Positions 1 to 56,894 of a stretch of DNA of 56,894 nt are shown one piece after another. The DNA comes from Fragilaria crotonensis (taxonomy: Eukaryota; Bacillariophyta; Fragilariophyceae; Fragilariales; Fragilariaceae): the NCBI GenBank assembly GCA_022925895.1, contig JAKSYS010000396.1:1-56894 (forward strand), read 5' to 3'. Each line of letters begins with the position of its first letter. Within the stretch, counting starts at the first letter, position 1. The notes beneath the pieces are model-generated. The model worked only from the letters and a program-made list of their open reading frames with translations. It was not told the DNA's origin and ran no database searches. Both the position numbers and the translations under genes were made by a program.

Positions 1-1846
1 GCTGGCAGATTTAAAGGACTCTTACCCAGTTCAAGTTGCCGACTACGCCGTTACAAACAACCTGTCCAAACGAACCAGCGTTCCGATGGTGGGTCCATTG
101 TACTCAAGAAGCGAGAAAGGATTCTAAAAAGGTCAAGTCGAAATATTGGTCGGTTTCACACAATACGGATTAGAACTCCCGAAAAGTGTCGCCCATGCGT
201 TAGCGATCGACAAGAGAACGGGAACGGATTTCTGGACGAAGGCGATCGAAAAAGAGATTCGAACGTTTTCCTGCATTCGAGTTTATCGAGACGACGACAC
301 AAAAGTTCCACCTGGGTACGAGTTCGTTGATACATATTTTGTCTTCGACATCAAAATGGACCTTACTAGAAAGGCCAGATTGGTAGCGCGAGGCAATATG
401 ACCGAGGCAACGAAGGAACAAACGTTTGCGTCTGTCGAGCAGAGATACGGTGAGACTCTTCTTCCTCTTGGCCGCTCTCAACGATTTAGACCTCTTGTCG
501 TGTGATATTAAAATGCTTACCTGGCGGCACCGAATAAGGAAAGGTGTGGACTAAGTTTACTGATCAATTAGGACCTGAGTACAATGGTAAAGAGCTATAA
601 TCGCGAAAGCTCTCTATGGCTTAAGATCGAGCGGAAGATCGTTTCGCGACTACTTGGCTAAATTTATGGGAACTGGGCTTCGCGTCGTCAGCTGACCCTG
701 ATCTGTGGATGAAAGCGGCGGTCAAACCGAACGGGGACAAAGTCTACGAGTACGTCATATCGTACGTGGACGACTTGATTTTCAAGGAATAGATCCGAGG
801 GCTTTATGGATGCCCTGGGACAGCGTTTTACCTTGAAGCCCGGGAGCATTAAAGAACCAGATACTTATTTGGGCGTTGACATAAAGAAATTCCGTATCCC
901 AGATTCTGACAGCCCGATAAGGTGCGGTGGGCGTTCGAGTCAACTTCATACGTGAAGAAGGCGATCGCCGACCTGGAAAAGGAACTTGAAGATGCCGATC
1001 TCAGACTGTTGCCAAATGCAAAGACTCCGCTGGCAAGTGGATACCGGCCTGAGTTAGACCTTTCAGCGGAGTTGGGGCAAACAATTGAACTACTATCAAG
1101 GTTTGATTGGCGTCCTCAGATGGATTTGCGAAATTGGGAGGATTGATGTTTTGATGCCGGTGTCGTTAATGTCGCGGTACTTGGTATCGGCACGACAAGG
1201 ACATTTAGAACAAGTCTTCCATATTTTTGCATACTTAAAGCATCATCCGAGATCGACAATGGTGTTCGACGATACGATCCCGACATTCCGAGGTGAGCGA
1301 TTCGTCAAATGTGACTGGTCCGAGTTCTACCCCGACGCAGCCGAAGCAATACCCGAAAACATGCCGACGCCACGTGGAAAGGATGTCACAATGTCATGTT
1401 TCGTGGATGCTGACCACGCAGGGTGTAGAGAGACAAGGAGGTCACATTCAGGGATCTTAATATTCGTTAATCGAGCGCCGATACTTTGGTTTTCCAAGAG
1501 GCAGAATACGGTCGAGGCGTCTACGTATGGTTCAGAGTTACTTGCAATGCGACTATCGATTGAGATGATAGAGGGACTACGTTACAAACTGCGGATGATG
1601 GGTGTTCCGCTAACCGAGGAATGCTCCGTGTTTTGTGATAATTCGGCAGTTGTGACTAATTCCCGACCTGAATCGACACTCAAGAAGAAGCACGCTGCAA
1701 TTAACTTTCACCGCGTACGCGAAGCGATTGCTGCCGGGACCATCAGGGTGGCAAAAGAAAACACACAGACGAACTTGGCAGATATCTTGACAAAGTTAAT
1801 GCCAGGACCGAAGATGAAGGAGTTGTTGCATAACATACTCTGGTAA
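1..1846 (+). pseudogene. E0: copia pol 3' part (integrase tail, RT, RNase H), frameshifted
   Basis: This is the 3' half of a Ty1/copia-type pol, cut by the window start. Base 1 falls in the chromo-like tail after integrase (ADLKDSYPVQVADYAV). RT begins near base 146 (ELPKSVAHALAIDKRTGTDF) and the palm motif YVDD is at 763-774. RNase H is open from 1085 to 1846, with VDADHAG, the SEL acidic position, CDNSAVV and NLADILTK. Roughly 490-1085 can only be read by changing frame several times, so the copy is dead. Protein motifs put it in the same clade as N3-N6 (DSHADTC protease clade), although its own protease is outside the window. Domain identity is clear; the number of frameshifts is approximate. 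Confidence 0.85.
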
Positions 1847-2027
1847 TCGACGACCAACACCTGGGACACAATTGGGTAGTCGCGATATAATGGTAACTGT
1901 CCATCGAAAACAGTAGGTGACCGTCGCAGGGTTATATATGTTAACGACGTAGCCGGGGCCTCTGTCGATCGGTTCAGGAAGTGTGATTCGCCTCTGATTC
2001 AGGAACTTAATTCAGAGTCGCGGGGAC
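1847..2027 (+). other. E0 3' untranslated region ending in polypurine tract
   Basis: No ORF is visible. The last bases, GAGTCGCGGGGAC (2015-2027), resemble the polypurine tracts directly before the 3' LTRs of N3 (GCGGGGAC) and N5/N6 (GAGGGGAC), and so mark the start of the E0 LTR. Confidence 0.6.
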
Positions 2028-2245
2028 TGTTGATATTACAAGCTACCGGTACTGTATCATTCAGGATGCTATGAATCATGTATCAAGTATCAAGTACCAT
2101 TATACGGTACTACATCTGCACAGTACGACTCGGGATTGAAGGATGACTCCGAACAAGGTAATGCTCACTTTTCTATGTTTTAGATAATTCATAACTGAAT
2201 CAAGACATGCTTTCCTGCAAGGATGATCTACTTGTAGGATTAACA
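2028..2245 (+). repeat. E0 3' LTR
   Basis: The stretch begins TGTTGATATT directly after the polypurine tract and ends GGATTAACA, giving short inverted ends TGTT/AACA. At 218 bp it is close to the other LTRs of this clade (155-255 bp). The partner 5' LTR is outside the window, so the boundaries rest on the PPT and terminal motifs alone. Confidence 0.5.
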
Positions 2246-2281
2246 CACACTCCCCCATTGGGAAAGCAAAGGAAGTGTGCA

Positions 2282-2480
2282 TGAAATTAAAGTTGATTCA
2301 CTTCGGTGAAAAAGTAAAATTATAAAGATAAATCTATTCTTCAAACTCCGAACACGAGTAGTGGTTCGCTCGTATCCGGTATGTATTGCACGATCAGAAT
2401 TTCACAATGAAATTCCGATGACCGATGACTTTCCCGATGGGTCAGCGCTTTAAACCTGACTCAGCCTCGATTACGTCACA
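2282..2480 (-). repeat. O 3' LTR (intact, 199 bp)
   Basis: On the minus strand it runs TGTGACGTAATCG...TTTAATTTCA. It is preceded by a purine run (GCGAGAGGGAG) after the pol stop. Bases 2282-2423 match 31449-31590 with one visible substitution, and 2420-2480 match 39087-39147. That overlap is what proves the right-hand LTR was split by N5. Confidence 0.9.
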
Positions 2481-2511
2481 CTCCCTCTCGCGCCCGTCGG
2501 GATGGGGGAGG

Positions 2512-5500
2512 TCACCAACCAAGTACTGTACGACGATGTCGTTGCAAGGTTTCTTCGTTCAGCGCCTTCGTTAGAAAATCAGCCGGTTGCTCATGCGTAC
2601 TTATCGGATGAATGCTTATTTCTTTCCTCTCCACGTAATCTCGGAAATGATGTAGACGCACGTTCAGATGTTTCGTCCGCGGTCTGTATTTGTGGATTTT
2701 CGCCATTTCTAGCGCTCCACTGTTATCCTCGAATACGTGGCAGTGAACCCTCGCTTGTGGCGCACTGATGGGGAAGCCTCTTCGCTTCATTTCCTTCAAG
2801 AGTTGCATGATCGGTATCGCATCTCGTAATGCGTAACTCAATCCCGTGTATTCGCTCTCGGTGGATGATAACGCCACCTCCGTTTGCAACTGTGATTTCC
2901 ACAGGAGAGGACAGCCTGCGTAGTTGATTATGTAACCATGTCGCGACCTCGCCGTATCGCGGTCATGTGCCTCCGCTGGGTCCCAATCGCCACAGAAACT
3001 GGCGTCGACATATACTTCGAGTTCTTTGTTCGCCAATGGTCTCATGATTGTTCCCATGGTTCGCGTGCCTTTCAAGTACCGCCCCAACCATCTCACGGCT
3101 TCGCCGTGCTCGATCTTTGGGTCCGATACGAAACGTGCACATTGGTGGACAGCATAAGAGATATCGCTTCGCGTTGCCTTTTCAAGGTAGTTTAATTTTC
3201 CTATAACGGAGCGATAGTTGAACGAATCGTCGAACGACGGGGATTTAGAGTGTCGTGCGAGAAGCTTTGAAGATGCTGCAGGTGTCGATCGGGTGTTGAT
3301 TTTATCATCGTCCAGTCGCAGGTCCTTGAGAATCTGATCAATGAGGTGGGGTTGCGTTAAGTGTATCGTCCCATCTTGCCTCCTGTCGATGTTGACTCCC
3401 AAGAAATCCGCTAGGTCGCCTTCAACGGTGATCTGAAGATTCGCTTTCGTTTGCAACTCCTCGATGATCTTTTCGATCTCTCTTTTGTCCGGTCCTGCCA
3501 ACAGACTGTCGTCCGTGTACAGAACATACAGCGTCTTTCCTCGATAGAATACGCACTCGTCGACTTTTGATTGCTTGAAGTTAAGTTCGTTCACTAGTTT
3601 CGAAACAAGGAATTGATTCCAGACTCGGCCTGCCTGTTTCTGGCCGTAGATGTTCCGATGCAGCTTCAGAACGTAGTCCTTCGGGTCTGAGTCGCACTCG
3701 AGGTCGATCCCTTTGGTATCTTCATATAAAGTGTCTTTTCAATCGGCGCCTGAGCGAATGCCTGCACGAAGTCAATCTGCTTCGTGTGCCATCCGTGGAG
3801 AGCGGTGAGTCAAGAGCATGCGCACCGAGTTCCATGATGCAACGGGCGAATAAGTCATGTCGTAGTGTTCACCTTTTCGCATCCTGGAGCCATCGATATT
3901 GAGTCGCGCTTTGTATTTCTTAATCTCGCCTGTTTTCGCATCTCTCTTTCGTCGCATCTGCCAGACTGCCGGTAAAACGGTTTGGTCGCTGGGGACCTCG
4001 GACTTGTGTACGACGGTAAAATTACCATTTTCGAACTGGTCCGTCACCTCTTTCAGCATGCTCGATTGGAACTCCTCGCTGTCCTTTTCTCGCATTGCTT
4101 GGTGGTAGTACATTGTGTCTGGGTCTGACACAGCTTTGAGTGCAAGTAGGGGTTCGTCCCAGTTGATCTCGTCGTTGTCGGGGAACATTGCCACGTAGCA
4201 AAAGATCTCCCCTTCAACGTCGTGCGACGTGAGATCTGATATCTCCGTCGTCATCGCTTCAATCAACCGCGGTGCAGGCCTGGCCTTTCGGCCTGACCTG
4301 GTCGTTGTTTCGACCATAGTGTTGTCAACCTCCGTCGAAGCACCTTCCTCGTAACGGGGTATCGGTGGGCCGTCGCCCCCGACGTTCGCTGCAGCTCGTA
4401 CCCTTGTGTATCGCGGGTCCGTTGTTTGTGCCTGCTCCTTTGACTTTCCCTGACTTCTTTTCCGTTTGTTTGATCCCGGCCGTTGCTCACGCATCGCGGC
4501 ACCGGTGATCGTTGTCATATCCTTAGCTGGTTTCGACCTGCGCTCCTTGGAGTCCGACTCCCTCTGAGCGACAAAGCCTGCTCGGATCTGCCACATTGAT
4601 TTCGTGGTGACGTCTTTGACGGTATCGAACGTTGGGTCGAAAGCGACATGGAACTGTGGGCTAACCAGTCCAGTCTCTCGACTCAACACAAGCGATACGC
4701 TTCTCCCGTGTTGTGGGGATTTGCCCAGGTAGATACCCGGTTTGGATCGGTGCCTCCATTTGTGGAACGGTCTCTGTCCTTGGAGTTCGTTTTCCAAGAC
4801 ATACGTCGGCGACCCAAAAGGTTTCCAGTGTTTGGGGTTGCTCGAGACTTTGGTTCCCGCGAATATATCGATTGGAGTTCTCCTGTCTCGATCCTGGAAG
4901 CTCGGTGTGTTATTCACCGCTTCGTTCGCGTTTCGTATCGCGTAGGGCCATAAGTTGGCGGTGACGCTGTCCTTCCATCGCGAACTTGCGTGGATTAGCA
5001 TCGACCTCGCCAATTCCTGTAGCTCCCTTATTCGCCTTTCGGCATGGCCGTTTTGGTGGTGGGCGTTTACCCCTGCAAAGGACATTCCTTGTTGGTCCTT
5101 TCTGCACGCCTCCATCCATTGGTGGGCTTTGAATATGCCGTTGTCGGCGTGGTAGTTCGAGATCCGGACGTTATGTCGTTGCGCGAATGCTTCGAATGCC
5201 TTCTTGCCTTCTATCGTCTCTTCGGCCGAGGCTGTCTTTTGTAGGTAGACAAAACCGAGTCGACTGAATTGATCGACGAACACTGTCGCATATTTGTATC
5301 TCTTCGTCGTCAGGAATCCCGTCATCTGCGCGATTAAACCTGGTGTCGGAGAGACTAGTTGGTCGACAGATACGACGTGTCCGGGTCGTTGGGCCGTTTC
5401 ACCCTCCTTCCCTAGTTTGGATGTCTTGCCTCGCCATGGTCGCCGTGTTGCCTTCGAGTATAGGCACGCCGAACATGTTGGTATCCTGCAGGTTGCGAGT

Positions 5501-6828
5501 CGTTTCGGGAGTATGCCTTGCTTGGCCATCTCTTGTAGCTTGCGCATCGAGATGTGGCCGTATTGGTGATGTAGCATCAGCAGCTCGGCCAGGTCGCTCG
5601 GTTGTCGGTCTTCCTCGTCGGTTATGACGTTTATTTCTGACGTGGGCTCCGTTGTGTTTCCTCCCTCTGAGGCCGTTGTGAAGGGGCCATTTAAGGAGAA
5701 GTCGACGGGCGTCGCTCTAGCGGATCCGTCGGTTTCGGTCGTTGTCGGAGGGGGCGTCCATGTTTGTTGCCATGGAGTTGCCTCGTCCGACGGTCGTTCC
5801 TCCACATCGTACGCGTCCGCTTGCTCGTCCTCGTCGTCGGAGATGATTCCACTCGGCAAGGCGATTGGATCTGACATTGGTTCGTTCAGATCGGCCTCAC
5901 AACAGAACGCCTTGAAGTTCCGATACCCTGGAGCCAACGTGAACGTCGCAACGTTGTCCCGTTTTCCCAGTTGAATTGTTTTCTGGTGTCGTCCACCGTC
6001 CCAAAACATGACACACTCGTTGCCATCGGTGCGCTCTCCGCACTCGCGCTGGTGTCGCTTGTGGCGTGCTTGCGTCTGGGCCCAATGTTGTGGGCTGAGC
6101 AATCGCACTCTGCCATCTGGAACGTAGTACGAATTCGGGATTTTGAACGTTGTGACAATTCCCTGGTCGTCCTCCCAACTCCATTTTAACGTGCCGACCT
6201 TGATGTTCGTTGTTCTGGATCCCCCAAAACCTTTAACAATTCGATTGCTTGGTTCGAGTGGTCCGTCGAAATCATTTGGGTCGTGGGATATGCACGCAGA
6301 GCATCGATTATCTATTCCAACGAGTTCGGAGTCCGTATCGAAACGTACCTCCCTCTCGGTCGATATGGTCGCGTTCGCCTGCATTGCCAAGACGGCGGAC
6401 ATCGCCATCACCTTGCACGTGGTGCGACAGTGTCGATGCACTGCGCCTCGTATTCGGCGCCGTCTTGTTCCTCTCGGCGTTGCAGCGATGCGTTCGATCC
6501 ATTCGCCTATCGCGGTTGCCAATCGTGTCGCCTCTTTTGATCCTCTCATCCACCAACATGGAGGTTTATGTTTCCTCTTTCTGATCGTTGGTGATCGGAG
6601 GATCGACGCGATCAATACAATGAGCAGTTGGATCGGTATCTTCGCGGTTCGCAACGCTTTAGTTGTTAGGTCGCAGAGGGATGGTTCGGCACGCTCTCGG
6701 ATCGTGTGTCCGATTCGCTTAATTGTTGTGAGTAGTAGGGTGGGTTGAGGCCATTGCACAGTTATCGTCAGCACTAGTAACGTTATCGTTAATAACGTCG
6801 TTGCCAAAGTCGTGGCCCACCCTCCCCG
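2512..6828 (-). pseudogene. O pol: protease, HHCC, integrase, RT, RNase H
   Basis: The long frame 6807-3772 and the frame 3594-2512 together form one copia pol. Counting from codon 6807, the protease-position motif is GIDNRCS (about residue 166). The GAG-pre-integrase zinc finger has H413/H418 and C445/C448. Integrase has D482, D555 and E590 (34 residues between the last two). RT starts near residue 900; its catalytic box is YTDDS in the downstream frame, followed by RNase H (VDASFCGDW, STESEY, EDNSGAL). Two 1-nt shifts near 3805 and 3713 break RT. Pol follows gag in the same frame after a single UGA. The N-terminus is hydrophobic (LATTLLTITLLVLTITV). It resembles diatom copia elements; it is non-functional as read. 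Confidence 0.88.
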
Positions 6829-6831
6829 TCA
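6829..6831 (-). other. O in-frame gag/pol stop, UGA-CGG
   Basis: Gag ends DENSD-UGA and the next codons CGG GGA GGG stay open in the same frame into pol. No ATG lies at the start of pol: the codon at 6807 is TTG. UGA followed by C is a known leaky context, so readthrough is inferred. Confidence 0.6.
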
Positions 6832-7633
6832 ATCACTGTTTTCGTCGGATACTTCATGCTCAGCAACCTTCTGCTCCATCTTTGCAACATAGGCCTTAGC
6901 AATCTTCAACTTCTTGACGATTCCTTTCTTGTTGTCTTTGTTGTCGGAGCTTGCGGTTCTCTTCGTCGCATGTGTTTCCGAGTTGGGTGGTGGTGCACCT
7001 CCGCGGCAGTCCTTGGGCTTGTGTGCCCTCCTTTTTTCGCAGGTGCCGCCGGTGTCCTTGCCACACCAGTAGTAGGTGAATTCCTTGAATTTGGCTACCT
7101 TCTTCTCACCGGGCTTTGGTGGAGGCCAGTTCTTAGGGTGTTCAGCCTTTCCACCATCCTTGCCCGATTGTTTGGTCCGCTCTCCGGTCTTGCTTTTCCC
7201 TGTGGACGCACTTTTCTTTCCCATCTCGATGGAGACCTTTTTGTTCAGGTTCTTCATTGTGGAGGTGAGCTTCGCTTCGAGAGCGACGATCTTTTCCTCC
7301 GCTGTGGGGGCGTTCCAGGTACCTTTCTCGACCATGGCGTCGTACTTGTTCTTCGCCGATATCATCAAGTCGTCAGGGGATATTTCGTTCCCCTCCTCGT
7401 GGTCGTCCTGCTTGCGAGTGAGCCAAGCTCTGAACGTCTCGTCGCTCACTGCACCATAACCCTTGAAGAGGTTGATGAGAAGGTCAGAGGTTGTCTGGTT
7501 TCTCGCCGACAATGACTGGATGAGGAGCTTGACGTATTGGTTGAACTTTCCGATATCGCTGTTGATGGTGATGATGTATGTGTCCAACGTCGACAACTTG
7601 GTTCGGATTTGATTCGTTGTCGCGTTCGTGTCC
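6829..7633 (-). pseudogene. O gag, 3' portion
   Basis: This is the C-terminal two thirds of the O Gag, reading from DTNATTNQIRTKL to DENSD. It has a helical region, a Lys-rich linker and a zinc-knuckle-like stretch (YYWCGKDTGGTCEKRRAHKP, then KDC) of the kind used to bind genomic RNA. Its 5' edge at 7633 is the left insertion point of N1, and the codons continue at 15104/15105. The first 20 or so residues of the computed frame (7634-7695) belong to N1, not to Gag. Confidence 0.85.
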
Positions 7634-7959
7634 TTACATGGTCTGTGGTAGCCTAGTACTACGGTGCCTCCAGCGACACTAGCACCCAACAACACAGTAT
7701 GCGGTACCGAGACACTACGCCGTTATTAACAAAGCAGGCAGCCACGATGCACATGATATATTTTCTTCGGGTGTGGATACTGGATTGAACTACGAGGCAG
7801 GTCACCATTCGAATGCTCACACCAAAAAGAGCAGAAACGTGATCTCGCCGATCGAAGCTGGAGTGGGAAATTATTGGCTCACATCTATCCATCATCGGAT
7901 TGATTGTGCCTTCTCCACACCAGCATCCCATCCAAGCAACTAGCTTTAATATTTAATTT
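7634..7959 (+). repeat. N1 repeat A1
   Basis: The first copy of the 326-bp A repeat starts TTACATGG and ends TTTAATATTTAATTT, four bases before the ORF1 ATG. It differs from A2 at two positions near its start (G/C in TGTGG, G/A in TACGG). It probably carries the promoter and leader; no clear core element was identified. Confidence 0.92.
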
Positions 7960-7962
7960 TCA

Positions 7963-10047
7963 ATGGTGTCCGTTTCATTTGTCGACACTAACGCAGTCCA
8001 CAAATGGACCGATTTCTACGAGAAGAATAGGACCGACGGAGGTTCCATCCAGATGCTCTTCGAGGCAAACGCAACAGCCCTTGCCGCTCGGACGCGTAGT
8101 CACCTCAACGACCCCAACAGGCTGACCGAGACTGTGGCGGGAAGCGATCACGGGAACATGATCCTCGTCCCCGGCGCCGAAGGAATCATGCAGCTTATCC
8201 ACCACGGGTTTGCCTGCAACACCGAATCGTCGTTTGTACTAGCCTTCGCCCACGGTAACCTGGGAGAAAGCACAACGTTCAAAGTCGTTGACAGAAACGA
8301 AATGACCAGACCAGCTGTGTTGGAAGGGGTCGCAGTCCCTAGCTTGGAGGGTATGATGAGCGCCGAGTCACCCGAAGAGTTTGGCGCCGTCGAGGCGGAG
8401 GGAAACAACATCCTTGAAGTCTACCCGAACCACTGCCTAGTTACGCCTAGCATTTTCGCTTCGGCGCAAGGATCCAAACTCATCGACTCGAAAGCCCTAG
8501 CCTACCACATCATCGAATCGTTTCAATTATCGGTCGAAGACGACGATGAACTGAGTACCGAAAAAGAGGAAGAAGCGGCCGGATTGGAAAATACACTGGC
8601 ACTGCTCTGGGCGTCGAGCCACGGGCTCCTGAACGAAGTCAGACTGGAAGACGCCCCCGAGAGCACCATGATGAACCACCTCATCAAGGGGGTCAGGGAC
8701 AAACTGGCGGGACGTGACGCCACGCTACCGCCCGGCCCCACCACAGCACCAGCGGCGAGGTCCGGAGGAGAAGCGGCTAGCATGGAATTGATGGCAGCCT
8801 CTTCCCAAAGCATGGTGGCCCTACTGAGCAAATTCCAAGATGGGAGCGAGGCCGAGAGCCGTCGCAAGGAAGCTGACAAGTCGATATTCAAAACCATGGG
8901 CCCGACCCAACGCGACCTCTTCACGTCTCTGTGCACTCGACGGATGAACGTAGAGCCCGCGATGACCATGTTCATGAAAAGCCTCGCATCGAGCGCAACG
9001 CCACAAAAGGCGTTTAACCTAATCCAGTCCGAAACCAGGGATTGGGAGGGGACGTTCTCAGCCGGCGGTTTCCACAAGTTACTCTCTCACGGATTCCTCT
9101 CGCAAGACCCTAACCGCGCAAACCCTGGCGGCTTCACCATCTTCATGTTCTATCCGAAGACGGTCGACCTCGGGGTCAAAGGTGAGAAAGGAAGCAACGA
9201 GCTCCTCCGGGAGTACCTCGGGATGGACGTGTCAGAAGCAACGCTCGAGTTCTACATGAAACAAGGGTTCTACACGCCCAGCTCGCCCACCGACCTCCGC
9301 ATCCAGCTCCAGACGGCGCTCGACATGCTGGAACTCCTGACGTGCGACGGGACCATAGCGGGAAAGGGGCTGGCCTTCATACTGGAACCAAAGCGATGGG
9401 CACGCATGTCCACTGTCCTGAACGACCGATTCAAGACCGAGAAGGACTTTGGGGCCAAGTTCTGCTACACTCTGGATCGCCACCTCCAGACCTTCCTCAA
9501 CAAGATGACCAGGTGGGAAGACATTGCCACAGATGGCCAGCCGCGTTACCTCACCAACAAAGCCGAGGAACTCCTTGAGCGCCTCGAGGATGGACAAGGA
9601 CTCAACATCATGCTGCCTGTCGCTCTGAGCAGCTCCATGACGGCCCCGGCCGGCAAGAAGCGCAGTGGAGCGATGGCAACGGTCACGCCGGATAAGACAG
9701 GAAAGAAGAAGAAGGCAGCCACGCCTGGGGGACCCACACCCGACGAGTCCGACGCCATCCATGCGAACGCCGATACCGTCGCCGCGTGGACACTCCCAAC
9801 AGGGATCAAGTACCTTGACCTGTTCGACGCAAAGATGCCCGGTCTGAAGGGATGGCCGATCCTGCTCGACACGCGGATACCGAAGAAACAGAACCGCGCC
9901 CAGAAGGCGCCCATGTGCGTACGTTTCCAAGCCCTGGGAAAGTGCAAGCAAAGCTGCACTCTGGCCCACATCGCGGCGACCGGCATGCCAGACGACGCTC
10001 GAAACAAAGCCGATTCATTGTTTCGCACCGCCTACACACCTGTCTGA
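7963..10047 (+). CDS. N1 ORF1, Gag-like protein
   Basis: A 694-aa ORF whose ATG lies just after A1. It is in the gag position of a YR retrotransposon and is presumed to be the structural RNA-binding protein. No domain is recognised over most of its length. Near the C-terminus is a Cys/His cluster, CVRFQALGKCKQSCTLAH (C-x8-C-x3-C-x3-H), preceded by a basic linker (GKKKKAA), which fits nucleic-acid binding. It ends in UGA-CAG. The same frame stays open to 10716 and contains the 34-residue repeats, so an extended form by readthrough is possible. The same frame also matches the downstream RT ORF, with two further stops between. Confidence 0.75.
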   Translation: MVSVSFVDTNAVHKWTDFYEKNRTDGGSIQMLFEANATALAARTRSHLNDPNRLTETVAGSDHGNMILVPGAEGIMQLIHHGFACNTESSFVLAFAHGNLGESTTFKVVDRNEMTRPAVLEGVAVPSLEGMMSAESPEEFGAVEAEGNNILEVYPNHCLVTPSIFASAQGSKLIDSKALAYHIIESFQLSVEDDDELSTEKEEEAAGLENTLALLWASSHGLLNEVRLEDAPESTMMNHLIKGVRDKLAGRDATLPPGPTTAPAARSGGEAASMELMAASSQSMVALLSKFQDGSEAESRRKEADKSIFKTMGPTQRDLFTSLCTRRMNVEPAMTMFMKSLASSATPQKAFNLIQSETRDWEGTFSAGGFHKLLSHGFLSQDPNRANPGGFTIFMFYPKTVDLGVKGEKGSNELLREYLGMDVSEATLEFYMKQGFYTPSSPTDLRIQLQTALDMLELLTCDGTIAGKGLAFILEPKRWARMSTVLNDRFKTEKDFGAKFCYTLDRHLQTFLNKMTRWEDIATDGQPRYLTNKAEELLERLEDGQGLNIMLPVALSSSMTAPAGKKRSGAMATVTPDKTGKKKKAATPGGPTPDESDAIHANADTVAAWTLPTGIKYLDLFDAKMPGLKGWPILLDTRIPKKQNRAQKAPMCVRFQALGKCKQSCTLAHIAATGMPDDARNKADSLFRTAYTPV

Positions 10048-10716
10048 CAGGGCTGGCCATCGGGGACGGTGCCCATGCCAACAACCGATGGCCCGCCAAA
10101 ATTACCTCCCACCCACCCCGTGCTCCCGTCCCGAGAGATTCATTCATTGGCCCGACGGGCGCACAAACAAGGGGAGTACATTTCGACAGAAAAGGGCTCA
10201 GCCAGTACGACAGAGCCCAACCCAGGCAGTGCCAGTATGGCAAGCCACGTGGTCGGAGCACCAGACACCGCTCGCGAACACACAGCAGCACGAAAGGGCT
10301 CAGCCAGTACGACAGAGCCCGACCCAGGCAGTGCCAGTATGGCAAGCCACGTGGGCGGAGAGATCGACACCACCCGAAAGCGCCAGTCAGCACTAAGGGG
10401 CTCGTCCAGTACGATCGAGCCAAACACAGGCAGTGCCAGTACGGCAGGCCACACAATCGGATCGCAGCGCCGCTCGAAGACGGGTCAAGGGCCATCAGCC
10501 AGTATGGCAGACACCTTCCCACCAAGGCCCCGGGACCCAACCAAGTATTCAGTCCCGACCCGCCACGTTGCACACGGAACTGTAACGGCGACGGGCCTAC
10601 ACCCCCGGGACAACAGCACCGCAGCCTTCCTCGCCGACGCCGCACTCGCCCGTATGGCGAGGCTGAAGTTCGAAGCCGCGGCGCGGACAGGAAACCCAGC
10701 GCGGCCGAGCTCGTGA
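10048..10716 (+). CDS. N1 ORF1 in-frame extension with 34-aa repeats
   Basis: Following the UGA at 10045-10047, the ORF1 frame is open for another 222 codons. The frame carries Ser/Thr/Pro-rich 34-residue units (KGSASTTEP, then PGSASMASHV). Another frame over the same DNA is open from 9852 to 11051 with repeated QYDRA and QCQYGKP units and continues into a stretch (KMSPLPSDAALFFPEPL) that looks like the leader of the RT protein. Which frame is translated cannot be settled by eye; the repeats keep both open because the unit is 102 bp. Confidence 0.4.
   Translation, partial: QGWPSGTVPMPTTDGPPKLPPTHPVLPSREIHSLARRAHKQGEYISTEKGSASTTEPNPGSASMASHVVGAPDTAREHTAARKGSASTTEPDPGSASMASHVGGEIDTTRKRQSALRGSSSTIEPNTGSASTAGHTIGSQRRSKTGQGPSASMADTFPPRPRDPTKYSVPTRHVAHGTVTATGLHPRDNSTAAFLADAALARMARLKFEAAARTGNPARPSS
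10191..10484 (+). repeat. 102-bp tandem repeat, about three units, in N1
   Basis: AAAGGGCTCAGCCAGTACGA recurs at 10191 and 10293, with a diverged unit near 10395 and a fragment (CAGCCAGTATGGCAGACACC) near 10496. Each unit holds AGTGCCAGTATGGCAAGCCA. The unit length is divisible by three. Confidence 0.85.
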
Positions 10717-11085
10717 GGAGTCGAGTCGCGACAGCCCCGGTTGGCAAACGACAGCCCTCTCCATGGGCCGCCCCAACCTCTCCCAAGCGCGACCAACCAA
10801 CGAGCGCCACTAGGAGGGGGGAGGAACGCAATGCGGGCAGACTCGAAGCCGCCGACCACGTTGACAGAGAAACACTAGGTGAGTTACTATCGAACGTCGT
10901 GCGCCCCTACAAGATGAGTCCGCTCCCCAGCGACGCCGCGCTGTTCTTCCCCGAACCCCTCGAGGGTCCCACCACCGTGGTTCCTGGAAGGAATAAAGAG
11001 GATCTGTGCCAACGAGTCACCCACTCCCACCAAGTCGCCCATTCGCTTTGACTTATCCGACCAGGCCGTCGAACACAACGCAAAG

Positions 11086-13593
11086 GTGATGGGGAGAGTC
11101 GGCTTCGACGTGGGCCGACTCATCAAGGAGAACGGATCGTCAACCCTCGGGTTCGGGTCCGAGTTCCGCCGAGTCGAGGAACTGGAACCCCTACTGGGTA
11201 AGCATCCACATTTCGCCCAGCTCGCCAAGGTCCTGACCGAGGGGATGCAATACGTCTTTGACAGAGAACTCAGCCCGACCGAGAGAAAGAACGAGGTCAG
11301 CGCAATGATAGCCAGGGGGAACCACAAGTCGGCCCAGTCGGAACCAGAGCAGGTCGGCAAGCTGCTGGCCAAGGATGTTCTGCACGGCTTCTCCATACCG
11401 TTACCGATCGACGTGGTGACCAGGATCCCAGGCGCGATGGTACAACCCCTCGGCCTGGCCCAACAGTGGACGGTCAACCCCGAGGGAGAGAGGGTGATCA
11501 AATACCGCCTGACACAGGACCTGAGCTTCTCAACCTCTCGGGAAGCCGCGCCCACCTCCATTAATGCGCGCGTCAACATGGCTGCGTATGTGGAAATGGT
11601 CTACGGTTGGTGCCTCCCGCGCATCATGCACTACGTAGTATCGCTTCGGTGGAAATACCCTCACTTGCGAATCCTGATCAGCAAGTATGACTACAGCGAC
11701 GCTTATCGGCGAATCGCCCACAGCGCCCAGGCTGCATCGCAGACCATCGCGATCAACGGAACCACGGCGTACCTATCCCTCAGACTGACGTTTGGTGGGT
11801 CACCCAACCCCCCAACCTGGTGCATGTTCTCCGAGATGGTGACGGATCTGGCCAACGAGATAGGGCAGTGTACCGAATGGGACCCGGAGACGCTCCGTAG
11901 CCCAGCTCAGCCGGAAAGCCCTGAACCAATTCGCCTGCCGGAAAGCATCCCCGTCGCTCGAGCGCGCCGCATGGCCGTCGTCCTGCCAATGTCGAAAGCC
12001 GGCGGCAGGGTGGACGGGTTCATTGATGACCTCATCAACGTCTTCGCGGATACCCCGGACAACTGTCGACGGCAACCGCACGTCGTCCCCCTCGCAATGC
12101 ATGTGACCAGTCGCCCTCACGCAGGGGACGCTAACGAACCGGTTCCCCGCCGACCCATCCTGTCCCTCCCGAAGCTGATCGCGGAAGGAAGACCCGAGGA
12201 AGTCCAGGTCGTACTCGGTTGGCGCCTCAACACTCGCCTCCTCGAGATATCGCTGCCCGACGACAAGTACGAGGCCTGGACCAGGGACATACACCATCTC
12301 ATCCGCACCGGCCGTTGCGGAGCGAAGGAGCTCGAGACCCTCGTCGGCCGCCTCAATCACACATCCTACATTATGCCCAACGCTCGTCACTTCATGAGCC
12401 GCATCCGTCAGGGGCTGGAGTCGAAAGGTAGGAAGGGACTGATGAGAGGAGTCAGCTCGGAGGCCATAGACGACCTCTACCTCTGGCTAAGCTTCCTAGC
12501 GCACGCTCACCGCGGGGTGTCAATGAACCTTCTGGTGACCCGCGAGCCTGACAAGGTGTGCTGGTCGGACGCTTGCCCCCTGGGAATAGGGGGGTACAGT
12601 CTCTCTGGCCGCGCTTGGCGCTTGCGTATCCCCGAGGCCAGTCCGATTCGCGGCCACAAGGGGATCAACAACCTGTTGGAGTTCCTCGGGATGGGGATAA
12701 ATATCTGGCTCTCTTGCCTCGAGTCCGAGGGGAACGAGAGCTGCATCCTGGCCATTGGCGACAACACTTCGGCCATCGGGTGGCTCCACAACTCCTCCCG
12801 TCTGGACGTCGCCTGGGGAGCGCACCGCGCCCACCTCCAGGTGGCGCGGAAGATTGCAACCTTACTCACGGAGTACCAGTGTTGCTTGGCGTCCCAACAC
12901 CTAAAAGGGGAGCTCAATGTGGTCGCGGATCTCCTTTCCTTTGAGGGGAGCGAGCGGGGAAAGGACCACCCCATTGCGTTCGACAGTCCAGCAAACGACG
13001 AACTAACACAGCGATTCCTGACGCAATACCCATCACAGGTACCGGCGAACTTCGTCATCTCGCAGCTGCCGACCGAGATACTATCCTGGTCCATGCAAGT
13101 GCTGCAAGTCGCCGAATTATCTTTGATGGCCGACAGGAGAGCAGCAATGAATCTTTCGACCGGACCTGGAGGAGATGGAGAGGGTACTGCGGGCATGTGG
13201 GATACGCCTCTGACCCACTCCTCACTAAGCTATCCGACGACGAAAGGAACCTTTTCGTCCGGGCATTCCTCGGGTTCTATCGGCAAGCCGCATGGGACCC
13301 AGCTGGCAGACCTTCGGGAACGCGTCGCGAGCCAGTGGTCGCTAGCACTTTGCGGAAAGCCACAAGCAACCTGGCTGCGGCGTTTCGGAACAATATCGGG
13401 GTCAGCCCCTTGCACCTCCCGGGATCAGCGAACATGCGACCATTCGTCCGATCATGGTTGCAGGCCTGCGAAAACATCGACCCACCCAAGCGACAGCAAC
13501 GAGCAATTACCCCGCAACTTTTGCGATTCATGTTCAACCAGTCGGGAGCGGCAAGCGGAACAGACACGAAGGCCGCAGTCATCGCCGAGATAG
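11086..13593 (+). CDS. N1 reverse transcriptase-RNase H
   Basis: This is the DIRS-order RT and RNase H. The RT N-terminus contains GRVGFDVGRLI and LGFGSEFR. Fingers and palm motifs include HKSAQ, KYRLTQDLSFS and KYDYSDAYR. The catalytic box is GFIDDLIN in place of YVDD. RNase H follows, with acidic residues in CWSDACPLGIGG, NNLLEF, AIGDNTSAIGW and LNVVADLLSF. The frame is open upstream of the ATG to about 10990 (SPIRFDLSDQAVEHN is clearly coding), so the true start is earlier or RT is made by frameshift. After about 13195 the ORF overlaps the recombinase ORF, and its own tail there (LTHSSLSYPTTKG onward) looks like a shadow. Confidence 0.88.
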   Translation: MMGRVGFDVGRLIKENGSSTLGFGSEFRRVEELEPLLGKHPHFAQLAKVLTEGMQYVFDRELSPTERKNEVSAMIARGNHKSAQSEPEQVGKLLAKDVLHGFSIPLPIDVVTRIPGAMVQPLGLAQQWTVNPEGERVIKYRLTQDLSFSTSREAAPTSINARVNMAAYVEMVYGWCLPRIMHYVVSLRWKYPHLRILISKYDYSDAYRRIAHSAQAASQTIAINGTTAYLSLRLTFGGSPNPPTWCMFSEMVTDLANEIGQCTEWDPETLRSPAQPESPEPIRLPESIPVARARRMAVVLPMSKAGGRVDGFIDDLINVFADTPDNCRRQPHVVPLAMHVTSRPHAGDANEPVPRRPILSLPKLIAEGRPEEVQVVLGWRLNTRLLEISLPDDKYEAWTRDIHHLIRTGRCGAKELETLVGRLNHTSYIMPNARHFMSRIRQGLESKGRKGLMRGVSSEAIDDLYLWLSFLAHAHRGVSMNLLVTREPDKVCWSDACPLGIGGYSLSGRAWRLRIPEASPIRGHKGINNLLEFLGMGINIWLSCLESEGNESCILAIGDNTSAIGWLHNSSRLDVAWGAHRAHLQVARKIATLLTEYQCCLASQHLKGELNVVADLLSFEGSERGKDHPIAFDSPANDELTQRFLTQYPSQVPANFVISQLPTEILSWSMQVLQVAELSLMADRRAAMNLSTGPGGDGEGTAGMWDTPLTHSSLSYPTTKGTFSSGHSSGSIGKPHGTQLADLRERVASQWSLALCGKPQATWLRRFGTISGSAPCTSRDQRTCDHSSDHGCRPAKTSTHPSDSNEQLPRNFCDSCSTSRERQAEQTRRPQSSPR

Positions 13594-14327
13594 CAATCGT
13601 CGCGTACTTCTACGCGATGAGGTCTTGCGAGATAACGGAGACGCCAACGCCGGGACGAACGAAGATCACAAGGCTTAGGGGAGTAACCTTCCGAGACGCG
13701 AGCCACCAAGAGATCCCACACACAGATCCCCGGACCAGTTCCGCCAGTCGAGTGACCGTGACCTTTGAGAATCAGAAGAACGGCCTCAAGATGGATCGGC
13801 GTACGCACGAGAGGACAGGAGACCCGGTAATGTGTCCGGTCTTAAGACTCTCATCCCTTATCAAACGGATCCTAGCTGCCGACGACAAGGCGGAGCCCGA
13901 CACACCCGTCAGTACGATTTGGAGCACTGGGGGACGCGGAGTTGTAACCAGCGAGGAACTTCGGCTGCACCTGAGATCAGCCTGCACAAAAGGAGGAGGG
14001 GTCGGAACGTTCGGGTACGGAGAAAGTGACATTGGGACCAGGTCCCTTCGGTCCGGAGCCGCAATGGGCCTATTCCTCATGAACCATCCAGTTGCGAAGA
14101 TCATGATACTGGGACGGTGGTCGTCAGACGCATTCCTTGTATACATTCGGCCACAGGTCCTCGAATGGACCAACCAACTGAGCGGCGACATGATCAGAAA
14201 CGATACCTTCTTCGATGCAGCGGACTCAAGACGCTCCAGCGTGGACGACCCACTCACCCGAGAGAGAACGACGTTGCTACCCGACGGGTCCCGAACCAAA
14301 ACCAGCAAGATTCACATCCATCACTGA
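13197..14327 (+). CDS. N1 tyrosine recombinase
   Basis: This is the integrase-equivalent of the element. The N-terminal helical core-binding part is GYASDPLLTKLSDDERNLFV. The catalytic domain shows Arg I in YAMRSCEI and a conserved ENQKNG strand. The box II RSLRSGAAM has Arg where most recombinases have His (RxxR). The GRWSSDAFLVYIRPQ segment has the nucleophilic Tyr. The computed start at 13197 is a GTG, but the frame is open and plausibly coding at least back to 13130 (NESFDRTWRRWRGYC), overlapping RT. Start by frameshift or internal initiation is therefore likely. It stops 37 bp before B1. N7 carries a homologous recombinase. Confidence 0.9.
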   Translation: MGYASDPLLTKLSDDERNLFVRAFLGFYRQAAWDPAGRPSGTRREPVVASTLRKATSNLAAAFRNNIGVSPLHLPGSANMRPFVRSWLQACENIDPPKRQQRAITPQLLRFMFNQSGAASGTDTKAAVIAEIAIVAYFYAMRSCEITETPTPGRTKITRLRGVTFRDASHQEIPHTDPRTSSASRVTVTFENQKNGLKMDRRTHERTGDPVMCPVLRLSSLIKRILAADDKAEPDTPVSTIWSTGGRGVVTSEELRLHLRSACTKGGGVGTFGYGESDIGTRSLRSGAAMGLFLMNHPVAKIMILGRWSSDAFLVYIRPQVLEWTNQLSGDMIRNDTFFDAADSRRSSVDDPLTRERTTLLPDGSRTKTSKIHIHH

Positions 14328-14364
14328 CGGAGCATGGTCAGTCGGTCAAAAGAAGGTTCAATGG

Positions 14365-14564
14365 CTGGACCGACCAAACTCCGGGGAGTTGGAGCTGAAT
14401 TACCGCCGGGACGAAGTCCCTGGCAAAGCCAAAACACCAGACTCAGCATTATCTGTAGCAGCACACTCATGCATCAAAACTAAGTCCAAGGGCGGGCATC
14501 GGGCAATCCCAAACGAGGACGGAAGCGACAACAGACTGGTTTCGAAGCCGCGCAGCAAACTTCG
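14365..14564 (+). repeat. N1 repeat B1
   Basis: A 200-bp repeat starting CTGGACCGACCAAACTCC and ending GCAGCAAACTTCG. It directly abuts A2; no difference from B2 (14905-15104) was seen. The B1/A2 boundary CTTCG|TTACATGG should equal the end-to-end junction of a circular intermediate. Confidence 0.92.
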
Positions 14565-14890
14565 TTACATGGTCTGCGGTAGCCTAGTACTACAGTGCCT
14601 CCAGCGACACTAGCACCCAACAACACAGTATGCGGTACCGAGACACTACGCCGTTATTAACAAAGCAGGCAGCCACGATGCACATGATATATTTTCTTCG
14701 GGTGTGGATACTGGATTGAACTACGAGGCAGGTCACCATTCGAATGCTCACACCAAAAAGAGCAGAAACGTGATCTCGCCGATCGAAGCTGGAGTGGGAA
14801 ATTATTGGCTCACATCTATCCATCATCGGATTGATTGTGCCTTCTCCACACCAGCATCCCATCCAAGCAACTAGCTTTAATATTTAATTT
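14565..14890 (+). repeat. N1 repeat A2
   Basis: The second copy of the 326-bp A repeat starts TTACATGG. Together with B1 in front and B2 14 bp behind, it gives the split-direct-repeat arrangement rather than ordinary LTRs. Confidence 0.92.
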
Positions 14891-14904
14891 CCCCAAGCCC
14901 ACCC

Positions 14905-15104
14905 CTGGACCGACCAAACTCCGGGGAGTTGGAGCTGAATTACCGCCGGGACGAAGTCCCTGGCAAAGCCAAAACACCAGACTCAGCATTATCTGTAGCA
15001 GCACACTCATGCATCAAAACTAAGTCCAAGGGCGGGCATCGGGCAATCCCAAACGAGGACGGAAGCGACAACAGACTGGTTTCGAAGCCGCGCAGCAAAC
15101 TTCG
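14905..15104 (+). repeat. N1 repeat B2 and right end of N1
   Basis: The second copy of the 200-bp B repeat. It ends CTTCG at 15104. The next base, 15105, resumes O gag (AAGTGACTCTCGCG), which fixes the right end of N1 to the base. Confidence 0.92.
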
Positions 15105-15550
15105 AAGTGACTCTCGCGAATCACAATCTTCAAGAGGGCCACTCCACTGTTGTACCTGGCGCCATCGATCTCGACCTGGTACTGATCTGCCCAGATCATG
15201 ACCTTCTTCTTCGCCTCGCTTGTTAGGGGAGGCCATGAGGCATTGATACAACATGTAGGTGTCTTGTGCCTTGCGTACTTGAGATCCGATGTAAGTCCTC
15301 TCAGATTCGATGACTTGCTCTAACGTGATGGTTCCGTAGTTCTCGAGCATGTTTTCCTCGTCGGGGACTTCTTCTCCTGGATTCGTGGTGACATTAAGGA
15401 TGCCATCCATCCATCCCATTTCCATAGCGCGGTCTTGGACTTCGCGTAGGAACTGGAAGAGTCTGTCGGCATCACATGGGAATGGATCGTCGGTGACCGC
15501 GCGAATTCCCGATCGATAGATCTTGTGATGTTCCGCCCTTGAGTAGTCGA
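15105..15550 (-). pseudogene. O gag, middle portion
   Basis: The Gag segment between the N1 and N2 insertions reads from LDYSRAEHHKIYRSG, through DGILNVTTNPGEEVPDEEN and EQVIESERTYIGSQVRKAQD, to the codons for VIRESH at the N1 junction. One extra base near 15223 throws the frame after CLMAS; removing it gives coding sequence through to N1. The total Gag assembled over the three pieces is 1300 bp, one more than a multiple of three, in agreement with that single insertion. Confidence 0.85.
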
Positions 15551-15555
15551 GGGGG

Positions 15556-16065
15556 TGTCAGTGCATATCTCATCTTTGCCACTGTGCTACTGTCTACCAT
15601 ACACAGTCCACTGCATCTACTCCAGCTTACTGCATTACCGCCTTACTCCACAGTCTTGATTCATGGCATGGTCATGACGGTACGGTACAAGCTACTGGAT
15701 ATCTCAGTACATCCAATCTACTTGTTCTGGATTGTACTGTTGCATCCTACTTTGATAGTCTAAAGGCAGTGCCTCCTGACACTGCTCACAACTTTAACTT
15801 AGCCTAAACTATTACCTCCACTGCATTCTTGCCGGTCTACGATCGTAAGGGTGAAGAGGTACAGTTGTTGCTTTTCGTCCCCATCTATAACTCACGACAT
15901 CACCATCACCGACACCCTCGCCACTGCGTACCTCGTCGGATATCGCCGCGCTTCCGTTCATTGTGCTGTCGTGTTCTCCCTCTTCTGTTTCTGACGGTCT
16001 CGCACTAACTCGACTCCCAAGCGAGTCAATGTATGTGGAGCCGCCGTACTAGAGAGGGTCTCACA
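15556..16065 (+). repeat. N2 LTR 1
   Basis: 510 bp, TGTCAGTGCATATC...AGGGTCTCACA. Compared with LTR 3 it has two extra T in GCTTTTCGTCC. It is followed at once by the primer-binding site. Confidence 0.92.
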
Positions 16066-16079
16066 GGTTATGAGCCCAA
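16066..16079 (+). other. N2 primer-binding site (Met-tRNA anticodon arm type)
   Basis: GGTTATGAGCCC follows the LTR. Its complement, GGGCUCAUAACC, fits an anticodon arm with loop CUCAUAA (anticodon CAU). This matches the half-tRNA priming known for Drosophila copia. The tRNA identity is inferred. Confidence 0.5.
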
Positions 16080-16233
16080 AGTCTACGACTATACTCTGCG
16101 TCTACTCCGACGAAGTCTGCGTTCTCTCGTGTTCTTTGTGTCACACAATATCAAGAACCACGTAGCCACTCCGAGTTGAATTTCTTCTCGACCATCTATC
16201 CGGGACCGCGTATTTCTGAACCCCGATACTATC

Positions 16234-17478
16234 ATGGTGAACGCTGAGGAGATCCGATACGATGATGACTGTCTTGTGATCAGCATCAATATTGTGGACT
16301 GCCCGATGGCAGAAATCCCACTCACAGAAGTCTTTGATGTTCTCACAATGTCACTACTTGACAACTACCATGATGTTATTAGTAATTCGGTTCTCCAGCA
16401 GTTAGAAGACACAACATGGCTTAAAAGGCAATCAAGATCGAGCCTACTTTGCGCTAGTTTTGCCGTGTATCATCAAAGGACTGAAGGCAAACTCATTTCC
16501 TTGCGCAAACCAGGTTTACAGAGACTGATAACTCAGGCTCTACGCTACAACAATGGAGTTCATCATCCAATCAAAGTGCCAGTCTCCATCCGTTTTATGA
16601 TACCTGACAATGCCCTTCCGCGCCCCCAGCGGCACTCATCCAACAAGAGAAACCCACCCTTGTTCTTCGATGACCGGCGCTCGATATCCAGCGAAGTGCC
16701 GAATGTTGCTCCCCTCCATTCGCCTGATTTCACTCGAAGTGACGATTTGCTCGATGCTCCGCCCAGGGCTGCTGAGGCAGGCTACATCATCGGTAGCAAC
16801 CACAGTGATCCTATTGAAACCTATCGAAATGACAGGGTAACAGCAGCCGATGATTCTACAACAATGCCTTGCTACATCAATGTTCCTGGCTGCGAGTTTA
16901 TTGATTGTCGTTTTCTGTTCCATTGCAAGGGCCTTGAAACAAATGTGCCGGCTAAAGTTCTGGAAAGAGCAGAGGAGATTTCCACCCTGGCAAACGCGGC
17001 CCCTGAACGCCTCTGTTCCCCCACATTGCTCATGCAACATGCCATAAGTGACGACAAAGACAAGACGCAGATGGGATCGAATGCCGTTTTGTGTTGGGAG
17101 ATCGACTTCGTGCAGGCTTCTTCAGCATCTTCTGGGCTAGTTGCCGTCGCCAAAATTGGCACACCGCCCAACAACAATATTGCAACTCAGATGCCAATTT
17201 GGCCGGCTGCTGCCTTGCTGTCCCCGTTCCCCCCTGCTGAAGGCACTATGACTGATAGCAGGGCCACCCTTGGTATGCCTTATGTTCCTGGCATGGCTGC
17301 TGATGGCAATCGGTTACTCCTCCCCATCAACATGAGGTTCAAACCGGTCGACCGCGGGCGCCCAATGGATATAGTATGGACACTCTTGTCATACAACATC
17401 ATCAGCTGCACCAGTGTCCAAGACTCTTTCCATCAGCTTTGGAAAGATGTTATTGACGCAATGGCGCCGAATGTCTGA
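16234..17478 (+). CDS. N2 unidentified 414-aa ORF in gag position
   Basis: An uninterrupted ATG ORF starts about 170 bp after the LTR. I do not recognise the protein. It has no zinc knuckle, protease motif or RT motif. It has a predicted-helical N-terminal half (LTEVFDVLTMSLLDNYHDVI), a Pro/Arg-rich middle (PRPQRHSSNKRNPP) and a C-terminal part rich in small residues (GMPYVPGMAADGNRLL). Position suggests a Gag-like structural protein of a non-autonomous element. The homologous stretch 27477-28712 in the second unit is broken by several 1-2-nt deletions, and the two copies are otherwise almost identical. Confidence 0.5.
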   Translation: MVNAEEIRYDDDCLVISINIVDCPMAEIPLTEVFDVLTMSLLDNYHDVISNSVLQQLEDTTWLKRQSRSSLLCASFAVYHQRTEGKLISLRKPGLQRLITQALRYNNGVHHPIKVPVSIRFMIPDNALPRPQRHSSNKRNPPLFFDDRRSISSEVPNVAPLHSPDFTRSDDLLDAPPRAAEAGYIIGSNHSDPIETYRNDRVTAADDSTTMPCYINVPGCEFIDCRFLFHCKGLETNVPAKVLERAEEISTLANAAPERLCSPTLLMQHAISDDKDKTQMGSNAVLCWEIDFVQASSASSGLVAVAKIGTPPNNNIATQMPIWPAAALLSPFPPAEGTMTDSRATLGMPYVPGMAADGNRLLLPINMRFKPVDRGRPMDIVWTLLSYNIISCTSVQDSFHQLWKDVIDAMAPNV

Positions 17479-18982
17479 GTCTGGTGCTATCCTTCTTGCT
17501 CATTGTATGTCGCCTCTACCAATGCACACAATGGGGGAGTGTATAGGATATCACGATCCACAACCTCGCATGGCATGGTGCGTGTAATCATGTGTCTGCT
17601 GACCACACCTGTTGGGTCTACGTCGTGGTGACGTAGTATCAGTAAGGCCGGGTCAGTCCACTGGACGAGTACTCATCAAACACTGCACGCTGCATGCTGT
17701 AGTTTTGGGTTCTTGATGAGGGAATTCAATACTCGGTTGATTGTCACAGACAACTTAGCAAACCTTTGGGAACGAGTGTTTCTGTTTGTTTGGATTAGGT
17801 GAAAATCGTCCGCAATGCTTCTCTGGATGCTCTGCCTTGCCTCCTGGATTTCAAGCACCCACCACTACCGTCGGAACATTCACACCAGCTTTCTATGCAT
17901 GATGCTAACGCTTTGATTAGTGATGATCTCATGCTGCCTGATTGGGAGATGTTCACGAGTTCATGAGTTCTTGTGCACCAGTGGAATCGAACTGCCATTT
18001 GCAGTTCGACTATCTGTTCTTTCTTTGTGGAACTGCCCCTGGTGTAACCAACGCGTACTGTGATTCATTTTCCGGGACCCTTTGGACACCGTTGGGTCAC
18101 TGATTCCTTTCGTGTCAACAGCGATGGCTCGGTCGGATGAAGTCCTGGTTTGCTCCACACTGGATGCTCATATTGTCCAGCTATGGCCACCCTCATGCTC
18201 TTAGGGATTGCACCGCCGTCAAGTACTTCAAACTGTTGATGCTGACATCTTTGGTTCAGGTTTGTACAGGACGTCTGGACCATTCAACCAACCAACTGTT
18301 CCTTCAGCATCATTGTGATATCGCCTCGCACTTCTCGCTCCCTCGAGGTCATTCGCTGTCGCTGAGGACTTGGTCATCGGCCTCGTCCTGCATTCAACAA
18401 CCATGCTTAGACGCCTCGCTCTTTCCTCCGTTGTTTTGTGGTTTCGATAGTTTCCGATCCCTTTTTCCTCGAGACTTGGTCGACGCTGACGCAATTAAGC
18501 TATACAATCAGGCACCCAACCTCTTGATGTTGTTCTTTCTGATGGGGTACCTCGCATCGACAGCCAGTGCCTGCTTTTGTCACCGACATGGGATGGTGAT
18601 GCTGATCTCTTGCGCGCTGCTTCTGTTTTCCCTCTGGGTTGGTGTGGTGTGCTGGGCCCATCTTTTTCTGGCGTTGTAATCCTGGCTGTCAATGATCCCT
18701 CGCTCTGTGTTGCCTCGCTCTTGCTGCGGCGTGTTGAGAGGATTGCTGTTGCCGGGTGTCCAACCAACGCAACGGTACGGTACAGTTCTGTTGCCTATGG
18801 TCTCGCACTGAACCGGTGGTCCGGTTGAGCAACCACTACGCGCAAAGTTATGCACTTGCGACACTTCGGATACGAAACTCGGCAGCGGTTTTGAGATCAC
18901 AATATTCGACAATTATCGTGGCTTCGGATCGCGTGGAGGCGCATGCGACAGGCATGCGGGTCGTGGCTGACCACGGCGGTAG
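17479..18982 (+). other. N2 internal region, no assignable gene
   Basis: About 1.5 kb between the 414-aa ORF and the N3 insertion. Short frames look weakly coding (NASLDALPCLLDFKHPPLPS near 17815; DVVLSDGYCIDSQCLLLSP near 18530), but none is long or recognisable. CACAATGGGGGAGTG at 17527-17541 mimics the polypurine tract used before the LTR, which hints at an internal rearrangement. The same sequence recurs at 28713-30206. Confidence 0.5.
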
Positions 18983-19137
18983 TGAATAAAACCTACCGTT
19001 ACTACTGGAAATCCATCATTGTGGGGCAGCATGGCATTAGTGATTAGGATAGAACAAGATTATAAACTAAGTCCGGAGAAAACCCCACTTGGTCTGGCCG
19101 TAGCCCAATATGACGCAGACACAGTAGAATTCGTTCA
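18983..19137 (-). repeat. N3 3' LTR
   Basis: On the minus strand it runs TGAACGAATTC...GTTTTATTCA. It is preceded on that strand by the polypurine tract GCTCGCGGGGAC. Confidence 0.92.
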
Positions 19138-19327
19138 GTCCCCGCGAGCAAAATACCGATCCATCGGTGATTCGCTCGTCCCCGGATTCGTACTCCTCAC
19201 AAAACACCAAATATCACGTAACACCAGAGGCCGTTCGGACATCCATTACCGAATAGTATTAGCCCATCCACACCTACGCTCGTAGGCCAAGGCCAGCCAC
19301 CTGCTTCGCAGGCCAAAAGCCATCCCA

Positions 19328-22300
19328 TTACCATAGGATGCGTTGCGATAAATCCCGAAGTTTCGGTCCTGCCAAGAGCTTCGTAAAGATATCTGCCAGG
19401 TTCGTCTCACCATCTTCTTTAGCAATTCGCACAGTCCCCGCAGCTTGAGCCTCACGAGTCCGATGATATGCAATCGCCTGATGTTTCTTTTTCAAGGTTG
19501 ACTCCGGCCTGGTAGAATTCTTGACGACCGCTTCATTATCACAGAAAACATTGCACGGATCCTCAACCGGAACACCCATCATCCTTAACTTGTACCGCAA
19601 CCCTTCAATTAACTCAACCGCAATCTTCATGGCGATGAACTCCGAGCCAAACGTGGAGGATTCCACCGTGTTCTGCCGCTTGGAGTACCAAATGATTGGC
19701 GCACGATTGATATAAAGGATCACACCAGTATGCGACCGACGCGTCAACTGACAACCTGCATGATCAGCGTCGACGAAACAAGTCATCATAACTGGCTTCC
19801 CTCGCGGTTCAGGCATGTTCTCCGGTATCGCTTCCTTCGCATCGGGGTAGTACTTCGACCAATCCTGTGTGGCAAACCGTCGCGGGTCGTAGCTCGGCTC
19901 TGTGTCATCAAACACCATCGTTGATCGGTCATACTGTTTCAGATATGCAAAGACATGGAACAACTGCTGAAGATGGCCCTCCCTGGCAGACACAAGATAT
20001 CGTGACATCAGAGAAACCGGCATCAGGATGTCCACTCGCCCAAGTTCACAGATCCACCTTAAGACGCCGACCAACCCTTGGTAGTAATTGAGCCGCTGTG
20101 CATCCAACTCCGCCGTCTGATCCAACTCTGGTCGATACCCCCTGACTTAATGGAGTCGTGGTGCGTTTCGGCAACCCCAACCCCACGTTCTCCAACTCTG
20201 TCTCAACATCCTTGACAGCCCTCGCCACATACTTGGATGAAGACATGGCCCACCTGATCTTTCCCGGCTCGTCCGACTCGGGAATCTTGAACTGCTTGAT
20301 CTCAGCCCCAAGATATACGTCAGGCGCCTTCACGCTCCCATCCTTTAGCTTGTAAACCTTCGACAAAGCGTCCATCACATTCTTCGGATTAGTATCGAGG
20401 CAGAGGATGTCATCAACGTACGCCAGAACATAGCTGTAGAACTTGGTTCCATCGGCCTTCGTCGCGGCCTTCATCCACACGTCCGGGTCCGCCTTACAAC
20501 TCTTGTAGCCCATATCCCGCAGCGACGCAGCAAGGTGGTCCCTGAATCGTGCTCCCGACGACTTCATTCCATAAAGTGCACGCACTATCTTCGCTGGTCG
20601 TCCTCTCAAATCGGGTGGGAACTCCAACCCAGCAACGACATATAACCTCTCCTCAGTCGGCGCCGAGAGATAGGCATTCTGGATGTCGGCCGCCAAGATA
20701 TCGAGCCCATTCAAAGCCGCAAGAGTGAAAGCGATACGAACGCTGTCGCGTGAGACGACACTCGAAGGTCATTTCCTTCGGCACATCATGCTTTGCGCCA
20801 TTCAGGACCAATCGCGCCTTCCTCGTCAGATCAAACTTGATGTCGAATATCATGTGACATGTCGCTTTTGCAAATCCAACCGGCGGGTTTGGGTCGTCGC
20901 TGAACTCAAATGCAATCATCACATTTCTCATCTCCTTTTCAATGGCATCACGCCAAAAGGTAGTCCCCGTTCTGCGATCAATCGCAAGCGCCTCGGCCAC
21001 AGTCTTCGGCAGTTCCACGCCATACTTGTGCGACCTCAGCCAATACTTGGTGGACTTTACCTTCTTGATTACACGATCCCGGCGGCGTAGCACATCGCGA
21101 ACCCACCAAGCAAATGCAGGTTCCTCTGCGATCTTGTTGGCAACCGCATACTCCGCCACCTCAACGGGGTTCGCTTCTTTCAAGTCCTTCAACGGAATCC
21201 AATCCGAAGTACCATCCTTCCAAGAGACCAAGAGTTTCCAACCCCTCGTCGTCAGCTTGGGACGACGCTGCCCATGACGGTTCTCAATGAAACCGTCGTC
21301 CTTTGACAGGGCCGATCCATCTTTCTTGTGGTCGGTGATCTCTTGCAAAATGGCAAAGTGGCGACCCTCGTCGTCCACCTGTGAATACAAGTTTTCGGCA
21401 ATCACATTCGCGGCATACGTCGCAGTCGATCCGTCCGGAAACTCAACCTGGTACTCCCGGGTGTCCAAGATAGGATTCGAGTGCCGCATGCCAAGTGGAT
21501 TACCGTCTCTTCCGTGCATCCGACCAATGACCTTTGCGCGTACCACGTCTTCGCCACGTGGCAGAAGCACGCTTGCCGAGATGTATTCGTCCATCGACTC
21601 AGGCGTGTAGTCGTCTGCATCCTTCCTGGTTGACTCAGGTTCGAGGGGTTCGAGATCGTCATCCGCATCCCGTTCCGCCTCCTGAACTTCTTCGATCGAG
21701 GGGAACAACCCGTCGAAGTCGTCGTCAACCTCTGATTGGCGCTTACTGTCGCCGATCTTGTCTTGCACCTCTTCGTCGAAGCGTTCCTTTGCCTCAATCG
21801 TGTGCTGCATCCGCTCGATCTCGTCCCCGATCAGAAAGACCGTTGACCTTGCGATCGGACGGCAGGAGATTGGCAATACCCAATGGCAGTTGCCGCTCCC
21901 AATCCCTCTTGCCGGTCCCAACCAACGACCAAGCTTCACCTCTCCGTCATGATCCATGTAATGTACCCATTGGTACCAACTGAACTGGACGTACATCGAG
22001 ATGTCGGGCGTGTCACCATCCACCCTTTCCGCCGGAACACGACCATTCAGAACCGGCGTATCGTGCGCCGTCAGTCGCCTTGTTCCGGCATACCATTCGC
22101 CGCAGAAGCACCAAGTTCGCTTTGGTGATCCTTCGGCTTGCATGAACCGACGAATTCCACGCTTGATAGCACGAATGGAACTCTCCGCCTTGTTTTGCCA
22201 CGGGCTATACGGCTCCGTCAGAGTTTGGCGGATCTGGTAGTCGCGGACGACGTCCTGCCAGTGCCTAGTTCTCTGCTCCAAGGCGCCATCCGAAATCAGC

Positions 22301-23466
22301 CAACCCGGTACCCCAGACTCTTGGATGAAACCGAGAAGTCCCCGGGAGGCGTCCGCCTTCGTCTTCAAAGGGTAGAACTCGTCGTACCCGTACCCATCTG
22401 TGAAGACCTGGGCACAAGTGTATCCACGCAATGACGTCGTCGGAGAAAACATCGTATCGGTGTAGAATTTCCCCGACAACCTTGGATAACGTATCGCCTG
22501 CTGCCTCGTCTTGAATCGCCGCGACACTGGATGCACGTACTTCCTTACTCCGACTTGCGTCGTAACCTCCAGCGTTCGCTTTGCAGTCTCCAATCCCAAT
22601 CCCCAACGTTTCGCCAGGACCTCCTTCGTGATAACGGAATCAGGTGACGACGTCGCCACTGCATAGAGCTCGTGTTCCAAACCAATCATGCAGATCCCAT
22701 CTCCTCTCAAGTCACCGCCTGAGACTTGCACCATTTCTTCGAGTCGCTCCGCTAGTAATCCATCGTCTGCACTTGCGACAGCCAAAATTTCCCTCGGAGT
22801 CATCAAACTCATCACTTCGTGCAGGTTTCCCCGCGTTCCTGTCCCCGAAAGCTGCATCGTGGTGCTGACCATAGAAACGTTGAAGTCGGTTCGCTCGCGG
22901 AGTTGGGTCTCAGCCTGACGAAAGTGTGGTGATCTAGGATCCCACGCCGCATCAGACGTCATTTCCAGCCGCGTACAGTTGGCGATCTCATCGTCAGTTG
23001 GTCTTCTCGAAGTAAAATACGAGACCACGCCCTCCATCTCCAAGGGAATCCTCAGCTTCGAATCCGGGAAGGATATATCGTGAGGTGAGTCAGCATCAAA
23101 TTGCTGAGGAGTATCACAAACAGAAAGCCCAAAAGCTCTTAGTTGATTGGGACAAAGGAGTGAAACAGGTAACCGTTCTCCTAAGAATAAACATTCGTTG
23201 AAGATCAACAAATATGTCTCCCCATCAGTCGGGCAATCATACGCCGTTGCCGCCGACACAATGGGGACCCCTTTCAGAGCATTATACTCTGAGGTGAATG
23301 GAGTTACACTAACTGTTTGACCAGTATCCTCCAACACCACCATGTTGCACCCCGCAACACAGGTATCCGCATGCGAGTCCATCTCGGACCTGTCCACACA
23401 TGCTCCGCTTGACATGGCCTTGATCACGCGCTCAGCGGTGCTAGCGGTGACCATTAGGACCTTGCG
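19328..23466 (-). pseudogene. N3 pol: protease, integrase, chromo-like tail, RT, RNase H
   Basis: The first frame (23454-20653, 933 aa) has protease motif DSHADTC at residues 26-32 and integrase D333, D389 and E424 (34 residues between the last two). A chromo-like module lies at about 735-775 (RGWKLLVSWKDGTSDWIPLK). Next comes a conserved EEPAFAWWV segment and the start of RT (KTVAEALAIDRRTGT). The second frame (20714-20046) holds LAADIQNAYLSAP and the AYVDDILC box. The third (20125-19328) holds RNase H with VDADHAG, FGSEFIA, CDNEAVV and NLADIFTK. The frames are separated by small indels near 20775 and in a G run near 20140. Pol continues gag's frame after one UGA. It is nearly complete and possibly functional if the indels are errors. 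Confidence 0.9.
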
Positions 23467-23469
23467 TCA
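23467..23469 (-). other. N3 in-frame gag/pol stop, UGA-CGC
   Basis: Gag ends NANSD-UGA-CGC-AAG-GTC, and the same frame runs on to the protease. An ATG lies four codons later, so re-initiation is an alternative, but UGA-C favours readthrough. Confidence 0.6.
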
Positions 23470-24871
23470 GTCCGAGTTGGCGTTTCCGCCACCTCGGTTA
23501 CCACTCCCACCAGAATGGGCTCTCCTCCCAAACTGGTCGCCTGCGTTCGCGGACGCTGACGTTGGAGTCGGGGCATTACCGTCCCCGTTTCCGTCCCCGG
23601 AATCAACCCCAGAGACAGAAGCTTGGCGTTCCTTCTTGGCTTTCTTCTTCCCTTTGCCGCCGGCTTCCTTGCGTGCCTTAACGACCGCAGCCCGCTCGGC
23701 ATCAGACATAGCCCACCACTCCTCATTGGAGTAACCTTTGGTGTTTGCTTGCTTCTTGCCACCCTTGCGTTTGGTTCCCTTGCCACCCGACGACTTGGAA
23801 CCTGCGCCGGTCGACGCGGAGCTCACGCTCCTTGCCGCACTCCCAGCATCCTTGTAGGCCCGCGTCGTCGTCGCTAGCGTCGAAAGATACTGCTGACAGC
23901 TTTCAAACGACTTGAGCTTCGGGCTCACCAAAGCAATGCGTCACACCCATCTGCAGAGTCGGATCCTTGATGTTCGCCAAGAAATCCTGAACCTTCTTCG
24001 TCTCGGGAACGGCCTCACCCACCAGCTCCAGTTCAGCGTGAGCTTCCTGGTGAGCTTGGACATAATGCTGAAACGTCCAATTGCGTCGATGTCCAGTAAA
24101 CTGGGACGCACCGAGCTTCGCATAAGCCTTCGCCTTGATAGTCATGTTAGCGCTCTCGCCCTCACACTGCTTCCTGAGAGCAAGAACTGCGCCGCGACCA
24201 TCCTTCTTGGCGTCAAAGTGCTTGATAAAGGTCCAACCAGGTCCGTCCGAGATATAACTCTTGAACTCTGCATAGTATCGCTTGTTGTCGATGGCGTAAT
24301 GTTGGCCTTCGAGCACGGTATTGTTGACCAAATGGTCGTCCAAATCATCGTACTCGACGTCCCGCACTTCGTTCGTCACCTCCGTGTGCGCTCGATGAAT
24401 GTAGGACAACGGGCATCTCGCCTCAGCTCGGAAGTGGTAGATGTAATTGTCCCATGACTCCCACCACTTAACCCACAAGCTGAGGTTCTTGAGCACCTCC
24501 GGCTTCCTTGGAGTCATGGCATCCATGCCATCCAGCAACTTCTTCTCCTCCTGCATCCTATCCACCGCCTCCTCTGCCTTGGCCCTCGAGAAATCCTCCG
24601 AGTTCGCCTCGAGTCCACATCGAATCTGCGACGCAGTCCAATGGCGAAAACCTTTAAGGAGGTTAACGCTGACAAAGGGAAAGTTAACTCCTTGGCGTGG
24701 GTTGTTCCTTGCAACCTGCCTCGTCATATCGGAGAGACTGTCTTCAGAGACGGTCAGAAGCGTCAACGGGGAAGTAAATCCCTGCGCAACGATCGCCTCT
24801 GCGGTGACCCTGTTGAAACCGATGTAAACGAGTGCCTCGGTGAACTCCTCGGACTGCTCGTCGTCGTCCAT
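23467..24871 (-). pseudogene. N3 gag
   Basis: Gag of N3. ATG at 24871 (MDDDEQSEEFTEALVYIGF) is preferred over the upstream ATG at 24976 because N4 and N5 Gag start at the equivalent place, just before a short helical domain (IGFNRVTAEAIVAQGF). A central part with WVKWWESWDNYI and DLDDHLVNNTVLEG is shared with N5/N6 Gag. The C-terminus is Lys/Gly-rich (GGKGTKRKGGKKQ) without a zinc knuckle. A 1-nt shift near 23920 (CFGEPEAQ versus SPKLKSFESCQQYL) splits it. It forms the particle and binds RNA, by family. Confidence 0.85.
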
Positions 24872-25976
24872 GGTCGAAGATGTTGGAATGTTGGGAAAAG
24901 TGCCTTCTTGAGTTGTTTTATTGGAGATATTGTGATATTTCCACAAACAAACTCGTCGCCAATTGTTTGGGATCATCCGCGAGTTTTATACGTAGCATTT
25001 ACGTAGGTCATAGTATGTCAGGACATTCCTGGAGTTTCTCAGTGCATTTCATGCATCGCCGTGCGTTTGTACCGGCCCCACACGTAGATGCGTTTCACAT
25101 TCGCGTCATCGTGCGTGCGTTACGCATGATTGGCGTGTGTAACGCTGCCACATGTGCCATTCGACTCATTCGACTGCACAGAATAAAAACTCAGTATTGC
25201 CCTAACCGCTCGCTAACGACCATCCTCGGGACTTGATTCCTTAAGTAAAATCCGTAACGTTAAAAATCACTTAGAAAACGTCCGACGCAGCACTTTACTT
25301 AGACATTAATTGTCCGTGCCACTTAGCCTGCGCTGCATGACCTCCCGGCAACCCCTCCAGGTTAGCTAGGGCTATGCAGTCACCAGTCCAATTCCCCCCA
25401 AGGTTCTAAAGAGCTTTCCAATCTTGTTCCTTCAAGACTTAGGCTGCAATTTGGAACCCTGGTCGTGGCCACGATCGGAATCATGACCCCAGGCGATTCC
25501 TCTCGAATCTTCGAGGAACGGATGACCGCAGCGTAGCTGTGATCGCCGTTTCGCCCAACCATGTCCTTTCTGACCTCCCTGGCCTCATGGTGTCCGGCTA
25601 TTCCTTTGCCGCTCGGTGTCCCTTTCGCGGCATCATCTGCCGTCGCAGACGCCACTTCCCAGGCTGAACTGGGCACTTCCGCTCCTGGAAACGGTCGTCA
25701 TGATGAACATGACCGATCCAATCGTCGACAAAACCGTTCGTCAGCACGACGGTTATGGTCTGCACGATTACGTCGGGAGAGCTACTCCCGCTACCGTTTT
25801 GCGAACGATCCTTCGCTGCTAATCGGGTAGTGTGAAGTTGAGATCACCGGTCCGACGACTGTACTTTGTCGTCCCGCCTTCACAGTTGAACTACAACGCG
25901 CTCGTTTGCAAGGACGAATGTTCTGTTCCCTCCAGATCATTCACGCCAGTCCTTTTGCGTGCCAACACGTGAGTGC
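24872..25976 (-). other. N3 leader, no gene seen
   Basis: About 1.1 kb between the primer-binding site and the gag ATG. Only short chance ORFs are present. It presumably holds packaging signals and UTR. Confidence 0.5.
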
Positions 25977-25990
25977 TGGGTCTGATAAAC
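25977..25990 (-). other. N3 primer-binding site
   Basis: GTTTATCAGACCCA follows the 5' LTR on the minus strand and is identical in N4 and N5. Its complement reads as an anticodon arm with loop CUGAUAA (anticodon GAU), ending at about tRNA nucleotide 40. Confidence 0.55.
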
Positions 25991-26145
25991 TGAATAAAAC
26001 CTACCGTTACTACTGGAAATCCATCATTGTGGGGCAGCATGGCATTAGTGATTAGGATAGAACAAGATTATAAACTAAGTCCGGAGAAAACCCCACTTGG
26101 TCTGGCCGTAGCCCAATATGACGCAGACACAGTAGAATTCGTTCA
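25991..26145 (-). repeat. N3 5' LTR
   Basis: 155 bp, identical to the 3' LTR at 18983-19137. The 4-bp duplication GTAG follows at 26146-26149. Confidence 0.92.
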
Positions 26146-26149
26146 GTAG

Positions 26150-26594
26150 TACCACCAGGTACCTCGGAAACGCGGTCACAACACTCGCCTCTTCGGACAG
26201 CAAAGGTGCACTACGACGCGTTATGTTGTGTCGCATGGTACCTACGTATGACCAAACACTGGGGCTACTTTATTGATACAACACGCTTCTATTGTTGATT
26301 CCCCCGGAGATTTCATGTCTCATGCTTCTGATTTGCCTGCCTCTCCCTGAGTTCCTGCAATCGCAAACTTTGACCGAACTGGCCAGTTACGTGGATGCGG
26401 CGCATGCTACGGACTTTGTCACGTGCCATTCGATCACTGGTCTTGTCATAATGCTCTCCTGGGATGGTCCCATGGCCTTCAACAGGTCCAAGATTCAGTC
26501 GACGTCCTCCCCTAGCTCAACAGAAGCCGAATTTCTTGCTGCAGCTCATGCCGCAAAGATTGTCAAGCAACAATTCGATCCTGTTCAAGCTTGA
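26150..26594 (+). pseudogene. N2 unit 1 copia RNase H remnant
   Basis: The end of a copia pol retained in N2. It contains KVHYDALCCVAWYLRMTKHW (the RT-RNase H connection, in one frame), then in another frame ASYVDAAHATDFVTCHSITG and SSTEAEFLAAAHAAKIVK. Stop codons and frame changes separate them. The 3' end (CAAGCAACAATTCG) differs from unit 2 by a small rearrangement that ends the ORF early. RT core and integrase are absent, so this is a relic. Confidence 0.75.
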
Positions 26595-26802
26595 TATCCT
26601 CAACTTGGCCCAATCATGTCTGAAGATAGCAGACTCCCTGTCGGCATTTCTCGGTTCCACGTTCCACCATTGCCTTGATTGTCGTTTGATGGGTCCCTAC
26701 AGCGCTCCCTGGACACCTCCGGTTTCCTAAATGTTCTTCCCTTGTTCCTGGATGCACTTCTGTTGCTCATTGCAAGCCTCTTCTGCTCACAATGGGGGAG
26801 TG

Positions 26803-27308
26803 TGTCAGTGCATATCTCATCTTTGCCACTGTGCTACTGTCTACCATACACAGTCCACTGCATCTACTCCAGCTTACTGCATTACCGCCTTACTCCACAG
26901 TCTTGATTCATGGCATGGTCATGACGGTACGGTACAAGCTACTGGATATCTCAGTACATCCAATCTACTTGTTCTGGATTGTACTGTTGCATCCTACTTT
27001 GATAGTCTAAAGGCAGTGCCTCCTGACACTGCTCACAACTTTAACTTAGCCTAAACTATTACCTCCACTGCATTCTTGCCGGTCTACGATCGTAAGGGTG
27101 AAGAGGTACAGTTGTTGCTTCGTCCCCATCTATAACTCACGACATCACCATCACCGACACCCTCGCCACTGCGTACCTCGTCGGATATCGCCGCGCTTCC
27201 GTTCATTGTGCTGTCGTGTTTCTCCCTCTTCTGTTTCTGACGGTCTCGCACTAACTCGACTCCCAAGCGAGTCAATGTATGTGGAGCCGTACTAGAGAGG
27301 GTCTCACA
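26803..27308 (+). repeat. N2 LTR 2 (shared middle LTR)
   Basis: 506 bp. It is preceded by the polypurine tract CAATGGGGGAGTG and followed by the primer-binding site GGTTATGAGCCC. It thus serves as 3' LTR of unit 1 and 5' LTR of unit 2, with no target duplication beside it. Confidence 0.92.
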
Positions 27309-27322
27309 GGTTATGAGCCCAA
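27309..27322 (+). other. N2 unit 2 primer-binding site
   Basis: A second copy of GGTTATGAGCCC directly after LTR 2, identical to 16066-16079. Confidence 0.5.
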
Positions 27323-27476
27323 AGTCTACGACTATACTCTGCGTCTACTCTGACGAAGTCTGCGTTCTCGTGTTCTTTGTGTCACACAATATCAAGAACC
27401 ACGTAGCCACTCCGAGTTGAATTTCTTCTCGACCATCTATCCGGGACCGCGTATTTCTGAACCCCGATACTATCAT

Positions 27477-28712
27477 GGTGAACGCTGAGGAGATCCGATA
27501 CGATGATGACTGTCTTGTGATCAGCATCGATATTGTGGACTGCTGATGGCAGAAATCCCACTCACAGAAGTCTTTGATGTTCTCACAATGTCACTACTTG
27601 ACAACTACCATGATGTTATTAGTAATTCGGTTCTCCAGCAGTTAGAAGACACAACATGGCTTAAAAGGCAATCAAGATCGAGCCTACTTTGCGCTAGTTT
27701 TGCCGTGTATCATCAAAGGACTGAAGGCAAACTCATTTCCTTGCGCAAACCAGGTTTACAGAGACTGATAACTCAGGCTCTACGCTACAACAATGGAGTT
27801 CATCATCCAATCAAAGTGCCAGTCTCCATCCGTTTTATGATACCTGACAATGCCCTTCCGCGCCCCCAGCGGCACTCATCCAACAAGAGAAACCCACCCT
27901 TGTTCTTCGATGACCGGCGCTCGATATCCAGCGAAGTGCCGAATGTTGCTCCTCCATTCGCCTGATTTCACTCGAAGTGACGATTTGCTCGATGCTCGCC
28001 CAGGGCTGCTGAGGCAGGCTACATCATCGGTAGCAACCACAGTGATCCTATTGAAACCTATCGAAATGACAGGGTAACAGCAGCCGATGATTCTACAACA
28101 ATGCCTTGCTACATCAATGTTCCTGGCTGCGAGTTTATTGATTGTCGTTTTCTGTTCCATTGCAAGGGCCTTGAAACAAATGTGCCGGCTAAAGTTCTGG
28201 AAAGAGCAGAGGAGATTTCCACCTGGCAAACGCGGCCCTGAACGCCTCTGTTCCCCACATTGCTCATGCAACATGCCATAAGTGACGACAAAGACAAGAC
28301 GCAGATGGGATCGAATGCCGTTTTGTGTTGGGAGATCGACTTCGTGCAGGCTTCTTCAGCATCTTCTGGGCTAGTTGCCGTCGCCAAAATTGGCACACCG
28401 CCCAACAACAATATTGCAACTCAGATGCCAATTTGGCCGGCTGCTGCCTTGCTGTCCCCGTTCCCCCCTGCTGAAGGCACTATGACTGATAGCAGGGCCA
28501 CCCTTGGTATGCCTTATGTTCCTGGCATGGCTGCTGATGGCAATCGGTTACTCCTCCCCATCAACATGAGGTTCAAACCGGTCGACCGCGGGCGCCCAAT
28601 GGATATAGTATGGACACTCTTGTCATACAACATCATCAGCTGCACCAGTGTCCAAGACTCTTTCCATCAGCTTTGGAAAGATGTTATTGACGCAATGGCG
28701 CCGAATGTCTGA
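27477..28712 (+). pseudogene. N2 unit 2 copy of the 414-aa ORF, frameshifted
   Basis: This stretch is nearly identical to 16234-17478 but has lost single bases or pairs at several places: CTGCTGATGG for CTGCCCGATGG near 27541, one or two C near 27950, 27997, 28222 and 28238, and one near 28254. Readable pieces are 27546-27965 and 28260-28712. Most losses are in C runs, so they may be basecalling errors rather than decay. Confidence 0.7.
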
Positions 28713-30206
28713 GTCTGGTGCTATCCTTCTTGCTCATTGTATGTCGCCTCTACCAATGCACACAATGGGGGAGTGTATAGGATATCACGATCCACAACCT
28801 CGCATGGCATGGTGCGTGTAATCATGTGTCTGCTGACCACACCTGTTGGGTCTACGTCGTGGTGACGTAGTATCAGTAAGGCCGGGTCAGTCCACTGGAC
28901 GAGTACTCATCAAACACTGCACGCTGCATGCTGTAGTTTTGGGTTCTTGATGAGGGAATTCAATACTCGGTTGATTGTCACAGACAACTTAGCAAACCTT
29001 TGGGAACGAGTGTTTCTGTTTGTTTGGATTAGGTGAAAATCGTCCGCAATGCTTCTCTGGATGCTCTGCCTTGCCTCCTGGATTTCAAGCACCCACCACT
29101 ACCGTCGGAACATTCACACCAGCTTTCTATGCATGATGCTAACGCTTTGATTAGTGATGATCTCATGCTGCCTGATTGGGAGATGTTCACGAGTTCATGA
29201 GTTCTTGTGCACCAGTGGAATCGAACTGCCATTTGCAGTTCGACTATCTGTTCTTTCTTTGTGGAACTGCCCCTGGTGTAACCAACGCGTACTGTGATTC
29301 ATTTTCCGGGACCCTTTGGACACCGTTGGGTCAGTGATTCCTTTCGTGTCAACAGCGATGGCTCGGTCGGATGAAGTCCTGGTTTGCTCCACACTGGATG
29401 CTCATATTGTCCAGCTATGGCCACCCTCATGCTCTTAGGGATTGCACCGCCGTCAAGTACTTCAAACTGTTGATGCTGACATCTTTGGTTCAGGTTTGTA
29501 CAGGACGTCTGGACCATTCAACCAACCAACTGTTCCTTCAGCATCATTGTGATATCGCCTCGCACTTCTCGCTCCCTCGAGGTCATTCGCTGTCGCTGAG
29601 GACTTGGTCATCGGCCTCGTCCTGCATTCAACAACCATGCTTAGACGCCTCGCTCTTTCCTCCGTTGTTTTGTGGTTTCGATAGTTTCCGATCCCTTTTT
29701 CCTCGAGACTTGGTCGACGCTGACGCAATTAAGCTATACAATCAGGCACCCAACCTCTTGATGTTGTTCTTTCTGATGGGTACTGCATCGACAGCCAGTG
29801 CCTGCTTTTGTCACCGACATGGGATGGTGATGCTGATCTCTTCGCGCGCTGCTTCTGTTTTCCCTCTGGGTTGGTGGTGTGCTGGGCCCATCTTTTTCTG
29901 GCGTTGTAATCCTGGCTGTCAATGATCCCTCGCTCTGTGTTGCCTCGCTCTTGCTGCGGCGTGTTGAGAGGATTGCTGTTGCCGGGTGTCCAACCAACGC
30001 AACGGTACGGTACAGTTCTGTTGCCTATGGTCTCGCACTGAACCGGTGGTCCGGTTGAGCAACCACTACGCGCAAAGTTATGCACTTGCGACACTTCGGA
30101 TACGAAACTCGGCAGCGGTTTTGAGATCACAATATTCGACAATTATCGTGGCTTCGGATCGCGTGGAGGCGCATGCGACAGGCATGCGGGTCGTGGCTGA
30201 CCACGG
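28713..30206 (+). other. N2 unit 2 internal region, no assignable gene
   Basis: Second copy of 17479-18982, with a few indels near 29779-29876. No gene is recognised here. Confidence 0.5.
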
Positions 30207-30744
30207 CGGTAGTACCACCAGGTACCTCGGAAACGCGGTCACAACACTCGCCTCTTCGGACAGCAAAGGTGCACTACGACGCGTTATGTTGTGTCGCATG
30301 GTACCTACGTATGACCAAACACTGGGGCTACTTTATTGATACAACACGCTTCTATTGTTGATTCCCCCGGAGATTTCATGTCTCATGCTTCTGATTTGCC
30401 TGCCTCTCCCTGAGTTCCTGCAATCGCAAACTTTGACCGAACTGGCCAGTTACGTGGATGCGGCGCATGCTACGGACTTTGTCACGTGCCATTCGATCAC
30501 TGGTCTTGTCATAATGCTCTCCTGGGATGGTCCCATGGCCTTCAACAGGTCCAAGATTCAGTCGACGTCCTCCCCTAGCTCAACAGAAGCCGAATTTCTT
30601 GCTGCAGCTCATGCCGCAAAGATTGTCAAGTACCTTTGGTCGATCCTGTTCAAGCTTGGATATCCTCAACTTGGCCCAATCATGTCTGAAGATAGCAGAC
30701 TCCCTGTCGGCATTTCTCGGTTCCACGTTCCACCATTGCCTTGA
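30207..30744 (+). pseudogene. N2 unit 2 copia RNase H remnant
   Basis: This is the fuller copy of the relic. It carries the RT-RNase H connection (KVHYDALCCVAWYLRMTKHW), then the longest readable RNase H frame (30355-30744) with YVDAAHATDFVT, SSTEAEF and AAKIVKYLWSILFKLGYP. A frame change separates the two parts. It includes the uninterrupted N3 target site near its start. Confidence 0.78.
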
Positions 30745-30868
30745 TTGTCGTTTGATGGGTCCCTACAGCGCTCCCTGGACACCTCCGGTTTCCTAAATGT
30801 TCTTCCCTTGTTCCTGGATGCACTTCTGTTGCTCATTGCAAGCCTCTTCTGCTCACAATGGGGGAGTG

Positions 30869-31376
30869 TGTCAGTGCATATCTCATCTTTGCCACTGTGC
30901 TACTGTCTACCATACACAGTCCACTGCATCTACTCCAGCTTACTGCATTACCGCCTTACTCCACAGTCTTGATTCATGGCATGGTCATGACGGTACGGTA
31001 CAAGCTACTGGATATCTCAGTACATCCAATCTACTTGTTCTGGATTGTACTGTTGCATCCTACTTTGATAGTCTAAAGGCAGTGCCTCCTGACACTGCTC
31101 ACAACTTTAACTTAGCCTAAACTATTACCTCCACTGCATTCTTGCCGGTCTACGATCGTAAGGGTGAAGAGGTACAGTTGTTGCTTCGTCCCCATCTATA
31201 ACTCACGACATCACCATCACCGACACCCTCGCCACTGCGTACCTCGTCGGATATCGCCGCGCTTCCGTTCATTGTGCTGTCGTGTTCTCCCTCTTCTGTT
31301 TCTGACGGTCTCGCACTAACTCGACTCCCAAGCGAGTCAATGTATGTGGAGCCGCCGTACTAGAGAGGGTCTCACA
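30869..31376 (+). repeat. N2 LTR 3
   Basis: 508 bp, preceded by CAATGGGGGAGTG and ending CTCACA. It is followed by the duplication GGGGG (31377-31381) and resumed O gag. Confidence 0.92.
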
Positions 31377-31425
31377 GGGGGCCATCGACGGCTTGAGCCG
31401 GAGCCAAAGCGAAGTTAGCAGCCAT
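31377..31425 (-). pseudogene. O gag, 5' end with start codon
   Basis: The first codons of the O Gag (ATG at 31425, MAANFALAPAQAVDGP) are separated from the rest by N2. Joined to 15550, the frame passes straight into LDYSRAEHHK. The ATG lies only 23 nt inside the 5' LTR edge. Confidence 0.82.
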
Positions 31426-31448
31426 TCTAGCTTAGCGCAGAGGAAGCG

Positions 31449-31590
31449 TGAAATTAAAGTTGATTCACTTCGGTGAAAAAGTAAAATTATAAAGATAAAT
31501 CTATTCTTCAAACTCCGAACACGAGTACTGGTTCGCTCGTATCCGGTATGTATTGCACGATCAGAATTTCACAATGAAATTCCGATGACC
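31449..31590 (-). repeat. O 5' LTR, inner part
   Basis: 142 bp matching 2282-2423 with one substitution seen (G/C after ACGAGTA). It is cut at 31590 by N5. Confidence 0.9.
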
Positions 31591-31845
31591 TCAGTTGATT
31601 CCCTCGCAAGAGCGGCGCATCCGCCATTGCCAGGGACGACTCTAAGACATGTAGTAATCAACTAGTAGCAGCATGCAACTTGACTATTTACAAAAAGAGT
31701 GAGCTTATTCTAGACTTGTTCCCTCATGCCGCGGATGAAGTGTCCCATCCGCGCATGCGTACGTGGCACGCGTCTTGCGTCAGCCCAAGATACTTCGGTC
31801 TGTCCCGGTGTCCGAATATCCCGCACTCATGGCAGAATTCATTCA
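31591..31845 (-). repeat. N5 3' LTR
   Basis: On the minus strand it begins TGAATGAATTCTGCC after the polypurine tract GAGGGGAC. It ends CAACTGA, so the terminus is GA, not the usual CA. Confidence 0.9.
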
Positions 31846-32032
31846 GTCCCCTCGAGCTAACCGTCAGAGACGACTAGTTCGACCGAATTCGTCAATGCAG
31901 TGGCCGGCCGACTTCGGCTAGTTCGTGGTGGTTCCACGTGTCATCACGTGTACATCCACCCATCCGTTTTGGGGGTTAGTGGTTCCATAATCATTATGTA
32001 CTCCACTCGTAACCGCGTCCTTTTTGGACCAG

Positions 32033-35000
32033 TCACCAAAGTATACGCGAGCACAACTCTCTTAGCCGTGGCCCAGGAAGACACTTGGTTAGGACATCCG
32101 CCAAGTTGGTTTCTCCGTCCTCCTTAGCGATCCGCACAATACCTGCCGCTTGCGCTTCGCGCACTCGGTGGTAAGCAATCGCATTGTGTTTCTTCTTCAG
32201 AGTTGACTCAGGCTTCGTCGAATTCTTGACGACGGATTCATTATCACAAAATACGTTTGTTGGCCCATCCACTTGGACACCCATCATCCGCAGCTTGTAA
32301 CGCAGTCCTTCAATCATCTCCACTGCAACCTTTGCAGCAATGAACTCAGATCCAAAGGTCGATGCTTCGACAGTGTTTTGCCGTTTCGAATACCAAAGGA
32401 TAGGTGCTCGATTAATAAAAATCAAAACTCCAGTATGAGAGCGCCGTGTGACACGACAACCAGCATGGTCCGCATCAACAAAACAACTCATCGATACCGA
32501 TTGCCCCCGTAATTCGGGTGCACCTGGCGGCTCTACCTCGCACGCGCCCGGGTAGTATTCAGTCCAATCACACTTCTGAAAGCGACTCTCATCAAACACT
32601 GGCTCCGTGTCATCGAATACCATGCTTGACCGGTTGTATCGTTTCAAGTACGCGAAGATGTGGAAAGCTTGGTCGAGATGCCCCCTTCTTGGTGCAGCAA
32701 GAAAACGCGACAACATTGCAACGTCAACGAGGATATCAACGCGCCCAAGTTCACAGATCCAGCGCAGCACTCCGATCAATCCCTGAAAGTAGTTCGCACG
32801 CTTTGCGTCCAGTTCCGGGGTCGTATCAATTTCAGGTCGGTAACCCTGACTCATAGGCGTCGACACCTTTGTGCTTAGCCGTTCACCAATCTCATCAAGT
32901 TCACGTTCAACCTCGGTTACAGCACGCTTTACATAAAGGTCAGAAGACATTGCCCATCTTACCTTGCTTGGGTTGTCTGCACCGTCGATTGTCCACTTCT
33001 TGACTTCGGCACCTAAATATGAGTCAGGTTCCTTCACACTTCCTTTCTTTAGGGTATACTTGGAGGCGAGGTAGTCCATGACCACTTGCGGTTCGTGCGA
33101 CACGCACAAAATATCATCCACATAGCAAAGAACATACTCCCAGTATTTGTCCCCATTCGTCTTCACCTTGGGCCGCATCCATACGTCAGGATCACCTCTG
33201 CAACTTACAAAGCCTCCTTCCCGTAACGTGGCCGCCATGTGGTCTCGCCATCGAGCACCACTTGACTTCAACCCATAGAGAGCTCGAACAATTAGGACCG
33301 GTCGACCAACTTTGTCTGCACCAAACTCCAACCCAGCGGTCGTAAACCTTCTCCTTCGTTGGAGCATTAAGGTATGCCCCTGCACATCGGCAGAAAGGAC
33401 ATCCAAGTCATTCAGTGCCGCCAGCGTGAAAGCAATTCGTATACTGTCACGTGACACCACACTCGAGTACGTAGACTCTTTCGGCGGATCCGTTTGGTGC
33501 CCACCGGCCACCAACCGCGCCTTTCTAGTCAAGTCCATCTTGACATCAAAGATCATGTGACAATCAATTTTCTTGTAGAATTTCGGCACTGCATCATCAT
33601 CAATGAACTCGAATGCTGGCATGACGTTCTTCATCTCCAATTCGATTGCCTTCCTCCAAAATCAGTCCCTGTTCGCTCATCGATCTTAAGGGCCTCTGCC
33701 ACAGTCTTTGGGAGCTCAATGCCAAACTTATGCGTCTTCGCCCAGTATCTGGCCTTGACTTTCTTGATTATCCGATCCCTTTTACGCAAGACGTTGCGCA
33801 CCCACCAAGCGAACGCAGGTTCTTCAGCGATCTTGTTGGCGACAGCGTACTCCGCAACTTGAATCGGATTTGACTCTTTCAATTCTGACAATGGTACCCA
33901 GGTCGTTGAGCCATCCCGCCATTCGACTTGCAACTCCCATCCCCGCGTAGTGATTCGTGGATGTCTCCGTCCCCGTTTGTCTTCAACAAACCCGTCATCC
34001 TTTGACAAGGCATGTCCGTTCGTTCGGTGATCGACAATTTCACTCATCACTGCATAACTTCGTCCCTCGTCATCGACCTGGGATAACATGTTTTCGGCAA
34101 TGAGGTTTGCAGTAATCGCTTCCGTTGATCCGTCTGGAAACTCCACCTCATAGAGACGTGAATCCAGTAACGGATTTGCATGGCGCTGCCCAATCGGACG
34201 ACCATCATGGTCGCGCTTCCTCCCAATCACAGTTGCTTTCTTAGCTTCTCCACCTTGGGGAAGTAGCACCTGGGCAGTTAAGTATTCATCATAGGACTCA
34301 GGGGTATGGTCTTCGACATCTTTGGCGGTGCCATCAAGGTCCCCTGTCCCTGACTGAACGTCGTCCTCGTCATCTTCGAAGACATCATCAGGAACCTCCG
34401 GCATGGAGTCCATTAGGTCTGGGTCGATGTCCTCTGTCTTGAGTCCATCCCCAATCTTAGACTGGATACCTTCATCCAATTCAGATAGTCGGAGCTTTAT
34501 ATCTGGGTTGGCAAGATCATCCTCACTCAATCCCCAAACAGATTTCCGCACAATCACCTTCCCAGATCTGGTCAGGATATAAAACGCCATAAGGTCGGTT
34601 GAAACCTCGGCAACACCAATCCATCGACCAAACAACTTCTGCTCAAACGGGAAGCTGCCAACCGGGTCCCAGTACATGACCGGCTCATACCAATCAAACT
34701 GGGCGTACTGGGAAATGTCGGGTGTACATCCCAGCACGTCTTCATCTGGTACCCTTCCTTGGAGTTGGGGTATATCAAGGGCCGTCAGTCTTCTTATTGC
34801 TGCTACCCACTTTCCACAGTAACACCAAAGTCGCTTCGGTGCCTTGGAGCGCCGCAAGGTCCTCCGGATCCCGACCTTCAATTCTCGAATCGTTGACTCA
34901 GCCAGGTTGGACCACGGACTGTATGGGACAGTTTGTTCTTGCTTGACGCGGAACCGTCTACAAATCTTTCCAAACTCACCGTGGACCTCTTCAGGTGCAT

Positions 35001-36269
35001 TGTCTGTCACAATAGTCTGGGGTATCCCAACCTCTTGAATGAATGGCATCAAAGCATTTTGACCAGCCAAGCCTTTGCTTTTCATGGGGTAGAAGTGGTC
35101 ACTCCCACGACCATTGGTGAACACCTGTGCAGCCAAGTGTCCCCTGACTGATTGTGTCTTCGAAAACATCGTATCCGAGTACCAGCGCCCGCTTAGGTTT
35201 GGGAAAGCGAGATGATCAAGCTTCTGACGTACCTTCCTTTCACCCGGTGCCAAGACATTTCTTATCCCAGATTGTGTTGTCACTTGCAACGTTCTCTTGG
35301 CAGTGTCAAGGCCAACTCCCCATCTTCTGGAAAGAATCTCAGGTGTTAAGGCAGATCGTTTCTCACTAGTTGAAAGGGAAAACAATTTCCGGCTTTCTCC
35401 ATCCATTGGGTAGACATCATTGTCCGTTCTCCCGGATAAGCCGTCACCGACAATGTCATCTACTGCGACGTTGATTGCAGCCACCAACCGGTTCCCAAGA
35501 GAGTCATCCTCCAGACCGATGGGAGCGTTCATCGAGCTTAAAGATTTCACCGCCGAAACCAACCTCGAAGCATTCCTCACATGATCAGTTGCCAATAACG
35601 TTTCGGCAACACTCACGCTGGAAACATATGTCTCCTCCTTTTGGCAAACTGGTCAGAAGAGGGATCCCAGCGCATCGGGGATGTCAATTCAACGTGGGGG
35701 TATTGTTCGTATTCTTCCCAAGTGGGTTTACGACTCACGAAACCGGAAGAGATGCCGTCAAGGGATAAAGGAATTCGCAACTTTGCGGTTGGGTGATAAA
35801 TTGAATGCGAAGACTTGGAATCAAACTGGCGGGGTACATCCTCAACCGTGACTCCATTCGCACGTAGTTGGTTGGGGTTGAGCAGAGTGACATCCACTCG
35901 GTCCCCGAAATACAGAGCCTCGTTGATAATGAGGATGTACGGTTGCCCGTCAGTAGGGTGAATCCACAAAGTCGCAACAGTGGCGATGGAGACATCCGGT
36001 ATGGGCTTATATTCACCGCTGTAAGGATGAACGGTGACCTGACGACCTTCGTCAGAGACAAGCAGAGTGTTGCGACCTGCGACACAAGTATCCGCATGAG
36101 AATCGAGTTCGGTGCGTGTATCTTCATCGTCCCCGGAGGGTGTCGATGCGGATACGCGAAAGACATGTTTCACAAACCGAGAGCAAAGATTAGAAGGGGG
36201 CCCGGCCTCTCGAACATAAGTGGAGACTAACATTAGGTCGTCTGTCTTAACGAGAGCCGGCGCGAGGCA
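32033..36269 (-). pseudogene. N5 pol: protease, integrase, chromo-like tail, RT, RNase H
   Basis: Three frames cover a whole pol. 36233-35613 holds protease LDSHADTCVAG. 35616-33631 holds integrase (WYSDTMF, VTDNAPEEV, LAESTIREL), then the chromo-like segment RGWELQVEWRDGSTTWVPLS and EEPAFAWWV. 33640-32033 holds RT with CYVDDILC and RNase H (VDADHAGCRVTRRSHTG, FGSEF, CDNESVV, NLADVLTK). The first join needs one T in the run near 35640 (N6 keeps it) and the second one T near 33662. A pair of compensating indels scrambles a few residues near 33345-33385. The protease frame is in phase with gag's UGA at 36270. One LTR difference implies youth, so the shifts may be sequence error. Confidence 0.88.
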
Positions 36270-36272
36270 TCA
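36270..36272 (-). other. N5 in-frame gag/pol stop, UGA-UGC
   Basis: In the frame shared by gag's C-terminus (KQFGRAAHGEQQKQA) and pol (CLAPALVKTDDLMLV), a single UGA intervenes. It is the only one of the five copia gag/pol junctions without C after UGA. Confidence 0.5.
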
Positions 36273-37698
36273 AGCCTGCTTCTGCTGCTCACCATGAGCA
36301 GCACGACCAAACTGTTTTCCAGCATTGGAAACCACAGGTGTCTTGGTGCCTTCATTGTCATCAGGGGTGCCTCCTCCTGAGTCGCGACAACGGCAACGCT
36401 GCGAGCGTCAGACTTGTCCTTCTTCTCCTTCTTCTTTGCTTCCTCACGGAGCTGCTTGACTTTCGCCTTCTCGAAAGGCTTCAATTTGTTGTAGTCTTTG
36501 GCCGAGTATTGGCCAGAATGAATTGCAATGCCACTTGGTGTCTTGTCATCATCATTGGACTTCGACTTGTCTTTCTTGTGCTTAGCCTTCTTCTTGTCCT
36601 TTTCGACTCCAACCTTAGAGATCTCACGAACATCAGAAGGTGACTTGGTCCTGGTCTTGGTATTTTCCACAATCGTCTTGAAATACTGCTGGCACACTTC
36701 AAAGTTGGTCAACTTTAGTTCATCGCCCATGCAACCTTGAATGGCGGTCTCCAACTTTGGGTCACGTATCCCAGCCAGAAAATCTGTAACCTTCTTGGTT
36801 TCAGCAACTGGCTCTTCCAAAAACAACAATTCATTGTGAGCCTGTTGAAGACGTGCAACATACTGATCAAATGAGAACTTGCCCTTGCCAGTGTAGGTAG
36901 CTGTTGCGAGCATGTTATATGCCTTAGCTTTCCTAGTGGCAATAGCAGACTTGCCCTCTGCCTGCGACTTCAAAGCCTTGAAAGCTGCACGACCATCGCG
37001 CTTCTTGTTAAATGTCTGAAGGAATGGCCATCCCTGTCCCTCCATCACAAAGGGCTTAAGGATGTCAAACACACGCTTGTTGTCACGAGAAAAGGTTTCA
37101 CCCTCGAGGACGGAAGTGGCGATCAAGTCATCATCGACTGAATCCCAATTATTGCGCGCAAGATCATCTGGCGCCGCCTCATCATTGTCCCGGATGACAT
37201 AAACAAGCGGGGTCCCCGCCACGACACTCCTCTGCTGAGCAAGGTAAGTCATAAACAGTTCAATCCAAGTAGGCCATGCAGTCATTAACATTAACTTTGG
37301 CGGTTCCTTCGCATCGTCCCCATCCTTCTTTGCTCGAGCAATCTCCTCCAACTCAGTCAATCGATTGAGAAAGCGCGACGAGGTGCGTTCATCGAAAAGA
37401 GCGGGGTTTGGAGCATCGCCGCGAAGAAGGGAGTAATCTGCCCACGAGCGTAGGGCCTTAAACTTCCTAACCGCAAGGTAAGGGAACGTTGGGGACGCGA
37501 CAGGATCATCGTCGTCATCGACATCAGCCGCCTTTGGCTTCCACCTGGAGAGGTGCTGAATCATAGTGTCAATCTCTGGAAAGGTAAGGCAGTTAGATCA
37601 TTGATGGTACGAATACCTTGGTTTGCAATCAATTCCCGCGTAGGTACATCAAAACCCAAGCGGGTAAGGCAAGCAGTGAAGGATCTGGCATCAGCCAT
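36273..37698 (-). pseudogene. N5 gag
   Basis: The longest frame is 37564-36233, but the coding sense starts earlier at ATG 37698 (MADARSFTACLTRLGFDVPT) and reaches that frame through a 1-nt shift near 37580. A C-run contraction near 36365 moves it again, so that the true end is EQQKQA-UGA at 36270 rather than the computed stop at 36233. The N-terminal short helical domain (LGFDVPTRELIANQGI) matches N3 and N4 Gag. The middle has DDDLIATSVLEGETFSRDNK. The C-terminus is Lys-rich (DKKKAKHKKDKSK). There is no zinc knuckle. Confidence 0.82.
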
Positions 37699-38818
37699 GG
37701 TGACAAGTGAGACAGGAGGGTAGTTACCGGATTAACCGCGTGGTTTGCAAATTTGGCAAAATTGTGAGCCCCAGGCCCTCGGGTGCATGTACGTGTTCCT
37801 GGTACATTCCCTACGTAGGAATACTTTGCACGTACACGTCCAATCCTGTTTGCTGTGAGTCACACGGGTAGATTCACAAGAACTCCCTAAGTACTCCGTT
37901 GCCGCGGATGACGCATTCGTGACAAATGGCTGACATACGCGTCACGCATTGGTCACACGGATGAGAGTACTTAGGAGCCTCGCAGACCAAACGCACAAAC
38001 GGCCACGCGCATACGCAAAAACAGTCGTGTCTGTGAAGGCATGCGTGCCCAACTTGAAGTAACAGTCGTGTCTGTGGAGGCATGCGTGCCCAACTTGAAG
38101 TAACAGTCGTGTCTCGGACATCTATGACCCCATAACAATAGGTAACCAACCCGAACGAGTACTCACAACAGTCATTGTCGTGCTCGTGCGGTTCTCGTGT
38201 TCATATGCGTGGCCATCACACGTACGTCGTACGCTTCCATATGGTTTTCACGTTCATACGCGTGAGCATTACGCGTATGTCAATCGTGACTCATTCCGAT
38301 CAAAATTCTCGGTTGAAGGATACTTATGGCATCCATTCGTTACCAAGTTATGTAAACAACAAACTCTGTTCGGAAAATGTCCAGTATAAGTCAATCTCGT
38401 AGAAATTGTACTAGACAGACAACCAAGATCCAATCCTGGCATGGATTGGTACCAAATAGTGTCGTGTTCACATAAACACCACTATACTAGTATCATGACG
38501 TGCGCTACACCACCTTTACGGCGAAAGCGAAACAACGCCTCTTATGGTCGGTCTTTCCTCTCTTATGATGGCGCCAAATGGCGCTTCACATTGAACCCCC
38601 ATCGGAGTTAGGTCTTTGCGTTCGGGAGACGTTCACCGACACGCCGACGGTAGCGTTACCGTCTTCGAGCCACGGCTGCAGGCCTGGATCATTCGACCAC
38701 CACGACCACAGGACTATTATCGCAGAATCCGCGCTCCTTCTGCTGTTGAGGCTGATCAGGCCTCCTCATCAACCATTGACGAAAGCATTTAATGTCTACA
38801 ACATAGCTACATGCCTGT
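37699..38818 (-). other. N5 leader, no gene seen
   Basis: About 1.1 kb between the primer-binding site and gag. It is rich in ACGT and CGCGT words, with an inverted repeat CATACGCG-9 bp-CGCGTATG at 38255-38279 and the tandem repeat listed separately. No ORF of interest. Confidence 0.5.
38021..38117. repeat. 41-bp tandem repeat in N5 leader
   Basis: ACAGTCGTGTCTGTG starts at 38021 and 38062, with a third partial copy at 38103. Units contain GGCATGCGTGCCCAACTTGA and differ by one base. It is not CRISPR-like because no unique spacers occur. Confidence 0.85.
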
Positions 38819-38832
38819 TGGGTCTGATAAAC
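38819..38832 (-). other. N5 primer-binding site
   Basis: GTTTATCAGACCCA directly after the 5' LTR on the minus strand, the same as in N3 and N4. Confidence 0.55.
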
Positions 38833-39086
38833 TCAGTTGATTCCTCGCAAGAGCGGCGCATCCGCCATTGCCAGGGACGACTCTAAGACATGTAGTAATC
38901 AACTAGTAGCAGCATGCAACTTGACTATTTACAAAAAGAGTGAGCTTATTCTAGACTTGTTCCCTCATGCCGCGGATGAAGTGTCCCATCCGCGCATGCG
39001 TACGTGGCACGCGTCTTGCGTCAGCCCAAGATACTTCGGTCTGTCCCGGTGTCCGAATATCCCGCACTCATGGCAGAATTCATTCA
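38833..39086 (-). repeat. N5 5' LTR
   Basis: 254 bp, matching 31591-31845 apart from one fewer C near its + strand start (GATTCCTCGC versus GATTCCCTCGC). Confidence 0.9.
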
Positions 39087-39090
39087 GACC

Positions 39091-39147
39091 GATGACTTTC
39101 CCGATGGGTCAGCGCTTTAAACCTGACTCAGCCTCGATTACGTCACA
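39091..39147 (-). repeat. O 5' LTR, outer part
   Basis: 57 bp completing the 199-bp LTR with 31449-31590; matches 2424-2480. It is followed by TGTGCA at 39148-39153, the same as at 2276-2281. Confidence 0.9.
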
Positions 39148-39153
39148 TGTGCA

Positions 39154-41121
39154 TTTAACGTGATGGCAGCAACTGTCGGTTAGTGGCAGGTGGGAATGAA
39201 GGGGAAGGCCATTGCAACAAAGAGTCATGCCCGAACGTCGAGGACCGCAGATGCCGTGCCACCCTCAGTTGATGCACCAGTTGTTGCACAGTAAGCATCT
39301 CAAATGTGGTGTAAGGAGGGTACGGCCACTTCGGGGATATGATGGGATCCGCATGTCCTTGTCAGAATGTGTCTCCTAGTAGCAGTGCGAGGGACGTTCG
39401 TTCAAGTGTCGAAGTTCGGGTGGATTCAATACCAGTTACCTCGTGGGATTTTGGTTGTGCGGAGCTCACGCGTCACGGACAGCATGCCGCGGAGGATACC
39501 GTTGGCAAATACACCCATAGTCTTTGACTCCTGCTGTGCCCGGCCGATTTTGACATGCTGGGTATTTGGCCACGCTTTCCTATCCTCGGTCGAGCGAAGC
39601 CAGGCTACCTTGGCAATTCCGGAATTCCTTGCTTTACAAGCAAGTCGTCGTTGATGTGTCCAGTTCAATATAGAAGCACCGTAACTCCCGCGGTATGTTG
39701 GACCAGGACGTCATCGAATCCATCCTTGCGGGCGAGTTGCACTGTTCGGAACAGAACAATACGCCTGGTGATGCGACAATCAGTGGCTTCGTGCAAAAGG
39801 TGCAGCTGTTCAGAGGGGTGGTGCAATTGGCAATCTGTTGTTGACAAAATCACCGAATTTAGCAATGGGATGAATGACAAGAGAGACAAATATTGCCATC
39901 ACTGGATCCTGGGCTACAGTATGACGATTCATCCACCTTGGGTTAGAATGCTGTGTCAACGACTGAATGGCAGTGTCTCGTGATACGGACATGCGTCTCT
40001 ACGAACAGGAAGACTTCCGAACGTCTACTCTTTCGCTTTCCAAGATGAAACCGTCGTCTTGTTCCGTCATATCGTATCGCAACTGCCAATTTGAAACCAT
40101 GCTATGATGCAGTCTGGAATCTGAAGGAACAGTGCCAGGACATGTGCCATCAAGCGTCGCGCCGATACGATTCGTCCGAAGGCACGGGGGGGACGATAGG
40201 CATCCACAATTGACTGCTGAAACCGGGAGAACAAGGAGAGACAAAGAGAGCGGGTGCCTTGAGCACACAAGACGTGCCATCATACAACGCCTCGCGGATG
40301 TATCTGCTGCAGTAAGCTGCTGTAGAACATGCAAACGTATCGCAAACCAGGGATAGGTGGTTGTTCCACGTCAGGCAGGAGGAACGCGATTAGGCATGTG
40401 GATGAACACAATCTTGTGAGGATCATGTGTCTCGGCGCCAGTTGCATCCTGATCAGGGGTTGTGTTGCAATCGTGAACGTTGCCGCGACGGTAGTGGAGA
40501 AGGTTACCCCGCTGGTGCATTGCAACATCAGCCAGTAACTGTCTTTGCCTCGTTACGGCTGTCATCTCCGGTGTTGGCACGTGAGTGAAACGGGAACTGT
40601 GGCATGTGACCGCTGACCCAAGGCAACAGTGTTGGGTGTGTCCACCGGATGGCTGAATGATGATGAAAGAAAATATCTCCATGGGCATCTTTCCCGGTGG
40701 TGTGCACATGCTCTTCATCCAACAGGAGCTTTCTGAGTGCCAGTGCATCCGTTGTACACAAGACGTTTGGCTCCAACATTGCGAATTGCTCTTGGAGAAC
40801 TGAGGCTCTTAATAATGCAGCAGCTTGAAATCCCGGGGAATTGTGGAAGCATTTGTCATCTTACGGTAACGCGTAGGCTGCTTGTCCTTGTTGCCCGATA
40901 AACGTGCTAGCATCACCGTGCAACAGAATTAGCACGATAACTGCGGGTCTGCGTGCCACAGTGTTCCCGTCAAGCGTTACCCACAACCACGGCACCATTC
41001 AATCATTTCATCTGAATTGCAAATGCTTTGGGCAATCATCGTCACTTGTGGAACGTTGGAATGACGAAAGGCATGGCTACGAATCCAATGCAGTGGGCAA
41101 TCGGGAGATGAGCTGTGTGGG
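39154..41121. other. Unassigned sequence between O and N6
   Basis: About 2 kb, probably the locus into which O and N6 inserted, continuous before insertion with 2246-2281. No long ORF is present; the largest is 142 codons. Minus-strand patches look weakly coding in shifting frames (RIVSARRLMAHVLALFLQIP near 40100-40190; EQLHLLHEATDCRITRRIVL near 39770-39820). I recognise none of them. No terminal repeats, tRNA or conserved RNA were seen. Confidence 0.4.
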
Positions 41122-41298
41122 TCAGTTAAATCCATCGCAAGTGCGGCACATCCGCCCTTGCAGGAGATTGTCTCTAGCAGATAGAACTAATCACTAGTAA
41201 CAACAGCTTGCAACTTGATCAATTATAAAAAGAGTGAGATTTAGGTCTAGGAACACTTCTGACTCCGCCCTGAAGAGTCATCCTGCGGGTCATTGTAA
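41122..41298 (-). repeat. N6 3' LTR, distal part
   Basis: TCAGTTAAATCCATCGCAAG at the start aligns with N5's TCAGTTGATTCCTCGCAAG, and AAAAAGAGTGAG is shared further in. It is cut after GTAA by N4. Confidence 0.85.
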
Positions 41299-41520
41299 TG
41301 AATAAATACTGTGGTACTGTGTACTGATGTACGGTTGCGTTGTGTGTGGTTTCATTGACCGTTACACATGCACTGTGCTAGTGTTAGCGATAGAGTGTTT
41401 GCGTGAGCGTATGAACTTACTTATCTTAAGATCTTATCTTCTTTATCCTTTTACTCTCTTGTTACTACTCTAGTAAGTCTATTGCGAGCGTAGCGTTAGT
41501 GAGGCGGCTAGATTTACACA
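41299..41520 (+). repeat. N4 5' LTR
   Basis: 222 bp, TGAATAAATACTG...GATTTACACA. Confidence 0.92.
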
Positions 41521-41534
41521 GTTTATCAGACCCA
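41521..41534 (+). other. N4 primer-binding site
   Basis: GTTTATCAGACCCA right after the LTR, identical to N3 and N5 although the rest of the leader differs. Confidence 0.55.
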
Positions 41535-41815
41535 TGACAATAGCGGGTGGAATGAGAAGAGAAGAGAGAGCCAGAGCGCGTCATGTATTGAAATTGTCAT
41601 GTGGATGTAACGAAATGTCGTTTGTGTTATTTCCTACGGTTGTTGGCGACGACGGTCGCTAGGGGCTCCGGTCACACGGCATTGATGATGAGAAGGAATC
41701 TTCCCATGCATCGCCAGCGTAGCGAGCGGTCAGTAGAGGCTGATCACCTCGATGACATTTAGCGTATATGCGTTTAGCCCCGCACATGTTAACCTAACGA
41801 TGAATATCGCAGAAA

Positions 41816-43267
41816 ATGGCTGAAGCTCCTATTGCCCTAGTTGGTATGAACCATGTCCTTAATGTCATCGGTTTCGATGACATCAATGATAGGGACAATA
41901 TTATGGTGGCGGGACTTGCGCAGTTTGAGGATTTTCGTTACCTAGTCGAGAAGGATATTCGTGAAATGGCGGAGGAATTCGGGAAGCGTACACAGGCGAC
42001 TGGTAGGGTTGTTTTTGGGCTTGGAAGAACTAAAAAGTTAATTGGCGTGATGCATTGGGTTCAGGACTGTTACAGAGCGAGTGATATTCCTAACCATGAG
42101 CACTTTGATGAGGAGGCACTATTTGAAGCGTTAAGTATGGCACAGATCCGAAAATCCGACATGGAGTTGGTTGCCACAAACTCAAAGGCAGCGGACCCGG
42201 GGAAGTTCAAGGATGAGCGTAAGTGGCCCGAATGGGAGAAAGCGTTTACTAACTACTTATCGGTCATTCCAGGAGTCAGTGGTATTCCTCTCTCATACGT
42301 CGTGAGGGAGCAAGATGAGCCTACCCCCGGGATGGAGTACTCTACTTTCAATGAGCGAATGGTGCACCGCGCACCGTTGACAGGTCAGTATTTTATAGCT
42401 GATGCCAGGAGGGTTCATAATCTACTGGTCGGGTTCCTTCAGGGAGAAAACACAGAGAATTGGATTCGTAATATCGCAAAGTATCAAGATGGGCGTCGTG
42501 ACATGTTCGCGTTGCGACGTCATTATGCTGGTGAAGGAAATTCGACGCGACGTATCGCAGATGCCAAGCGGATTCAAAACTCCCTCCATTACAAGACAGA
42601 GCGAGCGTTGCCATTCAACAAGTTCCTAGACTCTCTACAGCGTATGTTCACGATATTCGAGGAGGAGAATGAACCACTAACGGAGCGCGCAAAGGTGGAC
42701 GAACTATTGACTAAGGTGCAGAACACATCGTTGGCGGCCGCGGTAGCTCAGTTGAGGTATCAATTGAATACTGAAGGCATTTCTTTTACCGTTGCTGCTA
42801 ACCACTTAAACTCCGAGATTTCGCAGACGTCTGACTATCAGCTGGCAAGAAAGATAAGCGCTTATGGTACTGGCGGTCGTGGCACTGGTCGCGGCGGTCG
42901 GTCTAGCGGACGTGGCGGTCGACATGCCGGTCGCGGACGAGGCGGCCGCAGTGGACGAGGCACTACTAATGAAAAGGCATCGAATACAGGGTACTATTCT
43001 GCGGCGGAATGGGAGAAACTGTCGTACGAAGAACGCGACAAAATCCGCAAGGAGCGTGACAAGAAAGGAGAGCAGGGTGGTACTAAGCGACACATTTCTG
43101 AGTTAACCACCAAACAATTGACCACAGCAATCATCAGCTCCATTCAAAAGGCGGTTATGGCAGATGACTCAAAGGAGGACGATACGGCGTCAAAGAAAAC
43201 CAACAACCAAGCCGGTAATTCCTTTGGCGGGAAGGAAAGCGTGAAACGTACGAAGACTAGCGAATGA
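41816..43267 (+). CDS. N4 Gag with RGG-type basic tail
   Basis: A 483-aa intact ORF from ATG 41816. The N-terminal short helical domain (LNVIGFDDINDRDNIMVAGL) matches those of N3 and N5 Gag. A central capsid-like part includes WPEWEKAFTNYLSVIPGVSG and IPLSYVVREQDEPTPG, which corresponds to the same region of N5/N6. Residues about 345-378 are an Arg/Gly-rich box (GRGGRSSGRGGRHAGRGRGG), likely the RNA-binding element in place of a zinc knuckle. A conserved TGYYSAAEWEKLSYEERDKI follows. It ends SE-UGA-CUA, in frame with pol. Confidence 0.88.
   Translation: MAEAPIALVGMNHVLNVIGFDDINDRDNIMVAGLAQFEDFRYLVEKDIREMAEEFGKRTQATGRVVFGLGRTKKLIGVMHWVQDCYRASDIPNHEHFDEEALFEALSMAQIRKSDMELVATNSKAADPGKFKDERKWPEWEKAFTNYLSVIPGVSGIPLSYVVREQDEPTPGMEYSTFNERMVHRAPLTGQYFIADARRVHNLLVGFLQGENTENWIRNIAKYQDGRRDMFALRRHYAGEGNSTRRIADAKRIQNSLHYKTERALPFNKFLDSLQRMFTIFEEENEPLTERAKVDELLTKVQNTSLAAAVAQLRYQLNTEGISFTVAANHLNSEISQTSDYQLARKISAYGTGGRGTGRGGRSSGRGGRHAGRGRGGRSGRGTTNEKASNTGYYSAAEWEKLSYEERDKIRKERDKKGEQGGTKRHISELTTKQLTTAIISSIQKAVMADDSKEDDTASKKTNNQAGNSFGGKESVKRTKTSE
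43265..43267 (+). other. N4 in-frame gag/pol stop, UGA-CUA
   Basis: The codons are GAA TGA CTA CAG. UGA CUA is the best-known eukaryotic readthrough context. The pol frame continues without an ATG close by: the codon at 43289 is GTG. Confidence 0.7.
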
Positions 43268-46200
43268 CTACAGGCCACTCCTCGGACGGTGGCAGCGTAT
43301 CAATCTACTCAGCGACGAACGGCGACAAACAAATTTGCGAACATCTCATCGTACTCATCTAACATCTCTACCATCACAGCGCGGAATGAACTTGATTCTC
43401 ATGCAGACACATGCGCTCTTGGTTCTAATTTCGTACCTTTGCATTACACCGGTCGCGTATGCGACGTCTCACCTTACAACTCTAACACTTACCATCCTGA
43501 ACGTGACGTACCCATTGTGACTGGAGCGACGGCGTACACGGACCAAGCGACAGGTCAGGTGTATATCCTGGTTATTAACGAAGGCTTATGGTTCGGCGCG
43601 AAGCTCACGAACTCGTTAATTAACCCCAACCAGTTACGATATGCGGGCGTTGCAGTGCAAGATAACCCTTTCCATCCTACAGACCAAATGGCGATTACAC
43701 ACGACGATGCCATTTTCCCTCTGCAATCCATGGGGACTACCATATTCTTTGACACGTCCACCCCAACCCAATATGAACTCGATCACTCACCACATATTAT
43801 CCTTACCCTTGACACCGAATGGAATCCACACACCGTACAGCTCGCAGCTGTGCAGTCTGTGGAGGCGGAAGATATGTTCGGTGGTACAGAGCCTGGTTTG
43901 CAACAAATATCCTCGGTATATTGTTTCGAAGAGATGGCGGAAAGTCTGCGAATGGCGCGGCAGATTTGCATGGTTGACGTTGAAGCGCGTAAAACATTTA
44001 TATCTAAAGAGCGACATGCAGCGGTTACGAGCGAAAATCTAAGCGAGAGGTGGAATATCGGATTGAACCAAGCGAAGCAAACGTTAAAAGTTACGACGCA
44101 ACGAGGCGTCAGATCCGCGATATTACCTGTGAGCCGAAGGTATCGGACTGACAGGATGTATCACCAAAAGAAATTGCGGAATCAGAAATTTTACACTGAC
44201 ACTTTGTTCGGACGATGCAAATCCATATCTAACAACACGTGTGCACAAATATTTGCGAACGAATCTTATTTTGTGAAAGCTTACCCAATGGAACGAAAGT
44301 CAAAGGCCGGACAGGCGCTTCGACAATTTATTCGCGACTTCGGAGTACCAGAACAACTCACCTCCGACGGCGCCAGCGAGCAGACTGGACCTAAAACAGA
44401 ATTCATGCAAAATGTGAGGAAGTATGAGATCGAGCACCACGTCAGCGAACCGCACCGACCACAGCAGAATAGAGCGGAATCGGTGATACGGGAAGTTAAA
44501 AGGCGATGGTTCCGGCAAATGACAAAGAAGCGAGTGCCCAAGAGACTCTGGGACTACGGTATAGTATGGATATGTGAGGTCATGTCACTTACAGCAAATT
44601 CAAACTTTGCATTGGAAGGGCGAACACCTTTGGAACAACTGACCGGCGAGACGCCTGACATCTCAGAGTACCTTGATTTCAGCTTCTACGATTGGGTGTG
44701 GTATAAGGACAATGCCGGCGTTGGTGACAACATGTTCGGGAGATGGCTTGGGGTCTCCCATCGTGTTGGCAATCTGATGTCGTACTGATACTTACAACTA
44801 ACGGTAGAGTTATCTCTCGAACCACAGTACAGCGAGTGACGAATCTCGAATCAACCACAACGGAGGTCAAGCAGCGGATTCAAGAATTTGACGAACGGAT
44901 AGCGGAATTACTTAAGGACGATAATCACATCATCCGAGAAGGTAATGAACGACAATTGCAGGACTGGGACGATTACACAGAAGATATTGATGACGGTGAC
45001 TTTGCACAAACGTTTGGCGAAATTATATCGGACGCGCAGATATCAGAAGCGGATGAAGATTTTACACCTGACACCTTCGATGATCCATACTTGAATAAAG
45101 AAATAGCGTTAGCGAGCGGGGCGAACGAGGTGCAATTCGGTAAAGTGACTAAACGACTTCGTGATGCCGAAGGGCGTCCGATTGGGACCGCTAACGAGAA
45201 CCCATTGTTGGATACGAGAGAATATGCGGTCGAGTTTCGTGACGGCCACTCGGAATCTGTATCCGCGAATCTTATTGCACAAAACTTGTACTCACAACTT
45301 GACGAAGAAGGTAAGCGTCATATCTTGCTCGCAGACATTGTTGACCACAGACGAGACGAGCGAGCGGTTGACAAACGGGATGCGTTTGTTACTATGAGAA
45401 ACGGAGTCAAACGACGACGTGAGACGACGCAGGGATGGCAGTTACTATGTGAATGGAAAGACGGTAGCTCCAACTGGGTCGCACTTAAGGATGCTCGTCA
45501 GTCGTATCCGGTACTAGTTGCCGAATATGCGATTGCGAATCGAATCGAGGAGGAGCCAGCTTTCGCATGGTGGGTATCTGACGTCATCAAGAAGCGAGAC
45601 AGAATCATTGCGAAGGTGAAGTCCAAGTATTGGCAGCGAACGCATAAGTATGGTATAAGAATCCCGAAAACGGTACAGGAAGCGTTGGCGATTGACAAGG
45701 AAAATGGCAACACGTTGTGGTGGGATGCTATATGTAAGGAGATGCGAAACGTTCGACCTGCGTTTGAGAAGTGGGAGAAGAAAGAGGGCGAACTCCACCT
45801 GCGTATCAGAAAATTAAGTGCCACTTCATATTTGACATCAAGATGGGCGAGAATTTCCGACGGAAAGCGCGACTGGTGGCGAATGGGAACGAGACGGAAA
45901 CTCCTGCATCGCTGACTTATTCATCCGTGGTTTCGAGAGACTCGGTAAGAATTGCTTTGCTATTGGCATCGCTCAATGAACTTGATGTGCTGGCTTGTGA
46001 TATACAGAATGCGTACTTGACGGCGGATTGTCGTGAGAAAATTTATATCATTGCCGGACCAGAATTTGGATCCGAAGAAGGTAGTATCATGGTTATTCGA
46101 AAGGCTTTGTACGGTTTGAAGTCCAGTGGGGCTGCATTCCGGGCTCATCTTGCGGAGACGTTGTACGATTTGAGTTATTTGCCTTCGAAAGCAGATCCGG

Positions 46201-47331
46201 ACGTATGGATACGACCAGCGATTAAGGGAAATGGATTTGAATATTATGAAATGACGTTGGTTTACGTTGATGATATTATGTGTATCTCTCACGATCCAAA
46301 GGCGACTATGATGGGAATTCAAGCAACATTCAAACTGAAGGATGACAAAATCGAGAAGCCTGAGAACTACCTGGGAGCGCAGATCATGCAGAAGATAATT
46401 GACGGTCAGGAGTGTTGGGCGATGACTTCGGAGCAATATGTTAAGGCGGCAATCGCGAACGTTGAAGCGACCTTGAACGAAAGAGGTCAGCGTTTACCAT
46501 CCAAGGCCACGACACCGATGCAATCAAATTATCGACCGGAGCTAGACACATCAGCCGAGCTTGTTGGAAGGCATGCGCTACTATCAGGAACTGATTGGGG
46601 TCTTGAGATGGGCGATTGAGCTTGGCAGGATTGACATTGCTATGGAGGTATCGATGCTTTCTCACCTTGCGTTACCCAGAGAAGGACACCTGCAACAGGT
46701 GTACCATGTATTTGTTCTTGAAAATAAACCAAGGCGAACGATCGCCTTTGATCCGCAGCACCCGAACATTGATGAATCCAGATTTATTAAGTGCGACTGG
46801 CACGACTTCTATCGTGGAGCGAAGGAGCCCATTCCAGGGGACGCACCGGAGCCACGTGGAAATATTGTGTCGACTCACTGCTTTGTTGATGCTGATCATG
46901 CAGGTAATCGTGTGACTCGTCGATCTCAATCTGGTATCTTACTTTTTGTCAACAGGGCACCCGTCACATGGTACAGTAAGAGACAGAACACGGTGGAGAC
47001 CTCAACGTTTGGCAGCGAGTTTGTGGCGATGAGGATCGCAGTTGAATTAATAGAGGCGTTGCGATACAAGTTGCGTATGTTTGGAGTGCCGATTGAAGGT
47101 CCTACGAATGTATTTTGTGACAACGAGGCTGTGACCAAGAATGCAATATTTCCCGAATCTACGTTAAAGAAGAAACACAATGCGATTGCGTATCATCGGA
47201 CAAGAGAAGCAGTGGCGGCGGGGACGATAAGGGTTACGAAAGAAGACGGGAAGACAAATTTGGCTGACGTGTTAACGAAGCCCCTCCCGCAAGCGGTTAA
47301 GGATTTCCTATGCGATCGATTCATGTATTGA
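43268..47331 (+). pseudogene. N4 pol: protease, integrase, chromo-like tail, RT, RNase H
   Basis: Four frames make one pol. 43289-44788 has protease LDSHADTC (D36 counted from the GTG) and integrase D304, D360 and E397. 44743-45915 has the chromo-like part (TQGWQLLCEWKDGSSNWVAL), EEPAFAWWV and the RT start. 45771-46619 has DIQNAYLTADC and the VYVDDIMC box. 46561-47331 has RNase H (VDADHAGNRVTRRSQSG, FGSEFVA, CDNEAV, NLADVLTK). The breaks are one base lost near 44787, one shift near 45785 and one near 46560. Pol follows gag in frame after UGA. LTRs differ by one base, so inactivation was recent or the indels are errors. Confidence 0.88.
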
Positions 47332-47463
47332 GAAAGCCTAGGTTCATCAGACATCATGGGGTGTTTGGTTACCTCCTGGACATGCAAAGACATGTGGCTT
47401 AAATTTACCAGGTCGATTTGTGGCGAATAATATCACGGTACCCTTGATACTGTTCGAGGGGAC

Positions 47464-47685
47464 TGAATAAATACTGTGGTACTGTGTACTGATGTACGGT
47501 TGCGTTGTGTGTGGTTTCATTGACCGTTACACATGCACTGTGCTAGTGTTAGCGGTAGAGTGTTTGCGTGAGCGTATGAACTTACTTATCTTAAGATCTT
47601 ATCTTCTTTATCCTTTTACTCTCTTGTTACTACTCTAGTAAGTCTATTGCGAGCGTAGCGTTAGTGAGGCGGCTAGATTTACACA
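47464..47685 (+). repeat. N4 3' LTR
   Basis: 222 bp, preceded by the polypurine tract CGAGGGGAC (47455-47463). Confidence 0.92.
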
Positions 47686-47689
47686 GTAA

Positions 47690-47764
47690 AGCTGAGCTAA
47701 ATCCTTCGACGGTCGTGCTTATCCGGGTGTCCGAATAACTCGAACTCATGATAGAATTCATTCA
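47690..47764 (-). repeat. N6 3' LTR, proximal part
   Basis: 75 bp ending ATAGAATTCATTCA as in N5, followed by GTCCCCTCGGG, the complement of the polypurine tract. Confidence 0.85.
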
Positions 47765-47990
47765 GTCCCCTCGGGCTAGGCGTCACAGACAACTAGTCCG
47801 ACCCATATTTATCATGCAGAGGCCGGCCACCATTGGCTAGTTTTGGTGGTTCCACGTGTCGTCACGCGTACGTCCACCCATTCGCTTACATAAAGCTGGG
47901 GTTAGTGGTTCCACGTACGTCGTGTACTCCACTCGCATCATGTCACACCTGGACATTTTGCACGCCAGTATCATGTCCGTTTTGGACACT

Positions 47991-50900
47991 TTACCACAGA
48001 ACGCGAGAACACAACTCTCTTAGTCGCGGTCCCGGAAGACACTTAGTCAGAACATCTGCCAAGTTGGTTTCTCCGTCTTCCTTCGCAATCCTCACAATAC
48101 CAGCAGCTTGCGCTTTGCACGCGGTGATACGCGATTGCATTATGCTTCTTTTTCAAAGTCGACTCGGGCTTGGTTGAGTTCTTCACAACCGATTCATTAT
48201 CACAAAAGACATTCGTGGGTCCATCCACTTGACGCCCATCATGCGCAGCTTGTAACGCAACCCTTCAACCATTTCGACTGCAATCTTTGCAGCGATAAAC
48301 TCAGATCCAAAGGTAGAAGCCTCAACAGTGTTCTGTCGCTTCGAATACCAAAGGATTGGTGCTCGATTCACAAAAATCAAGACTCCAGTATGTGAGCGGC
48401 GAGTGACGCGACAACCAGCGTGGTCAGCGTCGACAAAACAACTCATCGATACCGATTGTCCCGGACTTCGGGCGCATCCGGCGGTAAAGCTTCACACGCG
48501 CCAGGATAGTACTCGCTCCAATCACATTTTTGAAAGCGACTCTCATCAAACACTGGTTCCGTATCGTCGAAGACCATGCTTGACCTGTTGTACCGTTTCA
48601 AGTATGCAAAGATATGGAAAGCCTGATCAAGATGTCCCCGCCTTGGAGAAGCCAGGAAACGCGACAACATTGCAACGTCTACCAGAATGTCAATCCGACC
48701 AAGTTCGCAAATCCAACGCAATACTCCAATCAAACCCTGGAAGTAGTTTGCACGCTTTGCATCCAACTCCGGAGTAGTGTCAATTTCAGGTCGGTAACCT
48801 TGACTCATGGGTGTCGACACTTTCGTGCTCAGACGTTCACCAATCTCCTCAAGCTCGCGTTCAACTTCGGTCACAGCCCGTTTCACATAAAGATCAGACA
48901 ACATTGCCCACCTTACCTTTGTTGGGTTCTCTGCACCATCAATTGTCCACTTCTTGACTTCAGCGCCCAAGTAAGCGTCAGGTTCCTTTACACTCCCTTT
49001 CTTCAAGGTATACTTGGAAGCGAGATAGTCCATCACAACTTGTGGCTCATGTGAGATGCAAAGAATGTCATCCACATAGCAAAGGACATACTCCCAGTAC
49101 TTGTCCCCATTCGGCTTCACCTTAGGTCTCATCCACACGTCAGGATCACCTTTGCAGCTGACAAAGCCTCCTTCGCGTAACGTGGATGCCATGTGGTCTC
49201 GCCATCGAGCACCACTTGACTTAAGACCATAGAGCGCCCGGACAATAAGAACTGGTCGGCCAACTTTGTCCGCTCCAAATTCCAACCCTGCGATTGTGTA
49301 GACCTTCTCCTTCGTAGGAGCGTTCAGGTATGCCCCTTGCACATCGGCAGAAAGGACATCCAAGTCATTCAGCGCTGCCAACGTGAAAGCAATCCTTATG
49401 CTGTCGCGCGAAACAACACTTGAATATGTTGACTCTTTCGGCGGATCAGTTTGATGCCCTCCGGCAACTAAACGCGCCTTCTCGTCAAATCCATTTTGAC
49501 ATCAAAGATCATGTGGCAGTCAATCTTTTGTAGAACTTGGGCGCTTCGTCGCCGTCAATGAACTCGAATGCCGGCATAACATTCTTCATTTCCTGCTCCA
49601 TCGCCTTTCTCCAAAGTCGGTCCCCGTTCGTTCATCGATCTTAAGGGCCTCCGCCACCGTCTTCGGCAGTTCAATTCCGAACTTATGCGTCTTAGCCCAG
49701 TATCTGGCCTTGACCTTCTTTATGATTCGATCCCGTTTGCGCAGAGCCTTGCGTACCCACCAAGCAAATGCCGGTTCTTCAGCAATCTTGTTGGCGACAG
49801 CATACCCGCAACCTCCACCGGGTTTGACTCCTCAATTCTGACAATGGAACCCAGGTCGTTGAACCATCGCGCCACTCGACTTGCAAATCCCAGCCTCGCG
49901 TAGTGATTCGCGGATGCCTCTTACCATATCGGTCTTCCACGAAGCCATCATCCTTTGAAATAGCGTGGCCATTAGTCCGATGGTCGACAATCTCACTCAA
50001 CACAGAATAGCTTCGTCCCTCGTCATCAACCTGGGACAGCATGTTCTCCGCGATCAGGTTAGCCGCAATTGCTTCTGTCGAACCGTCAGGGAATTCCACC
50101 TCGTATAAGCGAGTATCCAACAACGGGTTTGCGTGACGCTTGCCAATCGGCCGACCATCATGGTCGCGCTTCCTCCCAACGACGGTTGCCTTCTTGGCTT
50201 CACCGCCCTGGGGAAGGAGCACCTGAGCAGTCAAATATTCATCATAAGATTCAGGGGTGTGGTCATCGGTTCCCTCATCAGGACTTGGCGTGTCCCCTGG
50301 ATCGTTACGACCTTCGTCTTCATCGTCAAAGACGTCATCTGAGATTTCCGGCATGGAACCTCTCAGTTCTGGGTCGATGTCCTCCTCCTTGAGATCATCC
50401 CCAATTTTGGAGCGGATGCCCTCATCCAACTCCACGAGCCGAGTCTTTATGTCAGGATTAGCAAAGTCATCTTCGCTCAGTCCCCAGACAGACTTGCGGA
50501 CAATAATCTTCCCAGTCTTAGTCAGAAGGTAAAATGCCATCAGGTCTGTTGAGACTTCGGCAACTCCAAGCCACCGTCCAAGCAACTTCTGCACATGTGG
50601 GAAGGTACCAACTACCAACTGGATCCCAATACAAGACTGGCTCATACCAATCAAACTGGGCATACTGGGAGATGTCTGGTGTAGATCCCAACACGTCTTT
50701 GTCGGGAACTCTTCCCTGGAGTTGCGGCATATCAAGTGCCGTCAATCGTCGAATCGCCGCCACCCACTTACCGCAGAAACACCAAAGGCGTCTCGGTGCC
50801 TTCGAACGACGTAAGGTTCTCCGGATCCCAACCTTCAGCTCTCGAATCGTTGACTCCGCCAGGTTCGACCATGGACTGTAAGGAACTGTTTGCTCTTGCC

Positions 50901-52209
50901 GAATTCGAAATTGGCGACAGATCTTCCCAAACTCCCCGTGGACTTCCTCTGGTGCATTGTCAGTCACAATCGTCTGGGGTATTCCAACCTCTTGGATAAA
51001 GGGCATCAGAGCATTTGGTCCGCCATGCTCTTGCTCTTCATGGGATAGAAGTGATTGCTCCTCGACCATTCGTAAACACTTGCGCCGTCAAGTGTCCCTG
51101 ATCGATTGCGTCTTCGAGAACATAGTATCCGAGTACCACTTACCGCTCAAGTTGGGGAACGCAAGGTGATCGAGTTTCTGACGCACTTTCCTTTCGCCTT
51201 TTGCCAAAACATTCCTGATTCCGGATTGCGTTGTCACTTTCAATGTCCTCTTAGCAGTGTCAAGGCCAACTCCCCACCTCCGAGAAAGGATCTCAGGTGT
51301 TATGACTGATCGTTTGTCGCTCGTAGAAAGGGCAAACTTTCGGCTTTCGTCGTCCATCGGATAAACGTCATTGTCGTTGCGACCGGACAAGCCATCTCCA
51401 ACAGTGTCATCTGCTGCGACATTGACTGCAGCCACCAAGCGATCCGCCAGAGAGCCATCCTCCTGACCGATGGTGATGCATTGCACGCAAAGATTGCACC
51501 GCAGAAACCAACCTGAAGCATTCCGCGCATGATCAGTTGCCAACAACTTTTCAGCAACGCACACGCTGGAAACATATGTCTCCTCCTTTTTGGCAAACTG
51601 GTCAGAAGAGGGATCCCACCGCATCGGGGATGTCAATTCCACGTGAGGATATTGCTCGTATTCCGCCCACGTTGGCTTACGACTCACAAACCCAGAAGAG
51701 ATACCGTCAAGGGATAAAGGAATACGCAACTTTGCGGTTGGGTGAAAAATAGAATGCGAAGACTTGGGGTCAAACTGTCATGGAACATCCTCAACAATGA
51801 CACCATTCGCGCGTAATTGATTTGGGTTCAGCAGAGTGACATCTACTCGGTCCCCAAAATACAGAGCCTCATTGACAATGAGGATGTATGGTTGTCCATT
51901 CTGAGGATGGATCCACATAGTCGCAACCGTGGCGATGGAAACATCCTGTATGGGTCTATATTCACCACTGTAAGGGTGAACAGTGACCTGACGACCTTCG
52001 TCAGAGAGAAGCAGAGTGTTGCGACCTGCAACACAAGTATCCGCATGAGAATCTAGTTCAGTCCTCATGTCATCGTCATCGTTGCCGCATGGCTTGGACG
52101 AGACACCAAAGACATGTTTCACAAAACGGGAAGAGCAAAAGGCCCGGCCTCTTGAACATAAGATTCACCTAACTTTAGGTCTGTCTTAACAAGAGCCGGT
52201 TCGGATCGT
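47991..52209 (-). pseudogene. N6 pol, many frameshifts
   Basis: Homologous end to end with N5 pol. The readable pieces are: protease (52122-51778, LDSHADTCVAG), integrase (51729-51088 and 51069-50518, with WYSDTMF, VTDNAPEEV and LAESTIREL), linker and chromo-like region (50735-49779, RGWDLQVEWRDGSTTWVPLS), RT (49381-48443, LSADVQGAYLNAP and CYVDDILC) and RNase H (48446-48183 and down to stop TAA 47991, CFVDADHAG and FGSEFIA). At least eight indels are needed. The T-run deletion at the RT start (GACTTTGGAGA near 49615) occurs at the same place as in N5. Non-functional. Confidence 0.85.
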
Positions 52210-52212
52210 CAA
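52210..52212 (-). other. N6 in-frame gag/pol stop, UGA-CGA
   Basis: The frame reads RAAHVEQQKPA-UGA-CGA-TCC and then EPALVKTDLKLGESYV, homologous to the N5 junction. Confidence 0.5.
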
Positions 52213-53386
52213 GCAGGCTTCTGCTGCTCAACATGGGCAGCACGGCCAAACTGTTTTCCAGCATTGGAGGACAGGGGTCTCCTTCCTTCATTGTCAGGTG
52301 GAGCATCCTCCTGAGTAGTGACAGCTGCAACACTTCGAGCTTCAGACTTCTCCTTCTTCTCCTTCTTCTTTGCTTCACGGAGCTGCTTGACTTTAGCCTT
52401 CTCAAAAGGCTTCAGCTTGTTGTAATCCTTGGCAGAATACTGCCCAGAGTGAATCGCAATTCCACTCGGCGACTTGTCGTCATCACTTGACTTACCCTTC
52501 TGCTTGGCTTCTTCTTCTTATCCTTAACAATTCCAACCTTGGCAATCTCGGATGTCGGAGGGCGACTTCGTCCTGGTCTTGGTGTTCTCCACAATTGTCT
52601 TGAAGTACTGCTGGCACACTCAAAGTTAGTGCTTCGCTCATCGCCCATACAAGTTTGAATAGCAGTCTCCAACTTTGGGTCACGAATACCAGCAAGGAAA
52701 TCGGTAACCTTCTTGGTCTCTGCAACTGGTTCCTCCAAGAACAACAACTCATTATGCGCCTGCTCCAACATACTGGTCAAAGGAGAACTTCCCTTTCCCA
52801 GTGAAGATGGCAGTAGTAACCATAGCATAAGCCTTGGCCTTCCTGGTGGCAATTGCAGATCTGCCCTCAGCCTGCGACTTCAAGGCCTTGAAGGCAGCAC
52901 GTCCATCGCGTCTCCTGTTGAAGGGTTGGACAAAAGGCCAGCCAGGTCCCTCCATGACAAAGGGTTTGAGAATATCAAACACTCTCTTGCTGTCGCGCGA
53001 GAAGGTTTCACCCTCCAAGATTGACGTGGCAACCAAGTCATCATCGACAGAGTCCCAGTCATTGCGTGCAAGATCATCAGGGGCAACCTCATCATTGTCA
53101 CGAATGACATAAGCCAGAGGGGTTCCAGCAACAACGCTTCTGTGTTGGGATAAATAAGTTGTAAACAGTTCAACCCATGTTGGCCATCCTGTCATCGACG
53201 CCAGCTTCGGTGGATCCTTCGTGTCATCCCCATCCTTCTTGGCTCGATCAATCTCCTCCAACTCCGTCAACCGATTTAGAAAGCGCGTGGTGGCGCGCTC
53301 GTCAAAGTGGGCAGGGTTTGGAGCATCACCGCGAAGGATACAGTAGTCCGCCCAAGAGCGAAGAGCCTTGAACTTCCGGACCGCAA
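52213..53386 (-). pseudogene. N6 gag, 5' truncated by N7
   Basis: Homologous to N5 Gag. The intact part (53270-52752) has KLASMTGWPTWVELFTTYLS, DDDLVATSILEGETFSRDSK and SQAEGRSAIATRKAKAY. The C-terminus (52852-52412) is broken by indels and ends in a Lys-rich tail and EQQKPA. The coding sense runs without a break into AVRKFKALRSWADY at 53386, where N7 begins. Confidence 0.82.
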
Positions 53387-53572
53387 GCTATCGGAGATAG
53401 GGAGCTGTACGTTTTGGTCTTCGAATGTCTGGGGGTCTGACTACGTCAGCCTTACCAATTTCCAGTATGCCATTTGCGACTGTAGCTTGGTCGTACTGTT
53501 GCCGATTGGCACCAGTGCATGCAACTAGAGTAGTATAGTATTCTAGTAGATGGCTGTAGAACTGAATTTCTG
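53387..53572 (-). repeat. N7 repeat B2
   Basis: 186 bp, CTATCGGAGATAGGG...GAACTGAATTTCT, near-identical to 53886-54071. A further 28-30 bp (GTTGGTAGTGTCCCGCCCCT) recurs at 54110-54138. Confidence 0.85.
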
Positions 53573-53885
53573 TTGGTAGTGTCCCGCCCCTAGGTAATCG
53601 GGCGGGAGGGTTAGTATCTCGAAGGGCGTAGCATCCGCAGGTGCATAGAGCCTTAGGTGAGGGTGGGTGGGTAGTCCTTTCTCGCTTGTACTTTTTCGTT
53701 CTCAAACGACAATGGTACAACGCAGGCTGAGTCAAAAAACGGTACTGCGTAGTTTTTGGATTCCGTCCTCTACGTGGCAGCAATCGTGTTTCCGAGGTTG
53801 TGATTCACATGATTCACAAATGACTCGGATCCACGATTGGCCACCAGAGGGTGGGTCCGTTCGTCGACCGAGGACGTACGCTAAA
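53573..53885 (-). repeat. N7 putative A2 segment
   Basis: 313 bp between the two B copies. By analogy with N1 it should recur as A1 at the unseen 5' end of the element. No ORF is supported. It contains GCGGGAGGGTTAG and GGTGGGTGGGTAG runs. Confidence 0.5.
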
Positions 53886-54071
53886 CCTATCGGAGATAGG
53901 GAGCTGTACGTTTTGGTCTTCGAATGTCTGGGGGTCTGACTACGTCAGCCTTACCAATTTCCAGTATGCCATTTGCGACTGTAGCTTGGTCGTACTGTTG
54001 CCGATTGGCACCAGTGCATGCAACTAGAGTAGTATAGTATTCTAGTAGATGGCTGTAGAACTGAATTTCTA
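53886..54071 (-). repeat. N7 repeat B1
   Basis: Second copy of the 186-bp repeat. Compared with B2, 38-39 bp (AAGGTTAAGGATGTTCCCAC...) sit between this core and the GTTGGTAG extension. Confidence 0.85.
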
Positions 54072-54138
54072 AGGTTAAGGATGTTCCCACGGATCTATTA
54101 TTAGTTCCGTTGGTAGGTGTCCCGCCCTAGGTAATCAC

Positions 54139-54443
54139 CCACTTGGCCTCTATCCTAGGTTAACTTGCTCTGCTGTAGTGCATGCTAGTTTGGCCTCATG
54201 ATCGATGCCATGGACCCACCCACCCCCGGGCAGGCGGTCTGTGTCATGTCATGCTAGCTCGGGATAGGTCCGCGCGGTGCTAGCGCGGCCTCCCGTCAAG
54301 TAGATTGTGGCGTATTTAGGTGCACAGAGCACCAAGGAACCTGCGGGAACCTGAGAGAGACGTATTGAGCAGGGCCCAAGAGCTACTTGACTAGCCTGTC
54401 GTGGGCGTGTTATCCGCCTACATTATGAAAGAGGACCGGTTGC
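54139..54443 (-). other. N7 3' untranslated region
   Basis: About 300 bp between the recombinase stop and B1. No gene or strong repeat is seen. Confidence 0.5.
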
Positions 54444-55528
54444 CTCATTTTTGTGATGTGCCCCTGGTAAGTTCGGCAATTTGGGCGTGGATGTAGGTGA
54501 GGAATGTTTGCGTCCGCCATCGTCCCAATTTCATGATTGCCTCCGGGCCATGTCCGGATAACCATAGGGCCATGGCGCCCGAGGCGCGCAGCGAATGCGC
54601 GCCAATTCGGGAAGGGAATACCCGCTGTCAGTGAGCTTAGCAAGTTGGGCTCCGCGCCGGACGGCATGCAGAATGTGAGGCGGTTGTACATGGATCCCCG
54701 GTTGTACGAAGCTGATGGGCGTCGTCAGAGGCAGGCCTTGTGCCATAAATGGCGCTGACGCGAGCCTGTCGATCGGACGGGGCAGAAGTCGGCGTTTACG
54801 GCTTCCTGGTGGATGACGTCGCCACGTTGCCCATTTTTCTGGTTATCCATGATAAGCGTCACCGAGGAGGCGGCTGTGAGGATAGCTGCATCGCTGGTGG
54901 GCGGGAGCAAAGTTTGGCCTTGCCAAAAACGAATATCGCAGATACGAAACTGCACAGTGCGGGTCGCGGTGCTCCGGTGGGAGCGTATACTCGCCGACAC
55001 GCAAGAGAAAGTAAACGCGATGACTATAAGGTGTGCTGTCGCCGCTTCGCGAGGCGAGGCGTTAGGGTCGTTACGCGCGGCTGCTGCCAGGTCAATTGCG
55101 TGAACCGGAAGCGCTACCTGGGGTTTGGGGGCGGGGTCGCGCACCCGGAAGGACTTAAGGAGGTGGGTAAAGGGTAAAGCCAGGTCGGAGCCGGCGCCGG
55201 CTCGTCGGGGGTCGGGGTATCCTTCCAGCACGAAGGCTTGTGCCACGTGACGCAGGGCTTTTTCGACGGTCTGGGCTCCAACCTGCCGACCTTTCCCAAA
55301 GAATCCAGTACGAGTCCGGGCGGCAAATCCCAAGAGTAGCTGGCTGCGGATCGCGGGAGTTGTGTCGCGCAGCCACGGATCCGTTCCACAATCGGTACAG
55401 TATTGTTGCCACCAGCGCCAGCTGGTGGCTCGAGCGGCACTGTCCACCGTTGCATCGTCAAGCGCTGCCCGCGCAGTGTCGAAATCACATTGGAGAGCTG
55501 CGCGGGCGGTGGGCTGGCACGCTGCCAA
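54444..55528 (-). pseudogene. N7 tyrosine recombinase, frameshifted
   Basis: The N-terminal domain reads WRWWQQYCTDCGTDPWL, LLLGFAARTRTGFFGKGRQV and AQTVEKALRHVAQAFVLEG. The catalytic domain has the MDNQKNG strand shared with N1. After frame changes near 54730 and 54600 come box II (GAHSLRASGAMALWL, a normal His-x-x-Arg) and GRWRTQTFLTYIHAQIA with the nucleophilic Tyr codon at 54493-54495. It stops at 54444-54446. The Arg I region near 55010 is scrambled by a local shift (FTFSCVSASIR). It would integrate the cDNA circle by family; this copy is inactive as read. Confidence 0.82.
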
Positions 55529-55619
55529 AATCTCTCCTGTAAGGGGAACAAGTTATCAAAGTGCGTGAGGAACGCATGGTCGTCATCAAGTTGGGTAATT
55601 GCTCGCGATGCGATATCAG

Positions 55620-56060
55620 CTAAGTTGTTATCCGATCCTGCGACATGCGTGATGCTCACAGGAGCGGAATGCAACATTCGTTGGCGAAGCGCCAATCCTC
55701 GGACAAGGCGGTGTGCAGCATCTGAGTTTGCTGTTTTGGTGGCCATTTTGGTCAGCCAAGCTACACTGGGGGTGTTGTCGCTATGAATTTGCATCGACTT
55801 ATGGTGCATTGAGGGCACAAGCGGTTCTAAGACATTTAATTGCAACACCACAGCCGCCATCTCCAGGTCTGAATTTGTTAGCGCCCGGTCGGGTTGCTCT
55901 CAGAAACTACGGCCGCTGTGATGTCCAGCAGCCACTGCAGTCGCCAGACTGTTTCGTACAGGACTCGTCCCACTGAACCATACGCCCGCCCCAAACGCAC
56001 TGGCATCACAATAGCCAATGTAATCGGGGTCCTGTGCGGATTTCTTTGACATGGGTTGGT
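55620..56060 (-). pseudogene. N7 RNase H
   Basis: The four acidic positions are visible: GYCDASAFGAGVWF near 56005, SDLEMAAVVLQL near 55865, IHSDNTPSVAWLTK near 55780 and AGSDNNLADIASR near 55635. The first lies in a different frame from the rest, with a shift near 55900. It lies between RT and YR as in N1. Confidence 0.8.
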
Positions 56061-56226
56061 CTTGCAGCTAGGGTTGTGACCAGCTGCCGCAGATCTAGCA
56101 GGGCCGCGCGGACTTCCCCCGAGGCACTGGGAAATAGTGGAGGGGTGGCCTCGTAGCGCCCGATTCACAGGGTGAAGAGCGAGCGCGCGGACGGGAGGAT
56201 AGTGGCAACATGCCGCATCTTCCCAA

Positions 56227-56893
56227 CTACTGACTGAAACTTTGGTACGGCACGCGTCTTTTTAATAACCGGGTGATAGCCTCGATGATACCAAGGGCTT
56301 TGCGTTGAGTGAGGTGCACCGTACGTGACTGGCCATTAAATACGAAGCCTAATAATTCTTTAGACTGCGCCCATCGCGCATCGCCCGCCTCCAACTTCTT
56401 TAGGAGATGGGGTCCTTGCCGCCGACATGGCCGGAGCGGTCGGAGGTGGGAACAAGCCGTGGATGGTGTGCAACGCGGCCCGCCCTGTGCGCTGGAGGGC
56501 GGAGCCATCAGCGCTTTCGACGGCGGCGAGGATGTAATCGTCGACATAGACGGCCGACATCTGCCATGGTCTGTCCGCCACGGGAGAGCTCTGGCGGCGG
56601 ACAACTGCTTCGGGGACATGTACGAGTCGAAGACATGTGGGGGTAACCAGGTGCCCCATCAATGAGTGCCTGCAGAATGTCGCGGCCGGTTTCGGTGGCG
56701 GCACAGAAGTAACCGGCTCTCCGTCCACCCCATCTGTAGGGCGTGCGGAATGATGAGCCGCAGGTCCCCTCGCTGCGCCAGGCAAAACATAGGCAAAGTT
56801 CCACTTGTCTGATTCGCGTACTAGCATGCGCCAAAAACCATCGGACAGGTCAATCTTCGCAAACATAATGGTTTCGCGTGGGACACAATACAT
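56227..56893 (-). pseudogene. N7 reverse transcriptase, 5' truncated by window
   Basis: The RT palm motif A is MFAKIDLSDGFWRMLV (near 56860) and motif C is AVYVDDYILA (near 56545), followed by ELLGFVFNGQSRTVHL. Frame changes between about 56770 and 56620 and near 56410 break it. The wording of motif A is typical of YR-type retrotransposon RTs from algae and oomycetes rather than copia. It continues beyond the window. Confidence 0.8.
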
Positions 56894-56894
56894 A

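Follow-up and report, generated by a model that had tools for sequence, protein, structure and literature searches.

How is pol expressed in copia retrotransposons in which gag ends at a stop codon and pol continues beyond it in the same frame? The question is raised by a 56,894-nucleotide stretch of Fragilaria crotonensis DNA (the window), where an earlier note had described gag and pol as lying in one frame on either side of a single UGA in five copia elements: O, N3, N5, N4 and N6. The stop codon, its surroundings and the coding pattern beyond it, traced through related families of the same genome, suggest that Gag-Pol is very probably made by type II programmed readthrough. By this mechanism, the gag frames of the 52 readable families would end at a leaky stop, at which most ribosomes would terminate and release Gag. 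In a minority of ribosomes, the UGA would be decoded by a near-cognate tRNA, aided by the usual C at +4 and by an RNA stem that in many families starts about 6-9 nt downstream, and translation would carry on through pol without a change of frame. One RNA would thus yield Gag-Pol as a low, fixed share, readthrough setting the ratio of Gag to Gag-Pol.

The five junctions of the window

The assembly that contains the window is a diatom genome of 62.1 Mb. It gave 18 matches to silicon transporters above the cut-off and the control genomes gave none, showing that the host is a diatom, as it is for CoDi elements. The arrangement described in the earlier note holds for O, N3 and N4 (Table 1) but not for N5 and N6. 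The UGA of N5 sits correctly at the end of gag, but the gag frame of this copy is not intact. The UGA-CGA stop of N6 exists, though at the position given in Table 1 and not at 52210-52212, and a frameshift after the stop puts the gag and protease of this copy out of register. As had been noted, C occupies +4 in four of the five junctions, the U of N5 being the exception, and the pol frames of O and N4 have no nearby ATG. Upstream of the N3 stop, the gag frame runs uninterrupted for 154 codons or more. The pol frame of N4 has 506 codons, whereas that of a relative at C156 has 1357.

The pol of O is of the copia type, matching the RVT_2 profile above the cut-off and the gag_pre-integrs and SH3_retrovirus profiles below it. 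The only profile match of the N4 pol is to rve, below the cut-off. Stretches from the C-terminal part of pol in N4 and in O, which are presumably RNase H, match widely. The flanking LTRs of Ty1/copia elements were checked on N4 only and are present there. Many copies, in the window and in the genome at large, are visibly broken by frameshifts and stops. The window has no Rfam match at gathering scores.

Table 1. Positions in the window of the gag-pol junctions and associated features
Element	Feature	Position	Strand	Remarks
O	gag stop UGA, then CGG	6829..6831	-	
O	gag-side open frame, 297 codons	6829..7722	-	
O	pol-side open frame, 1018 codons	3772..6828	-	in register with gag
O	predicted 3' stem (putative readthrough signal)	6738..6826	-	columns 6-94 of alignment A2
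O	predicted stem arms			5' arm GGGUGGGCC, 3' arm GGCCUCAACCC
N3	gag stop UGA, then CGC	23467..23469	-	
N3	pol-side open frame, 937 codons	20653..23466	-	in register with gag
N5	gag stop UGA, then UGC	36270..36272	-	gag of the copy frameshifted shortly upstream
N4	gag stop UGA, then CUA	43265..43267	+	
N4	gag-side open frame, 487 codons	41804..43267	+	
N4	pol-side open frame, 506 codons	43268..44788	+	in register with gag
N4	5' repeat (LTR part)	41299..41522	+	family D17, 100% identical to 47464-47687
N4	3' repeat (LTR part)	47464..47687	+	identical to 41299-41522
N6	gag stop UGA, then CGA	52209..52211	-	copy frameshifted past the stop; relatives L109, L112

The gag stop codon across families

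The table of gag-pol junctions of related copies that the earlier note had called for was assembled from 200 fetched sequences and the five junctions of the window. The fetched set comprised 146 of the best 150 matches of one genome search, being those outside the window (L001-L146), 14 further pieces picked from two other genome searches, and L161-L200, of which 20 were picked from 149 matches as relatives of O and 20 for their long open frames. These sequences fall into 87 clusters, 52 of which have a homologous and readable gag end; register with gag was part of the rule by which these 52 families were selected. Three clusters that satisfied the rule, all with TAA, were dropped before counting: F41 (L185), whose partner L186 has an uninterrupted frame; F50 (L059), which belongs to NECDTNADTCC, a single-ORF group; and F51 (L060), where the open frame of gag instead runs to a TGA-C in a different frame. 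The other 32 clusters have no junction passing the rule and consist of single-ORF clades or broken copies.

Of the 52 families, 51 end gag with UGA and one with UAG. Among their 154 copies, 151 carry TGA as the homologous triplet, and TGG, TAA and TAG occur once each. The earlier note had named as evidence against readthrough that most intact copies should have a sense codon at this site or a junction out of frame, which was not the case within these families. Of the 1452 stops that the representatives have in their other two frames, 840 (57.9%) are TGA, a difference with a binomial p of 1.7e-11 that is indicative only, as the families are related. The base at +4 is C in 46 of the 52 gag ends, as predicted from a leaky context, compared with 415 of the 1452 stops in other frames, and the triplet following the stop is exactly CUA or CGG in 17 families. 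The exceptions at +4 are U in F01 (the family of N5), F36 and F76, A in F35, and G in F80 (L184), where the stop is UAG. The representative of F06 also has U, but five of its six copies have C. L176, a broken relative of O outside the 52, has a gag end without UGA-C. Restoring the three dropped clusters changes the counts to 51 UGA, three UAA and one UAG, with C in 48 of 55. The families share ancestry, so that none of these counts are independent.

The ends of pol, taken from the best 16 and best 14 matches of the C-terminal searches with N4 and O and therefore representing the groups of these two elements only, served as a control. The 30 loci, two of which (L202, L217) lie in the window, cluster to 18 distinct contexts. 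The stops vary (14 UGA, two UAG and two UAA), showing that UGA is an ordinary terminator here. C follows only one of the 18 pol ends, as against 46 of 52 gag ends (Fisher p 2e-10); counted per locus, it is found at four of 30, all four in the group of O itself.

In a second census, the longest open frame of at least 150 codons was taken over all copies of each of the 87 clusters. This frame ends in the frame of the protease in 44 clusters, is open through in 20, ends in the other two frames in nine and seven, and is missing in seven. In several of the out-of-frame cases the copy is broken, and other copies of its family are in frame. The 44 in-frame ends include 39 TGA, 38 of them followed by C. 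One of the remaining five is L184, and the other four (L084, L076, L168, L176) are broken copies or clusters that do not belong to the 52.

RNA fold and resemblance to known signals

The excess of predicted folding over shuffled sequences is highest for stretches starting about 6 nt past the stop and is largely gone by 12 nt. Starting at 6 nt, the mean z is -1.58 for 70-nt stretches and -1.74 for 90-nt stretches (n=52), the latter being below -1.5 in 32 of 52 families and differing from six gag windows with a Wilcoxon p of 1.7e-7. A 3' structure, which the earlier note had suggested looking for, is predicted in the families as a group, at the distance of about 6-12 nt that is typical of type II stem-loops, but it is not general: z is not below -1.5 in 20 of 52 families and is at or above zero in seven. 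Eight single-ORF relatives, which have no gag stop, show no mean fold excess at the corresponding place.

Compensatory changes are seen in two clades. The stem of the O clade has 14 pairs, six with changes on both sides, and 89% of the alignment cells are paired, compared with 32-56% when the stem is slid along. The FGPRR clade stem has 13 pairs, again six with changes on both sides, with 92% of cells paired against 39-49% when slid. Two measures of the stems are only moderate when set against shuffles: pairs changed on both sides were at least as many as observed in 16 of 500 shuffles for O and nine of 500 for FGPRR, and further pair types in 66 and 158 of 500, respectively. Consensus folds of alignments A4, A8 and A9 were unconvincing, and A6 has none because its stops did not align. 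L049 and L023 were left out of the alignments, as were L014 from A6 and L031, L035 and L036 from A8.

The comparisons that follow refer to parts of the papers cited. Type II signals consist of UGA, generally with CGG or CUA next, and often a stem-loop about 6-12 nt downstream (PMC11166343). The diatom junctions share the UGA, the preference for C at +4, the exact CUA or CGG in 17 of 52 families and the fold excess at the same distance, but the cases in the parts of that paper compared are mostly viral, whereas those described here separate gag from pol in LTR retrotransposons and are looser at +5 and +6. An in-frame gag-UGA-CU-pol arrangement also occurs in the fission yeast LTR retrotransposons Tj1, Tosmo1-3 and Tcry1; these, however, are five elements of the Ty3/gypsy type, not copia, for which a short context rather than a 3' stem is described (PMC10085805). 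The related Tf1 and Tf2 have a single ORF (PMC10085805), and single-ORF copia clades likewise exist beside the UGA families in the diatom genome. The gag-pol junction of Moloney murine leukaemia virus (type III), as far as described in the material compared, has an in-frame stop read through with the help of downstream RNA structure, as proposed here, but the stop is UAG, followed by a purine-rich spacer and a compact pseudoknot. Tca2 is a copia element. It is found in Candida albicans and resembles the diatom elements in its one-frame gag-UGA-pol and potential downstream structure, but differs in having a spacer and pseudoknot like those of the murine virus; its junction alone is insufficient for readthrough in S. 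cerevisiae (PMC2194720). The strategy, which the earlier note had expected to be unusual, thus has a precedent in the gag-UGA-pol of Tca2. CoDi elements of Phaeodactylum and Thalassiosira are also copia of diatoms, and in most candidates gag and pol are separated by at most one stop codon or frameshift; the parts of that account compared give no stop type, context, structure or interpretation as readthrough (PMC2806351).

Outside the host genome, contig L231 has a gag of 613 codons, UGA-UGC and an in-frame pol of at least 683 codons. L232, from another genome, has no in-frame UGA junction, and three scans of IMG/VR viral contigs found no relatives.

Coding past the stop and alternative explanations

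In a comparison of 15 pairs of relatives, the first 15 codons past the UGA show coding periodicity, with 17, 9 and 41 substitutions at codon positions 1, 2 and 3. The periodicity is weaker between codon 16 and the protease (52/46/102), where one O-like pair lacks it (12/10/12).

Pol might instead be a separate protein, produced by termination and reinitiation or by internal initiation at an AUG just past the gag stop. An in-frame AUG does lie between the stop and the protease in 38 of 52 families, in some very close to the stop (the fifth codon in N3; the VAM motif in the KEFGRGAH families). There is none in the other 14, however, and the first ATG is scattered among the families that have one. 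Register with gag, being part of the selection rule, is not an independent argument against reinitiation, but reinitiation does not call for UGA over UAA or UAG, for C at +4 or for coding constraint directly past the UGA, and is an improbable explanation.

Slightly less probable again is that UGA is a sense codon, or that splicing or editing takes the stop out of the RNA. Drosophila copia balances gag and gag-pol by splicing, according to the part of PMC2194720 compared, but splicing or editing predicts no C at +4, no 3' stem and no coding periodicity beside the stop. A sense UGA is at odds with its use at most of the distinct pol ends and with its absence from pol frames that stay open for over 1300 codons. 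There is hardly any likelihood that the UGAs arose through ordinary decay, as nonsense mutations of copies that are dead, or are an artefact of assembly. Broken copies are indeed numerous, but the cross-family junction table, in which nearly every copy has UGA at the homologous place, led to the rejection of decay as its cause, and the UGA is also carried by copies with long open pol frames, among them L001, L005, L009, L022 and L036 (1353-1378 codons). Readthrough, as the earlier note had proposed, is favoured by the identity of the stop, the C at +4, the 3' structure and the in-frame coding past the stop.

Readthrough of gag-pol stops is a known mechanism that has been studied in depth in one group of retroviruses and described for a few elements of yeasts (PMC10085805, PMC2194720, in the parts compared), but such breadth in the copia elements of one host was not described in the literature searched. 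One diatom genome has at least 51 sequence clusters with UGA at the end of gag, 46 of them with C at +4. Many show fold excess 3' of the stop, and single-ORF relatives occur in the same genome. Such a set provides a large natural library on stop-codon leakiness in a eukaryote outside plants, animals and fungi. The junctions are short, about 100 nt, and cheap to test. Annotation pipelines that require one long ORF would call such elements dead.

A membrane-like segment directly past the stop was an unexpected observation in 13 families. It is possible, though doubtful, that the first post-stop codons of the O-like families and three families of the TIVLG group encode a membrane-spanning segment, so that only Gag-Pol would be membrane-anchored and the stop would sort Gag-Pol besides dosing it. 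Leaky termination would then determine not only how much Gag-Pol is made but also where in the cell or particle it goes.

The gag-pol junction in the window and in the genome

The five stops separating gag from pol in the copia elements of the window were re-read in the sequence and are all genuine UGA codons. The junctions of O, N3 and N4 match the earlier note, which had placed gag and pol of all five elements in one frame across a single UGA. In N5 the stop lies where it had been placed, but gag is out of register, with a frameshift upstream in this copy. In N6 the UGA is at 52209-52211, one base from its former coordinate, and the frame is not kept because the copy is frameshifted downstream. 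Relatives of N5 (L125) and N6 (L109 and L112) have the same stop and protease register, and ahead of the stop their frame is open for at least 212-214 codons.

When the protease regions of O, N4, N3 and N5 were used as protein queries, they gave at least 149, 150, 150 and 150 matches, respectively. The junction set of 200 fetched pieces and the five window elements was clustered at 80% nucleotide identity into 87 clusters. A mechanical rule, requiring an in-frame stop upstream of the protease, was passed by 55 of these; three were dropped, leaving 52 families. The gag-end stop is UGA in 51 of the 52, extending the pattern proposed from the window to related copies. The leaky C at +4 likewise recurs in 46 families (U in four, A in one, G in one), the commonest hexamers being UGACUC (10), UGACUA (9), UGACGG (8) and UGACUG (5). 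Replacement of the homologous triplet, by a sense codon or otherwise, is rare: 154 copies of the 52 families have UGA in 151 and UGG, UAA and UAG in one each, followed by C in 136. The sole family with UAG at the homologous gag end, there followed by G, is L184 (G000:C545:29583-31142).

Among stops in the other two frames of the 55 representatives, UGA accounts for 840 of 1452, and 415 of 1452 have C at +4. A control of pol-end stops, from 30 loci of the N4 and O groups only (18 distinct contexts), gave UGA 14 times and UAG and UAA twice each, showing that UGA is an ordinary terminator in this host. The following base is G in 12 contexts, A in three, U in two and C in one, the last belonging to element O's own group (4 of 30 loci). 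The +4 C is thus special to the gag end (46/52 versus 1/18; Fisher p 2e-10). The contrast is weaker in the stop type (51/52 versus 14/18, p 0.014), since UGA is also commonest at pol ends.

RNA fold and hydrophobic segment past the stop

Folding z-scores against dinucleotide shuffles were calculated for the 52 family representatives in 70-nt and 90-nt windows. RNA structure 3' of the UGA, which the earlier note had suggested looking for, is present at the group level: 70-nt windows from 6 nt past the stop have a mean z of -1.58 (n=52), compared with -0.52 to 0.30 for those starting more than about 20 nt away. The 90-nt windows also have their minimum 6 nt past the stop (mean z -1.74; 32 of 52 below -1.5), weakening to -0.54 when begun at 12 nt; their excess over six gag windows is significant (Wilcoxon p 1.7e-7). 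The excess is not found in every family, z being above -0.6 in 14 of 52 and at or above zero in seven. L184 retains it (z -2.8) despite its UAG.

The O clade stem (10 sequences) has 14 pairs around a core of GGGUGGRC with GYYUNNACCC, six changed on both sides, and 89.3% of cells are paired versus 32-56% in slid versions. The stem of the FGPRR clade pairs CCCCAACACC with GGUGUUGGGG and variants (8 sequences; 13 pairs, six changed on both sides; 92.3% versus 39-49%). In each clade percentage paired and covariation score exceed all 500 shuffles; further pair types are unremarkable, being equalled in 66/500 (O) and 158/500 (FGPRR). The consensus of the N5/N6 clade has 20 pairs, one changed on both sides, and that of the TSCAG clade 11, three so changed. 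No convincing consensus fold emerged from clade alignments A4, A8 and A9.

A strongly hydrophobic 19-residue stretch lies in the pol frame, within the first 45 codons past the stop, in all ten O-like families, including L184, and in three others (F27, F44 and F45). Its mean hydropathy is 1.35-2.09, the threshold of 1.3 having been set after the values were seen. At that threshold the other two frames give 0/10 each in the O-like families and 1/3 and 0/3 in the three others. Of the other families, 19 have a spacer of sufficient length; they give 0/19 in the pol frame and 0/19 and 2/19 in the other frames. Such a segment would be part of Gag-Pol only.

Positions and loci of membrane-like stretches and of the open frame among repeats
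Feature	Position or loci	Strand	Remark
Membrane-like stretch, element O	6695-6828	-	pol frame, just past leaky stop
Membrane-like stretch, O-like	L162, L163, L164, L167, L171, L174, L179, L180, L181, L184		
Membrane-like stretch, not O-like	L032, L035, L036		
414-codon ORF	16234-17478	+	no Pfam match over cut-off, no gag-end motif

Probable decoding of the stop and relatives without it

Pol might be translated by reading the UGA or from a new start downstream. Between 15 pairs of related copies, the first 15 codons past the UGA have 17, 9 and 41 substitutions at positions 1, 2 and 3, a third-position share of 41/67 versus one third expected (p 2.8e-6); of the 55 codons that changed, 30 did so synonymously. 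Between codon 16 and the protease the counts are 52, 46 and 102, some O-like pairs having little periodicity; in the last 30 gag codons of alignable pairs they are 6, 7 and 43. An in-frame ATG before the protease is missing in 14 of 52 families and at scattered positions in the other 38. The periodicity and the missing or scattered ATGs speak for continuous in-frame decoding of the UGA rather than a new start.

Type II readthrough is defined in PMC11166343 by UGA with 3' CGG or CUA, often joined by a stem that lies about 6-12 nt further on. The overall pattern of the diatom junctions matches this definition, with exact CUA or CGG in 17 of the 52 families. We infer from their sequences that these stops would be read through. 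In-frame UGA-CU junctions are reported for fission-yeast gypsy elements (PMC10085805) and gag-UGA-pol for Tca2 (PMC2194720). Among the papers listed, titles and abstract openings contain no report of stop-codon readthrough in diatom retrotransposons; earlier notice is possible, for example in supplements or in Gao and others (2003), a survey of recoding in LTR elements cited in PMC2806351. The nearest remark comes from PMC2806351: in most of its candidate active elements, at most one stop codon or frameshift separates gag from pol. The passages on CoDi, the copia elements of diatoms, in PMC2774666 and PMC8147415 mention neither stop codon nor readthrough.

Some relatives have a single frame. 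L075 and L078 share the gag-end motif EFGRGAHKK with UGA families, yet are open without a stop, as are seven loci of the NECDSNADTCC/NELDTNADTCC group (L055, L063, L065, L066, L068, L070 and L080). Nine of the 14 loci L187-L200, mostly classic DSGAS/DTGAS copia, are open across the fetched stretch. Eight single-frame loci (L066 left out) have no mean fold excess at the corresponding place (mean z -0.16 to 0.47), with single windows of L065 and L078 reaching about -2; these relatives thus lack both stop and fold. One gag-end motif occurs with the stop in families F00, F06 and F09 and without it in L075/L078; this may be a natural means of switching between readthrough and expression from a single ORF.

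No relatives were found among the IMG/VR viral contigs scanned. Bacterial and archaeal genome bins yielded two loci. The copia-like L231 (SIHH01000308.1, Phormidium MAG) has a gag of 613 open codons, then UGA-UGC and an in-frame pol that spans at least 683 codons; its protease lies 45 codons past the UGA. The contig is probably a eukaryotic contaminant of the bin. L232 lacks this gag-UGA-pol plan.

Host genome and neighboring repeats

The assembly comprises 62.1 Mb in 881 contigs, the window being contig C333. Silicon transporters give 18 matches over the Pfam cut-off here and none in control genomes, showing that the host is a diatom. One 1456-codon open frame (G000:C97:29749-33762) contains three silicon-transporter domains.

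Copia-like elements crowd the window, and many copies are broken. Near-identical repeats (D1, D5-D10) at 15555-19000 and 26146-31850 surround the 414-codon ORF, perhaps together forming a non-autonomous LTR-type element.
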